From Antedon bifida (lineage: Eukaryota; Echinodermata; Crinoidea; Comatulida; Antedonidae), in assembly GCA_963402885.1 (NCBI GenBank), contig OY727094.1, positions 21,888,501 through 21,952,500 of the forward strand: a stretch of 64,000 nucleotides of DNA, in the 5' to 3' direction. The notes beneath the pieces are model-generated. The model made no database searches, was not told the origin of the DNA, and saw only the letters and a program-made list of their open reading frames with translations. Of the stretch, positions 1-64,000 are shown one piece after another; within the stretch, counting starts at the first letter, position 1; each line of letters starts with the position of its first letter. The position numbers and the translations under genes were made by a program.

Positions 1-84
1 TATTTATTATAAATTTGACCGCAATTACCACAGTAAAACGGTATCTCAAAGCAAATACAATATATGTATGCCTCACTCTCAGCG

Positions 85-815
85 ACGTCTAGATTCAATT
101 AAAATGGATGATTTAATGTGTAAATACTCAAAGAATTTTGAGGGCCTGGGTTGCATGGGCAAACCATATAACATTAAGATATAGAGGGTGGCATACCAGT
201 GGTGCATCCACCCCGGAGAGTGCCAATAAGTTTACTAATAAACTAAGAAACAAGATGGATGGAACTCCAAGGCATAGTCTCATGCACTAATCAGCCCACT
301 GACTGGGTGAGTAGTCTAGTAATTGTAGAAAAGAAAGACGGTTCTCTGAGGCTATACCTCGACCCTAAAGATTTGAACAAAGAAAAAAAAGATAATAAAA
401 TGATTCCTACAACAGAGGATGTAATAAGTAAATTGTCATGATGTAAATTGTAATAGATATGAAAGATGCATACCGGCAAATACCATCAACGGAGCACAGC
501 ACTGAGTTGTGTACCTTCAATACACCATTTGGGTGGTGTTCATTTAACCAATTACCCTTTGGTCTATGTAGTGCCAGTGAAGTTGTTCAAAAGAGAAACG
601 AACAAATATTTATTGGTATTGATAATGTATTTGTAATTTCTGATGACATGATAATTGCTACCGATGACGATGAAAAGCATCATGATACTACAGCAATAGA
701 GGTATTGCACTAGGTATCCCAATGAAGCGGATTGAACACGTTCATGAAATTTCAAAAAGGTGACATGTTTTGAAGTTAAAATATACTATTTCTTATGTAG
801 CCATGTGAATAAAAC
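85..815 (+). pseudogene. Ty3/Gypsy pol fragment: reverse transcriptase, N-terminal two thirds
   Basis: Decayed reverse transcriptase of a Ty3/Gypsy LTR retrotransposon, which would copy element RNA into cDNA. Conceptual translation gives FEGLGCMGKPYNI (from ~137), VVHPPRRVPISL (~199), PTDWVSSLVIVEKKDGSLRL (~296), MKDAYRQIPS and FGWCSFNQLPFGLCSA, all characteristic of Gypsy RT. The active-site box reads VISDDMIIA where the family has Y-x-DD. Frameshifts and stops (near 185, 228 and 440) break the frame, and a trace of the RT C-terminus (CFEVKIYYFL) is readable to ~815. The rest of pol resumes only at 3490, so about 2.7 kb separates the halves. Recognised from motifs; certainly not functional. 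Confidence 0.88.
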
Positions 816-2253
816 TTATATGTCTAGAAAGATCTTGTTTAAGGGTTTATTTATATATACATTTTTAATCTATGTTTATTAAATATTTTAATAAAAAACG
901 CGAGTTGAAAATGAGGTACAAAAGCCGGCGAGCCGAAATCCGTGCGCTAAAAATAACTTTGGAAAACACTTACCCATTTTCAAAACACGATCACACGGCG
1001 GCCATAATAGGTGGTGGAGTAATTTTTGTTGCATGTTATCAGGCTTTAAATACTCTTTATTTTGATATGTAAATCGGTTTTATTATTATTATGTACATCC
1101 CCCTCAAATGTCAATTTTTCCATAAGTAGATCGTAGTTCATTGTTCTCTGAACGTAGCATACCAAGTATTGTTCATAGCCTACGATGTATTGTTATGATA
1201 ATTATCTACTTGTCGATCGTAGCGTGGTTGGTAGGGTTAGTAAACACCATTGTCATTGCCTTTAGAAGCATGGAAGTAACGTAAACATTAATTAAAATCC
1301 TATCTAAAGCTAGAAGACGTCATACGCATTGGTTATCCTAATTTGGCCGGACATCCGCCGACGAGACGACATCGGGCCCGTGGGCCTTCAGCTCACGCAG
1401 AGAGAGAGAGTTTTGGCGGTCTACACTATAAATGATTTAATCCTACCTTTGGTTAGCGAATTATAAAAACAACGACACCTAGGCTATTTAGGACACCAAT
1501 GAAATATATGCAAAATAAATATATATTCCATGTTAAGATTTAACATAATTATTACAACATGTGTAAAGAAAAAGGCGCGACTAGAATTTGGAGGGGAAAA
1601 AACATGTGAATCGGGGAAGATTTAGAGCAGCTAAGAGAGTATTATATTACGTTTAAAAAAAAATGAAGAGAAAAGAATGTCAAATGTTCAGTAGCGTTGT
1701 ATGCTAAAACCGTTTTCCACTAACACGCTACAAGCGCCGTACAACGCTTAATCCCCAACTGTTCAGACACACATTCTTTTAGAGTCGTACGCTAAAACGT
1801 TCTAACAGCATAATAATAATAATATCCTGGATTTAGATAGCGCCTAATGTTGTGAAACCTCTAAGTGCTGTACATAAACTAATACAATAAAAGGGATTCC
1901 AACCATGCCAAAAAAAAACAAACCGAAGTAAGGGGATACGCCTTTGTCGCTAACCAGGGATCTGAACAGGGCCATAATGTTGAAGACAGGCCGATTTTCT
2001 ATTTTGATAGATTTAATATACGTTTATACAAATGTATTGATTTGCGATGAATGGAACATGCCAATCTCTTAGTCTCCCAGTTTGGTTTAGCACAAGTAGG
2101 TAAATTTATGAGCCCTTGGGGGATAAGCTTAAAACTTTATTGCAATAGGGCCTAATTGACAATACTGTAAATAAGTATTAACCATTTTTGGTTGCCATTT
2201 CAATCGAAAATTTCTTACTATGAGTTCTTACTATACTGTTAGATATATAAACA
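816..2253. other. AT-rich stretch with no recognised gene
   Basis: It separates the two Gypsy pol pieces. The longest open stretch is 66 codons (872-1072), with no family resemblance and no homologous neighbour, so I do not call it. A loose imperfect inverted repeat around GAATGT and GCGTTGTA is visible at 1670-1800. It may be inserted repeat DNA, but I could not delimit an element here. Confidence 0.5.
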
Positions 2254-2757
2254 TATGAGGCTTGGCATCACAAAATCGGCGTAGTGTCGGAAATAATAAT
2301 TCTTTAGATTTTTATATATTCATAATCTATATTTAATAAGCTTTAAAACGGTTTAAAATTGGTTTATTATATGAAGAGTTATTAAGGAAAACATACGAGT
2401 CACTTTCTAGTTCAGGAAATCTTCATTTTGAGAAAATCAACAATGAAGTAGCGACACAGATTAGCTGGGCCTGGCCTAGCCCGCCGATCAACGCGACAAG
2501 ACTCTCTGTCAAAATCTCCTCAATAACGGCTAACTAGTCGAAAATATATCACTGTGTGGTACTATATTTTTTGTTACTTTTTAAAAATATATGGATAAAA
2601 ATAAATTCCTAAATATTCACAAAATGTTGAAACGTTCATTAAAAAAACTACGGTGGCAGCCATGCTGTTTCATCGTAAACAAAAGCATCAGCCAATCAGA
2701 GAGCATAATTTATCTCTATAGCCAATCACAGTCAAGGATTCACAAATTCTTTTTAGA

Positions 2758-3376
2758 AATTTTAGCAACCTAACACCTTAATAAAACCAATTTCCATTAC
2801 CTAGATTAAAAAAAATCCCAAAGGTTGTTAAAAATTATGGTAGCTGATATATTTTAGAACAGATAGGTACCAAACATGACGTTATTCGGGTTAGCGGTTT
2901 GTTTACAAAAGCGCTGTGAAGAAAGTTGATTTTTCAGTGAACAAAAATACAATTAAAAATAGATTTTCAATTGAAATGAACGAGGACCATATTTAACAAC
3001 GTATTAGGGATGTACATATGATTTCAGAACCATCGCGAGATTAAGGATATCGCTGTACAGCCGTCGCCGTAAATTGATGTGACATCACAGGTGCATCGCA
3101 AAATGAGTTTTCTGGCAAAGTCTGGCAAATTGCGAAAATTTCTAGTAAACACACTTTGTAAATATTTCTTTATTGTTTCTTTTGCTTATCTGGACTCATT
3201 AAGTAGATTTTGCGATGCACCTGTGATGTCACAGCAAGTTGTCCTGAAATAATTGCAAAATACATATACTTGTGATATTTTTTCATGAACAAAAGTTTGA
3301 TATGTTAAAGATAAGTGTTTATAGTATCGTTTTTTATAGAAATTTTAAAATGGATAGGCTAGGCCGTTTTAGGGTA
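2758..3376 (+). repeat. Direct repeat, copy 1 (interrupted by a MITE)
   Basis: Pairs with 4908-5256. Both begin GCAACCTAA.ACCTTAATAA and both contain TAGGTACCAAACATGACGT, a shared block around AATAATTGCAAAATACA and the final ATGGATAGG.TAGGCCGTTTT. Copy 1 is longer because ~250 bases, including the 3078-3233 MITE, sit between the two shared blocks. The divergence looks modest, so duplication or insertion was fairly recent. Confidence 0.75.
3078..3233. mobile_element. 156-bp MITE with perfect 27-bp terminal inverted repeats
   Basis: The left end TGTGACATCACAGGTGCATC (3078 onward, 27 bases to 3104) is matched by its exact reverse complement at 3207-3233. About 100 AT-rich bases lie between, with no coding capacity. 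It interrupts the repeat at 2758-3376, whose second copy (4908-5256) lacks it, so it is a separate later insertion. The flanks do not show an obvious target duplication. Superfamily unknown. Confidence 0.8.
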
Positions 3377-3489
3377 CTAAATTTAGTTGACTACATAAAT
3401 CATCGTGTCTATTATTTGCTTCTGTAAACGACAATGTATTATAGTCCTCTGGTACGTACATTTGAAATCGCCAGTTTGTTTACGCTGAA

Positions 3490-4565
3490 ATTATTGTGTA
3501 TTCGAGAACCACATGTGAGCACAACCTAAATGATACGCAAGCGTACCATCTAGTTAATTCAATGCGACACATCATCGTTTGGACTAGTGTTTTAATGCAA
3601 GATGGTCACCCGATACGCTATAGTTCACGATCACTAACGCCGGCCGAAGTCAACTATTCTCAGATAAAGAAAGAAATGCTAGCTATTTGTTCTTCACTTG
3701 AAAGATTTAAAGACTACGGACGCTGAGTTACGATCCAGTCTGATTACAAACTTGAGTCAATTGCAAAGAAACCAATTCACAAGGCGAGTTCCAGACTACA
3801 GCAGATGACGCTACATCTATTAAAATACGATATAAATGTTATATATGTTCCAGGACGTGAAATGTATATAGTACCAGAAAGCAAACAAGAATTCATGCTT
3901 AACCGCATTCACGATGGTCATGGAATGGAGAAATCAAAGGCCAGAGAGTTATTGTACTGGCCCGGTATAACCAATGCTATTCATAACAAGATGTACGACA
4001 TGTGCGAAGTAAAAAAAGAAAAAATCAGCGTAAACCAATGATACCTCACGAAATACCTGAAATACCTTTTCATAAAGTTGAGGCACACATTTTTAACTTT
4101 GGAGGAAATTACCACTTATTTGTAGATTATTATTCAAAATATCCCGAAATCGTCATGCTACGCAACAAAACTGCCAAAAAAGTAATCGGCAGGCTAAAAA
4201 CGATTTTCGCGAGACACTGTATTCAAGCGACAATATGCCTTTCGCATGTTTTGAAATGAAGGAGTTCGCTAAATCATCGAGGATAACAATTACATCGAGC
4301 CCCACCTATGCACAAAGCAATGGTCAAGCAATTGTTAAGGAAAGCCGCTGATGACTTTCACAGTGACTTTCATTCATGGGAGGTATCGTTAAATCTCCAG
4401 CACAATTGCTGATGAACAGAAGGCTTAGAACACAAATTCCAATCGCATGCGAGCAACTTAAGCCAACATGGGTTCCTGACGGACATAATTCATGATCATT
4501 AGACAAGACAACAAAGCGAAATAGGCGTTTGCCCAAATGTTTTGATGATTTCATAATGGATAGAT
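3490..4565 (+). pseudogene. Ty3/Gypsy pol fragment: RNase H, zinc-binding domain and integrase
   Basis: The 3' half of a Gypsy polyprotein. In order: RNase H (VLMQDGHPIRYSSRSLTPAE, ~3590), the connection peptide (SSRLQQMTLHLLKYDINVIY, ~3787; VPGREMYI), the H2C2 integrase zinc-binding region (NRIHDGHGMEKSKARELLYW, ~3901), the integrase core (IPHEIPEIPFHKVEAHIFNF, ~4040; DYYSKYPEI) and, after a frameshift near 4250, SSPTYAQSNGQ and SPAQLLM.RRLRTQIP. The first catalytic Asp of the integrase DDE triad falls at the H of EAHIF. There is a stop at ~3724, a deletion after MYI (~3870) and two stops at ~4488-4495. It is the same lineage as the RT at 85-815 and very probably the same insertion. Confidence 0.88.
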
Positions 4566-4762
4566 AATAATTAAAAGGACTCTTAAAAGGATTGTTTCAT
4601 AATTCCTATGCCAGATATTCATGCTTTATTGTACCCAAATGTTTATACCATAATAGTTTGATATGTTAGCAAGTGTTTTCCACCACCATAGTTTAGATTG
4701 TTACCTTGATAGTTTGATCTATTGATTACGATTGTTCTTGTTGTTGTTAATGTTTTAACTTA

Positions 4763-4902
4763 AGAAAAAGGGAGATGTCACATATCTATATCTAATATGT
4801 TTGTATGGCGTCACAGTTCTTAGTTCCCAGAATGCTTTATGAATAAAAAATTACTGAGAGACAATGCTATTGTTTTTAGCTTGTCTCACTTTGCTTTTCA
4901 CA
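4763..4902 (+). repeat. Polypurine tract plus short 3' LTR of the Gypsy element
   Basis: AAGAAAAAGGGAGA (4763-4775) is a purine run immediately followed by TGTCACATAT, the usual PPT-LTR junction of Gypsy elements. The putative LTR runs 4776-4902, begins TGT, ends ACA and holds AATAAA at 4842-4847. At 127 bp it is short for the family and may be truncated. I found no matching 5' LTR in the window. The polarity and the position downstream of integrase support the call; the exact right edge is inferred from the TG...CA rule. Confidence 0.6.
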
Positions 4903-4907
4903 CCTTT

Positions 4908-5256
4908 CAGCAACCTAAAACCTTAATAAAACCAATTTCCATTGGCTAAATTTTAAAAAATCCCTTAGGTTGTTAAAAATTATGGTAGCTGATAATGATA
5001 TATTTTCGAATAGATAGGTACCAAACATGACGTGAGTCTGGTTAGTGGTTTATTTACAAAAGCGCCGTAAAGAAAGTTGATTTTTGAGTGAACAAAAATA
5101 CAATTTTTAATGATTTTCAATGGAAACGACTTAAATAATTGCAAAATACACATACTTGTGATGTTTTTTTATGAACAAGAGTTTGATATGTTAAAGATAA
5201 GTGTTTATAGTATCGTTTTTTATTGACATTTTAAAATGGATAGGTTAGGCCGTTTT
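4908..5256 (+). repeat. Direct repeat, copy 2 (uninterrupted)
   Basis: Second copy of the 2758-3376 repeat, without the inserted MITE. It starts almost directly after the LTR end and continues into the inverted terminus at 5302-5337, so it is the right-hand end of a copy of the ATGAGGCTTGG-ended family. Confidence 0.75.
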
Positions 5257-5475
5257 TCATATTCTGAACTTCAAGGCTAAATATCTCAAAAGTTCGGGTT
5301 GCGACTCTGCGCCGCTTTTGTGATGCCAAGCCTCATATAATATCTTATGACGGCAAGTTCTCATTCTCATAGTTTCCTTGTTTTAAAATTAATTTTAAAC
5401 CAGGCGGTAATTCAATTTCATTTTATTTCGGAAATATCATCCATATTAATAAACTTATAAACCATAAAACTAAAC

Positions 5476-8302
5476 TTAAGTATATAGAATGCTTCTCCAT
5501 CTACAATACATTTTGGAGTTATGGAGCATATGTTTGCAAACACAAGCAACAAGGATGTTACCACTATTCAACATACGTTGCATGAAACCATAGGTAGATT
5601 TTCGCATGTACTCATTAAAGGAAGGAACACCATGTTCAATAAACATTGCACTGGCACTACTACTTCTAGAGACATTAAGTATACGGCGCAGAGCATTATT
5701 GTAGCATACATTAAGAGATCTAATATTCTTCATACGATAGTTACACCAAAGGGCTGCACAATACATATTAATACAGTAAGATCTAAAGAGACAACATTTA
5801 ACATTGGTAGAGCATTTCATAAATTTACGATTGAGTGAGTTGCTTCTAATACACAAAGACCTGTACTGACTTTGAATGTCGGCCTCATCACTGCAATCAC
5901 ACATAAGAATATGACCAAGATAGGTACCTTTCTCAACATAAGCAAGTTTTTTACCAAAAAGTTTAGTAATAGAATTACCTTCAAGTTTGCAAGTACGAGG
6001 ACAGAAACGCATACAAAAAGATTTCTTATCATTAAATAAAACATCATTCTCTTGCGAAAACTCTTCACAAACATGTACCAATAGCTGGAGACCAGCAACA
6101 GAAGGGGCAAGTAGAACAAGATCAACCGCATAACTAAGATGATTCAAGATAATGTTTCTACATTGGCAACCCGGACACAAACCACTTAGTCTACAATTTA
6201 GAGTACTAATATATATGTTATAAAGGAGAGGGGACATAACCCCACCCTGTCTAACTCCATTGGATACTGTAAATGGATTTGAAACAGAGTTTCCCAAACG
6301 TATCACAAAACTCTGTTTCTCATACCAACATTTGAGCAATTTAACAATACAAAGATTAATACCATTGTTAATGAGCTTATTATAAAGAGTCCAGTGATTG
6401 ACTCGATCAAAAGCCTTACTGGCATCTAGAAAGCAGGCAAAAACTGGACTACCATTTCTATTGTAGTAGTCAATTACATGTTTTAAAACAAAGATACACG
6501 TATCAGTCGAGTGTTTCGCTTTAAATGCAAATTGGTAATCATTGGATTCCAATGAGTTACCACAATGACTGATAGATTCAAACACCTTAGATAATACAGA
6601 CGCTAAAGCAATAGGTCTATAATTAGTCTTATTAGTAATATCACCTGATTTACTCTTAACAATCGGCACTAGAATAACTTTAACAAGATCTTTAGTTACA
6701 TGACCATGACACAGCATAGCATTAAAGCATAAACTCAATAGGATATTAAGTCGTTTACTACCATATTTAAGATGTTCACCACCCAAACCATCAAGTCCTG
6801 GTGATTTTCCTACAGAAAGTTTATCAATGCAATTAGATACAAGATCAGGAGTGACATTAATACCAATCTCAGGCGGACAGTATTCTAGAGTCTCCTCTAC
6901 AAATGATTTATGAGTCGTGTTATCCACACAGTTAAACAAAATCTCATAATGTTTGGCCCAATGATTACATATGTTGTATCAATTATCAATAACTTCAGAG
7001 GTATTAGCTCTAGTATCATTCATATGCTTAACACCTTCCCAAAAACCTTGGTAGTCCCTATTACTGTAAGACTGAGCTAATTTATCAGCTCTCAGTTATG
7101 CCAACTTAAAACGAGAACGAGATATTTTCATAGAATGAAACAAGGGCCCATTCCTGGGTTTGCCGTTAGTTCTCCATAATAAGAAGGCTTCACGAGCAAC
7201 AGAATGCAGATCAGAAACATAATCATTCCAGCCCGGCACAATATTATATGACTTAGACCTAGTGGGCTTCAAACATTCACTAGATGCACGTTTTAGGCAA
7301 GCAACAATATTGTTATACAGGTCATCAATAGCAAGACGGTGACACTCATTGTTACAATTAATATTATTACATGTTAGTGCATCAGTACAAATTTTAACAT
7401 TACTAAGTAAGTATTGAGTACATGTAGCATAATACTCGATATCAGCGGCCTTAACTTTAGCCCAGTTAACGTAGTCATGTTTAGATTCACTTTCATTCTT
7501 AGCACCTTTACATTGTTGTATGCCTAGAGAGATTGAATATTCAAATAACATATTAAGGGAAATGATCAGATCCCAACATATCATACAAAATATCTACTTT
7601 AGTTACACAAGCATTGGCTCCATGTGTGCACACAATATGATCCAACCAACTAGTGGTTCCATGGGATTCACTTAAAAATGTAAAGTTATCTGAATCAAAA
7701 CCTAAGTAAGATAAATCTGACAGTATCAAATCGTTTTCAGAGACAAAGTTTTCAAGCTCTTTGCCAAATTTCCTATTTATGTCAGCATTAAAGTCACCGC
7801 AAACTACAACTTTGTTGCTGTGAAATTCATTAATAATCGTTTGAATTTTACCTAGATAATGAACAAACTCAATGAAATTATCAGCATTATCGTCATAGGG
7901 AAGATAAACATTAATAAGAAGGGATACATTAGAACCTTTTCCTATTGTGATCCCAATCAATCTTTTGTCATTAAAATCAATGCAAGAGATAAAATTAGAT
8001 AACTTCTTTCTGTAAAAAATTGCTACCCCACCATAAGGGCGACCCAATAGTACACCATCAGAACTGCAGACCTGTGAAACACTAACACAATCAAAATCAA
8101 CATGAAAAGACTTAAGTATGAACAATTCATCATCAGTAAGCCAATGTTCTTGTATGGCTACAATATCATTGTCATTGCATAAATCGTAAACTTCTTTTTT
8201 GCGAGATTTAAATGACTTACAGTTATAGGAAACACACCTCAGCTTGGATAATGTTAGGTTAGGACCATCCTCCATCATCACGTTTAGTGTTTCTTGTATC
8301 AT
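5476..8302 (-). pseudogene. LINE ORF2: endonuclease-reverse transcriptase, defective
   Basis: Endonuclease: SYNCKSFKS, the catalytic-type Glu in VAIQEHWL, VVVCGDFNADI, SWLDHIVC and GSDHFP, all in place over 8240-7553. A one-base shift after HFP moves the frame to LNMLFEYS (~7560). The linker reaches a TAA at 7093-7095, and a TGA follows near 6970. RT: KSPGLDGLGGEHLKYG, NYRPIALASVLSKVFE, FAFKAKHSTD, FLDASKAFDRVNH, GVRQGGVMSPLLYNIYI, then LSYAVDLVLL. The catalytic box should be YADD; the second position is Val (codon GTT at 6126-6124 on the minus strand), a one-base change from GAT that would abolish polymerase activity. The first ATG inside the ORF1 overlap (8278) is a more natural start than 8302. 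Confidence 0.9.
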
Positions 8303-9441
8303 AATACCATCTTATTATTGCATTCAATGGCCATAGTTCTGTATCATAGACATCACTTATATGCACTGCATCACATTTCATAAGAAAAGAAGCACAGTCA
8401 TTAACTTTACAGGGCAACGAAGAAACATCGGCATCAATGTCCTTAGTGGTTTTTAAATGCAATTTAATATCATCAGTGGTATTATCGGGAGACATGTTAC
8501 CCAGGTAAAACTTGCATGGAGGAGGCGGTCTACTCTTGAGTGCAATATTTACACCAGTTCCACGTTTATTTTTATTTTTACGTCGGCGCTGGGAGTGACG
8601 TTGAAATCGAAATCCATCTTCGTCCTCAAAAACAGCACGATTTCCATTACTGTCATCAGTCGATACATGGTCCCGGTTCCTATCTGGCAGTATAGAAGCA
8701 TTATCATCACTCTTCCGTGTAATGTCATCCGCCGAGAGGATGCTATTAAATTCTATGGTCGAATGGGGATTCCCCATTCGCCTGTTCATGACCGCCTTAC
8801 TACCAATCTGTTGCTTGGAAACTGCTTGTGCAAACGATTTGGGACAATCACACACATTAGTTGAGTCCGGTTTGGAATTATTTAATTGTATTACCTGATG
8901 TACTTGCTTAGAAATATCATTTCTTTGACTAGCAGCATAGGCAATGTCAGATCGGACTACTTGTAAGTCAGTTTTGAGCTTTTGGATCTCACGAAACAAC
9001 AAAGTTGCATCAATCTTTTCAATCGGCACAAATGGTATTTTTGACAAATTAGACTAAATATGTCAAAATATCATTAATCATTATTTTAGGTTGCCTTCTT
9101 GGTCTATGTACAATGCTATTGCAATCCTTAACATATAGACATAGTGTTTCTTTCGCTTCCCTTATGTCCAGCTCAGAGAAATGATTGAGGCAAATATCTA
9201 AAAGTTGGTCAAAGGTCATGGAATTCATGTTATTCAGTATATAACATAATAACTCATTAATTACACAAACAGGACCATTATACAAGATCACATCGTTGGT
9301 TACATCATTTACATCCTTTTCAGTGGTATTCGTGTCAGTATTCGATGATACAGGCGTAGCCACAGGTGGCATAGCCTTACGGCTAGCCATTGTTGATATC
9401 GCCGCGGGCCTTGGTGACCGGTACTGACAGCTGTCAATCAA
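8259..9441 (-). pseudogene. LINE ORF1: RNA-binding or chaperone-type protein, frameshifted
   Basis: Upstream ORF of the same LINE. The N-terminal part (9441 or, more likely, the ATG opening MASRKAMPP near 9390, down to 9049) is acidic and Leu-rich. A frameshift at ~9050 leads into SNLSKIPFVPIEK and a predicted coiled coil (FREIQKLKTDLQVVRSD). A basic segment (RHSQRRRKNKNKRG) and an RRM-like C-terminus (CKFYLGNMSPD, ending LWPLNAIIRWYY) follow. It ends at 8259, overlapping the ORF2 ATG at 8278 by 20 bases in another frame, which is compatible with termination-reinitiation. The RRM-like reading is by pattern only. Confidence 0.72.
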
Positions 9442-9905
9442 TCAATCAAACAACACAGAGATAGACTACTGTGGGCTAGCAATTCACCAACTCTATTGGT
9501 ATTGTAAATAGCAGCAAATTTCACCAAATAAGACAAAAATAGCATCCAATTACTTCAAAAATGAACATAGATGACATCAAAGCTAGAAAATCTATCTAAG
9601 ATCAGTAACATAAACCATTTTGTTGTGATCAAAAAACAGTTATAGTAGAACGCTACCCACGACTCTTTAAGTTATGTAATGTATATAATAATATAGTAGG
9701 CCTACTTATAACAAATTAAATATAATTATATTTAAAATGTTTAAAATGTTACACTTAATTAACGTAATGATTTATTCTTTTAGGCGATAGTGGATATCCC
9801 TTACGCGAGTGGTTGATGACACCCATTAATAATCCCAATACAGAGGATGAACAGAATTATAACAGAACATAACAAGAAACGTTATAGAAAGGTGTTTCGG
9901 CGTCA
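9442..9905. other. Intergenic stretch, no gene seen
   Basis: AT-rich sequence between the LINE 5' end and the Harbinger fragment. It holds no repeat I could pair within the window and no coding similarity. Confidence 0.5.
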
Positions 9906-10232
9906 TGAAAAGTGGCTTTAGATGCGTTCATCGCAGTGGTGGTACTCTGCAGTACAGCCCACAACGTTACTGCCAAACAATAATGGCTGTTGAAAAGTGG
10001 CTTTAGATGCGTTCATTGCAGTGGTGGTACTCTGCAGTACAGCCCAAAACGTTACTGCCAAACAATAATGGCAGTTGCAATTTTGCACAACATGACAATC
10101 CACATTCCCCTCTTGCCAAACGAAGAGCTAACAGTGGCAATGAACGGAGACAATGATGTCATGATGAATGACTGTCAAAATGCTGAAGCAAATGCAATAC
10201 ATCGGCAATTAATGGTACAATTAGCGCAATGA
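9906..10232 (+). pseudogene. PIF/Harbinger transposase, C-terminal fragment with internal tandem duplication
   Basis: The translation from 9990 gives SGGTLQYSPKRYCQTIMAVA followed by ILHNM, then NAEANAIHRQLMVQLAQ and a stop at 10230. The YSP...C..I..AVAILHN signature is the C-terminal end of DDE_Tnp_4/HARBI1-type transposases, which cut and paste DNA. The first 85 bases (9907-9991) are repeated at 9992-10076 with a few changes. As 85 is not a multiple of three, the first copy runs into a stop (EKWL*). Only the C-terminus survives and no catalytic acidic residue lies in this piece. The companion Myb/SANT gene remnant lies convergently at 10820-11335. Confidence 0.8.
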
Positions 10233-10819
10233 AAAGCCTCATAAAACACACACAGATATAGCTTATATGAGCATTTATATTTGTTATTAATTTACAATCG
10301 ATTAATAAAACGGACATATAGATATTATCCCGAAGCGCCAGCTGAGGGAAATATATAATTCCCCAAGAACATAATATCATTCCCAAGGTATGTCAAATCT
10401 TATATTTTACCGAATATAAGATAATAGTCTGTTATATTACATAGCCAACAACAAGTAGAATATCTGCTGGGTCGAGTAGCTAGACTAGGCCTCCTTTTTG
10501 TATTGTATGTAAACAAGCCTGCCTAAACACCTTACCTTGCGAAGAATAATATACAGATAATTACTAATTAATGATTCCTTGGCAATAAAATATTCACTAG
10601 CCTATCAATAAGCCTACATTAATAATAATAATAATATTATTATCAGGTAGGCCGACTAAATAATAATTCGTCTTCTTCGAGCCGAATCACTGGATAGTCG
10701 CCGCGTTGTGCGCGTACCGAGTTACTACTGTGAGTATTAACCAATCACAAACGGTCTTTCATCACATCTAGGCAGGACTAATAATAAATGAGGGCGCTAT
10801 GTATGCATAGTTGATTAAT
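10233..10819. other. Spacer between the two Harbinger gene remnants
   Basis: AT-rich, with the palindromic AATAATAATATTATTA near 10621-10640. No coding similarity seen. In intact Harbinger elements the two genes may lie convergently, so this could be their shared 3' region. Confidence 0.45.
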
Positions 10820-11335
10820 TTATTCAAGCAAGTTCCGTGCTTTGTCTAATTCTAACCTATCCTTTTCAATTTGCAACCTCTCCTGTCTAGCTCTTGTATC
10901 ACAGAATTTATTTCAGATGTCGTAGTAGATGCGGACGCCTTTGCAGATGGCTTCTGCTGACATGTATTGGTAATGCATCCCATCACGTCTTCCCATGAAA
11001 TTTTGCCAGTCCCATTTTCTGTTCAAAATATTTAATCAGTGATGGACGTTCTGGATGGACGGTATTATTATTTTATACGTATAGTAATAGGACATTAATA
11101 AAACATTACCGTCATCATAAGTTGTTATGATGGATACGTCTGTGCTCTCGATGCCACCATCGATGCCATAAATGAAAATCACCAATTATAGTGGCCAACA
11201 CTTTCTGGCACTCTTCATTTCCATTCTGTGTAAAGCTCCACGTTTTACCATTTTTTCTTAAGTTCCTTGATACTTTGAGGAACTTTAGATACGGCAGCAA
11301 CATCCATTGCCACACCCTTCCTAGCAAATATTGTT
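10820..11335 (-). pseudogene. Myb/SANT-like (MSANTD/NAIF1-type) DNA-binding protein remnant, probably Harbinger-derived
   Basis: The minus-strand translation gives KGVAMDVAAVSKVPQSIKEL followed by KKKW (11315-11240), the helix pattern of the Myb/SANT-like domains found in the second Harbinger gene and in NAIF1/MSANTD proteins. Further down, in shifted frames, come GIDGGIESTDVSII and a Gly-Lys-Ile-Ser-Trp segment. The C-terminal coiled coil is RARQERLQIEKDRLELDKAR followed by NLLE and a stop at 10822-10820. A TAA directly follows KKKW and several frameshifts are present. Known role of the family: helping the transposase bind its ends or enter the nucleus. Proximity to the transposase fragment supports one original element. 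Confidence 0.7.
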
Positions 11336-11347
11336 TATCTTGAGACC

Positions 11348-11957
11348 AAAATTGCTGCCCTCTATTGTTGGAGTGTAGTTAACGTTGTGCATACGCCAAG
11401 TAATATTTGCCTAAGACAATTTTTATAAGACATTGCTAAGACGGTTTGATAAATAAGCTTAAGTTATTTGCTTAAGCACTTCTTAAATATTTCATCTTAA
11501 GTGCCAACCCTGGCCTTATCCAGATTTATAAGTTACTTAAAGGAATAGATCAAATATATTCCAAATATTCCAGTTAATATTGTTCGTACTATGTATATAT
11601 ATATTTTTTATCTGTAAACGATTTTAACTTTTATATGAATTTTATATTATCATTGTAAATTTTAAGCCTTTTATATATATTATGTCATTTGAATATTTAA
11701 TATTTTATGTGTTGTACTGTATGTATGTTTTATCGAGGGCCCTGAATGATCAGTTCTATTTCGAACTGGATAGGCTACCCTCAGTAAAGATGGTAATAAA
11801 TAAATAAATCCAGGGTTGGCATTTATCAATATTTGCTTATATTTTTGCTTAAGCTGAAATATTTAAGAAGTGCTTAAGCAAATAACTTAATCTTATTTAT
11901 CAAACCGTCTTAGCAGAAAAATTGTTTTAGGTAAATTTTACTCTAGAGGGCAGCAAA
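11348..11957. mobile_element. Long inverted repeat (arms 11348-11510 and 11807-11957) split by an inserted LINE tail
   Basis: The left arm contains CAAGTAATATTTGCCTAAGA, CTAAGACGGTTTGATAAATA, TTGCTTAAGCACTTCTTAAA and TGCCAACCCTGG. The right arm carries these in reverse-complement order from CCAGGGTTGGCA to GAGGGCAGCAA. With the middle removed it would form a ~150-bp near-palindrome, so it is a snapback MITE or an inverted tandem MITE pair. The centre (11525-11806) is foreign. ATCCAG occurs at both edges of the insert and is a candidate target duplication. Confidence 0.7.
11525..11806 (+). mobile_element. Probable 5'-truncated LINE 3' end with (TAAA)n tail
   Basis: The segment between the two palindrome arms ends GATGGTAATAAATAAATAAA, the microsatellite-like tail typical of jockey/CR1-type non-LTR elements. 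It has no ORF. The preceding AGGGCCCTGA and GGATAGGCTACCCTC resemble LINE 3' UTR text, but I cannot name the family. Confidence 0.45.
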
Positions 11958-12507
11958 TTATGTCTTAAGACGAAAAATCCTTGCTTACGTGTTCGCATTA
12001 GCTTTTTTCTCTTAGCGAAGGCGGAGCTATAACATTTTATCTCTGTATTTTCACTCTCAACAAGAGAGGGCGCATTCTGGCTACTATTGTTATTATTCGA
12101 AAATAGAGAAAGAGCACAACAGTCGGAAATACATACGAAAATCATTCGCTCTAAACTTAAATCAAATCAACATTTATTTATTTTTATCAATGACAGCGAC
12201 CCTTGGCAGCCGATACAGTTTTGTGAAAGTTAGTCAAATGGGTCGTACCTATCCCGAAAATATTAGTTTTGCTCGTCCAATTTCTAGGCCATCTTCATGA
12301 AGATCGATATCATTATTTTAGCGTTCGTAGTACAGCGGAAAACGCACTAGCGTAGCCTTTCCGAATTTTCAATGTTCCGGTCTAGCGCGCTCGCGTTGTC
12401 AAAAAGAATGTTTCTGTTGCAGAAATGAGATAAGACAACATTTTTCATCTTAAGGCAAAATTAACCAAATATTAACATTTTTTTCGAGCTGGAACAAGAG
12501 GCCATAA
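11958..12507. other. Spacer without recognised gene
   Basis: Between the inverted-repeat element and the LINE 3' end. I see no coding similarity, paired repeat or RNA gene. Confidence 0.45.
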
Positions 12508-12913
12508 ACTTTTTGTTTTTGTTTATTATTTATTTTCCACACACAAAATATATAACATAATATTGGTATTAAACATCATTTAGGTAAAAGAAAAAAACAG
12601 ACAAACTAGTTAAATGTCATATAATAAACCAAGTCAAGTATAGTGTGTGTGGATGGAGACCAAAATAAGTTTGAAAACAAACTTTAAGGCATGGTCACCA
12701 TTTAAAAAATCAGAGTCACAAAGAACAATATGTGATACAAATGATAATAATAATAAGCACCAAATAAGAAAAATAGACAAATGCAAAGCAAATGTAGTCT
12801 GGTTTAAGCAATATAGATATAAATAAGTTGAAGGTAGATAATAAATTATCATCCAGGTAATTGGCTATACATGATTAAATTAGAAGAAAAGAAGAAGAAG
12901 AAGAACGGGAGAC

Positions 12914-14811
12914 TTACCTGCCATACATTGAAACCAGAGAGTTTTTAAGATTTGATTTAAAAATTTTAACATTTGGTAGAGATTTAAGTGATGTATCTAA
13001 GGAATTCCATAAATTAGGGCCATTAAAAAAAATAGATTTTTTCCTAAGAAAAGATATATATTTTTCAGATGAAACATTACTTTTTGCAAATCTAGTTCTG
13101 TGATCATGAATCTCAGATGGTTGCTTAGGAAATAGTGAGGAAATATGTGCAGGTAATATGTTATTCTTAAAACGGTACATAAAAGTAAAAGTTTGTAATT
13201 TATTTATGTCAAAGATGTTAAGAACATTAAATTTATAAAATAATGGTTTGGTGTGGGCTATACGGGTTGATCCTGCACAGATCCTGAGAGCACGTTTTTG
13301 AAGTTTAAATATATTATCAATATGTGTTGTTTCAGGACCTGTCCAGGGACACAAGTATACAAATTTGTCAATTGTAGTAGCCCATGCGATATTGCAATAA
13401 TTAATATAAGGTAAGACTAAAGTATTATATAACGATAAAAGAATATGTTGGGGAAAATAAAATTTTAATTTGTTCATAACGCCAATGTTTCTAGAAATAA
13501 TATTAGACATTTTGTTAAGGTGAGGTTGCCATGTCAATTTAGAGTCTATCGTAACTCCTAGAAATTTAGTATTATTTACTTGATTAATAATGTTGTTATC
13601 AATTTCAATAACAAAAGAATCAGTATTTTTAATTTTATAATTGAAAAGAATAAAGTTAGTTTTAGAAGTATTAAGAGACAGTTTATTTGATTTGAACCAA
13701 TTAGAGACCTTGATTAATTCAGTGTTAATAATTTGAAATAGATCATTTACGTTTTTATTTGAATAAAAAATGTTGGTATCATCTGCAAAAAGAACAAAAT
13801 TTAACAAAAAAGAAGAGTTGGGAAGATCATTAACGTAAATTAAAAATAATAGAGGGCCGAGTATAGACCCCTGGGGGACGCCGCATTTAATTTGGGAGAA
13901 ATGTGAATTATAAGAGTTAAATGAAATAAATTGATGTCTATTGGCAAGGTAGCTACTAAATAAATTTAGAGCAAGACCTCTGATACCGTATCGTTCAAGT
14001 TTGCTTAAGAGAATATCATGGTCAATAGTATCAAAGGCCTTGCTCAAATCAAGAAAGATGCCAGCCGTAAAGTGATTAGTGCTTATAGCTTTGGTGATTT
14101 GATCATATATATCGATAAGTGCAAAATCAGTAGAATAAGATTTTCTGAAACCATACTGACGATTATAAAGAATATTGTGTTTAGATAGATAATTAAATAA
14201 CTTGTTATAGATGAGACGCTCAAGAATCTTGGAAAAACAGGTTAATAAAGAAATAGGCCTATAATTAGTAAACAAATGAGGGTCACCCTTTTTAAAAATA
14301 GGAACTACCTTAGCAATTTTAAGAAGATCAGGAAATATCCCATGTGAAAAGCATAGGTTGAAAATGTGGGATAGTGGTTTCGAAATTAGATTACAAATAG
14401 ATTTGACAACATTATTTGAGATGTCATCACAGCCTGGACTCTTGTTGTTTTTTAGACCTTTAATAATGTTAATAATTTCAGGTGCATTAAGATAAGATGA
14501 AAATTGGTTTAAGGGTTCATTAATAGTCTTTGCTAGATTAGGTCCGATGTTCACAAAATAATCATTAAAGTTGTTAGCAATGTCAAGTGGACTAGTAATT
14601 TTGGTTCCTTTGTGAAGAAAAAATGATGGGGGACATTTTCGTTTGTTACGACCTAAAACAGTATTAATAGTTTGCCAGGTCTTATATATATTATCTCTAT
14701 ACAAGTTAAATTTATCATTGAAATGTTGTTTACGAGAAACTTTTAATAAATTAGTTAATTTGTTTCTATATTTAATGTATTTATCTTTGTCTAATTGCTT
14801 TTTGGATTTAA
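12914..14811 (-). pseudogene. LINE reverse transcriptase domain, intact catalytic motifs
   Basis: Open for ~632 codons from IKSKKQLDKDKYIKYRNKL. RT blocks in order: SPGCDDISNNVVK, IAKVVPIFKKGD, NYRPISLLTCFSKILERL, GFRKSYSTDFAL, FLDLSKAFDTIDH, GVPQGSILGPLLFLIYVNDL, FVLFADDTNIF with the full F-A-D-D box, NTSKTNFILF and FLGVTIDSKLTW. The C-terminal part has LQKRALRICAGS and FNGPNLWNSL. The insert-like text DKFVYLCPWTGPETTHID interrupts the usual NIAWA...IFKLQKRA spacing and may be a small duplication or insertion. Nominal translation upstream of 14811 (poly-Tyr) is the TAA-repeat tail of the inserted LINE, not part of this protein. Confidence 0.92.
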
Positions 14812-15450
14812 TATAATAATAATAATAATAATAATAAGCTTTATTTAATCTCAACTAAAAGTTGTTTTTCAGTAAGACCGTGCTCAAAGGAAAACACCAA
14901 CAAAAATAAATGTAAAAAGCAAATATCAAATCAAATAATAAAACAATTACAGAAGCAAAAAAACAAAAGCAGATAATAAAACAATTACAATAAAATAAAA
15001 CAAGGATACACTTACTAACTATAAAGTTAAATAATACACTACATGAAATTAGCAGTTAACAGTTTCTTAAAAAGAGAGACAGAGTTCACATTTTTAATAT
15101 CTTCATGTAGCTCATTCCAAACCTTGGCACCTCTATATGATAAGCTACGTTTTTTGTAGTTTGTGTTTGGTTTTGGTACAATTAAATTTGGCTTAGTTCT
15201 AATATCATAGTAATTGTTTTTGATATTGAACTTATTTAATAAATATGGAGGTGCAAGGTTATTCATAATCTTAAACATAACAATAGCTTCATTTATATAT
15301 AATCTTTCATCTAAGTTCATCCAATTTAGACTTTGTAGAGCTTGAGTACTAGAGTCGGTTTGAGATTTGTTTGTAATAACTTTTGCTGCGCGATTTTGAA
15401 GAACTTGTAGTGTTTTACTTTGAGTTATATTTGAACGTCCCCAAACAACA
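14811..15450 (-). mobile_element. 5'-truncated second LINE inserted into the first
   Basis: Minus-strand insert with the C-terminal coding end (15448-15039), a short 3' UTR with AATAAA and a terminal (TTA)n run (14836-14811), the tail expected of target-primed reverse transcription. It lies precisely between linker and RT of the host LINE and in the same orientation. Target duplication unresolved because the junctions are AT-rich. Confidence 0.82.
15039..15448 (-). pseudogene. C-terminal end of a LINE reverse transcriptase
   Basis: Open frame with no stop from VWGRSNITQSKTLQVLQNRA, then AKVITNKS, SLNWMNLDERLYINEAIVMF, PNTNYKKRSLSYRGAKVWNE and FKKLLTANFM plus stop. LQNRAAKVIT and the SLSYRGAKVWNELP-like block mark the RT C-terminal region of CR1/L2/Rex-type elements. 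It lacks the polymerase domain because the insertion is 5'-truncated. Confidence 0.82.
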
Positions 15451-16775
15451 TGGTTTTTGTAAAGTTTGTTTCTTATATCTATAGATTTAATAATACCTGA
15501 AGTTATCCATGGTTTTTTTTCCTTACGAATGTTTCGTTTAGATCTAACGTGTTTAATGTGAGTATCATATATTTTAGAAAATTTGTTTAAAAATAAATTA
15601 TATGCATCATTGGGATTATTGATGTTGTAAACATCAGACCAATCAGTGGAAAGAAGATTATTAGAAAGAGATGAAATAGTACGGTCATTAATTTTTTTTT
15701 TTTAAATATGTTTCAAATTATTATTTGGTTGAAAAAGAACAGAGGAATGAATAATAGAATAAACAGGAAAATGATCTGAAATATCGGAATACAATATTCC
15801 AGGTGAAATTTTGTCTTGAATATTATTAGTAAAAATGTTATCGATAAGGGTAGCGGTTTTGGTTGTTATTCTAGTGGGTCTGTGTACTAAAGGATACAAA
15901 TTAAATTTAAACATATTACTTAAAAACTCGGAGGATTGTTTATGAGTGTTACATTTCAGCAAATCAATATTAAAGTCTCCAGCAACATAAGTCGTTTTGT
16001 CTTCGTTGTTTATTGTATCTAGAAGTAATGTAATGGAATGATTGAAAGAAACTAAAGATAATTCAGGTAAACGATAAATTGTACCTAAAATAATATTCTT
16101 GGGTTCAGAATTAATTTCAATGAAGAGAGATTCAGAATTAGGAGAAATAATACTAGAAAGGTCATTACGTAGGGTATACTGAAAACTCTGGTTCAAATAT
16201 ATGGCAACACCACCTCCCGCTCTGCTGGTTCTTGAGGAATGCAAAAGAGTATATCCTGCAATATCATAAAACATAAAATCAGTTTTGTTATTGTTAAAAA
16301 AAGTTTCAGTAAAACAAATGGCAGAAAAATTATGATTTAAAACACTTAATAGATCAGTAATGTCATTAAAGTGATTGGCAAGACTACGTGAATTCATGCT
16401 AAAAATGCTAAATGAAGGGATTATATTGGTAATTTTAGAATTAAAAGTGTCAATCAAATCATAGTTACATTCATCATTATGTTCAGGTTGCAGTGTATTA
16501 TCATCAACATAATTATTAAAAGAAATATCAAAGGGATCCAAGATTAATGATTGAAGTCTATCATAATTGATCTTCTGGTCTTGAAAAAAATATTTAAGTT
16601 CATGTCTAAATTCATCATCATCTATTATCATGTTAAAAGGAAGTAAATTACCTAAACAATCAGAGCAAATCCAGTTATCATCATTATCACAACATCGTAT
16701 GTGTGAAACATGACTACAATTGATACAGCTTAATACATCATTATTAGCCAATTTACTACAGATAAAACAATTCAT
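15450..16775 (-). pseudogene. LINE ORF2 N-terminal half: PHD-like zinc finger and AP endonuclease
   Basis: Starts MNCFICSKLANNDVLSCINC with HVSHIRCC and WICSDCL, a C-x2-C...C-x2-C...H-x2-C...C-x2-C pattern over residues 3-41 that fits a PHD-type finger, as known in some CR1-group elements. The endonuclease follows: SIFSMNSRSL, AICFTETFF (catalytic Glu), RAGGGVAIYLN, YVAGDFNIDLLK and SDISDHFPVYSI. A run of 12-13 A on the coding strand at 15690-15712 shifts the frame. After it, INDRTISSLSNNLLSTDWSD leads to KKPWITSGIIKSIDIRNKLY at the insertion point. The endonuclease itself looks complete. Confidence 0.88.
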
Positions 16776-17292
16776 GGATACAGTTTATTAAAATAACGAT
16801 ATAGTACTGTATTTAAATAAACCAGACTACCATAAGTGAATAAGGGAAGGTGCGGGATAAATCTCATTTTAACATAATCCATCATAGGTTTAATAATAAT
16901 AATAAGTAAATAAAATGTAACTCTGTTATATACAATAATAAGTGATGCGAAACTATTAAAGTGATACAATAGAGTATCAACATTCAATAGTAAAGGAAAT
17001 AGGAATATACAGCATAATACTATCATAGTGTTAACAGTATTATGCTATTATCCATTGCAAAGCAATTGAGTCCTGGAGAGGTGGCAATGGAATGTATGCA
17101 AACTAAGGAATGCTAAAACACAATAATAAAAATAGTTTAGTGTCGCCGTGACAAAAAATTTCTGGTTCCGGTTTAGGACACATGAAAAACAACAAGAGAT
17201 TAATTAAGTTCCATAAAGTAATTAAGTTAAGAATAATAATCGAACGTAAAGTTAAGTGTTAAAGTATATCATTCTTTTATGCTTGGGACCAG

Positions 17293-17635
17293 TTACTTGA
17301 ATGTAAAGACAACTCCAGTTGCTGAGCGCCATTTTCCCGCCGAGAAACGTAATTTCGTGCCTTTTTCATAGAGAGATTTTACTTCGATTTTCCACTTTCG
17401 TTTCCCAAGTAAATCTGCAGAGGTAAGATCATCAATAATGTATGTTGATACATCCTTCAATGCATCAGAGCGTTGTCGCACAACGGTGATCTTATCGGTA
17501 TACGATAAAAATTTTACCAAGATATGTGACGGCTTACCGTTAAATCCTTTGCCATCTCGATGGGCACGCTCGATTTTAGGTGGTGTTTGGAAATCAAAAT
17601 ATTCCGTCAGAAAAGTCAGTTTTTTTACTTAAAAT
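17293..17635 (-). pseudogene. L1-ORF1-like RNA-binding domain fragment
   Basis: The open frame reads FLTEYFDFQTPPKIERAHRD, GKGFNGKPSHILVKFLSYTD, then DLLGKRKWKIEVKSLYEKGT and KLRFSAGKW, ending at 17293. IERAHR.G, P..ILVKF.SY.D and the C-terminal KLRFSAGKW match the RRM/C-terminal domain of LINE ORF1 proteins (transposase_22 type), which bind element RNA. The coiled-coil N-terminus is missing. It lies ~0.5 kb upstream of the PHD-endonuclease ORF on the same strand, so it may be ORF1 of that LINE; an independent fragment is the alternative. Confidence 0.7.
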
Positions 17636-17680
17636 CACAAATTACAAATTTGGCAGAAATTTTTTGCAAATTCATTATGT

Positions 17681-17812
17681 AACACGTGGAATAACCTACT
17701 ACCTAGCCATGTAATAGAGGCAGAGACATTAAATCAATTTAAAAACTGTTTGTTTGGTGAAACATCGTCTTATCGCAGTGATGGAATTATTCTGGAACAC
17801 AAACAAGCTTAA
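17681..17812 (+). pseudogene. Short LINE RT C-terminal remnant
   Basis: Plus-strand frame NTWNNLLPSHVIEAETLNQF then KNCLFGETSSYRSDG and a TAA at 17810-17812. WNSLP..VV.AES.N.FK.RL is a recurring end motif of CR1/L2/Rex-type ORF2 proteins. Only 43 codons remain. Orientation is opposite to its neighbours, so it is an independent insertion. Confidence 0.55.
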
Positions 17813-18114
17813 GAGCGGTTGACTACAAAATCAATCTATTTCATTAAAAAGTGGCCAAATGCCAAAAAATGGATTTTCTTCATACTTTGGTAATTAATCA
17901 CACTTTAGGTAAATATAACATAACTGACATTTTTTTTAAAAAAATTAATGGTTGCCATGGTAACAGGTGTATGATTTTTGAATGAATTATGATGAAATAT
18001 GAATTTTACTCTTATTTAGATATGGCACCTATGAAAAATGAAAAGAATTTGTGAATTGTTTTTGTGAAATCTTTTTATACTTTTTACGTAAATAAAAAAA
18101 ACATGGTATTTATT

Positions 18115-20090
18115 TGAGTATTAAATTTGAGACCTTTGTCAATAGTGGTTCCTAAGTATTTTTGTTCGTCTATTTGATCTATTTCTACACCTTTAATAAT
18201 TAACTTATCATGTCCAAACATTTTTCATCTTGTATCAAATACTAATTACTATTTCTTTAGTTTTGTTTTTATTTAGTTGTAGGTAGTTTGTATCACACCA
18301 ATTCACAAATTTGTCAATCTCTTTTGTGTACGGTGACGCATCTGCTCCACGAAGATAACCGGAGATTACAGTATCATCCGCATGTTTTATCATTGAGGTT
18401 GTCTGCCTAAAGTTTCATAGTCGGAAGTATATAGCGAAAACAAAAGCGGCGAAAGGACGCATCCGTATTGCAAAGCGTTGTGCTGGAAACGTTGCTGTCC
18501 ATGCGAACGTATTGAGGTCTTTGTTGCAGAAAGTCCATGGTCAGAAGTGAGAGGTTGGGATTAATATCCATCCCTCGTAACTTTCTAATCAACAAATGCG
18601 GTTGTAAGCAATTAAAAGCGCTCGAAAAGTCAACGAAGAGTGCCCTGACAAACGTATTCCTAGTGTCAATATGCTGAAAAATATTATGCAAGAAAAAAAG
18701 AAGAATAGCATCATCAGTTCCTCTCTTGGGTCGGTAGGCAAATTGAGTAGGATCAATCGATACGCCCTCTTGGTCAAGTATACGATTCAAAATAATGTGT
18801 TCAAAACACTTCATAACATTTGAAGTGATTGCGACTGGTCGGTGATCGTTTTGGGTTACTGGATATTTTATTTTCGGAATCGGTCTAATTTCTGAAGTTT
18901 TCCAGATCTTTGGAATTTTTCCACGTTCCATGGAGTTATTAAAAATATCGCAGAAAACTCTCGACAGTTGATCACAGTATGACTTTAGAACCCGATTTGG
19001 AACATAGTCTGGCCATGTCGCCTTGTTGATTTTAACTTTCTTAAAACAAGATCGAACCTCTCCTTCATTTATTTCGATTTTTACATTTTCTTTATTTAAT
19101 TGTTCCTTGTTTGTTTAATTGTTTTGTTAAATCATCTCTTTTGAAAAATCATGTTGATCAAAACGGCAGAAGAATGTGTTAAGATCATCTGTAGTATTCG
19201 ACTCATTTTTTGGCTATGACGACTTCCTTTTATTTTGACTACCATAGCCAGTGATATCCTGCATGGTTTGCCAAGCCGCTTTCACATCGTTTTCTTTAAA
19301 ACTTCGTTCTAACTTTCCTTTGTATTGTACATTCCCTATTTTTTATCAATTTCTAATGCAATCTGTTTTTGCTTAAATTCTTTTACTATATCAGTATGTT
19401 CCTTTCAGAAAGCAGTGCTTTAAGTTCTTTCGTAAACCATTTTTTATTATTTGGGTAAATCACTTTCAATTTTCTTGGAATAATAGAGTCTGTACAGAAC
19501 TTGATAAATCCACTGATAGCTTCCACGGTTTCATTTATTTCGCAACGGTCATTTTCAAACACTGACCAATCGGTGCACTCGAATGCACCGCATATCTCTT
19601 CAATAGAAGCGCTCGACCAAATCATTGTTTGTTTGGTAACAGGTTTAATTTGTTTAATTCTTTGTTTATATTCAGGATACATCATTACCATATTATGGTC
19701 AGAACGTCCAAGCTGCGAACAGATTTTTGTTGAATATTTACACCAGGACTTTGCATAACATTTTTCAAGAATATTGTTTTGTCTGGTAGGCTTGTTAACA
19801 AACTGTTTAAACGGTCTTACTTAGACCGATTGTAATTAGCTCCATATCCTTATTACACATACGTTCTTTTAGGAACGAATTAGTACACCATGATTTATTT
19901 ATAAATATACACGTACCACCTCCTTTTGTTTTAACAGACTCTGCTGTTCTATCACATCTAAATAAATCAAAGTTCTCAATATTAACTATTTCATCTGGAA
20001 TGTTTTCATTTAGCCAGGTTTCGGACAAACAAATAACATTGGCTTCCCGATACAAATATCTTAAACATTCTCGTAATTCTTCCATTTTTT
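18115..20090 (-). pseudogene. Degenerate LINE ORF2 with a deletion inside the endonuclease
   Basis: Minus-strand pieces: endonuclease start (20085-19807: MEELRECLRYLY, NVICLSETWL, KGGGTCIFINKSW), then a jump to QLGRSDHNMVMMYPEYKQRI (~19730-19660), so the central GDFN block is gone. Next are the linker (WFTKELKALLSERNILI, ending 19386) and RT (18931-18407: IPKIWKTSEIRPIPKI, DHRPVAITSNVMKCFEHIIL, FAYRPKRGTDDAI, LFVDFSSAFN). In a shifted frame come YGCVLSPLLFSLYTSDYE and HADDTVISGYL, then KYLGTTIDKGLKFNTQI (~18185-18115). RPVAITSN and LFVDFSSAFN are familiar from Rex1/L2-type elements. Several frameshifts and stops; inactive. Confidence 0.85.
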
Positions 20091-20113
20091 TTTAACGCTT
20101 CAAAAGGGGTGCT

Positions 20114-20345
20114 GGTCAACCCGTACCCAAACCAACCCGTACCCATGCCAACTCGTACCCAACTTGGCTAACCCGTACCCAAATAATTGGTCAACTCGTA
20201 CCCACTTTGGCTAACCCGTACCCAAACCAACCCGTACCCATGCCAACTCGTACCTAAATATTTGGCTTACTCGTACCCAAGTATTTGGCTTACTCGTACC
20301 CATTATTTGGCTTACTCGTACCCATTATTTGGCCTACTCGTACCC
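20114..20345. repeat. Left minisatellite arm (CGTACCCA units)
   Basis: Twelve copies of a CGTACC core spaced by 13-22 bases, with spacers alternating between CAAACCAACC, TGCCAACT, TTGGCTAACC and TTGGCTTACT types. The last four copies have nearly uniform ~21-base spacing, which suggests recent local amplification. Confidence 0.85.
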
Positions 20346-20754
20346 AATTTGAATAATTACTTGTAATCGGTAGTGGTATGCTTTGCCGTATGAATATTTT
20401 TATATTTAAATTGTTTTTTTATTTTACAGGTCTCGGTGAAATGTGTGCTAATAAAAATGACCATTGATTTGTTTGTAAACTTCGTTTAATTCGTTTATAA
20501 ACGTATGTTTGATGTGTCTTTTTTATTTACGTAAGAGAACATTAATTAATAAAAAAATATTTTAACTGTTGTATAGTATTACAATTCTCAATTAAGCCCA
20601 GGTAAAGTAGGCCTACCAACAACGTATAATTTTTATACTTATCAATTTTCATCACCTAATTATCTTCCCTGATTAGATTCGATCAAGTAATTATTATTTC
20701 TATTGTATTGGTAATTTAAAATTAGTTGAATTAACAACGCCCTGTTTTAAGCAA

Positions 20755-21720
20755 AAAGCCCACAGGGCTATGGGGTCGAATTACTTGTAGATTTCGTGTT
20801 ACGTGTTTTTGTTGACCGGGATTAATCTTTTATTATTTATTATTTATTACGCATTTATAGGGCGTCAAAGAGACGACTCAGTCGTATGATCGTTTTCCAT
20901 ATATTGTATTTATTAATAATTCAGTGAAATGATCATATCGGGAATCATAATTATACACGTACTGTTAGGCCTGCATGGCTATGGGGTAGAATTACTCGTA
21001 GATTTCGTGTTACATGTTTTTGCTGACCGGGATTAACCTTTTATTATAAAAAAACACGCATTTATAGGGCGTCAAAGAGACGACTCAGTAATGACGTATG
21101 ATCGTTTTCCATATATTGTATTTATTAATAATTCAGTGAAATGATCATATCGGGGATCATAATTATACACTTACTGTAAGGCATGCAGGGCTATGGGGTC
21201 GAATTACTCGTAGATTTCGTGTTACGTGTTTTTGCTGACCGGGATTAACCTTTTATTATAAAAAAAACACGCATTTATAGGGCGTCAAAGAGACGACTCA
21301 GCAATGACTATGATCGTTTTCAATATATATTTTATTTATTAATAATTCAGTGAAATGATCATATACACGTACTGTAAGGCAATTAAACATTTTGGAAGAT
21401 TTTCTTCTATAACATGCAGCTACGTGTTTTTGCTGACTGGGGATTCCTCTTTTATATTAAAAAAACGCATTTGTAGTGTGTCAAAAAATAGACAACGCAA
21501 TGTGGCGATGATCGTTTTCTATTTATTTTTTTTCTTAAATAATTCAGTAAAATGATCTGTTTGTTTACAGCAATTAAACATTTTTGGTAGATGTTTCCTC
21601 AATAACAGCTAGCTACGTGTTTTTGCTGACGAGGGATTCCCTTTTTTAAAAAAAAATACGCATTCTATAATGTGTCAAATAAGACAAATTAATGACCTAC
21701 GACCGTTTTTCCATGGCAAC
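20755..21720. repeat. Tandem array, five ~195-212-bp units
   Basis: The ACGTGTTTTTGCTGAC-like block starts at 20801, 21012, 21224, 21422 and 21615, so the periods are 211, 212, 198 and 193. The first three units share GGCTATGGGGT, GGGCGTCAAAGAGACGACTC and AATAATTCAGTGAAATGATC and are nearly identical. Units four and five are clearly diverged. No coding potential. Confidence 0.88.
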
Positions 21721-22683
21721 GGATGTCGTATTATTTACTAAAATAATATAAACGTTCTGAAGGCCTACCTACACGTGTCTGAGTATATTTAGGCCTACGT
21801 ATCTGTCAGCGATAAGATGATTTTTTTTTACGTTTTATTAGTATGTATTTCGGTTTTTTTAGTCATAATAATACAGTAATAATCATTATAAAATGAAAAC
21901 GTAATAACAGCAAATGTCGTACGTCGTTTGTAATTAAATGTTAAATTATTGGAGGTTACCTTTTATTATTATTCTCACATCCGTCATTGTATACTAGGGG
22001 ATTTGTTTTATAAACGGCAATAGGCCTAATCTACTTTCATTATTCTGCTCACTTAGCAGCAAAAATGAGGCTGGTATCCACTTAAATAGTTTCGTAATTT
22101 TAAAATACGAGTGACTACTTGAAAATGTATTAAATATTTTCGAAATGTTAAAACAGTTTAATATTTTCCAAAACTTGCAAAACAAAACAACAAAAAACAT
22201 TTTTAAAACGATTTTCAAAAAGCACATTAGGCCTACTTCATTATCTGTAAAATAAAATGAAAAAACAAATTATGTATAAAAGATATTCATGTTTACTTTT
22301 AATAATTCAAGTTTTCATCATCACAGACTAGTGGGTATTTCAATTTCCGTGTACTACTATTCGTAGTAAATAATAGATTAATAACTATTCATAAATGAAA
22401 AAAAAATAGAATGCAGCACAGCCGACCACTGACATCTTCAACAGAGCCATATAAATAGCTCTGACCTTCAATGTAAAACAGCGCCCTCAAGTATTAACTT
22501 GACCTAATAACGACGTACCAAATACGATGAAATCTGTGCTTTTTTCGTACGAGTCTGTACATATTATTATACTTTTTAGGTCAATAGTTTTTGCCATTAT
22601 AATATCGAACATATGATTGGTATCTAAAAATGTAATAAAACTGGGTTTAAATGTAATATAAATATACTTTAAATAGCATTAAA

Positions 22684-22797
22684 CTTGGGTACGGGCCAGC
22701 CAATGATGGGTACGGGTCAGCCAAAATTTTGGGTACGAGTAAGCCAAAATTTGGGTACGAGTTGGTGGGTACGAGTTGGCATGGGTACGGGTTGACC
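22684..22797. repeat. Right minisatellite arm (TGGGTACG units)
   Basis: Six copies of GGTACG in reverse orientation to the left arm, with spacers GGCCAGCCAA, AGTAAGCCAAAAT and AGTTGGCA. It ends in the same 16-base terminal unit as the left arm. Confidence 0.82.
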
Positions 22798-23792
22798 TGT
22801 ATTCACTACTCAAAAGCCACCATGGTGCAGGCATGGTTGATTGAATGGTTGCTCTTGCTGTTTCCATTAAAAGTATCATGGGGAATCATGTAATTTCTGT
22901 ATAGTGTTTCTAGATAAATGGTTGAAATTTGCTATTTGTAATATAGAAATAGGTGGTATAGCTTTAATTTCAGTCCAAAATGTTTTTTTTTTGTTAAAAA
23001 ATATTAAAATATAGGCTATATAGATATTAGTATCTAAAATCTACCCTGGTTTGTTTATTAGTAATTACCTATTTTCCATAAATTCAAAATGGCTGCCATT
23101 TGAAAACTTTGTCCCTAATTATCTTCAAGTTTTTTGTAAAGAAATTTAAATACATATAAACATTTCCATAAGATTCAGAACAACTAATTTAATGTTGCCT
23201 TTGGAGAATAGGTCAAAGGTAAATTTATTACACTATATAAAATTATTTTATATCTTAAAGACCCCTTCCCCCATGTTTTTTAGATCTAATTTAAGGTCAC
23301 AAACTACATTTAATGTAAAAATAAATATTATATGGTCCTATTGAGATAACTTTTTTGTCTTTAAACGGGTAAAAATGTGAAAAATAAGTTGATTCTAGTA
23401 ATTTTAGCGGCCCGCTATAAATCCCAAAATGCATTGCGTGTGGATTGGTATTTTTATTTTTCTTCTGTAATTCACCCACTTTTCGATCAATCATGAGGCA
23501 AAAACAAATGGAAGACTCCTAACTTTTCAGTGAAAATACCGGATTTTCCCCAATTTGTATCAACGGAGTCTAGCAAAAATAGAAAGACAATTAATGCAGC
23601 AACTATACAACGTCAGGCTAGGTATATAACTACCGATGTTTACCAGCTAGGCCTACAAAAAAATTAGGCCTAGCTAGGCTAGGCCTAAAGACTGTCCACA
23701 AGAGGTCATTTGCCGCGAGCTACTTAGGTGTATTGTTTCTCACTTTTAATAATACCATATAATTACCATAATTACCATAAAACTTATATTTA
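22798..23792. other. Intergenic stretch without gene
   Basis: AT-rich, with TAGGCCTA-type palindromes at 23650-23690. No ORF, paired repeat or RNA gene recognised. Confidence 0.45.
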
Positions 23793-25343
23793 CAGGGCCG
23801 TAGCCAGGATCTGTCAAGGGGGGGTTCGGACACTGTATTTAGGACACTGCCCTCCCCCTCCCCCTCCCTTGAGGGGGAGAATTTTGTTAAATGACACCCC
23901 TAGATGGCCGGAAATGGTACATAACATTCATGATAAATGGCACCTCTAATTGGTCGGAAAAGACACTCTCATGCAGCATGCTACCAATGAGCAAAACGAT
24001 CGTATTCGTACTTTTTTCCTCCTCCTCACACACGTGGACTATTTAACCGCTGATTGTTTGATCATTCACTCGGTATTTTGTTCAAGTTCAATGTGAACGT
24101 ACGCCTAGGGGAATCCTCGAAAAAAGCACACTTTGTGTGAGAAGTCCAAGTTAATGCTTATTATAGCTCTACCTATATTTATTTACAGCAATTTGTTGAG
24201 GAAATTGAATATTAATCAATGTAAATAGATGGTATTGATACAGTTGAGTAGCCTACGTATCGGCTGGTAGCCCTAGAAAAAAATAATCGGATGCTATAAT
24301 GTAAACTACAGTACATGATACCATAGATATTATAGTGTAATATATTAATATTCACTATAATCCTCTATGATGATGATACACTATAGCCTACTTCATAGCC
24401 AGACATAAATACTGTAGGTACCCGCAGCATTCCATATTTTTATGTACGTCGGAAGGCTATACCGTAAACCTTCTAATAGTAACCCACACTCTATTAGTAA
24501 CGCTCCTTCTAATAGTAACCAACCTTATATATGTCAATCTATAATAATAATCCACTACTCTAATAGTAACCCATGGGGTTAATAGTCACAAAAACTATTG
24601 ACAAAATAACATTATGAAGACTAGTCGTTTATGATGCAGCCGTATTTTGAAAATAAGGAGATAATGCATGTTGATCTCGGGAGTGGGGAGGATTGAGTGT
24701 TTTTGAGTTTATAAAATAAAGTTAGAGTTCAAACAAATTTGTTTATTCGTACTGTTTTATTATTTTGCTATGATTTGCTGAACGGAATAGTTGAGGTGAG
24801 TTACTATTTTCAAGTACCTAAATTAAGATTAGTAATAGTAACCCACTACTCTAATAGTAATCCCCCTTCTAATAGTAACCCACCCTAAAAAAACAATCAA
24901 AGAATAATAACCCAGGGTTACAATTAGAAGATTTACGGTATACGTTATGCATGCTGACTGCCGTGATCTAAACAATATAGGTACGCGGTTGTCTGGCGGT
25001 GTCCTTTGTACAAATCGTTCGTGCACCAGCTCACTGTACGAGTACGATACACGCGTCAATATCATGTTACATCCAGGGATTTCAGGTGAAAATCGGCAAT
25101 TCAATTGCAACTCTTGGAAATTTACAGACACGTATCACTCGACGTACGCTCATACAGCGAAGAATGTATCGAGTTATTCACGAACGAGTTTACGAATTTT
25201 TCAATTTACAAATGACCTTTTTTACATTATTTGGAGGATTTTCAGAGATGACGGTGAGGTATTAGGCATGTCGGGGATGGGGGTTCGCAGTCGGTTAAGG
25301 GGGTTCGCCCGAACCATAAAAAAAACCCCTGGCTACGGGCCTG
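23793..25343. mobile_element. Non-autonomous TIR element, CAGG-CCGTAGCCAGG ends
   Basis: The left end CAGGGCCGTAGCCAGG and the right end CCTGGCTACGGGCCTG are inverted with one mismatch. G-rich subterminal runs follow (GGGGGGGTTCGG left, GGGGGTTCGC right). ATTTA flanks both sides (23788-23792 and 25344-25348), a candidate 5-bp target duplication. CAG-type ends recall hAT or related superfamilies, but 8 bp do not match. There is no transposase; the interior carries a smaller nested MITE (24460-24940). Confidence 0.72.
24460..24940. mobile_element. 481-bp MITE with TACCGTAAAC ends and internal TAATAGTAACCCAC subrepeats
   Basis: The left TACCGTAAACCTTCTAATAG is matched by an inverted copy ending TTAGAAGATTTACGGTA at 24940. 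TA dinucleotides flank it (24458-24459 and 24941-24942), consistent with a TA target duplication as in Tc1/mariner or similar. CTAATAGTAACCCAC-like subrepeats occur about five times near the left end and three times near the right end. No ORF. Confidence 0.68.
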
Positions 25344-25352
25344 ATTTAAGAC

Positions 25353-25440
25353 AAGGAATGACCTGGTTTAATGTTTTAAAGTAATATATATGTATTATTT
25401 TTACAAAACGTCACAAATTGTAGGGAATGGGTCTTAAACT
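25353..25440 (+). repeat. Inverted-repeat partner of 27682-27771
   Basis: About 88 bases starting CAAGGAATGACCTGGTTTAA match the reverse complement of 27682-27771 with very few changes and diverge sharply after GGGTCTTAAACTG. They are either two inverted copies of one dispersed repeat or the ends of a larger element. Confidence 0.75.
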
Positions 25441-25449
25441 GAATAAGCC

Positions 25450-25520
25450 ATTTTAATGTCACAATGGTTATTCACTTTGACAAAAAAATTGATGGAAACG
25501 AAAAATTATTTAACCTAATA
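25450..25520 (-). repeat. Fragment of the TGTATTG-CCCC MITE family (inverted copy)
   Basis: CCATTTTAATGTCACAATGG then TTATTCACTTTGACAAAAAA is the reverse complement of the right half of the MITE at 27037-27378 and of 36308-36400. Confidence 0.5.
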
Positions 25521-25865
25521 AAATCATAATTTAAAAAAAGAGTAGTAAACTGGAAGTCCATTGTTTAAAATTCAATGGGTTTGTATTTGATTTACTGTTT
25601 TTTTGTTTATTTTTTAAGAGCTAAATCGTTATTTTTTAAATAACCTGATTAAAACTACCAAATGACTTTTCAATGTTTGATTTTAGCATTCTTTATTTTT
25701 TGCATAATAAAGAAAGGACTGTAAATTATCAAGGTAATATCCTAATATAGTATTCGATTTTATATAACACCTAAATAAATTCCTTTCATTTGATTGGACG
25801 AATGTGGGTCACATAGCGTGCAATAGTACGCACTATTAAACGATCGTTTAATAGTACTTTTTAAA

Positions 25866-26176
25866 ACATTTTTGTGTACGAAAAAAAAAACGTTTCGCGG
25901 ATGAAAAAAAAATCTAGTATATGAATTACCCTAAATTTTAGATATACTGTAATATGGCTCTGCACTGTGAAATACAACAGGGCCACCTGTCGTCTGGCCT
26001 CAGTTTCGTTTCTCTTTTCAACATTTTTATTTTGTGTATGAAAAAAAAAAAGTTCGCGGATGAAAAAAAATCTAGTACTGTATACAAATTATAATGTTAG
26101 ATACTGCAGCTGTAATATGGCTCTGTATTGTGAAATACAACAGCGCCACCTGTCGTCTGGTCTCAGTTTCGTTTGT
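25866..26176 (+). repeat. Tandem duplication, ~155-160-bp unit, two copies
   Basis: Copy one (25866-26018) and copy two (26021-26176) share a TTTGTGTA.GAAAAAAAAAA start, TTCGCGGATGAAAAAAA, TGTAATATGGCTCTG, GTGAAATACAACAG and GCCACCTGTCGTCTGG. Differences are scattered substitutions and small indels. Non-coding. Confidence 0.85.
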
Positions 26177-26377
26177 AAACACCAGGGCAGCAGGTTTTTG
26201 TGTAGGATTTGGACATATATATATGTATATATATTTTTATATATAATTTTTATATATAAAATTATTAAAAATAAATTTTTACTGTTTTTAATCAATGTGA
26301 ATGAAATGTAGTAGGTCTTGGCTAGGGCTACCTTATTTGATTCAAATGACAGGAATTTATTTAGATGTTATATAAAA

Positions 26378-26543
26378 CAAATAATGAATGTTTTGTATTC
26401 GTGTAATGGAACAAATAGTGGCACTTGGTGAATGATGAAAGGTTATATTTCAACTCGGCTGATCGCCTCGTTGAAATATAACCTTTCATCATTCACCTCG
26501 TGCCATTATTTGTACCATTACACTCATAAACATTCATTATTTG
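26378..26543. repeat. 166-bp near-perfect hairpin (77/74-bp arms, 15-base loop)
   Basis: The left arm 26378-26454 ends GGTTATATTTCAAC. The right arm starts GTTGAAATATAACC at 26470 and runs to CATTCATTATTTG at 26543. Only a handful of mismatches interrupt pairing. Likely a snapback MITE; the low divergence between arms suggests young age or gene conversion. No coding role. Confidence 0.88.
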
Positions 26544-26766
26544 TATAATAGATCATAGTTCAAGAATTTAGACCTTCACTCCAATGAAGTACATGGTGAC
26601 GAAGTTGTTCCATCCAACCCAATATATTTTATAAATAGAAAAGACAATTTCAAGGAAAATGCCACCTAAAAGGGACACGGACCAAGGCTATCAAGTTGTT
26701 TGAAAGTGGTCTATTCTGTTGGCCAGAGGAAGATTAACAAAATCACACTAAGGCGCAGGATTGGTC

Positions 26767-26920
26767 ATAGCAATAAATAGCAAACTATAGTCATCAAATA
26801 GCATAACCATAGATAGCAAGGAAATAGCTGTGTAATTGCTATACCTGATATAGCAAATAAATAGCTTGCAATTGCTATACTTGATATAGCATAAATAGCA
26901 AATAAATAGCTGTGTAGTTT
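26767..26920. repeat. Degenerate minisatellite of AAATAGC units
   Basis: Repeated ATAGCAAATAAATAGC and AATTGCTATAC.TGATATAGC blocks make two to three loose higher-order copies. Low complexity, no product. Confidence 0.7.
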
Positions 26921-27036
26921 TCCTTGCTCATAATTTTTGGTATCAATGTATAAAAGCAATATCTCTTTCTTTTGATGTAAGTTGATTGTAATTAGATAAT
27001 TAATGACGTCACATAAGGTTATGTTTTTTTTTAAAT

Positions 27037-27378
27037 GTATTGTCCCCCAAAAATGAAGATTATATAATTACATCAGACTTTGAATAGGTTATTTTGTAGT
27101 TTAAATCAAGTTAATCACGAGCGTAGAAAAAAAATGAGGAGAAAAAAAAATTATGTTTTCAATAAAATGACAAAATAAATGGTTAAATTCAACCAAAAAT
27201 CCACTGGCTGGCAGCCAATTTGACTATTTTTTGCTTTAAATTACAGTTTTTTCAGGTAAATAATTTTTTTTTTCGATCCAAGTTTTCGTCAAAGTGGATA
27301 ACTATTATATATTAAAATGGCATATTCAACAAAAAAATTTAAACAAAATATTTTTTCAGGGGGCAATACATCTTTAAA
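27037..27378. mobile_element. ~340-bp MITE, TGTATTG-CCCC terminal inverted repeats
   Basis: The left end AAATGTATTGTCCCCCAAAA and the right end GGGGGCAATACATCTTTAAA are imperfect inverses. Related pieces: a left half at 28108-28215 (GTATTGTCCCCAAAAACATG, then ATTTTGTAGTTATAATAAAG), a right half at 36308-36400 and an inverted piece at 25450-25520. At least four copies in the window make this a locally common family. Confidence 0.65.
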
Positions 27379-27681
27379 TATTGAACATTTAGGTATCTAA
27401 AAGTAAAACATGTAAATATTATTTTTAAGATATGATTAATATCTAAAATTCTCATATATATATAATATAGGCATATACTCGGATTCATTTAAGCATCGTT
27501 ATGCACAAGTTTATAGCTACGAATATGTACGTACACAAGATAACAAAACACTGAGTTCTTCTAGATTATTAAACAATTTGGGTAGGGTATGATAAAAAAT
27601 AGCCATAAGTACAGTTTTTCTTGCTCAAACATTTAATTCTTTATATCAATGTATAGAGTAATATTTGCTCTACATTTCAGT

Positions 27682-27771
27682 TTTAAAGACCCATTTCCTA
27701 CAATTTGTGACGTTTTGTAAAAATAATGCATATATATTACTTTAAAACATTAAACCAGGTCATTCCTTGGT
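27682..27771 (-). repeat. Inverted-repeat partner of 25353-25440
   Basis: The reverse complement reads CAAGGAATGACCTGGTTTAA then TGTTTTAAAGTAATATATAT, near-identical to 25353-25440. The edges are sharp on both sides. Confidence 0.75.
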
Positions 27772-28512
27772 AAATTATAAAAAAAGAGAGAAACAATGCA
27801 CTACCTAAGATTCCAATGCCCGACCAACAATTTTTTTGCTTTCAGTCTTTTATCATCTTGTATTAAAAATTAAATGCAAACAAATTGAAATTCAACAATC
27901 CGTGTAAGAGTTATTGAAATCAATGTTTACCTTATTTGGTAGTGAAATAATAGGAAAATGTTAATATGGCAACAAGATACATATATTTAAAAATAATTTT
28001 ATCTGTGTATGTTCCAACAAAAACCTCTTTCATTGTGCAAATTTAAAGAAAGTCTATTTTTTTGACTTGGCCACCTAAAGGTCGATATTTATAGACAACT
28101 GCTCTTAAAGTTGTATTGTCCCCAAAAACATGAAAAATGAAGATCAATAAAATCAAATTTTGAATAGACCATTTTGTAGTTATAATAAAGTTGTTCACTT
28201 TTGCCGAAAAAAAAAATCCGAAAAAATCAAAATAAGTTTATCATTTTTCCCAACTCGTCAGCTCAAAAATTAGGCCGGTAGGGCTATACTCATACATATG
28301 CATGATATGTTAATGAGCATCCACACAGCTGAGATCTGATCTAATAACAACAAACATGGAGATGCACGCTGTACATAATCGACGCGACTCGACTGGGGTT
28401 TCCCCGATTGTATTTAAAGCTGTTAATTTGTCGGTAGACAGACGTTTGTAATAACAGGAAGGTTAAATATTAATATATTGTTAATATAAAGCACACTATA
28501 AAGCATATATAG
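27772..28512. other. Spacer with a MITE half-copy, no gene
   Basis: Contains the left half of the TGTATTG-CCCC family at 28108-28215. The rest is AT-rich with no coding similarity. 28240-28450 may include 5' sequence of the following LINE. Confidence 0.45.
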
Positions 28513-29268
28513 TGATATGATAGCATTGCAAGAAACTAAAATATGTGAACAATATGACTTTACTTTTCCATCAAAAAATAGATTAATTTGTTTTAAACAA
28601 AATCATTCTAGACACAGCGGAGTAGGTTTAGTTATAAGTAGTAGAAGTAATGAATATGTTGAGACCTAGAACGTAATTAACGATGATATCGCGTATCTTA
28701 ACATTGTTTTTCCAAGCCGAAAAAATAATGGTTACATTAAGTGTAGAGTTGTTAATGCATATAGCCCCACTGCTGTGAGGGCAAAAACTAATCCCGGATT
28801 GCTAAATAAATTTTATAATGATCTTGAGAAAGCATGTTGTGTACCTGCAAAATGGGAATTGTTTGTGCTGGGTGATTTTAACGCTGTACTTGGTAAAGCT
28901 AATAATATTGGTTTTGACAACTTATCTGAACACATTGGTTCTTATGGACACGGTGTTATTAATGATAGTAGTCAAGTGTTTTTTAAATTTATGATGAATA
29001 ATAAGCTTTTTGCCTGAAATACAGCATTCAAACATAAAATTCGCCAAGTAACAACACACACAATGTATGTTAAAACCTGGGATGCTAGTAGAGTAACAAA
29101 AGAAACTAAGCCATATTATAGACAGATTGACATCATACTTTGTATTAAACTTGTTTTAAAAGTAAATAGTAGAGCATATAGTGGCACCAGAACCATCAGT
29201 GATCACAAAATAGTGTGTGCTCAATTTAATCTAAATATGCGTGTACTAACTTTTAAGAAAGATTGAAA

Positions 29269-29306
<38 letters not shown>

Positions 29307-30792
29307 TAATTGTTCATTGTTATTAAATCAGGAATCATGTGATAGATATTGTAATCAAACAAAACATGAACTTTGTAAAATGAATATTAATATTAATAAT
29401 GATCCTAATGTGTCAATGAGTAAATTGTTAACAACAACTGTACTTTCTGCACGGAAGACGATTGGTATGACAAATAATGATAGACCTAATTGTGTACAAG
29501 ATAATTAATTGTCAAGGCTCACTGTTGAGAGATCTGAGTTACGTTGTCAATTAAACTCGTGCAATACCTCGAAAGATCGTAGTTTATTGCGTACGTATAT
29601 TAATAAGAAAAAAAATGCAATTTCTAAACGATTAAAAAACATTGAAGAAAACAAAGCAAAAAAATTGATCGATAGAATCACTACTACAAATGAAACAAAG
29701 AAAATGTTTGATTCTGTAAAATTACTCTGCACAAACAAGAAAACTAACAAAATTTTTGTAACAGAAAATGACGGAAGTGTGATTTATTCAAATCAAAAGA
29801 AAGCAGAAATCGTGAAAGATTGGTTTTGCAAACAGTTAACTGATGTCAGCATTGATCCAATAAACGCATTTGATGGTCCACCAAGAAAGTTAAACTACCC
29901 AATAATGGTCAGTGAAGTGGCTAATGCTGCTTCCTCTTTAAAAAATAATAAGGCTTGTGGACCTGACAAGATTGCACCAGAATTGTTCAAGTATGCGAGT
30001 GACGACGTCTATGTGCTTTACGCTTGCATCATTAATCAATTTTTTGAAAGAAATATACATCTGCAGAGTATAACTGAAGGTTTAATTATACCCCTGCAAA
30101 AACCTGGAAAACCGAAGGGACCATGTAAAAGTCTAAGGCCTCTTACATTGAGCAACGTTATTCGCAAAGTAATGTCATTGATTATTTATAAACGTTAACA
30201 ATTACACAGGACCCTTCCAAAGTGCTTATAAGAGAGGTTGGAGCTGTGCTGATATTGTATGGGCGCAAAGAATATTAACATCTATAGTCAAACAAAAGAA
30301 ATGGGAATTCTGCAAAATGGGTTTAGACATGTCTTCTGCATTCGATACTATTAAACGTGATACTGTGTTACGTTTACTTAGCGATGCTGGTTGTTCTGAC
30401 GATGACATACATAGGTTAGTTTCAAGGCGATTGTTTATCAGGACTTTTTTTTACTATCACGTTTGCTGGAGCGTTGTACCAGTTAAGAGCCATGACTACT
30501 TTCAGATCTAATCCACCAATTGAGATTAAATGTTTTCCGCTTGAATTCTTAGGTTCATTTTTGGATACCACTAAGGATATTAAGCATAGAATTATATTAG
30601 CAAATGTAGCATTTAACAACTTTAATAATGTGTGGCTTAAGAAAAATATTGCAACTGATTTGAACTCAAGTTATATAATGTATTAGTTGTATCTATTTTA
30701 TTGTATAATTGCAATAGCTGGTCTGCTCCCAAAGTTGTTATGAAAAAAATTGATACCTGTCATAGGTCCCACTTAAGAACTATTACTAATGT
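28513..30792 (+). pseudogene. LINE ORF2 (endonuclease and reverse transcriptase), core deleted
   Basis: Endonuclease: DMIALQETKICEQY (Glu), HSGVGLVISSRS, VVNAYSPT, LFVLGDFNAVLGKANNIGFD and TISDHKIVCAQF. There is an in-frame TAG near 28668 and a TGA at ~29016. A ~33-base A tract (29268-29300) interrupts the frame. RT: VSEVANAASSLKNNKACGPD, ITEGLIIPLQKPGKPKGP, LRPLTLSNVIRKV, then a shift to FCKMGLDMSSAFDTIKRD. From ~30425 the palm is lost: the text passes from DDDIHRLVS directly to ITFAGALYQLRA and then PLEFLGSFLDTTKDIKHRII, with no DD box. WSAPKVVMKKIDTCHRSHLR continues to the insertion point. Confidence 0.85.
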
Positions 30793-30796
30793 GAAA

Positions 30797-32093
30797 CAGT
30801 GGCGTATCCAGTGGGGGGGGGGGGGCCCGGGCCCCCCCTGATTTGGCGTCCGTCGGCACATCATCGCGTCCGTCGGCAAACAAAGGTGCCGGGGAAAAAA
30901 TAAAGTTAAGCAAATAAGAATAAACTATTATTCTGACAATAATTGTACTGTAAACATAATTCTTTTGAGTGTTTGTTTATTTACATATCATATTATTACC
31001 TTCAGATCAACTATTTTTTATTTTCATTACATCTAACCAAACACGTAAAAAATTAGGTTAAAATATCTTCTCATCTTGCACGTCGTACGGCCGTACGCGC
31101 TAGATTGTTTACTCTCAAAAAGTCTTTGAACGGTCCGGTGACCTTATCCTATTCAACCTTGTTTTTGCAGTTGACCTGGGATTTGTATGTTTTCCTACGC
31201 TAAGATTATATAGTTCCACTTGCCATGTGCTTTTTTCTCTAAGATATATTTATTATAAGTGCCAAAAACCCGGTTTTTTCTCGATATGAGGCCTTTATTA
31301 TTCAAATTTTTTAAAGAAAAAGCACACATACCATAAAAAATATCCATGTATTTAATTTTTGGAACATAATATTCCGTGAGGCTCAATTAGAAAACCACCA
31401 TTGTGTGATATGATGTCATCGTTAGCCAATCAAAGCTGAGCTTTCCCGTGATTATCGGCATTGGTCACGGTTGAATGATTTTGGATTCTGGCTGATTTGA
31501 TTTGATTGGTGGATGCGAATCACCCGCAGCGAAATGTTTTCTCTCGCGCGTGTACAGTACCATGAACTCACATGATCTCTCGTTAGAGCAATGAATTTGT
31601 CCGAATTCCGTTAAGTAAACAACTTTTTATATTTTATAAGCATTTAATAACATGTTTTATTGATATTTCCAATGGGTGATATATAAAATAAATTACTAAA
31701 AAACGTAATCATATGTAATTATTTAAACCAAAAATGGCGTAGTTAATAGAATTGTCGACTGAGGCCGGCCTCAAATGGTTTTACTTCTTTCGTGGCTAAA
31801 AACGATCTTTTTCGGCGATGTTTTAGACCCTATATTTCGAAAACTACAAGTCAGATTTTCGTAATTCTTTTTTTATTGTAATATTAATACAACATACTAA
31901 CAGATAATGTTTAATTTGGTTTTAATTTTGCATCGTTATCCCTATAAGACAACATATGACTATGCAATCCTGAACATATATTGATCAGGTGTATATCGGG
32001 GTGTAGGCCCTATGTACAGGTAATGACACTAATTTTGTCGGCAAATTGGCAATTCCGGGCCCCCCCAACTTCAAAATCCTGGATACGCCACTG
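30797..32093. mobile_element. Non-autonomous hAT element with 8-bp target duplication
   Basis: Perfect 15-bp terminal inverted repeats, CAGTGGCGTATCCAG at 30797 and CTGGATACGCCACTG ending 32093, are flanked by identical 8-bp ATGTGAAA (30789-30796 and 32094-32101). An 8-bp duplication with CA-type ends is diagnostic of the hAT superfamily. Subterminal G/C runs (13 G at 30813 onward, CCCGGGCCCCCCC; GGGCCCCCCC at 32058 onward) extend the inverted relationship. The 1297 bp hold no transposase, so it depends on an autonomous relative. Inserted into the LINE RT C-terminal coding region. Confidence 0.93.
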
Positions 32094-32101
32094 ATGTGAA
32101 A

Positions 32102-32411
32102 TATCTGAAAAAGATTAGCAATAATAAGTTGGTAACAAATACTAAACCTTTATCTGAGATTGTAAATAAACTTAGGTGGTCTATGCTTGGCCATATACTT
32201 AGAATGAGTGACTCCTGCTTTTTCAGCATTAGTGTTTGGTATTGTACACTCTAATTCAGTAAAAGGGCGAATTGGAAAACATCAAACCAATCTGTTAAGT
32301 ACCCTTAGAAATGATTTATTTATCAGAAATTTTAAGTTATGTAATTTAAACGACTTAATTCATTTGCGTGAGATTGCCAGCAACAGAAATAAGTGGCTTT
32401 TGTTATTTTGA
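32102..32411 (+). pseudogene. C-terminal end of the plus-strand LINE
   Basis: Continuation after the hAT: YLKKISNNKLVTNTKPLSEI, VNKLRWSMLGHILRMS, then in a shifted frame (from ~32215) PAFSALVFGIVHSNSVKGRI, GKHQTNLLSTLRNDLF and a stop at 32409-32411. RWSMLGHILRM..D.PA is a typical RT C-terminal motif of LINEs. One frameshift at ~32212. Confidence 0.8.
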
Positions 32412-33194
32412 ATCATTATTTTGTACGTTATTTTATATTTTTTGTTGTTGTAAGAGGCATGCATGTAAGAACTTATCAGATTTTGTAAATCCACAGTGCA
32501 TGGTGGTTTTGTTACATTTTTTGGAAATAAAGTTACTTATATGTGTACAGCCACATCAAAACCAGGCACTTGGTGAAATATTTTTTTTTTAGTTATTACT
32601 ATAATTATATTACTCACAATATATCCTTCAAAATGGTGTTTGGATCATTTAAATCAAGCAAATATTCCCAGAGTTATAGCAATAAATGTATATAGCATTT
32701 ATACAACAATTTACTTTTAATTACTGAGTAATTAACAGTCAAAGTTTAATGACAAATCAGACAGGAAGTTGCCCCATGCTGTTACAGATTGAACAATTAA
32801 CACCTTAGCAACACTACCTTCTTGATAAACAATCATTCTGAAATTTGGCACACCTGTTCAATATAGTGTTTTCTGATATTCCTGAAAATTTCATCAAAAT
32901 CCGAGGTGGTTATCATAGTTAATTATGACGATTACAAAATACCACTAATTTACGTAAAATCTGTCAAATTCATTTATAATAGTGTAGTGTAAGAATAATA
33001 CAGTAGGCCTACTAGTAGGTATTCAGAAGATTTCCTTAGCTTATTATTAGTTCTGAACAAATTTAAACAAAAACAGCAAACATTTTATTAATGAACTTTA
33101 TTCAATTTTATTTCTCTTTTTACTTTATTTTATCTGCTTTTTATTCAAAATGGCGCAGGGCACACAATGTCTCTCGTTTCTGGTCGGCAAAATT

Positions 33195-33670
33195 CAGTTA
33201 CCAGTATTTTATTTGTGAGTGATTTGTATTGCACTTGTTTTTACTGTGAATGTTATGTAATACATCTATTGTTGAACCAGCACCTGGCCTGATCATGACA
33301 GATAGCCACACCCGATAGCTTGAACAATGTTTTTAAGCATGATGAATAACGTAAAATTTAGCCAAGGTACCAGTATTTTATTTGTGAGGGATTTGTATTG
33401 TACTTGTTTTTACTGTTGTTAATGTTATGTAATACATCTATTGTTGAACCAGCACCTGGCCTGATCATGACAGGTAGCCACACCCGTTAGCTTGAACAAT
33501 GTTTTTAAGCATGATGAATAACGTGAAATTTAGCCAAGGTACCAGTATTTTATTTGTGAGGGATTTGTATTGTACTTGTTTTTACTGTTTATGTTTCGCA
33601 AAATATCCATTTATTGACAGGTACACACAATCCCCACACACCCGGCCCATCATTGGCATTTTAAGCATAA
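33195..33670. repeat. Tandem array, ~170-bp unit, 2.7 copies
   Basis: ACCAGTATTTTATTTGTGAG begins at 33200, 33369 and 33541 (periods 169 and 172). Units contain GAACCAGCACCTGGCCTGAT and AACAATGTTTTTAAGCATGA. The third unit diverges after ACTTGTTTTTACTG. Confidence 0.88.
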
Positions 33671-33695
33671 TGAAATTTAACCAAATTAAAATAAA

Positions 33696-35282
33696 CTAGA
33701 ATTTAATTCGTCACTTTGACGAATTATAGGTGATCATTTTTATCATTTTAATGAAATTAACATTTTTTAAACATGCATGTACGTTAACATACGATCGTAA
33801 AAAGTTGATGTACGCCATCCTATGACATGATGCATACGCTTATAGTGCTGAGTTGTGCCTATTACATGCCATATACAATATTATGTACAGTATATACTGT
33901 ATATCTATATACAGTGTAGCATAGGTGAAATTACGGGACACACATCATGTTCTAATTTTTTGTTATGATGGAATTATCAAAATAAACTCGAAGATGATAA
34001 TTTCGAAAGATAATGAATTGAGCAAATAAATATAAGAATTGGAAGAGAATCTGGCACGTAGAAGCGCTGTGCACGCTCTTTGAAATGTGTATAAAATTTA
34101 CGAAAAAGATGAAAAAACTACTTTTTAACTTCATCTGGCCATATGTTAACGTCACAACATCCGATAGGCTTGGTTTTTATATGAATTCATATCTACATTT
34201 CATCAGCTTTCATAATAAATTATAATCATCAAGGTAACCTTTAATTCTGAAGAGCTGTAAGATATTCAAATTTACGACAAAGGTGAAATTACACGACCTA
34301 CGTTATTCAAGTTTTTACGCGTGATGACGTCATCAAAATGAAAACACTGACAACTTATGAGAAAGATAAATAATTAAGCAAGCACACACTGAAATGTGCG
34401 CAAAAATCGAGCTCAAAAAGCGGAGATACGCTCTATTGAATGTGATAATCCACACAAACCGGAAAAAAATCCTAATTGTTAAATTCAAGTGGCCATTTGA
34501 TGAAGTAATACCATTTTGTACGTCTAATGTGTATATACATTTATATCTACAACTCAATGGCTTCTCGAATAAGTTAAAAAACTTAGGGGTCATCGTGCAT
34601 TCTGAAGAGTTATTTTCATTTTAAAAAGGCCTTATTTTTACCATTTTTAGCACTTTTGTACAATTAATGTGTGCATTTTGTCATTTGTAATGTGCTTGTA
34701 GAGCATTATTTTAAGTGGAAATGGACTCAAATTTGGTGAATGTACTAAGAATTGTGAGTAGAATGTGATTTATACATCAAATTTTATTTTTTACGCTTTT
34801 TACGAATCGCGTGCGCAAAAACGTGTTTTTGCGCAGTAATTTTTTGAAACACGCAAATGGCCTAATTCATGCTCTAAATTGAACAAAACTTAATTTTGAG
34901 CTTTTAAAAATCTTTACGCGCGATTTCACGTGCATGACCTTGAGACGCGCGAGTTTTTATTTGCTAATATTTTTTACCTTGACCTGAAATTTACGTGTAG
35001 TGAATTTCATAAATATGTCATAATCAATTATGGACATATGATTGATAATGTGATTTCACAAAATCGCGTATACGTGACGTCACGGTTGAGTGATCACGCT
35101 GAAAAGCTTATTATGGCTAAGTTAAAGTATTTGAAAGACATTGTGAAATTTTTGTGATCATTGTTATTCAACTTTTTGAGATAATTGCTAAACAAAAGTG
35201 TACAGAAAGAAGAAGAATAATAATAACAATAAAGATTTCATACAATAACAATAGGTGATCATTTTATTCTAAATGATCACCT
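33696..35282 (+). mobile_element. C-type single copy of the hairpin-ended ~1.5-kb element
   Basis: Starts CTAGAATTTAATTCGTCACT. The 5' hairpin AATTCGTCA-CTT-TGACGAATT is at 33705-33725 and the arm AGGTGATCATTT at 33728-33739. It ends in a hairpin with the same arm: AGGTGATCATTT (35253-35264), loop TATTCT, AAATGATCACCT (35271-35282). The body resembles array units throughout: GTGTAGCATAGGTGAAATTA, the TGACGTCA-like sites, GCGCGC-rich tracts and the AGAAAGAAGAAGAATAATA end. It is diverged, single-copy and outside the array. No ORF of note. Confidence 0.78.
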
Positions 35283-36146
35283 AATAAAATAGCCTAGTAA
35301 GTAAAGCATTGCAGGAGGCTTATTATACTATAGAGATGAAAATTCTATCTTATTTAAATTGGGCTAGGCCTTGTTGTTGTTATTACTAGCTAGCTAGGCC
35401 TATGCCATGCAGCCTATCTAGGCTAGTAGCCCAACGTAGTAGTACTGTAGTAGGCCTAGGCTTATTAGTAGAGTCAGGTCTAGCCTAGGCCTAGTCAACT
35501 CTTACGATAAATAACTTAGCTAGGCCCTTTACTTTAGTATGTTTATAACTTATTGTTAGCAAGTATGAGTCAGTACACATCACTTTAGTATTACTGTGTA
35601 CAGTACTTAGATGAACTAAAAATATATTTTCCTCGACGAGCGTGTACTAGCATAAGATTTTGTTGACCTGGAATTTTCCATGCTGGATGGGTCATGTGAC
35701 AAAATTAAACCAATCAAATCGCTTCTTTCAGCGTGTTCGTAGCAACAAGGCCGTTTTTGTTTACACTAAAGGGTTCTATAAAATCGGTTTTTATTGGTCT
35801 ATATCGTACAATCTGTGACATCATTCGTTTATTTTTAGATTCATGAAAAAAATACCTATCGAATGATACCAAGCTTTCAGGGGTTATCTACAAAACTACG
35901 GCATAGGAATGACGAAAATAACTGCTTTTTTGTAACGAATTACCTCGTTCTTTCAATCGAAACACGAGGATAGAGGTTCAGATTTATGTAATTTTTACCA
36001 CCTTTCCATTTGAATTAGTTAATAAGGCATATATTTTTTAAATCTACGGTAAATTTCCTATCAGATAATGGTAAAAAAACAAAATGGTCAAAATATGAGT
36101 TTCACACATTCAAATGCATTTTACACAAATCCCTATCTAGCGACAA
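35283..36146. other. Right part of the TIR element, no gene
   Basis: Rich in TAGGCCTA-type palindromes at 35370-35530. No ORF or RNA gene recognised. Confidence 0.45.
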
Positions 36147-36307
36147 GCGCCTGGTTTTGATGTGGCTGTACACATATATATATACAGTATTAATTAATTA
36201 ATTAACTTAGCCTGGGATTTTTTCAGGGCTAGGCCTAGACAGAATGTCAAGGGTTAAATTAAACTGGAACACATTTGTCTTCCAGACAAATAGCTTCCGG
36301 TTGGTTA

Positions 36308-36400
36308 ATTTTTGATTTAAATTACGATTTTCTTGGGTAAATAATTTTTTTTTCGATCCATTTTTTGGTCAAAGTGAATAACTTTTATGTACAATTAAAA
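36308..36400 (+). repeat. Right half of a TGTATTG-CCCC family MITE, cut by the array
   Basis: GGTAAATAATTTTTTTTTCG, then GTCAAAGTGAATAACTTTTA, aligns with 27255-27315. The copy stops where the satellite array begins at 36407, so the array edge truncates it or inserted next to it. Confidence 0.6.
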
Positions 36401-36406
36401 AAATAA

Positions 36407-37930
36407 CTAGACATGAAACTCGTCACTTTGACGAGTTAGTTATCCGCACCACGACAAACGCCACGTGCACGTCATACGTTGGAATATTCCACACAGATAA
36501 AGATTATGGCATTATGACAAGAACTGAAGAATATGATATGCTGTTAGTGCTGAATTCTGTCAATTTTGTGTCATATAGTATATACATGCAAACAGTATAA
36601 TCTGTATACATATTACATACAGTGTAGAATAGGTGAAATTACGGGACCCGCCATTTATTCCAATTTTTAACATGGCGACGGTATCAAAATGAAACACTTA
36701 GATAGCAATTTCAGAAGGAAATTATCTCAGGAACAACATATTAACGTGTAGAAGAAATTTGAATACGTAAAATATAGATGCGCACCCTTTTAAATGTGAT
36801 GAACTATTACGCAAAATATGAAAATATGACTTTTTTTATTCAACTGGCCATATGATGACGTCACAACATCCGATTGGCAAAATGTTTACATGAATTCGTA
36901 TCTACAATTCAATAGCTTCCAGAAAACGTTTTAATCGTGATTATCACATTTTATTATTACGAGCTATTACAGATTAAATTGTACTGTAAAGATGAAATTA
37001 ATGACCCACGTAATTAAAATTTTTAGGCATGATGACGTCATAAAAATTAAAATATTTTTATCTCATGCTAAAGAAAGTTGATTGACCTACACAATATATA
37101 AATGCAGGAGAAAAAGGAATAAAGATAAGCGTGATGCGCTCCATTGAATGTGATGAACAATAACGAAAGAGACAAAAATCCTATATTTTACATTCGTGTG
37201 GCCATACGATGACGTCACAATGTTTTTTTAGCCTTATCGATGCATAATCCGATATCTACAACTCATCAACTTCTAGATTTTGTAATAAAAATAAACGGTT
37301 AACGGTTTACTTTAGAAACTATGTCTGTTTAAAAAAAGACATAATTTTGACGATTTTTTAAGCTTTTTCATAAAAAACGAGCACGAATTGTCTAATTCAA
37401 CGTGTTCATATGGCGTTATTTAAACTGGAAAAGGTCTAAATTGTTTTCAAAATTACTAGGAAAGGCTTGAAAAATATAATTCAAGAGAAAAAAATATGCT
37501 TTTAACGCTACGTGCGCACCACGTGCGTAAAAAATTGCGCGCCCGTGGGAAATTTTGACATGCTCAAAATGATAAGAAACGCATAAAAAGTTGATTAGAA
37601 ATTAATTTTGCGCATTTTGAAATTTTAAATGCGCGTGCGCGCGTAACTTCTTGTGGAACATGCCATTTTTAATCCGTAGAAAGTTTGCCCCTGATATGAC
37701 TTAAATTTTGTCAAAGTGTCAATACTAAATGACTTTTGGTTTTTAATCTATGATCAATCATTGAAATTCATAAAATTGCGCGTAAGTCACGTTGCGCAAC
37801 TATGACGTCATTCAAAAATAGGAGGTGCACAACTTCACGTAAATGCCCATATGTTGTCAAAGTTATGAAATGTTATGTTTACACATTTTAGAGAAACGTG
37901 ACTCACAAAAAGGAAGGAAGGAAAGAAGAA
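36407..37930 (+). repeat. Array unit 1 (type A, 1524 bp)
   Basis: The cleanest A unit. Module 1 starts GAATAGGTGAAATTACGGGA (~36627) and module 2 AAGATGAAATTAATGACCCA (~36987). The paired sites GGCCATATGATGACGTCACA and GGCCATACGATGACGTCACA lie ~354 bases apart. It ends GAAAGAAGAA directly before the next CTAG, without a 3' hairpin. Confidence 0.85.
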
Positions 37931-39462
37931 CTAGACATGAAACTCGTCACTTTGACGAGTTAGTTATCCGCACAACGACAAACGCCACGTGCACGTCATA
38001 CGTTGGAATATTGCACACAGATAAAGATTATGGCATTATGACAAGAACTGAAGAATATGATATGCTGTTAGTGCTGAATTCTGTCAATTTGTGTCATATA
38101 GTATATACATGCAAACAGTATAATCTGTATACATATTACATACAGTGTAGAATAGGTGAAATTACGGGACCCGCCATATATTCCAATTTTTAACATGGCG
38201 ACGGTATCAAAATGAAACACTTAAATAGCAATTTCTGAAGGAAATTATCTCAGGAACAACATATTAACGTGTAGAAGAAATTTGAATACGTAAAATATAG
38301 ATGCGCACCCTTTTAAATGTGATGAACTATTACGCAAAATATGAAAATACGACTTTTTTTATTCAACTGGCCATATGATGACGTCACAACATCCGATTGG
38401 CAAAATGTTTACATGAATTCGTATCTACAATCCAATAGCTTCCAGAAAACGTTTTAATCGTGATTATCACATTTTATTCTTACGAGCTATTACAGATTAA
38501 AATTTACTGTAAAGATGAAATTAATGACCCATGTAATTAAAATTTTTAGGCATGATGACGTCATAAAAATTAAAATATTTTTATCTCATGCTAAAGAAAG
38601 TTGATTGACCTAAACAATATATAAATTTAGGAGAAAAAGGAATACAGATAAGCGTGATGCGCTCCATTGAATGTGATGAGCAATAACGAAAGAGACAAAA
38701 ATCCTATATTTTACATTCGTGTGGCCATACGATGACGTTACAATGTTTTTTTAGCCTTATCGATGCATGATCCGATATCTACAACTCATCAACTTCTAGA
38801 TTTTGTAATAAAAATAAACGGTTCACGGTTTACTTTAGAAACTATGACTGTTTAAAAAAAGACATAATTTTGACGATTTTTTAAGCTTTTTCATAAAAAA
38901 CGCGCACGAATTGTCTTATTTAACGTGTTCGTATGGCGTTATTTAAACTGGAAAAGGTCTAAATTGTTTTCAAAATTACTAGGAAAGACTTGAAAAATAT
39001 AATTCAAGAGAAAAAAATATGTTTTTAACGCTACGTGCGCACCGCGTGCGTAAAAAATTGCGCGCCCGTGGGAATTTTTGACATGCTCAAAATGACAAGA
39101 AACGCATAAAAAGTTGATTAGAAATTAATTTTGCGCATTTTGAAATTTTAAATGCGCGTGCGCGCGTAACTTCTTGTGAAACATGCCATTTTTAATCCGT
39201 AGAAAGTTTGCCCCTGATATGACTTAAATTTTGTCAAAGTGTCAATACTAAATGACTTTTGGTTTTTAATCTATAATCAATCATTGAAATTCATAAAATT
39301 GCGCGTAAGTCACGTTGCGCAACTCTGACGTCATTCAAAAATAGGAGGTGCACAACTTCACGTAAATGCCCATATGTTGACAAAGTTATGAAATGTTATG
39401 TTTACAAGTTTTTGAGATACGTGAGACACAAAAATGAGGGAGAAAGAAATAAGAAAAAAAAA
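37931..39462 (+). repeat. Array unit 2 (type A, 1532 bp)
   Basis: Almost identical to unit 1 by eye over its whole length, so recently duplicated. No 3' hairpin; ends with an A-rich GAAAAAAAAA junction. Confidence 0.85.
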
Positions 39463-40978
39463 CTAGACATGAAACTCGTCACTTTGACGAGTTAGTTATC
39501 CGCACCACAAACGCCATGTGCAAGTCATACGTTGGAATATTGCACACAGAAAAAGATTATGGCATTATGACCTGAACTGAAGAATATGATATGTTTTTAT
39601 TGCTGAATTCTGTTATTTTGTGTCATATCGTATACACAGTATAATCTGTATACATAGCACATACAGTGTAGAATAGGTGAAATTACGGGACTCGCTATTT
39701 ATTCCAATTTTTAACATGTTAACGGATTCAAAATGAAACGCAAAGGTAGCAATTTTGGAAGGAAATTATCTCAACAACAAAATATTAACGTGTAGAAGAA
39801 ATTTGAATACGTGAAATATTGATGCATGCTCTTTTAAATGTAATGAACTATGACGCAAAAGATGAAAATACGACTTTTTTAAGTCAAGTGGCCATATGAT
39901 GACGTCACAATATCCGATTGGCAAAATGTTCACATGAATTCGTATCTGCAATCCAATAGCTTCCAGAAAATGTTTTAATAGTGATTATCACATATTGTTC
40001 TTACTAGCTATTACAGATTAAAATTTACTGTAAAGATGAAATTAATGACCCACGTAATTTAAATTTTTAGGCACGATGACGTTATAAAAATTAAAATATT
40101 TTTATCTCATGCAAAAAATAGTTGATTGACCTAGACAATATTAAAATCTCGGAGAAAAAAGAATACAGATAAGCGTGATGCGCTCCATTGAATGCGATGA
40201 GCAATAACGAAAGAGACAAAAATCCTATATTTTATATTCGGGTGGCCATACGAAGACGTCACAATGTTTTTTTAGCCTTATTGATGCATGATCCGATATC
40301 TACAACTCATCAACTTCTAGATTTTGTAATAAAAATAAACAGTTCACGGTTTACTTTAGAAACTATGACTGTTTTAAAAAAGACATTATTTTGACGATTT
40401 TTTAAGCTTTTTCATTAAAAACGCGCGCGAATTGTCTAATTCGACGTGTTCGTATAGCGTTATTTAAAGTGGAAAAGGTCTAGATTGTTTTCAAAATTAC
40501 TAGGAAAGGCTTGAAAAATATAATTCAAGAGAAAAAACATGTTTTTCATACTCCGTGCGCACCTTACGCGCAAAATTTTTCGCGCGCGCGGGAATTTTTG
40601 ACATGCTCAAAATGTCATGATCAGCGTAGAAAGTTGATTAGAAATTAATTTTGCGCATTTTAAAATTTTAAATGCTCGTGCGCGCGTAACTTCTTGTGAA
40701 ACATGCCATTTTTAATCCGTAGAAAGTTTGACCTTGATATGACTTAAATTTTTTTTAACGAAGTATCAAAAAAAAATTACGTTTGGTTTTTAATCTATGA
40801 GCAATCATAACAAATCATAAAATCGCGCGTAAGTCACGTTGCGCAACTCTGACGTCTTTCAAAAATAGGAGGTGACCAACTTCAGGTAAATGTCCACATG
40901 TTGTCAAAGTTATGAAATGTTATGTTTACACATTTTAGAGAAAAGCGCTGCACAAAAATAGCGAGAAAGAAAGAAGAA
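39463..40978 (+). repeat. Array unit 3 (type A, 1516 bp)
   Basis: A more diverged A unit (ATGTTAACGGATTCAAAATG in module 1). Its 3' part (GTGACCAACTTCAGGTAAAT) matches units 5 and 6 rather than 1 and 2, suggesting a recombinant. No 3' hairpin. Confidence 0.82.
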
Positions 40979-42520
40979 CTAGACATGAAACTCGTCACTT
41001 TGACGAGTTAGTTATCCGCACGACAAACGCCACGTGCACGTCATACGTTAGAATTTTGCACCCAGAAAAAGATTATGGCATTATGACCTGATCTGAAGAA
41101 TATGATATGTTGTTAGTGCTGAATTCTGTCAATTTTGTGTCATATAGTATATACAGTATAAACAGTATAATCTGTATACATGTTACATACAGTGTAGAAT
41201 AGGTGAAATTACGGGACCCCCGTTTATTCCTATTTTTAACATGGCGACGGTATCAAAATGAAACACTAAGATAGCAATTTCGGAAGGACATTATCTCAGC
41301 AACCACATGTTAACGTGTAGAAGAAATTTGAATACGTAAAATATAGATGCGCGCCCTTTTAAATGTGATGAACTATTACGCAAAATATGAAAATACGTCT
41401 TTTTTTATTCAACTGGCCATATGATGACGTCACAACGTCTGATTGGCAAAATGTTTACATGAATTCGTATCTACAATCCAATAGCTTCCAGAAAACGTTT
41501 TGATCATGATTATCACGTTTTATTCTGACGAGCTATAACAGATTGAAATTTCCTGTAAAGATGAAAATAAGTGACCCACGTTATTTACATTTTTAGACAT
41601 GATGACGTCATAAAAATTAAAATATTTTTAACTCATGCGGAAGATAGTTGATTGACCTAGATAATATAAAAATCGGGGTAAAAATGGAAAACAGATAATT
41701 GGAGATGCGCTCTATTAAATGTCATGCGCTATGATGAAAGATACAAAAATCCTATATTTTATATTCGCGTGGCAATACGGTGACGTCACAATGTCCGGTT
41801 AGCCATATTAATGCATGATCCAAAATCTACAACTCATCAACTTCCAGAATGTGCAATAAAAATAACTTTCACCGTTTAGTTTAGGAACTACGAATGTTTA
41901 AAAAAGGGCATAATTTTGACAAATTTTGACGATTTTTTGAACATTTTCATCAAAAATGCACGTAAATTATCCAATTTGAAGTGCCCGTATGACGTAATTT
42001 TAAGTCGAAATTGTTCAAAAGTTGGTAAAATTACTAGAAAAGGATGGAAAAACATAAATCACGTGAAAAAAATTGTTTTCAACGCTACGTGCGCACCACG
42101 CGCGTAAAAAAATGCGCGCACATGGGAATTTTTTACATGCTCAAAATGACATGAAACGCGTAGAAAGTTGATTAGAAATTAATTTTTCGCATTATAAAAT
42201 TTTAAACCCGCGTGCGCGCATAACTTCGTGTGAAACATGCCATTTTTTTTTCACAGTCAGTTAGCGCAAACTATAACTTAAACTTTTGTTAAGTTTCAAT
42301 TTAAATTGTTATATGGTTTTTGATCTACGTTAAATACGCGAAATTCGTAAAAACGCGCGTAAGTCATGTTACGCAACTCTGACGTCATTTACAATAGCAG
42401 GTGCACAACTTCACGTGAACGCTCATATGTTGACAAAGTTATGAAATGTTATATTAACACGTTTTAGAGATACGCTCTGCACAAAAATGACAGAAAGAAA
42501 GAAGAATACAGAAAAAAAAA
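40979..42520 (+). repeat. Array unit 4 (type A, 1542 bp)
   Basis: Its 5' part resembles unit 6 (TTAGAATTTTGCACCCAGAA). Its second half carries a distinct version (AAACTATAACTTAAACTTTT) that recurs in units 8 and 14. Confidence 0.82.
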
Positions 42521-44112
42521 CTAGACATGAAACTCGTCACTTTGACGAGTTAGTTATCCGCACCACGGCAAACGCCACGTGCACGTCATACGTTGGAATA
42601 TTGCACACAGATAAAGATTATGGCATTATGACAAGAACTGAAGAATATGATATGCTGTTAGTGCTGAATTCTGTCAATTTTGTGTCATATAGTATATACA
42701 GTGCAAACAGTATAATCTGTATACATATTACATACAGTGTAGAATAGGTGAAATTACGAGACCCGCCATTTATTCCAATTTTTAACATGGCGACGGTATC
42801 AAAATGAAACACTTAGATAGCAATTTCAGAAGAAAATTATCACAGGAACAACATATTAACGTGTAGAAGAAATTTGAATACGTAAAATATAGATGCGCAC
42901 CCTTTTAAATGTGATAAACTATTACGCAAAATATGAAAATACGACTTTTTTTATTCAACTGGCCATATGATGACGTCACAACATCCGATTGGCGAAAAGT
43001 TCACATGATTTCGTATCTACAATCCAATAGCTTCCAGAAAACGTTTTAATCGTGATTATCACTTTTTATTCTTACGGGCTATTACAGATTAAAATTTACT
43101 GTAAAGATGAAATTAATGACCCACGTAATTAAAATTTTTAGGCATGATGACGTCATAAAAATTAAAATATTTTTATCTCATGCTAAAGAAAGTTGATTGA
43201 CCTACACAATATATAAATGTAGGAGAAAAAGGAATACAGATAAGCGTGATGCGCTCCATTGAATGTGATGAGCAATAACGAAAAAGGCAAAAATCCTATA
43301 TTTTACATTCGTGTGGCCATACGATGACTTCACAATGTTTTTTTAGCCTTATCGATGCATAATCCGATATCTACAACTCATCAACTTCTAGATTTTGTAA
43401 TAAAAATAAACGGTTCACGGTTTACTTTAGAAACTATGACTGTTTAAAAAAAGACATTATTTTGACGATTTTTTAAGCTTTTTCATAAAAAACGCGCACG
43501 AATTGTCTAATTCAACGTGTTCGTATGGCGTTATTTAAACTGGAAAAGGTCTAAATTGTTTTCAAAATTACTAGGAAAGGCTTGAAAAATATAATTCAAG
43601 AGAAAAAAATATGTTTTTAACGCTACGTGCGCACCGCGTGCGTAAAAAATTGCGCGCCCGTGGGAATTTTTGACATGCTCAAAATGACAAGAAACGCATA
43701 AAAAGTTGATTAGAAATTATTTTTGCGCATTTTGAAATTGTAAATGCGCGTGCGCGCGTAACTTCTTGTGAAACATGCCATTTTTAATCCGTAGAAAGTT
43801 TGCTCTTGATATGACTTAAATTTTCACAACGTGTCAATTAAATATTACTTTTAGTTTTTAATCTATGATCGATCATAAGAAATCATAAAATTGCGCGTAA
43901 GTCACGTTACGCAACTCTGACGTCTTTCAAAAATAGGAGGTGACCAACTTCAGGTAAATGTCCACATGTTGTCAAAGTTATGAAATGTTATGTTTACACA
44001 TTTTAGAGAAACGCGCTGCACAAAAATAGCGAGAAAGAAAGAAGAATAATACAGAAAAAAATATTGATCCCATACAATAACAAGGAGTTATCCGCCAAGT
44101 GCGGATAACTAA
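42521..44112 (+). repeat. Array unit 5 (type A, 1592 bp, with 3' hairpin)
   Basis: Body near-identical to units 1-2. It retains a complete 3' end: ATTGATCCCATACAATAACA then the hairpin AGTTATCCGC-CAAGT-GCGGATAACT (44086-44110), AA and the next CTAG. Confidence 0.85.
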
Positions 44113-45782
44113 CTAGACATGAAACTCGTCACTTTGACGAGTTAGTTATCCGCACAACAAACGCCACGTGCACGTCATACGTTAGAATTTTGCACCCAGA
44201 AAAAGATTATGGCATTATGACCTGATCTGAAGAATGATATGTTGTTAGTGCTGAATTCTGTCAATTTTGTGTCATATAGTATATACAGTATAAACAGTAT
44301 AATCTGTATACATATTACATACAGTGTAGAATAGGTGAAATTACGGGACCCGCCATTTATTCCATTTTTTAACATGGCGACGGTATCAAAATGAAACACT
44401 AAAATACCAATTTCGGAAGGATATTATCTCAGCAACAACATATTAGCGTGTAGAAGAAATTTGGATACGTAAAATATAGATGTGCGCTCTTTTAAATGTG
44501 ATGAACTATGACGCAAAATATGAAAATACAACTTTTTTTATTCAACTGGCCATATGATGATGTCACTACATCTGATTGACAAAATGTTCACATGAATTCG
44601 TATCTACAATCCAATAGCTTCCAGAAAACGTTTTAATTGTGATTATCACATTTTATTCTTACGAGCTATAACAGAATAAAATTTACTGTAAAGATAAAAT
44701 TAATGACCCACGTAATTTAAATTTTTAGGCATGATGACGTTATAAAAATTAAAATATTTTTATCTCATGCAAAAAATAGTTGATTGACCTAGACAATATT
44801 AAAATCTCGGAGAAAAAAGAATACAGATAAGCGTGATGCGCTCCATTGAATGTGATGAGCAATAACGAAAGAGACAAAAATCCTATATTTTATATTCAGG
44901 TGGCCATACGATGACGTCACAATGTTTTTTTAGCCTTATTGATGCATGATCCGATATCTACAACTCATCAACTTCTAGATTTTGTAATAAAAATAAACAG
45001 TTCACGGTTTACTTTAGAAACTATGACTGTTTTAAAAAAGACATTATTTTGACGATTTTTTAAGCTTTTTCATTAAAAACTCGCGCGAATTGTCTAATTC
45101 GACGTGTTCGTATGGCGTTATTTAAAGTGGAAAAGGTCTAGATTGTTTTCAAAATTACTAGGAAAGGCTTGAAAAATATAATTCAAGAGAAAAAACATGT
45201 TTTTCATACTCCGTGCGCACCTTACGCGTAAAATTTTTCGCGCGCGCAGGAATTTTTGACATGCTCAAAATGTCATGATCAGCATAGAAAGTTGATTAAA
45301 AATTAATTTTTCGCATTTTAAAATTTTAAATGCGCGTGCGCGCGTAACTTCTTGTGAAACATGCCATTTTTAATCCGTAGAAAGTTTGACCTTGATATGA
45401 CTTAGATTTTAACTAAGTATCAAAAAAAAATTACGTTTGGTTTTTAATCTATGAGCAATCATAACAAATCATAAAATCGTGCGTAAGTCACGTTGCGCAA
45501 CTCTGACATCTTTCAAAATAGGAAGTGACCAACTTCAGGTAAATGTCCACATGTTGTCAAAGTTATGAAATGTTATGTTTACACATTTTAGAGAAACGCG
45601 CTGCACAAAAATAGCGAGAAAGAAAGAAGAATAATACAGAAAAAAAAAATATTGATCCCATACAATAACAAGGAGTTATCCGCCAAGTGCGGATAACTAA
45701 AAAAAAAAAAAAAAAGATGATGAAACAGGACAGTTACAAGGAGTTATCCGCTGAATGCGGATAACTAATAATACAGAAAAAA
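44113..45782 (+). repeat. Array unit 6 (type A, 1670 bp, two 3' hairpins)
   Basis: Ends with two A-type hairpins, 45674-45698 (loop CAAGT) and 45742-45766 (loop TGAAT), separated by an A17 run and GATGATGAAACAGGACAGTT. The second 3' end is therefore a duplicated terminus. Confidence 0.85.
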
Positions 45783-47419
45783 CTAGATTTGAACTCGTCA
45801 CTTTGACGAGTTCGGGTTATCCGCGCAAACGCAACATGCACATACTTTAAACTATATGAACTTCGAAAATTGTTATGCCATCCTGTGACATAAATTAAGT
45901 ATGTTTACAGTGTTGAATTGTACCTATTTTGTAGCATACAGCATATTACAGTATTTACAGAATACATTGTATGTTATATACAGTGTAGCATAGACGAAAT
46001 TACGAGACCCATCTTTTAAATCCAATTATTAACACGATGACATCATCAAATTGACATATAAAGATATTTTATATTAAGATAATTATCTAAATAATTACAT
46101 TAATACAAATTTGATGAATTTTGGGCACGTAAAAGAGAGATGCGCTCTCGTTTAAAAGCAATGAACTTTTACGCAAGAGATGAAAATATGACCTTTTGAA
46201 TTCAACTGCCCATATAATGACGTCACAACATCTGATTGGCAAAATATTCACATGAATTTGTATCTACAATCCAATAGCTTCCTGAAAACCTTTTAATTAT
46301 GATTATCACTTTTTATTCTGACGAGCTATAACAGATTGAAATTTACTGTAAAGATGAAAATAGGTGACCCACGTTATTTACATTTTTAGACATGATGACG
46401 TCATAAAAATTAAAATATTTTTAACTCATGCGAAAGATAGTTAATTGACCTAGACAGTATTAAAATATCGGGTGAAATGGAATACGTATAAGCGAGATGC
46501 GCTATATTTAATGTGATGAGCAATAACGAAACAGTAAAAAATCCTATATTTTACATTCGTGTGGCCATACGATGATGTCATAACATCCGAGAGGTAAAAA
46601 TTCTGCATGAATTCATATCTACAATTTATCTTCTTGCATAATAAGTTAAAAAAATTGGGGGTCACCTTCGATCCTGAAGAGCTATAATAGATTCAAAATA
46701 GGCATATATTTGACAATATTTTGTAACTTTTTCAACTAAAACGCGCGCAAATGTTATAAATCAACGTGTTCGTATGACGTCATTTTAATTTGAAATGATG
46801 TCAATCTTTTTTTAAATGACTAGGAAAGGCTGGAAAATCACAATTCAAGAGAAAAAAACATGTTTTTCATGCTCCGTGTGCACCTTACGCGTAACATTTT
46901 TCGCGCGCGTGGGAATTTTTGACATGCTCAAAATGTCATGATCAGCGCAGAAAGTTGATTAGAAATTAATTTTGCGCATTTTGAAACTTTAATTGCGTGT
47001 GCGCGCGTAATTTCTTGTAAAACACGTCATTTTTAATCCATAGAAAGTTTGCGCTTGATATGACTTAAATTTTCACCAAGTGTCAATACAAAATGACTTT
47101 TATTTTTTATCCTATGATCAATCATTAAAATTCATAAAATCGCGCGTAAGTCACGTTACGCAACTCTGACGTCATTCAAAATATGGAGGTGCACAACTTC
47201 AGGTAAATGTCCATATAATGACAAAGTTATACAAAAGATATATTCACAAGCAATAGGGGATATGCTGTAGACAAAAATCCGGGAAAGAAAGAAGAATAAC
47301 AAAGAAGATGAAAAAGATATTTACAATCACATGGGTTATCCTGCAACTAAGTTGCGGATAACCAAAAAAAAGTAACAGGACGATTACAAGGAGTTATCCG
47401 CTACTAAGTGGATAACTAA
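45783..47419 (+). repeat. Array unit 7 (type B, 1637 bp, B then A 3' hairpins)
   Basis: The B start has the arm GGGTTATCCGCG. The 3' region has a B hairpin (47334-47363, GGTTATCCTGCAAC paired with GTTGCGGATAACC, one extra base in one arm), then a degenerate A hairpin (47392-47417) just before the next A unit. Confidence 0.83.
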
Positions 47420-50400
47420 CTAGACATGAAACTCGTCACTTTGACGAGTTAGTTATCCGCTCGACAAACGCCACGTGCACGTCATACGTTGGAATGTTGC
47501 ACACAGAAAAAGATTATGGCATTATGACCTGAACTGAAGAATATGATATGTTGTTAGTGCTAAATTCTGTCTATTTTGTGTCATATAGTATATACATTTT
47601 ACAGTACACAGTATAATCTGTATACATGTAATTTAAATTTTTAGGCATGATGACGTCATAAAAATTAAAATATTTTTAACTTATGCATAAGATAGTTAAT
47701 TGACCTAGACAATATTAAAATCTCGGAGAAAAAGGAATACAGATAAGCATGATGCGCTCCATTTAATGTGATGAGCAATAACGAAAGAGACAAAAATCAT
47801 ATATTTTACATTTGTGTGGCCATACGATGACATCACAATGTCCGGTTAGCAATATTGATTAATGATCCGATATCTACAACTCATCACCTTCCCGAATATG
47901 TAAGTAAAAAAAAGTTTACCTCGTAGTTTAGAATCTATGATTGTTAAAAAAAAGGCATAATTTTGACGAATTTTTTAACTTTTCCATTAAAAACACGCGC
48001 AAATTGTACAATTCGACGTGCTCGTATGACGTAATTTTAAGTCAAAATTGGTAAAATTACTATAAAAGGCTGGAAAAACATAATTCACACAAAAAAAATG
48101 TTTTTAGCACTACGTGCGCACCACGCGCGTAAAATTGTTCGTGCGCGTGGGAATTTTTGACATGCTCAAAATGTCATGATCAGCGTAGAAAGTTGATTAT
48201 AAATTAATTTTGCGCATTTTTAATTTTAATTCGTAAATTGTAATTTCGTGTAAAACATGCCATTTTTAGTGCACAAAAAGTTAGCACAAGATATAAATTA
48301 AACTTTTGCTAAGTTTCAATTTAAATTGTTATATGGTTTTCAATCTATGTTAAATACGCGAAATTCATAAAATCGCGCGTAAGTCACGTTGCGCATTTCT
48401 GACGTCATTCACAATAGTAGGTGCACAACTTCATGTGAATGCCCATATGTTGACAAAATTATGAAATGTTATGTTTACACGTTTTTCAGATACGCAAGAC
48501 ACAAAAATAGAGGAGAAATGCGCATGCGCGCGTAACGTCTTGTAAAACATGATATTTTTAGTCCACAAAAAGTTTGCCCTTGATATGACTTAATTTTTCA
48601 CAAAGTGTCAAAAAACAATTATGCATGCCCTTTGCAAAAAAGCCGTATACGATCCGTATACGCTGAAAACGTATACGACGTATACGGATCGTATACGGTT
48701 TCACTGTTTACATTATTTCCACTCTGTTGCTCCACAAAGAGTTGGCGTCGTATACGTTTAGCATACGTAACGTATACGCTGTTTATTCATGATAAGAATA
48801 TCGTATACGGGACGTATACGAATCATATACGAACAAACTAGGCCATTTTATAAATTATAATAGTAGTAATGAGTAGAATAGAGCTAAATAAAACATTTAA
48901 ATTGTCATTACAACAAATACAAACGTAGGCTGGCTCTCTGGCCTGGCTAGCACCAGCCACTAGTCTAGTAGTATTATTAGTATAGTAGTAGGCTAGTAGG
49001 AGCTAGGACATAAGACCATATTTATTTCTATTTATTAGAAAGCCTAGGCTACCGATAAAATTCAAACAACGTTTTTTGCAAGTCAATAAAATACGCTAAA
49101 CAGGTATACTACTACTAGGTAGGCCTAGAAAGGACAAGACAAGGGGCCATTTTCACGATGTTGTTTGCAGTTTTCCTTTATAAAATATGACAGAGGTCAG
49201 TAAGTTCAGCCGCCGACGACGACCGAGCGTCGCTTGGTTGCCTACAGTTGCAACTCGTGGTCGACTCGGCTCTCTGGTGGCCAATCATGCATATCATCGG
49301 GTACGTCGCGTCGTTCGATCTTCTCAATTCGTCACACCACGTGCGAGCTTTGGGTGGTCAAATTACATGGTTTATGTTAAGCGATATTATTCCGCGACAT
49401 GTGTTGTAGTATAGCATGGAGATGGAGTAACAATAATTTGGCAAATAATGCCGAAGAGGAAAACCACTGCATGATCCAAAACAGAAGTGGGATGTGTTGA
49501 TATGTACATTAACATTATATAATAATAATTATTATTATTTAACGATGAATACAATCGGATTTTGAATATGAAGTTGATCACTTCCGTAGAAAAAAATTAA
49601 AAAACAAAATTAGTGGTTATAGTAAATACAATTATATCGAATTTCAATTTTTTCCCGAATTCTCAAAATGTGTTCTAGTTATATCTTTATTTGGAGTTAG
49701 ACTCGTACTACATTCATTAAAATGATAAACAAATATCCAGCAGCCGTGTGTACAGAGGGGCACAAAAAAACTATTAGCTACTAATACTGTACACAATTTA
49801 TTACATGCAACACATATTCAATATTATAATAAAACGTCTATACGTCAATACGTAGTTACGAGGCGGTATCCTCGCAACTAGGCTCATAGTTGTTTACCAC
49901 TCCAACATATGATATGAATAAAGCCTATCTTATTAAGTATCTCGCGCCCGCGCATATACAACAAAAAGTTACAAAGGTTCACATATTTATATTAACGATT
50001 TTTTTTTAAATTTACGAATTAAATAAATAAAAATAGAATTAAATACCGCTTGGCCTGTCAGCGTTTACCAGGGAGATGTAAAATAAGTATTTAACATTTA
50101 CCTGGTTTTACTACGTTCGCGTACAATTTATCATTTGGATTTTTTAAGTTACATGTAGGTTATGTTAAATTGTATTCATCAGTGACAACTCTAGGAAATT
50201 TACAGCAATTAGTTCTGATGCCTAAAATAGTAAAATGCTTTAAAACGTCGGAGCTTCTTTTTTTGTATTTTTGGCTGTTGAATGTTTTGTTGGCACCCCC
50301 TAACTTTGCAACGATGATATCCATAATGCATCGTATTTCCATTTCACTGTTGTTGATTTACTACTAGCTAGAGTAGGTTATTAAAATAATACAATATAAC

Positions 50401-51692
50401 CAAATCTAATATATAGGGGAAAGCTAGCTAGCTTATTTTCACAATGAGTGTACCACAGACTCTTTTCCTTGGCGTATTTTTCCCAGGCCTAGTTACTATT
50501 AGTTTACTAGAGCTGCTGCAGTAGCTAGTTACTGCATGTTCGATCTATACAATTACAATATGCCTATAGCCTAGCTAGCTAGAAGTCATCGAATTTACTA
50601 TCTACTTTGGCCCACTGTAACTAGGCCTACATCCCATTTTTTTTTTTTATGGCGAGTTCAAACCCGTAGCAAAAAAATCCTGTTGGACAACAACACATGA
50701 TTGAAAATGAATGAAATCTGATCCATCCATGTGATGCATGCATGCAGCACACACAACACAGGCACGTTTTGGGCGAATTTATTTGGATCATTCCATATAT
50801 ATAATAGGGAGCCACATGTATTCTACATTTTTATTACATCGTAATTTATGGATTTTACTTACTCGTTTTAAATTTAATATACTGCGGGCCCAATTTAATA
50901 TTTATTTATTTATTTCCAAGTACATTATTATTAATTAAAGCACTTTCAAATTAATAACAGCACATTTTGTATGATTCACTTATTAATGGAACGTACCAAA
51001 GGTAAAGAAATAGCAGAGGGGATAAACAAGACGGAACAGCCTGGGTGGGTTTTTATGCTTGATAGAAAAATAACGTCTTGTAAAATACAGCACCAATTTT
51101 TTTCATTAGCGAAAAATATGAACTAAATCATCATAGGGAATTTAATGTACATATACCGACTGAAAAAAAAACAAACAAATTGTACACTAATTACTGAAGT
51201 CAAGATGCTCCTGCCATTGTAATGTATGCTATCGTCGTCTTGTAAAAAGAGGGACAGTCCCTTTCGCTTGGTAATATGATGCAGTTTGTATACACGCGTC
51301 GTATCGTATACGGATCGTATAATTAGGAAATTGTTTATAAATGATCGTATACGGTTCGTATATGTTTATTATGCGGGCAGGAACTTCCGAATTGGCGTAT
51401 ACGTTTCGTATACGAAATGGACTTCCTATACGAAACATATACGAAACGTATGTAAATCGTATACGTTCGTATACGGCTTTTTTGCAAAGGGTGGTTTTTA
51501 ATCTATGATCAATCATTAAAAATCATAAAATTGCGCGTAAGTCACGTTGCGCAACTCTGACGTCATTCAAAAATAGGAGGTGCACAACTTCATGTAAATG
51601 TCCATATGATGACAAAGTTATGAAATGTTATGTTTACAAGTTTTTGAGATACGCGAGACACAAAAATGGAGGAGAAAGAAAGAAGAATAATA
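47420..51692 (+). repeat. Array unit 8 (type A, chimeric; interrupted by 48628-51491)
   Basis: Starts as A but jumps from TGTATACATG directly to module 2 (~47630), losing module 1. Near 48510 the unit end (AGGAGAAAT) is spliced to a mid-unit CG tract (GCGCATGCGCGCGTAAC). The TIR element then interrupts it, and the unit resumes at TGGTTTTTAATCTATG (51492). About 1.41 kb is satellite. Confidence 0.8.
48628..51491. mobile_element. 2.86-kb TIR element with CGTATACG subterminal arrays
   Basis: The ends CCCTTTGCAAAAAAGCCGTA (48628) and its perfect inverse ending GCAAAGGG (51491) share at least 25 bp, continuing TACG. Within ~210 bases of each end CGTATACG-like palindromes recur: about nine on the left (48641-48835) and at least seven on the right (51287-51476). 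The interior (48840-51280) is AT-rich, holds TAGGCCTA palindromes and encodes no recognisable transposase. It sits inside a satellite unit. The flanks GCATG and TGGTT leave a possible 2-bp TG duplication. Dense subterminal repeats recall CACTA/En-Spm transposase-binding sites, but the end is not CACT-type, so the superfamily is open. Confidence 0.85.
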
Positions 51693-53886
51693 CTAGATTT
51701 GAACTCGTCACTTTGACGAGTTCGGGTTATCCGCGCAAACGCAACATGCACATTCTTAACCATATGAACCTCGACAATTATTATGCCATCCTATGACATG
51801 AAATAAATATGTTTACAGTGCTGAATTGTACGTATTATGTAGCATACATCATATTACAGTATTTTACAGAATAAACTGTATATGTTATATACAGTGTAGT
51901 ATAGACAAAATTACGAGACCCATCTTTTAAATCTAATTATTAACACGATGACGTCATCAAATTGACATATAAAGATAACAATTTTAGAAGATAATTATCT
52001 AAATAATTACATTAAAACAAATTTGAAGAATTTTGGGCACGTAAAAGTGAGATGCGCTCTCGTTTAAACGCAATGAACTTTTACGCAAGAGATGAAAATA
52101 TGACTTTTTGAATTCAACTGGCCATATGATGACGTCACAACATCTGATTGGCAAAATATTCACATGAATTTGTATCTACAATCCAATAGCTTCCAGAAAA
52201 CGTTTTAATCATGATTATCACTTTTTATTCTGACGAGCTATAACAGATTGAAATTTACTGTAAAGATGAAAATAGGTGACCCACGTTATTTACATTTTTA
52301 GACATGATAATGTCATAAAAAAATAAAATATTTTTAAGTCATGCGAAATATAGTTGATTAACCTAGACAGTATTAAAATATCTGAGGAAATGGAATACGT
52401 ATAAGCGAGATGCGCTCTATTTAATGTGATGAGCAATAACGAAAAAGTAAAAAATCCTATATTTTACATTCGTGTGGCCATACGATGACGTCATAACATC
52501 CGAGGGGTAAAGATTCTGCATGAATTCATATCTACAACATATCTGCTTACATATTAAATTTAAAAAATTGGGGGTCGTGGATGATTCTGAGGAGCTATAA
52601 TAGATTAAAAATAGGCATAATTTTGACAATATGTTGTCACTTTTGCAACTAAAACGCGCGCAAATGGTCTAAATCAACGTGTTCGTATGACGTCATTTTA
52701 ATTTAAAATGATGTCAATCTTTTTTAAAATGACTAGGAAAGGCTATAAGATCATAATTCAAGAGAAAAACACATGATTTTTATGCTCTGTGCGCACCTTA
52801 CACGTAAAATTTTTCGCACGCGTGGGAATTTTTGACATGCTCAAAATGTCATGATCAGAAATGATTAGAAATTAATTTTGCGCATTTTAAAATTTTAAAT
52901 GCGCGTGTGCGCGTAACTTTTTGTGAAACATGCCATTTTCAATCCATAGAAAGTTTGCCCTTGATATGATTTAAATTTTCACAAAGTGTCAATACAAAAT
53001 GACTTTTGGTTTATAATCTATGATCAATCATTGAAATTCATAAAATCGCGCGTAACTTACGTAACGGATAAGTAGAGATGCGCTCTATTAAATGTGATGA
53101 GCTATGACGAAAGAGACAAAAATCCTCTATTTTATATTCGAGTGGCCATACGATGACGTCACAATATCCGGTTAGCCATATCGATGCATGATTCGATATC
53201 TACAACTCATCTACTTTCAGAATATGTAATAAACAATAAAATTCACTTTGGAGTTTAGAATCTATGACTGTTTAAAAAAAGGCATAATTTTGACGAATTT
53301 TTGAACTTTTTCATCAAAAACGTGCGCAAATTATCCAATTCGACGTGCTCGTATGACGTGATTTTAAAGCGAAATTGTTAAAAAATTGGTAAAATTACTA
53401 GAAAAGGCTGGAAAAACATAAATCACGCGAAAAAATTATAATTTTGCGCTGCATGCGCGCGCGCGCGTAAAAAATTATTGCGCGCGCGTGGGAATTTTTG
53501 AAATGCTCAAAATGACATGAAACGCGTAGAAAGTTGATTAGAAGTTGATTTTTCGCATTTTGAAATTTTAAACGCGCGTGTGCGCGTAACTTTTTGTGAA
53601 ACATGCCATTTTTAATCCATAGAAAGTTTGCCCTTGATATGACTTAAATGTTCACCAAGTGTCATTACAAAATGACTTTTGGCTTTTAGTCTATGTTAAA
53701 TACGCGAAATTCATAAAATCGTGCGTAACTTACGCTGCGCGACTCTAAAGTAAAAAAACGAACTGTCCTGCACTTCTACAGATAGAGGTCAATCTTCTGA
53801 CAAAGTTGTACAATGTAATGTTGATAAGAATTTGAGATACACGTGACACAAAATTCTGGGAAAGAAAGAAGAATAAGATAGAAAAA
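51693..53886 (+). repeat. Array unit 9 (type B, 2194 bp, partly reduplicated)
   Basis: Complete up to ~53050 (ATCGCGCGTAACTTACG), then it switches back to a mid-unit sequence (GGATAAGTAGAGATGCGCTC) and runs through the second half again to 53886. An unequal recombination product. It contains the longest CG run, GCATGCGCGCGCGCGCGTAA at 53452 onward. Confidence 0.82.
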
Positions 53887-54859
53887 CTAGATTTGAACTC
53901 GTCACTTTGACGAGTTCGGGTTATCCGCGCAAACGCAACATGCACATATTTAACTATATGAACCTTGACAATTAGTATGCCATCCTATGAGATGAAATAA
54001 ATATGTTTACAGTGCTGAATTGTACCTATTATGTAGCATACAGCATATTACAGTATTTACAGAATAAACTGTATATGTTATATACAGTGTAGCATAGACG
54101 ACATTACAAGACCCATCTTTTAAATCCAATTATTAACACGATGACGTCATCAAATTGGCATATAAAGATAACAATTTAGAAGGTAATTATCTAAATAATT
54201 ACATTAATACAAATTTGAAGAATTTTGGGCACGTAAAAGAGAGATGCGCTTTCGTTTAAATGTAATGAACTTTTGTCACTTTTGCAACTAAAACGCGCGC
54301 AAATGGTCTAAATCAACGTGTTCATATGACGTCATTTTATTTTGAAATGATGTCAATCTTTTTTTAAATGACTAGGAAAGACTGTAAAATCATAATTCAA
54401 GTGAAAATCACATGATTTTCATGCTCCGTGCGCACCTTACGCGTAATTTTTTTTGCGCGCGTGGGAATTTTTGACATGCTCAAAATATCATGATCAGCGT
54501 AGAAAGTTGATTAGAAATTAATTTTGCGCATTTTGAAATTTTAAATGCGCGTGCGCGCGTAACTTTTTATGAAACATGCCATTTTTAATCCATAGAAAGT
54601 TTGCCCTTGATATGACTTAAATTTTCACCAAGTGTCATTACAAAATGACTTTTGGTTTTTAGTCTATGTTAAATACGCGAAATTCATAAAATCGCGCGTA
54701 GCTTACACTGCGCGACTCTAAAGTAAAAAAACGAACTGTCCTGCACTTCTACAGATAGAGGTAAATCTTCTGACAAAGTTATACGATGTAATGTTGATCA
54801 GAATTTGAGATACACGTGACACAAAATTCTGGGAAAGAAAGAAGAATAACATAGAAAAA
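53887..54859 (+). repeat. Array unit 10 (type B, 973 bp, internal deletion)
   Basis: Jumps at ~54272 from the module 1 GAACTTTT directly to GTCACTTTTGCAACTAAAAC, losing ~600 bases between. The 3' part is close to that of unit 9 (AACGAACTGTCCTGCACTTC), so neighbouring units were homogenised. Confidence 0.82.
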
Positions 54860-56446
54860 CTAGATTTGAACTCGTCACTTTGACGAGTTCGGGTTATCCG
54901 CGCAAACGCAACATGCACATACGTTTAAAATATATGAACGCCGACAATTATTATGCCATCCTATGACATGAATTAAATATGTTTACAGTGCTGAATTGTA
55001 CCTATTTTGTAGCATACAGCATATTACAGTATTTACAGAATACATTGTATGTTATATGCAGTGCAGCATAGACGAAATTACGAGACCCATCTTTTAAATG
55101 CAATTATTAACAAGATGACGTCATCAAATTGACATATAAAGATAACAATTTTTGAAGATAATTATCTAAATAATTACATTAATACAAATTTGAAGAATTT
55201 TGAGCACGTAAAAGTGAGATGCGCTCTCGTTTAAATGCAATGAACTTTTACGCAAGAGATGAAAATATGACTTTTTGAATTCAACTGGCCATATGATGAC
55301 GTCACAACATCTGATTGGCAAAATATTCACATGAATTTGTATCTACAATCCAATAGCTTCCAGAAAACGTTTTAATCATGATTATCACTTTTTATTCTGA
55401 CGAGTTATAACAGATTGAAATTTACTGTAAAGATAAAAATAGGTGACCCACGTTATTTACATTTTTAGACATGATGACGTCATAAAAATTAAAATATTTT
55501 TAACTCATGCGAAAGATAGTTGATTGTCCTAGACAGTATTAAAATATATGAGGAAATGGAATACGTATAAGCGAGATGCGCTCTATTTAATGTAATGAGC
55601 AATAACGAAACAGTAAAAAATCCAATATTTTACATTCGTGTGGCCATACGATGACGTCATAACATCCGAGGGGTAAAGATTCTGCATGAATTCATATCTA
55701 CAACATATCTGCTTCTATATTAAATTAAAAAAATTGGGGGTAACGGTTGATCCTGAGGAGCTATAATAGATTCAAAATAGGCATAATTTTGATAAAATTT
55801 TGTCACTTTTGCAACTAAAACGTGCGCAAATGGTCTAAATCAACGTGTTCGTATGACATCATTTTAATTTGAAATTATGTCAATCTTTTTTAAAATGACT
55901 AGGAAAGGCTGTAAAATCATAATTCAAGAGAAAAACACATGATTTTCATGCTCCGTGCGCACCTTACGCGTAAATTTTTTCGCGCGCGTGGGAATTTTTG
56001 ACATGCTCAAAATGTCATGATCAGCGTAGAAAGTTGATTAGAAATTAATTTTGCGCATTTTGAAATTTTAAATGCGCGTGCGCGCGTAACTTCTTGTGAA
56101 ACATGCCATTTTTAATCCATAGAAAGTTCGCCCGTAATATGACTTAAATTTTCACCAAGTGTCAATAAAAAATGACTTTTGGTTTATAATCTATGATCAA
56201 TCATTGAAATTCGTAAAATCGCGCGTAACTTACGCTGCGCGACTCTAACGTTATATAACGAAGTTTCCTGCACATCTACAGCTACAGGTCAATCTTATGA
56301 CAAAGTTACACAAAGTTATGTCTACAAAAATTTGAGATATAGCTGCAACAAAAATCCGGGAAAGAAAGAAGAATAAAGATGAAAAAAAAAAAAGATATTT
56401 ACAATCACAAGGGTTATCCGCAACTTTATAAGTTGCGGATAACCAA
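54860..56446 (+). repeat. Array unit 11 (type B, 1587 bp, with B hairpin)
   Basis: A full-length B unit. Its 3' hairpin GGTTATCCGCAACTT...AAGTTGCGGATAACC (56412-56444) has the longest stem in the array (15 bp, 3-base loop) and is followed by AA and the next CTAG. Confidence 0.86.
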
Positions 56447-57942
56447 CTAGATTTGAACTCGTCACTTTGACGAGTTCGGGTTATCCGCGCAAACGCAACA
56501 TGCACATACTTAACTATATGAACCTCGACAATTATTATGCCATTCCATGACATGAAATAAATATGTTTACAGTGCTGAATTGTACCTATTATGTAGCACT
56601 AGCATACACCATATTACAGTATTTTACAGAATAAACTGTATGTTATATACAGTGTAGCATAGACAAAATTACGAGGCCCATCTTTTAAATCCAATTATTA
56701 ACACGATGACATCATCAAATTGACAAATAAAGATAACAATTTTAGAAGATAATTATCTAAATAATTACATTAAAACAAATTTGAAGAATTTTGGGCACGT
56801 AAAAGTGAGATGCGCTCTCGTTTAAACGCAATGAACTTTTATGCAAGAGATGAAAATATGACTTTTTGAATTCAACTGGCCATATGATGACGTCACAACA
56901 TCTGATTGGCAAAATATTCACATCAATTTGTATCTTCAATTCAATAGCTTCCAGAAAACATTTTAATCATGATTATCACTTTTTATTCTGACGAGCTATA
57001 ACAGATTAAAATTTACTGTAAAAATGAAAATAAGTGAACCACGTTATTTACATTTTTAGACATGATGACGTCATAAAAATTAAAATATTTTTAACTCATG
57101 CGAAAAACAGTTGATTGACGTAGACAATATTAAAATCTCGGGGGAAATGGAATACGTATAAGCGAGATGCGCTCTGTTGAATGTAATGAGCAATAACGAA
57201 AGAGAAAAAAATCCTATATTTTACATTCGTGTGGCCATACGATGACGTCATAATATCCGAGAGGTAAAAATTCTGCATGAATTCATATCTACAGTATATC
57301 TTCTAACATAATAAGTTAAAGAAATTGGGGGTCACCTTCGATCCTGAAGAGCTATAATAGATTCAAAATTGGCATCATTTTGACTAAAACGCACGCAAAT
57401 TGTCTAAATCAACGTGTTCGTATGACGTCATTTTAACTTTAAATGATGTCAATCTTTTTTAAAATGACTAGAAAAGGCTGTAAAATCATGATTCAAGAGA
57501 AAAAAACATGATTTACATGCTCCGCGCGCACCTTACGCGTAAATTTTTTCGCGCGCGTGGGAATTTTTGACATGCTTAAAATGTCATGATCAGCGTAAAA
57601 AGTTGATTAGAAATTAATTTTGCGCATTTTGAAATTTTAAATGCGCGTGCGCGCGTAACTTCTTGTGAAACGTGCCATTTTTAATCCATAGAAAGTTTGC
57701 CCTTGATATGACTTAAATTTTCACCAAGTGTCAATAAAAAATGACTTTCGGTTTATAATCTATAACCAATCATTGAAATTCATAAAATCGCGCGTAACTT
57801 GCGCTGCGCGACTCTAAATTCATATAACGAAGTTTCTTGCACATCTACAGCTACAGGTCAATCTTTTGACAAAGTTATACTATCTTATGTTGACAAGGAT
57901 GAGAGATATGCGACGCACAAAAATCCGGGAAAGAAATAAGAA
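56447..57942 (+). repeat. Array unit 12 (type B, 1496 bp)
   Basis: A full B body joined directly to an A start at 57943 after GAAAGAAATAAGAA, without its 3' hairpin. Confidence 0.84.
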
Positions 57943-59466
57943 CTAGACATGAAACTCGTCACTTTGACGAGTTAGTTATCCGCACGACAAACGCCACGTG
58001 AACGTCATACGTTGAAATATTGCACACAGAAAAAGATTATGGCATTATGACCTGAACTGAAGAATATGTTGTTATTGCTGAATTCTATTATTTTGATTCA
58101 TATATAGTATACACAGTATAATCTGTATCCGTATCACATACAGTGTACATGTAGAATAGGTGAAATTACGGGACCCGCTATTTATTGCAATTTTTAACAT
58201 GTTGACGGTTTTAAAATGAAATGCGAAGGTAGCAATTTTGCAAGGAAATTATCTCAGCAACAACATGTTAACGTGTAGAAGAAATTTTAATACGTGAAAT
58301 ATTAATGCGCGCTCTTTTAAATGTAATGAACTATGACGCAAAATATGAAAATACGACTTTTTTTATTTAACTGGCCATATGATGACGTCACAACATCTGA
58401 TTGGGAAAATTTTCACATGATTTGGTATCTACAATCCAATAGCTTCCAGAAAACGTTTTACTCGTGATTATTACATTTTATTCTTACGAGCTATAACAGA
58501 TTAAAATTTACTGTAAAGATAAAATTAATGACCCACGTAATTTAAATTTTTAGGCATGATGACGTTATAAAAATTAAACTATTTTTAACTCATGCGAAAG
58601 ATAGTTGATTGACCTAGATAATATTAAAATCTCAGAGAAAATGGAAGACGGATAAGCGTGATGCGCTCCATTGAATGTGATGAGCAATAACGAAAGAGAC
58701 AAAAATCCTATTTTTTACATTTGTGTGGCCATACTATGACGTCACAACATCCGTAAGGAAAAAATTTTGCATGAATTCATATCTACAACATATCTGCTTA
58801 CATATTAAGTTAAAAAACTCGGGGGTAACGGTTGATCCTGAGGAGCTATAATAGATTCAAAATAGGCATAATTTTGACAATATTTTGTAACTTTTGCAAC
58901 TAAAACGTATGCAAATGGTCTAAATCAACGTGTACGTATGACGTCATTTTAATTTGAAATGATGTCAATCTTTTTAAAAATGACTAGGAAAGGCTGGAAA
59001 ATCTCAATTTAATAGAAAAAAACATGATTTTCATGCTGCGTGCGCACTGCACGCGTAAAATTGTTCGCGCGCGCGGGAAATTTTGACATGCGCAAAATGT
59101 CATGAATGGCGTAAAAAGTTGATTAGAAATTAATTTTGCGCATTTTAAAATTTTAAATGCACGTGCGCGCGTAACTTCTTGTAAAACATGCCATTTTTAG
59201 TTAACTAAAAGTTTGCCCTTGTTATGACTTAAATTTTCACAAAGTGTCAAAACAAAATTATGCTTGGTTTTTAGTCTATGAGCAATCATATAAAATCATA
59301 AAATCGCGCGTAAGTCACGTTGCGCAACTCTGACGTCATTCAAAAATAGGAGGTGCACAACTTCACGTAAATGCCCATATGTTGACAAAGTTATGAAATG
59401 TTATGTTTACCCATTTTAGAGATACGCTCTGCACAAAAAGTGAGGGAGAAAGACAGAAGAATAATA
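57943..59466 (+). repeat. Array unit 13 (type A/B mosaic, 1524 bp)
   Basis: A start and an A-like module 1. Module 2 changes near 58750 to B-like text (GCATGAATTCATATCTACAA, GATCCTGAGGAGCTATAATA) and the tail returns to A-like. A mosaic from recombination between subfamilies. Confidence 0.8.
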
Positions 59467-61180
59467 CTAGACATGAAACTCGTCACTTTGACGAGTTAGT
59501 TATCCGCACGACAAACGCCACATGCACGCCATACGTTGGAATATTGCACACGGAAAAAGATTATGGCATTATGACCTGAACTGAAGACTATGATATGTTG
59601 TTATTGCTGAATTCTATTATTTTGATTCATATATAGTATACACAGTGTAATCTGTATACATATCACATACAGTGTAGAATAGGGGAAATTACGGGACCCG
59701 CTATTTATTGCAATTTTTAACATGTTGATGGTTTTAAAATGAAACGCGAAGGTAGCAATTTTGGAAGGAAATTATCTCAGCAACAACATATTAACGTGTA
59801 GAAGAAATTTGAATAGGTGAAATATTAATGCGCGCTCTTTTAAATGTAATGAACTATGACGTAAAATATGAAAATACGACTTTTTTTATTTAACTGGCCA
59901 TATGATGACGTCACCACATCCGATTGGCAAAATTTTCACATGATTTTGTATCTACAATCCAATAGCTTCAAGAAAACGTTTTAATCGTGATTATCACATT
60001 TTATTCTTACGAGCTATTACAGATTGAAATTTACTGTAAAGATGAAATTAATGCCACACGTAATTTAAATTTTTAGGCATGATGACGTCATAAAAATTAA
60101 AATATTTTTAACTCATGCTAAAGATAGTTCATTGACCTAGACAATATCAAAATCGGGGTGAAAATGGAAAACGGATAAGTGGAGATGCGCTCTTTTAAAT
60201 GTGAGGAGTTATGACGAAAGATACAAAAATCCTAAATTTCATATTCGCGTGGCCATACGATGACGTCACAATGTCCAGTTAGCCAAATTAATGCATGATC
60301 TGATATCTACAACTCATCAACTTCCAGAATGTTTAATAAAAATAATTTTTACCGTTTAGTTTAAAAACTACGATTGTTTAAAAAAAGGCTTAATTTTGAC
60401 GAATTTTTGAAGTTTTTTATCAAAAAAGCGCGCAAATTATCATATTCTACATGCTCGTATGTCGTAATTTGAAGTCGAAATTGTTTAAAAGTTGGTAAAA
60501 TTACTAGAAAAGGCTGGAAAAACATAAATCACTCGAAAAAATGATGTTTTTAACGCTACGTGTGCACCACGCGCGTAAAAATTTGCGCACGTGTGGGAAT
60601 TTTTGACATGCTCAAAATGACATGAAACGCGTAGAAAGTTGATTAGAAATTGATTTTTCGCATTGTAAAATTTTAAACGCGTGTGCGCGCGTAACTTCGT
60701 GTAAAACATGCCATTTTTAGTGCACAAAAAGTTAGCGCACGATATAAATTAGACTTTTGCTAAGTTTCAATTTAAATTGTTATATGGTTTTCGATCTATG
60801 TTAAATACGCGAAATTCATAAAAACGCGCGTAAGTCATGTTGCGCAACTCTGACGTCATTCAATTATAGGAAAGCACAACTTCACGTGATTGCCCATATG
60901 TTGACAAAGTTATAAAATGTTAACTTTACACGTTTTAGAGATACGCTCTGCACAAAAATGACAGAAAGAAAGAAGAATAATACAGAAAAAAAAAAAAAAA
61001 AAAAAGATGATGAAACAGGACAGTTACAAGGAGTTATCCGCCATAGTGCGGATAACTAATAAAATTGAAACAGGACGATTACAAGGAGTTATCCGCTACT
61101 AAGCGGATAACTAATAAAGATGAAAAAAAAAGATATTTACAATCACATGGGTTATCCGCAACTAAGTTGCGGATAACCAA
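59467..61180 (+). repeat. Array unit 14 (type A, 1714 bp, A-A-B terminal hairpins)
   Basis: Ends with three hairpins in series: A (61032-61057, loop CATAGT), A (61087-61112, 11-bp stem) and B (61150-61178). The GAAACAGGAC spacer recurs before the A hairpins and AAAGATATTTACAATCACAT precedes the B hairpin. Each hairpin thus has its own upstream signature. Confidence 0.85.
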
Positions 61181-61232
61181 CTAGATTTGAACTCGTCACT
61201 TTGACGAGTTCGGGTTATCCGCGCAAACGCAA
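61181..61232 (+). repeat. Truncated B start at the array's right edge
   Basis: CTAGATTTGAACTCGTCACT, the hairpin, GGGTTATCCGCGCAAACGCA, then an abrupt change to unrelated sequence at ~61233. Confidence 0.82.
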
Positions 61233-63110
61233 CGTGTAATATACACGTAGAAATGGAAAGGTCTACGTAAAAACTAATTTATTACAATGTATTGGTATTT
61301 TTGGCGGAGATTGCATGCCATACTGTGTTGGTGAAATTTGATCTGGTGGAAGGAGAGAAAAGAAAACGTGTTGTATGCGTGACGTGTAACTCCATGTTGA
61401 TTTTACAAAGCCGTTGCTAGCTAGCTGTCTATTATTCGTTGACGATTCGATATAAAATTGTTGTAATATTATCAAACTTAAATTTGTTTACAATTGCATT
61501 AATTACTTTAAGAAATAGGTAAGAAATTATGAGGATCGTTGATTTTGATTGTTTTGTAATTGCTACTCACTGGCTGGGCCTAGAGAGCCTAGTGTAGTGT
61601 GTTTCACACACGGAAGGTTTGTTTGTAGTTTTCAGAGATGAGTTTTCTGCCAGATGGCTTCCGATGGAGCACGACAATCGTGTATGGCCTGATTTGTATG
61701 TTAAATATGAACAAATAGGCCTACTACACAGTGTACAAAGTCAGTACTAGCCTGTACAAGAATACGTGCTGTTTTAGTAGGACTAGTTCAAGGACAAACA
61801 ACGACATTATAATAGTTAAAAAATAGCCTAGGCCTAGGCCCCTATAATATTACTTTTAATGTCATAAATACTAGGCCTAGCTGGCAAACTCGTAACTTAA
61901 ATTGGTAACTAAATTGGGGATTGTAATGTAGGCATATCTATATGAAAAGTTTGTACACGTTTAGTGTTACTTATACTATAGAGGTGCATTTGAGTAGTAA
62001 TAATATTAATAGTACAGTAGTTTCGCTTCTTGGTACAAATTAGTTTAATATTTTTACATGAAGTTTCTCTTTGTTGTTTTTAGGTTCTACCTGTTGGATA
62101 GTAATTAGCTGTGCTGTACATATGTGCCTGTCAGATTGTTTCTTCTGATATAATTTTTTTAAAGCCAATAACCTCTTAAATATTGTAAGTAAAGAAAATA
62201 AATAATGTATTGATTTAACTTTGGTGGCACTCTGACAGTGATGATGAACTGATAGAGAGTGAAATGCTGTAGCATATTTTTGAGCCACTAATAGTACAGA
62301 AGATTGACATAAATTAGAAAGGAACTGTTTTAATTTTATATAATTGTTTGGTCCAGATGAAATAAAAACATGAAAATGTAGGCCCTAATCATCCTGTTCT
62401 TAGCTATGCTATGAGATTGTGAGGAAATTCTTTGTCCATTAAATCATTGTACTGTAATTAGATAGTTGTATTTAAATACTGTTAATTATCAATAATATGA
62501 TGAATATTTTTGTTAAATTTTTAATAAAAATGTATGTTTATATTTTGTAGATTGTAGCTGTTAAACAGTGACTACATATAGGTTGCACTTTTCGGCTACA
62601 TTGTTTATGTGAGTGTTTGGTCAATGAGTTTACTGTAGATTGGCTAGAGGGTGGACTGCAATGTTACTGCAGTTAAATAATTGATTCTTCGTGGAAGGGG
62701 ACCCAACAGTATGACGGCTGCAATTAACTATTGAACACACCTACCATGCTTTCTACGCAGTCATGCACTGCTACCACTGCTAGCATTGATTGTATATGAT
62801 TGTATGCATATTTACGGTGGCCATATTTAAGGTTTACTTCTTGTTATCTATGAAAGGGGAGTGAATTGTCTTTTTGTTTTTCTCTCTGCCCTTTCTAACA
62901 TACAATACTGACCATAATGTCTGTGTTCATATCAGATGTAGGTTTGTTTTAATTAGACGTACAGTATAGATATAATAGTTGTCTTAAAAATATATGGCTC
63001 TGTCTTCACATATTTGGTGGTGAGTTGGCCTTATTTGTTTGCTAGTCTAAATATTTCATGTCTGAACTTTTCTTTTTCTTTATTTCATTGCAGGTACCTG
63101 ACTGTTATAA
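61233..63110. other. Unique-looking AT-rich region, no confirmed gene
   Basis: No repeat partner within the window. A short open stretch at 61639-61716 (MSFLPDGFRWSTTIVYGLIC then MLNMNK and stop) and a pyrimidine-rich TTTCTTTATTTCATTGCAG at ~63075-63093 resembling a 3' splice site could belong to a spliced host gene. The evidence is too thin to call one. TAGGCCTA palindromes at 61800-61880. Confidence 0.4.
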
Positions 63111-63128
63111 TATTATTAACCCGCTGGA

Positions 63129-63445
63129 TCTCAGAAGAGATCCGAATCTCAGAAGAGATTCTGCTCTCAGAAGAGAGTGCCAACGAGGGTTAATAGAATA
63201 ATTTCAAATAGAATTTTAAATAGAATTTCAAATAGAACTTACTCAAAAATATTAAGCAAAAGCTTAAATAGACAGAAGTCTTGAAAAAAAATATATATTA
63301 AGCAGAAGAGATTCTGCTCCCAGAAGAGAGTGCCAACAAGGGATAATAGAATAGAATTTCAAAGAGAATTTCAAAGAAAATTTATAAAAAAATATTAAGC
63401 AGAAGCTTAAATATACAGAAGTCTTTAAAAAAGTATCAAGCAGAA
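63129..63445. repeat. Imperfect tandem duplication with CTCAGAAGAGA subrepeats
   Basis: 63150-63295 and 63305-63430 share AGAGATTCTGCTC.CAGAAGAG, AGTGCCAAC.AGGG.TAATAG, AATTTCAAA.AGAA and AAGCTTAAATA.ACAGAAGTCT. At the left, three CTCAGAAGAGA units lie in close tandem. A-rich, no stable ORF. Confidence 0.7.
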
Positions 63446-64000
63446 GCTTAGAAGAGAATTAATAATAGAATAATAATAGCCCCTTTCAAGCATAGGCCCT
63501 TTCAAGCATAAGCTGAAAACCAGAAAAAATATATATAGAAACAAATACCTAGTAAAAGTAACATATAGGTGACATTTTACATAGGTGTTTTACAGATAAC
63601 TTTGCAAAAGAACATTTTGATTTTAAAATCAAGGAAATATTTTGTAGAAGCAAGTATTAGGCAGAAGCTGAAAACAGAAATATTTTTTAGAAACAAATAC
63701 TAAATAAAAGTAACGGATATAGGTGTAAAACAAAAGGAATATTTTGCAAAAGAAGAGAATTCTACATAGATATTTTTTTATCAGAAATTACTTTTTAGAA
63801 GGAACTAGCAAGCAGTTAAAAGAAATATTATTAAAGAGAAACAAAAATTTAAGGTGAAACTTAAAATCATTGAATCAAAAAGAGAATATAAACTTGAATA
63901 ATTGTTCTTAGAATTTTAATAACCGAAAGCAAATATTGTATTAAAGTTTGTATCAATTAAAAGAGTTTGCAAAATCAAATATCAAGTAGTACCTAATTGT
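63446..64000. other. A-rich sequence with loose repeats, no gene
   Basis: Related short phrases recur (AAGCAGAAGCT; AGAAACAAATACTAAATAAAAG near 63539 and 63700), suggesting continued decay of the preceding repeat. No coding similarity. Confidence 0.4.

Follow-up and report, generated by a model that had tools for sequence, protein, structure and literature searches.

Nested Helentron-type elements with matched terminal arms in Antedon bifida

Introduction

A 64,000-nt stretch of the Antedon bifida assembly GCA_963402885.1 (OY727094.1:21,888,501-21,952,500; hereafter the window) contains an apparent tandem array in which both ends of a unit carry the same short arm, and the arm differs among subfamilies. 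This locus raises the question of what kind of element forms such an array, how its copies came to lie one behind the other, and whether the match between distant ends reflects function or descent. Here we describe Helentron-type elements inserted into one another. We consider the array to be a Helentron/Helitron2-type family of autonomous copies and non-autonomous HINE derivatives, present here as nested self-insertions (probability about 0.9). Both hairpins, the far-pairing ATIR, the nesting, the same-orientation entry into leaders and a nearby Rep-Hel gene are all found at the locus.

Results

Architecture of the element

Within the window, the 3'-terminal hairpin core TCGTCACTTTGACGA matches exactly at 16 positions between 33708 and 61207, each on the + strand, and three further two-mismatch matches lie at 20862-21296 (chance mean 0.12 at ≤2 mismatches). 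Read in its true orientation, the element runs 5'-TT-(ATIR arm : loop : complementary arm)-pyrimidine-rich leader-body-ATIR'-hairpin-CTAG-3'. The preliminary description had labelled the ends in reverse: CTAG, hairpin and arm together are the 3' end on the complementary strand. Short asymmetric inverted repeats, with a terminal 5' copy and a subterminal 3' copy, occur in 10/10 paired copies, and in all ten the 5' ATIR and its downstream neighbour fold into a terminal hairpin, with folding energies from -5.8 (the mutated U3) to -16.7 kcal/mol (DNA parameters, without shuffled controls). A hairpin is also present downstream of the 3' ATIR, where a stem C-G in A and B becomes T-A in C. A canonical Helitron (Helitron1; 5'-TC, without 5' hairpin or ATIR) was ruled out by the 5'-TT, the hairpin and the ATIR, despite the CTAG 3' end. 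Of the 11 open reading frames of at least 120 aa in the window, none lies within 33696-61180, the HINE copies being without coding capacity. The copies are listed in Table 1.

Table 1. Element copies in the window, in window coordinates
Feature	Position	Strand	Remarks
Solitary C-type HINE	33696-35284	-	true 3' end CTAG at 33696; 54-61% identity to U1-U8 and U10-U15 (fragments apart)
C-type HINE, 3' hairpin	~33704-33726	-	
C-type HINE, 3' ATIR	33728-33739	-	
C-type HINE, 5' hairpin	35253-35282	-	
C-type HINE, TT end	35283-35284	-	
U1, A-type HINE	36407-37930	-	5' leader interrupted; no 5' hairpin within window
U2, A-type HINE	37931-39462	-	in U1's leader; no 5' hairpin within window
U3, A-type HINE	39463-47417	-	pieces 39463-40978, 45767-45782, 47364-47417 around later insertions; first cut exact, second in poly-A
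U4, A-type HINE	40979-45766	-	in U3's leader; pieces 40979-42520, 45699-45766; cut in poly-A
U5, A-type HINE	42521-44110	-	uninterrupted; inside U4's poly-A leader
U6, A-type HINE	44113-45698	-	uninterrupted; exactly at U5's 5' boundary
U7, B-type HINE	45783-47363	-	uninterrupted; inside U3's leader
U8, A-type HINE	47420-48519	-	with deletions; joined at 48519/48520 to U9 tail
U9, remnant copy	48520-51692	-	48520-48627 and 51492-51692, split by foreign inverted-repeat element
U10, B-type HINE	51693-53886	-	2194 bp; no 5' hairpin within window
U11, B-type HINE	53887-54859	-	internal deletion; no 5' hairpin within window
U12, B-type HINE	54860-56444	-	uninterrupted
U13, B-type HINE	56447-61178	-	pieces 56447-57942, 61113-61178; cut exact
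U14, mosaic	57943-61112	-	A-type at both ends, B-like interior; pieces 57943-59466, 61058-61112, in U13's leader
U15, A-type HINE	59467-61057	-	uninterrupted; inside U14's leader
Autonomous Rep-Hel element	61181-64000, beyond window	-	3' end and non-coding flank; B-type 3' terminus

Matched arms at the two ends

Three arm versions, A AGTTATCCGC, B GGTTATCCGC and C AGGTGATCATTT, are matched at both ends of each copy, as the preliminary description had located them, and the match extends to a genome-wide sample. Within a copy, the far-apart arms are equal at 10/10 positions in 9/10 paired copies and at 9/10 positions in U3. Across subfamilies, A and B arms agree at 9/10 positions (8 where U3's mutated arm is involved), a single core base setting them apart, while A/B copies are 72-97% identical to one another. 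The C arm is indeed changed at both ends, at the places described; calling it unrelated to A/B went too far, for C equals the A/B arms at 5-6/10 positions, with B and C agreeing at 6/10. The identical subTIR spans 11 bp in A (one mismatch in U3), at least 11 in C and 10 bp in B, against the family rule for Helentrons of at least 11 bp of subTIR identity given in the text drawn on from Thomas et al. 2014 (PMC4067079). A single constant hairpin skeleton, that of type D (see below), occurs with three versions of the arm (D, F and A), and the counterpart 1.5 kb away agreed wherever the nesting was resolved.

The array is a nest

The apparent tandem array is a nest in which new copies were inserted in host leaders. 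In a bracket test, 3' ends served as opening brackets and 5' hairpins as closing brackets, and the arm types so paired were compared. The types matched for 10/10 closers in the window, and 1 of the 84 relabelings of the nine array closers does so; in a second array 12/12 closers were type-matched with no leftovers (1 of 110,880 relabelings). Where the preliminary description had seen tandem units with lost 3' ends, the far hairpin of the 15 array copies is direct in five, displaced downstream by later leader insertions in four and unclosed within the window in six. A stacked B-B pair at C7:22010206 (+ strand) is compatible with closers of these unclosed copies, though not proof.

When leaders were rejoined across the removed insert (10 hosts tested), the cut was clean in D1896, D14521, A3450, U13 and the first cut of U3; the D1896 and D14521 cuts, in the second array, had 0 mismatches, and gaps solely in ATG repeats or at ends. 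Alignment across the insert was not clean in U14 and in C400 and 9731 of the second array, and the U4 cut and second U3 cut fall in poly-A. A Mantel test that compared leader pieces with bodies, paired as the brackets predict, was not significant (148/720 permutations), nor was one with windows out of register (80/720). Likewise, private substitutions, used as an age test, were more numerous in hosts than in inserts in only 5/10 comparisons, giving no support for nesting.

Copies across the genome

The 3' end has 4135 exact matches in the genome, while a reversed-pattern control had 0. Among the first 100 matches, 29/30 neighbouring pairs within 2 kb lie on the same strand, and all 29 same-strand close neighbours are 1456-1804 bp apart, a spacing that entry of new copies into the leader, next to the 5' hairpin of the host, would be expected to produce. 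From 49 matches, 37/37 end pairs were equal in type (B and F closers not told apart); in the stretches examined, no 5' hairpin was recognised for 12/49 3' ends, and no opener for two hairpins. Independent assortment of the two ends, the contrary outcome named in the preliminary description, appeared neither in this sample nor in the second array. Collection scans gave a single match in viral contigs and another in bacterial genomes; we take both as chance, because the DNA read around them has no element structure.

Hairpins of the D skeleton were searched with a pattern allowing 16 arm combinations, 4 of which are matched. Arms were matched in 99 of the first 100 of 297 hits (65 D, 26 F, 8 A). 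At 40 places a 3' end was found for 29, and 20 of these were of the same type at first sight; the other nine all proved to be cases of nesting, in which an inner hairpin agreed in type with the 3' end observed. The remaining 11/40 had no 3' end where it was looked for. D-skeleton hairpins that bear A arms and pair with A 3' ends underlie the idea, taken up below, that arms are perhaps rewritten upon acquisition of a new 3' end.

Insertion site

At 37 sites, CTAG was preceded by A (37/37) and the 5' hairpin followed by AA (37/37), then by T in 27/37; the second base before CTAG was not A in 2/37. Because AA is invariant after the hairpin, yet that second base is not, the TT is best read as element-borne. 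Insertion is in TT or T-rich DNA, and neither the 37 sites nor the pre-insertion sites have a target duplication beyond the ambiguous TT, in support of the Helitron- or Helentron-like insertion named in the preliminary description; that the TT itself is a 2-bp duplication retains a small probability.

Autonomous Rep-Hel partners

The last array unit (61181-61232) looks truncated but forms the 3' end of an element whose Rep and PIF1 domains lie just beyond the window; a first reading of this unit, U16, as a truncated HINE was rejected in favour of the gene-bearing element. On C7 the Rep match starts at window coordinate 69110; its gene is encoded on the + strand and is thus antisense relative to the element read 5'->3'. 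Both domains share one open frame of 2277 aa, and 7.9 kb separate the gene from the B-type 3' end in the window. Of the Rep matches, 38/39 are over the cut-off and 25/39 lie in frames of at least 1300 aa. Seven of the ten longest 3'-end matches are 7.9-9.3 kb from a Rep match (two by extrapolation), and at least two Rep genes (C7, C15) stand behind a B-type 3' end. A relative on C8 has an OTU protease domain. The 5' end of the C7 copy was absent from the stretch read, and no terminus was found in the left stretches of the C8 copy. A leader that had seemed peculiar to the autonomous copy proved to be a common HINE leader (694 matches at ≤1 mismatch), so the right end of the C8 copy is not claimed as an autonomous 5' end.

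Discussion

The end structures and the Rep/PIF1 partner bear out the earlier assignment to a Helentron/HINE-type family, as well as the view that this is no passive satellite. The arm coupling belongs to a known kind, because matched arms (ATIR/subTIR) define Helitron2/Helentron elements. In the portions available of Bao and Jurka 2013 (PMC3627910), Helitron2 likewise has two hairpins, 8-15 bp ATIRs with the 5' ATIR inside the 5' hairpin and the 3' ATIR just upstream of the 3' hairpin, a sometimes antisense gene and the same proposed stop mechanism; compensatory end changes are given there for two related elements, Helitron-1N1_CQu and -1N2_CQu. Unlike in those portions, several arm versions, dozens of copies and nested arrays were examined here, the 3' end is CTAG, and a relative has an OTU-type protease domain. 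Helentrons, HINEs and DINE-1, as far as the text used of PMC4067079 and PMC2374699 describes them, share the palindromic subTIRs, the 3' palindrome, a T-rich W^TT-like target that shows no longer duplication, an excess of non-autonomous copies over Rep-Hel partners, an OTU protease and some minus-orientation genes. According to the parts cited of Thomas et al. 2014 (PMC4067079), the 5'-TT and CTAG-3' ends resemble proto-Helentron, whereas the 3' ATIR starts ~31 nt from the end here and 38-60 bp in mite HINEs. FoHeli self-insertions in Fusarium are described, in the sections seen of PMC5148889, as single cases, alongside short duplicated 5' ends; here, in contrast, a 12-copy nest is fully resolved and the 29/29 close same-strand neighbours fit leader entry. 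Oyster HINE-borne satellites (PMC7492417, in the passages cited) also have element-specific subTIR changes in both flanks and central repeats (the Cg170 satellite), but there the tandem repeats lie inside single elements, whereas here whole elements are nested.

Could the array instead have arisen by rolling-circle read-through or unequal crossing-over, its 5' ends having gone missing or been stacked through end bypass? The units do run head to tail at ~1.5 kb, tandem Helitron arrays are reported in the available parts of PMC4067079 and PMC5148889, U1 and U2 are 97.0% identical, copies are mosaics of each other, and the fine-scale leader and body tests gave nesting no support. We nevertheless regard this satellite-like origin as very unlikely, given that several split leaders resume beyond the insert, that bracket types match 9/9 in the window array and 12/12 in the second, that 9/9 predicted inner hairpins were found and that several adjacent copies come from different subfamilies. 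The exact head-to-tail neighbours U5 and U6 are only 92.7% identical; a U5/U6 dimer is unlikely because U6 is closer to U3 (94.9%). Even less probable is a MITE that moves by cut and paste, carries its inverted repeats subterminally and duplicates a 2-bp TT target. Excising the insert from U3 or U13 requires two As to be dropped, as such a duplication would also give, and DINE-1 was once read in this way (PMC2374699, in the part cited); however, the 37 sites favour an element-borne TT, the two ends differ in structure and one terminates in CTAG-3', and the element that shares the B terminus encodes Rep and PIF1 domains.

The preliminary description had further argued from covariation that the two ends are recognised together. 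The ends do change together; taken one copy at a time, the arm match could by itself simply have been inherited. Shared descent of whole subfamilies without functional coupling, under which nesting and family would stand, agrees with most copies, with A and B arms one core base apart, and with recombinants that are few and partly perhaps one lineage. We consider it improbable, if less so than the two preceding alternatives, in view of copies with exchanged parts: U14 has A ends, a B-like middle and arms still matched; copy 9731 of the second array joins an A-like 3' part and a D-like body to a D hairpin skeleton with A arms on both sides, and two more copies with its outer terminus have the same hairpin and a directly paired A 3' end; copy 12839 of that array has a B-type outer terminus, an A arm and an A closer. 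The D skeleton, moreover, is found with three versions of the arm, and each of them has its match at the distant end. That a few copies have swapped interiors or termini and still keep matched arms speaks for function.

We infer rolling-circle transposition from family membership. A Rep-Hel protein would nick and then circularise or replicate one strand; the 3' ATIR matches the 5' hairpin and could displace it, and this displacement would show the machinery where to stop, as Bao and Jurka 2013 proposed. Elements with unlike ends would move poorly, and arms would accordingly change at all three places together. Insertion would prefer [A/T]^TT in T-rich DNA, a site that the element's own 5' leader may offer, and copies would then accumulate one within another, all facing the same way. 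At 44110/44113, 47417/47420, 56444/56447 and 61178/61181 the elements join exactly end to end, which is compatible with circles, though not proof. More speculatively, the leader beside the 5' hairpin might be a dedicated landing pad, with the family growing recursively inside itself and nesting order recording insertion history, and the ATIR arm an exchangeable address that would have to be identical at three places 1.5 kb apart, perhaps being rewritten on acquiring a new 3' end; we hold this combined picture only tentatively.

New here are the nested arrangement, the leader-entry spacing, one skeleton with three arm versions and the array-edge Rep/PIF1 element, the arm coupling itself being of a known kind. 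In the literature searched, no title or abstract opening described a fully resolved nest of this kind (full texts were covered by word search, subscription journals scarcely). In the publications as far as cited, the role of paired end repeats in Helitron2/Helentron has so far rested on inspection of a few families. With thousands of 3' ends, interchangeable arms, natural recombinants and Rep genes with long frames in one genome, the stop-signal hypothesis becomes directly testable. Moreover, nests give the relative order of insertions, and an apparent satellite array can arise by repeated insertion.

Terminal signals and orientation of the window copies

We searched a genome of 315.6 Mb in 27 contigs, in which the window occupies C7:21888501-21952500. 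The hairpin TCGTCACTTTGACGA has 16 exact copies in the window, all on a single strand, from 33708 to 61207, with arms adjoining where the preliminary description placed them, so the end signals it reported are real. Each of the ten terminal hairpins in the window is built from the same arms plus their complements. Near and far arms of the ten paired copies are identical at 10/10 positions (9/10 in copy U3), although some 1.5 kb separates them, and a greater distance wherever a later copy has come between. The C arm had been called unrelated to A and B; this was not wholly right, as C agrees with B at 6/10 positions.

Read on the complementary strand, the element starts with TT, an arm, a loop and the complementary arm, and ends with the arm again, a hairpin and CTAG. 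The same layout is given for Helitron2, with one ATIR inside the 5' hairpin and the other upstream of the 3' hairpin (PMC3627910), and for the subTIRs of HINE/Helentron elements (PMC4067079). The end previously labeled 5' is therefore the true 3' end.

Nesting of copies

We treated 3' ends as opening brackets and 5' hairpins as closing brackets. Under nested bracketing, opener and closer types agreed for all 10/10 closers of the window, leaving six array openers without a closer within it. For the nine array closers, a full type match arises in 1 of 84 relabelings, while pairing each closer with its nearest preceding opener matched types in only 8/10. A second array on contig C1 (array 2) was chosen from the genome match list for its mixed types and is the sole other array bracketed whole. 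Its types were assigned by hand, the bulged D hairpins being located through their terminal arm; 12/12 pairs were type-matched with none left over (1 of 110,880 relabelings).

If a copy had entered the leader of a host, that leader should resume past the insert's hairpin. Ten hosts were compared with uncut leaders. The leader of U13 continues at the cut like that of U12, and at its first cut U3 continues like U5. In array 2, the leaders of A3450, D1896 and D14521 continue as uncut leaders of types A and D do; the two D hosts show 0 mismatches, and their gaps are confined to ATG repeats or to the ends of the compared piece. The second cut of U3 and the cut of U4 both fall in poly-A; C8226 of array 2 is colinear at both cuts and divergent upstream. 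Among the ten hosts, a clean leader alignment was absent at U14, 9731 and C400. Two permutation tests of leader pieces against the bodies of A copies under the bracket pairing were non-significant (80/720 and 148/720), and private substitutions were more numerous in host than in insert in only 5/10 comparisons. Neither kind of test lent nesting support, though recombination among copies may blur both. An origin of the window array by recent tandem duplication is spoken against by the A/B copies, 72-97% identical to each other, and by several neighboring copies that come from different subfamilies.

Where copies land

The 3'-end pattern had 4135 exact matches genome-wide (reversed control, 0), and 39 of the 100 listed were clustered. 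Among these listed matches, 29/30 neighboring pairs within 2 kb shared a strand, and the spacing in 29/29 same-strand pairs was 1456-1804 bp, with none below 1400; array 2 supplies 11 of the 29. The insertion events may not all be independent. Strand and spacing fit entry of new copies at or beside the host leader, in the host's orientation. Free choice among AA sites does not explain this landing pattern, because the final 85 bp before the hairpin contain only 9-14% of AA dinucleotides in six complete window copies.

In 37/37 paired copies, A precedes CTAG, with A one base further out in 35/37; the two bases past the 5' hairpin are AA in 37/37, followed by T (27), A (9) or C (1). In true orientation the target reads A/T^TT, where TT stands at the 5' end of the element; the W^TT given for DINE-1 is closely similar (PMC2374699). 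Two of four As are missing from the rejoined U3 and U13 sites; duplication of TT at the target is improbable. Compared with a paralogous repeat, the joined flanks of C copy L059 contain no duplicated block; the junction lies in poly-A.

Arm coupling across the genome

The preliminary description proposed examining whether the two ends assort independently genome-wide. In our sample (the first 49 matches on C1, in 40 fetched stretches), 37/37 pairs were matched, with 0 mismatches: 18 C-C, 15 A-A, two B with B/F, one F with B/F and one D-D, where B and F, having the terminal arm in common, are indistinguishable at the closer. Within the stretches fetched, 12 openers had no recognized closer and two closers no opener. 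Closers were recognized through known arms, and unknown arms would escape; an arm-blind search of the same stretches for perfect hairpins of at least 9 bp, which misses bulged ones such as L061, found no rival with the usual leader.

The constant-skeleton hairpin TGCAACTTCGTTGC occurred 297 times with arms permitted by the pattern, which allows 16 arm combinations, 4 of them matched. Among the 100 listed, 65 had D arms (GGTTTTCC), 26 F arms (GGTTATCC) and 8 A arms (AGTTATCC), all matched, and one had mixed arms. For 40 hand-chosen from these 100 (7 A, 1 mixed, 20 F, 12 D), a 3' end stood at the expected place in 29, of the same type in 20 and of another type in 9, and was absent there in 11. 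The inner closer of the seen type, predicted by nesting, was present in 9/9 other-type cases; the leftmost one was of type A in eight cases and of type C in the ninth. Of the five same-type A cases, three were likewise nested and two were direct pairs; for the seven D and eight F same-type pairs, distances leave little room for inner closers.

Recombinant copies

Copy 9731 of array 2 joins an A-like 3' part to a D-like body and a D hairpin skeleton that has an A arm on either side. Its outer terminus recurs in the two direct A pairs, which are probably of its lineage. U14 has a B-like middle flanked by A ends, and copy 12839 of array 2 combines a B-type outer terminus with an A arm and an A closer. 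As all three mosaics keep matched arms, the arms remain matched while adjoining sequence is exchanged. Selection after recombination explains this; templated rewriting of the arms is a hypothetical mechanism that would do so too.

The autonomous partner and neighboring sequences

Helitron_like_N had 39 genome matches, 38 above the cut-off; 25 lay within open frames 1300-3182 aa long. A query from window position 61181 gave 40 scored genome matches, the ten longest covering 86-620 bp of it. Seven of these ten, including the C7 copy of the window itself and one on C15 (100% over 620 bp), lie 7.9-9.3 kb before a same-strand Rep match (two by extrapolation from partial matches), which argues against reading the 61181 unit as a truncated B unit with host flank; for the remaining three, the nearest of the Rep matches compared is 13-26 kb away. 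The C7 gene runs opposite to the element's 5' to 3' direction, as reported for some Helentrons. The 5' end of this copy was not found in stretch L142, which contains C copies.

A relative on contig C8 encodes an OTU-like protease domain, a known Helentron companion. In addition to OTU, frame 3-2501 of stretch L138 in this relative matches Herpes_teg_N (E 2.3e-08), which would appear to be a further cysteine-protease-like domain. Neither terminus of the C8 copy was located with certainty in the stretches read.

Within 33696-61232, the CRE-like palindrome TGACGTCA occurs 47 times where 0.41 would be expected; the rest of the window has a single copy. Its spacings (17/46 at 170-185 bp, 13 of these at 177-178) suggest degenerate central repeats of about 178 bp. 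No long target duplication is evident at the flanks of the foreign element in U9.

Features in and near the array and elsewhere in the genome (plain coordinates count within the window)
Feature	Coordinates	Description
Array 2	C1:9945763-9967941	12 openers and 12 closers, four arm types
Rep match	C7 21957610	open frame 2277 aa
PIF1 match	C7 21959695	reported open frame 2277 aa, as for C7 Rep
Short repeats with CTCAGAAGAGATCC	63128-63176; first 1200 bases of stretch L140	non-coding part of the autonomous element, C7 and C8 copies
Foreign 2.9-kb element	48628-51491	within HINE (non-autonomous) remnant U9; 24-bp terminal inverted repeats (CCCTTTGCAAAAAAGCCGTATACG); many GTATACG motifs
Divergent paralogous repeat	27022-27336	74%; runs across the flanks of L059 when these are joined
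Stacked B-type 5' hairpins	C9:33576901-33578465	two runs of three successive matches, evenly stepped at 54 bp; may represent elements that have several 5' termini
LINE-type retrotransposon frames	5476-18931, minus strand	three reverse transcriptase matches and endonuclease matches
Tandem repeat	20763-21679	about 200-212 bp; no link to nested elements
Tandem repeat	33199-33589	172 bp; no link to nested elements

Relation to known elements

Bao and Jurka had already described two related elements whose ends of this kind show compensatory changes, and proposed that the two ATIRs pair, opening the 5' hairpin and marking the end point (PMC3627910). We use "Helentron-type" in a wide sense for the present family, and infer its mechanism of movement from family membership. 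This family of elements is new to our knowledge. The elements belong to a known kind, in which the coupling of the ends and growth by self-insertion are here shown unusually fully.
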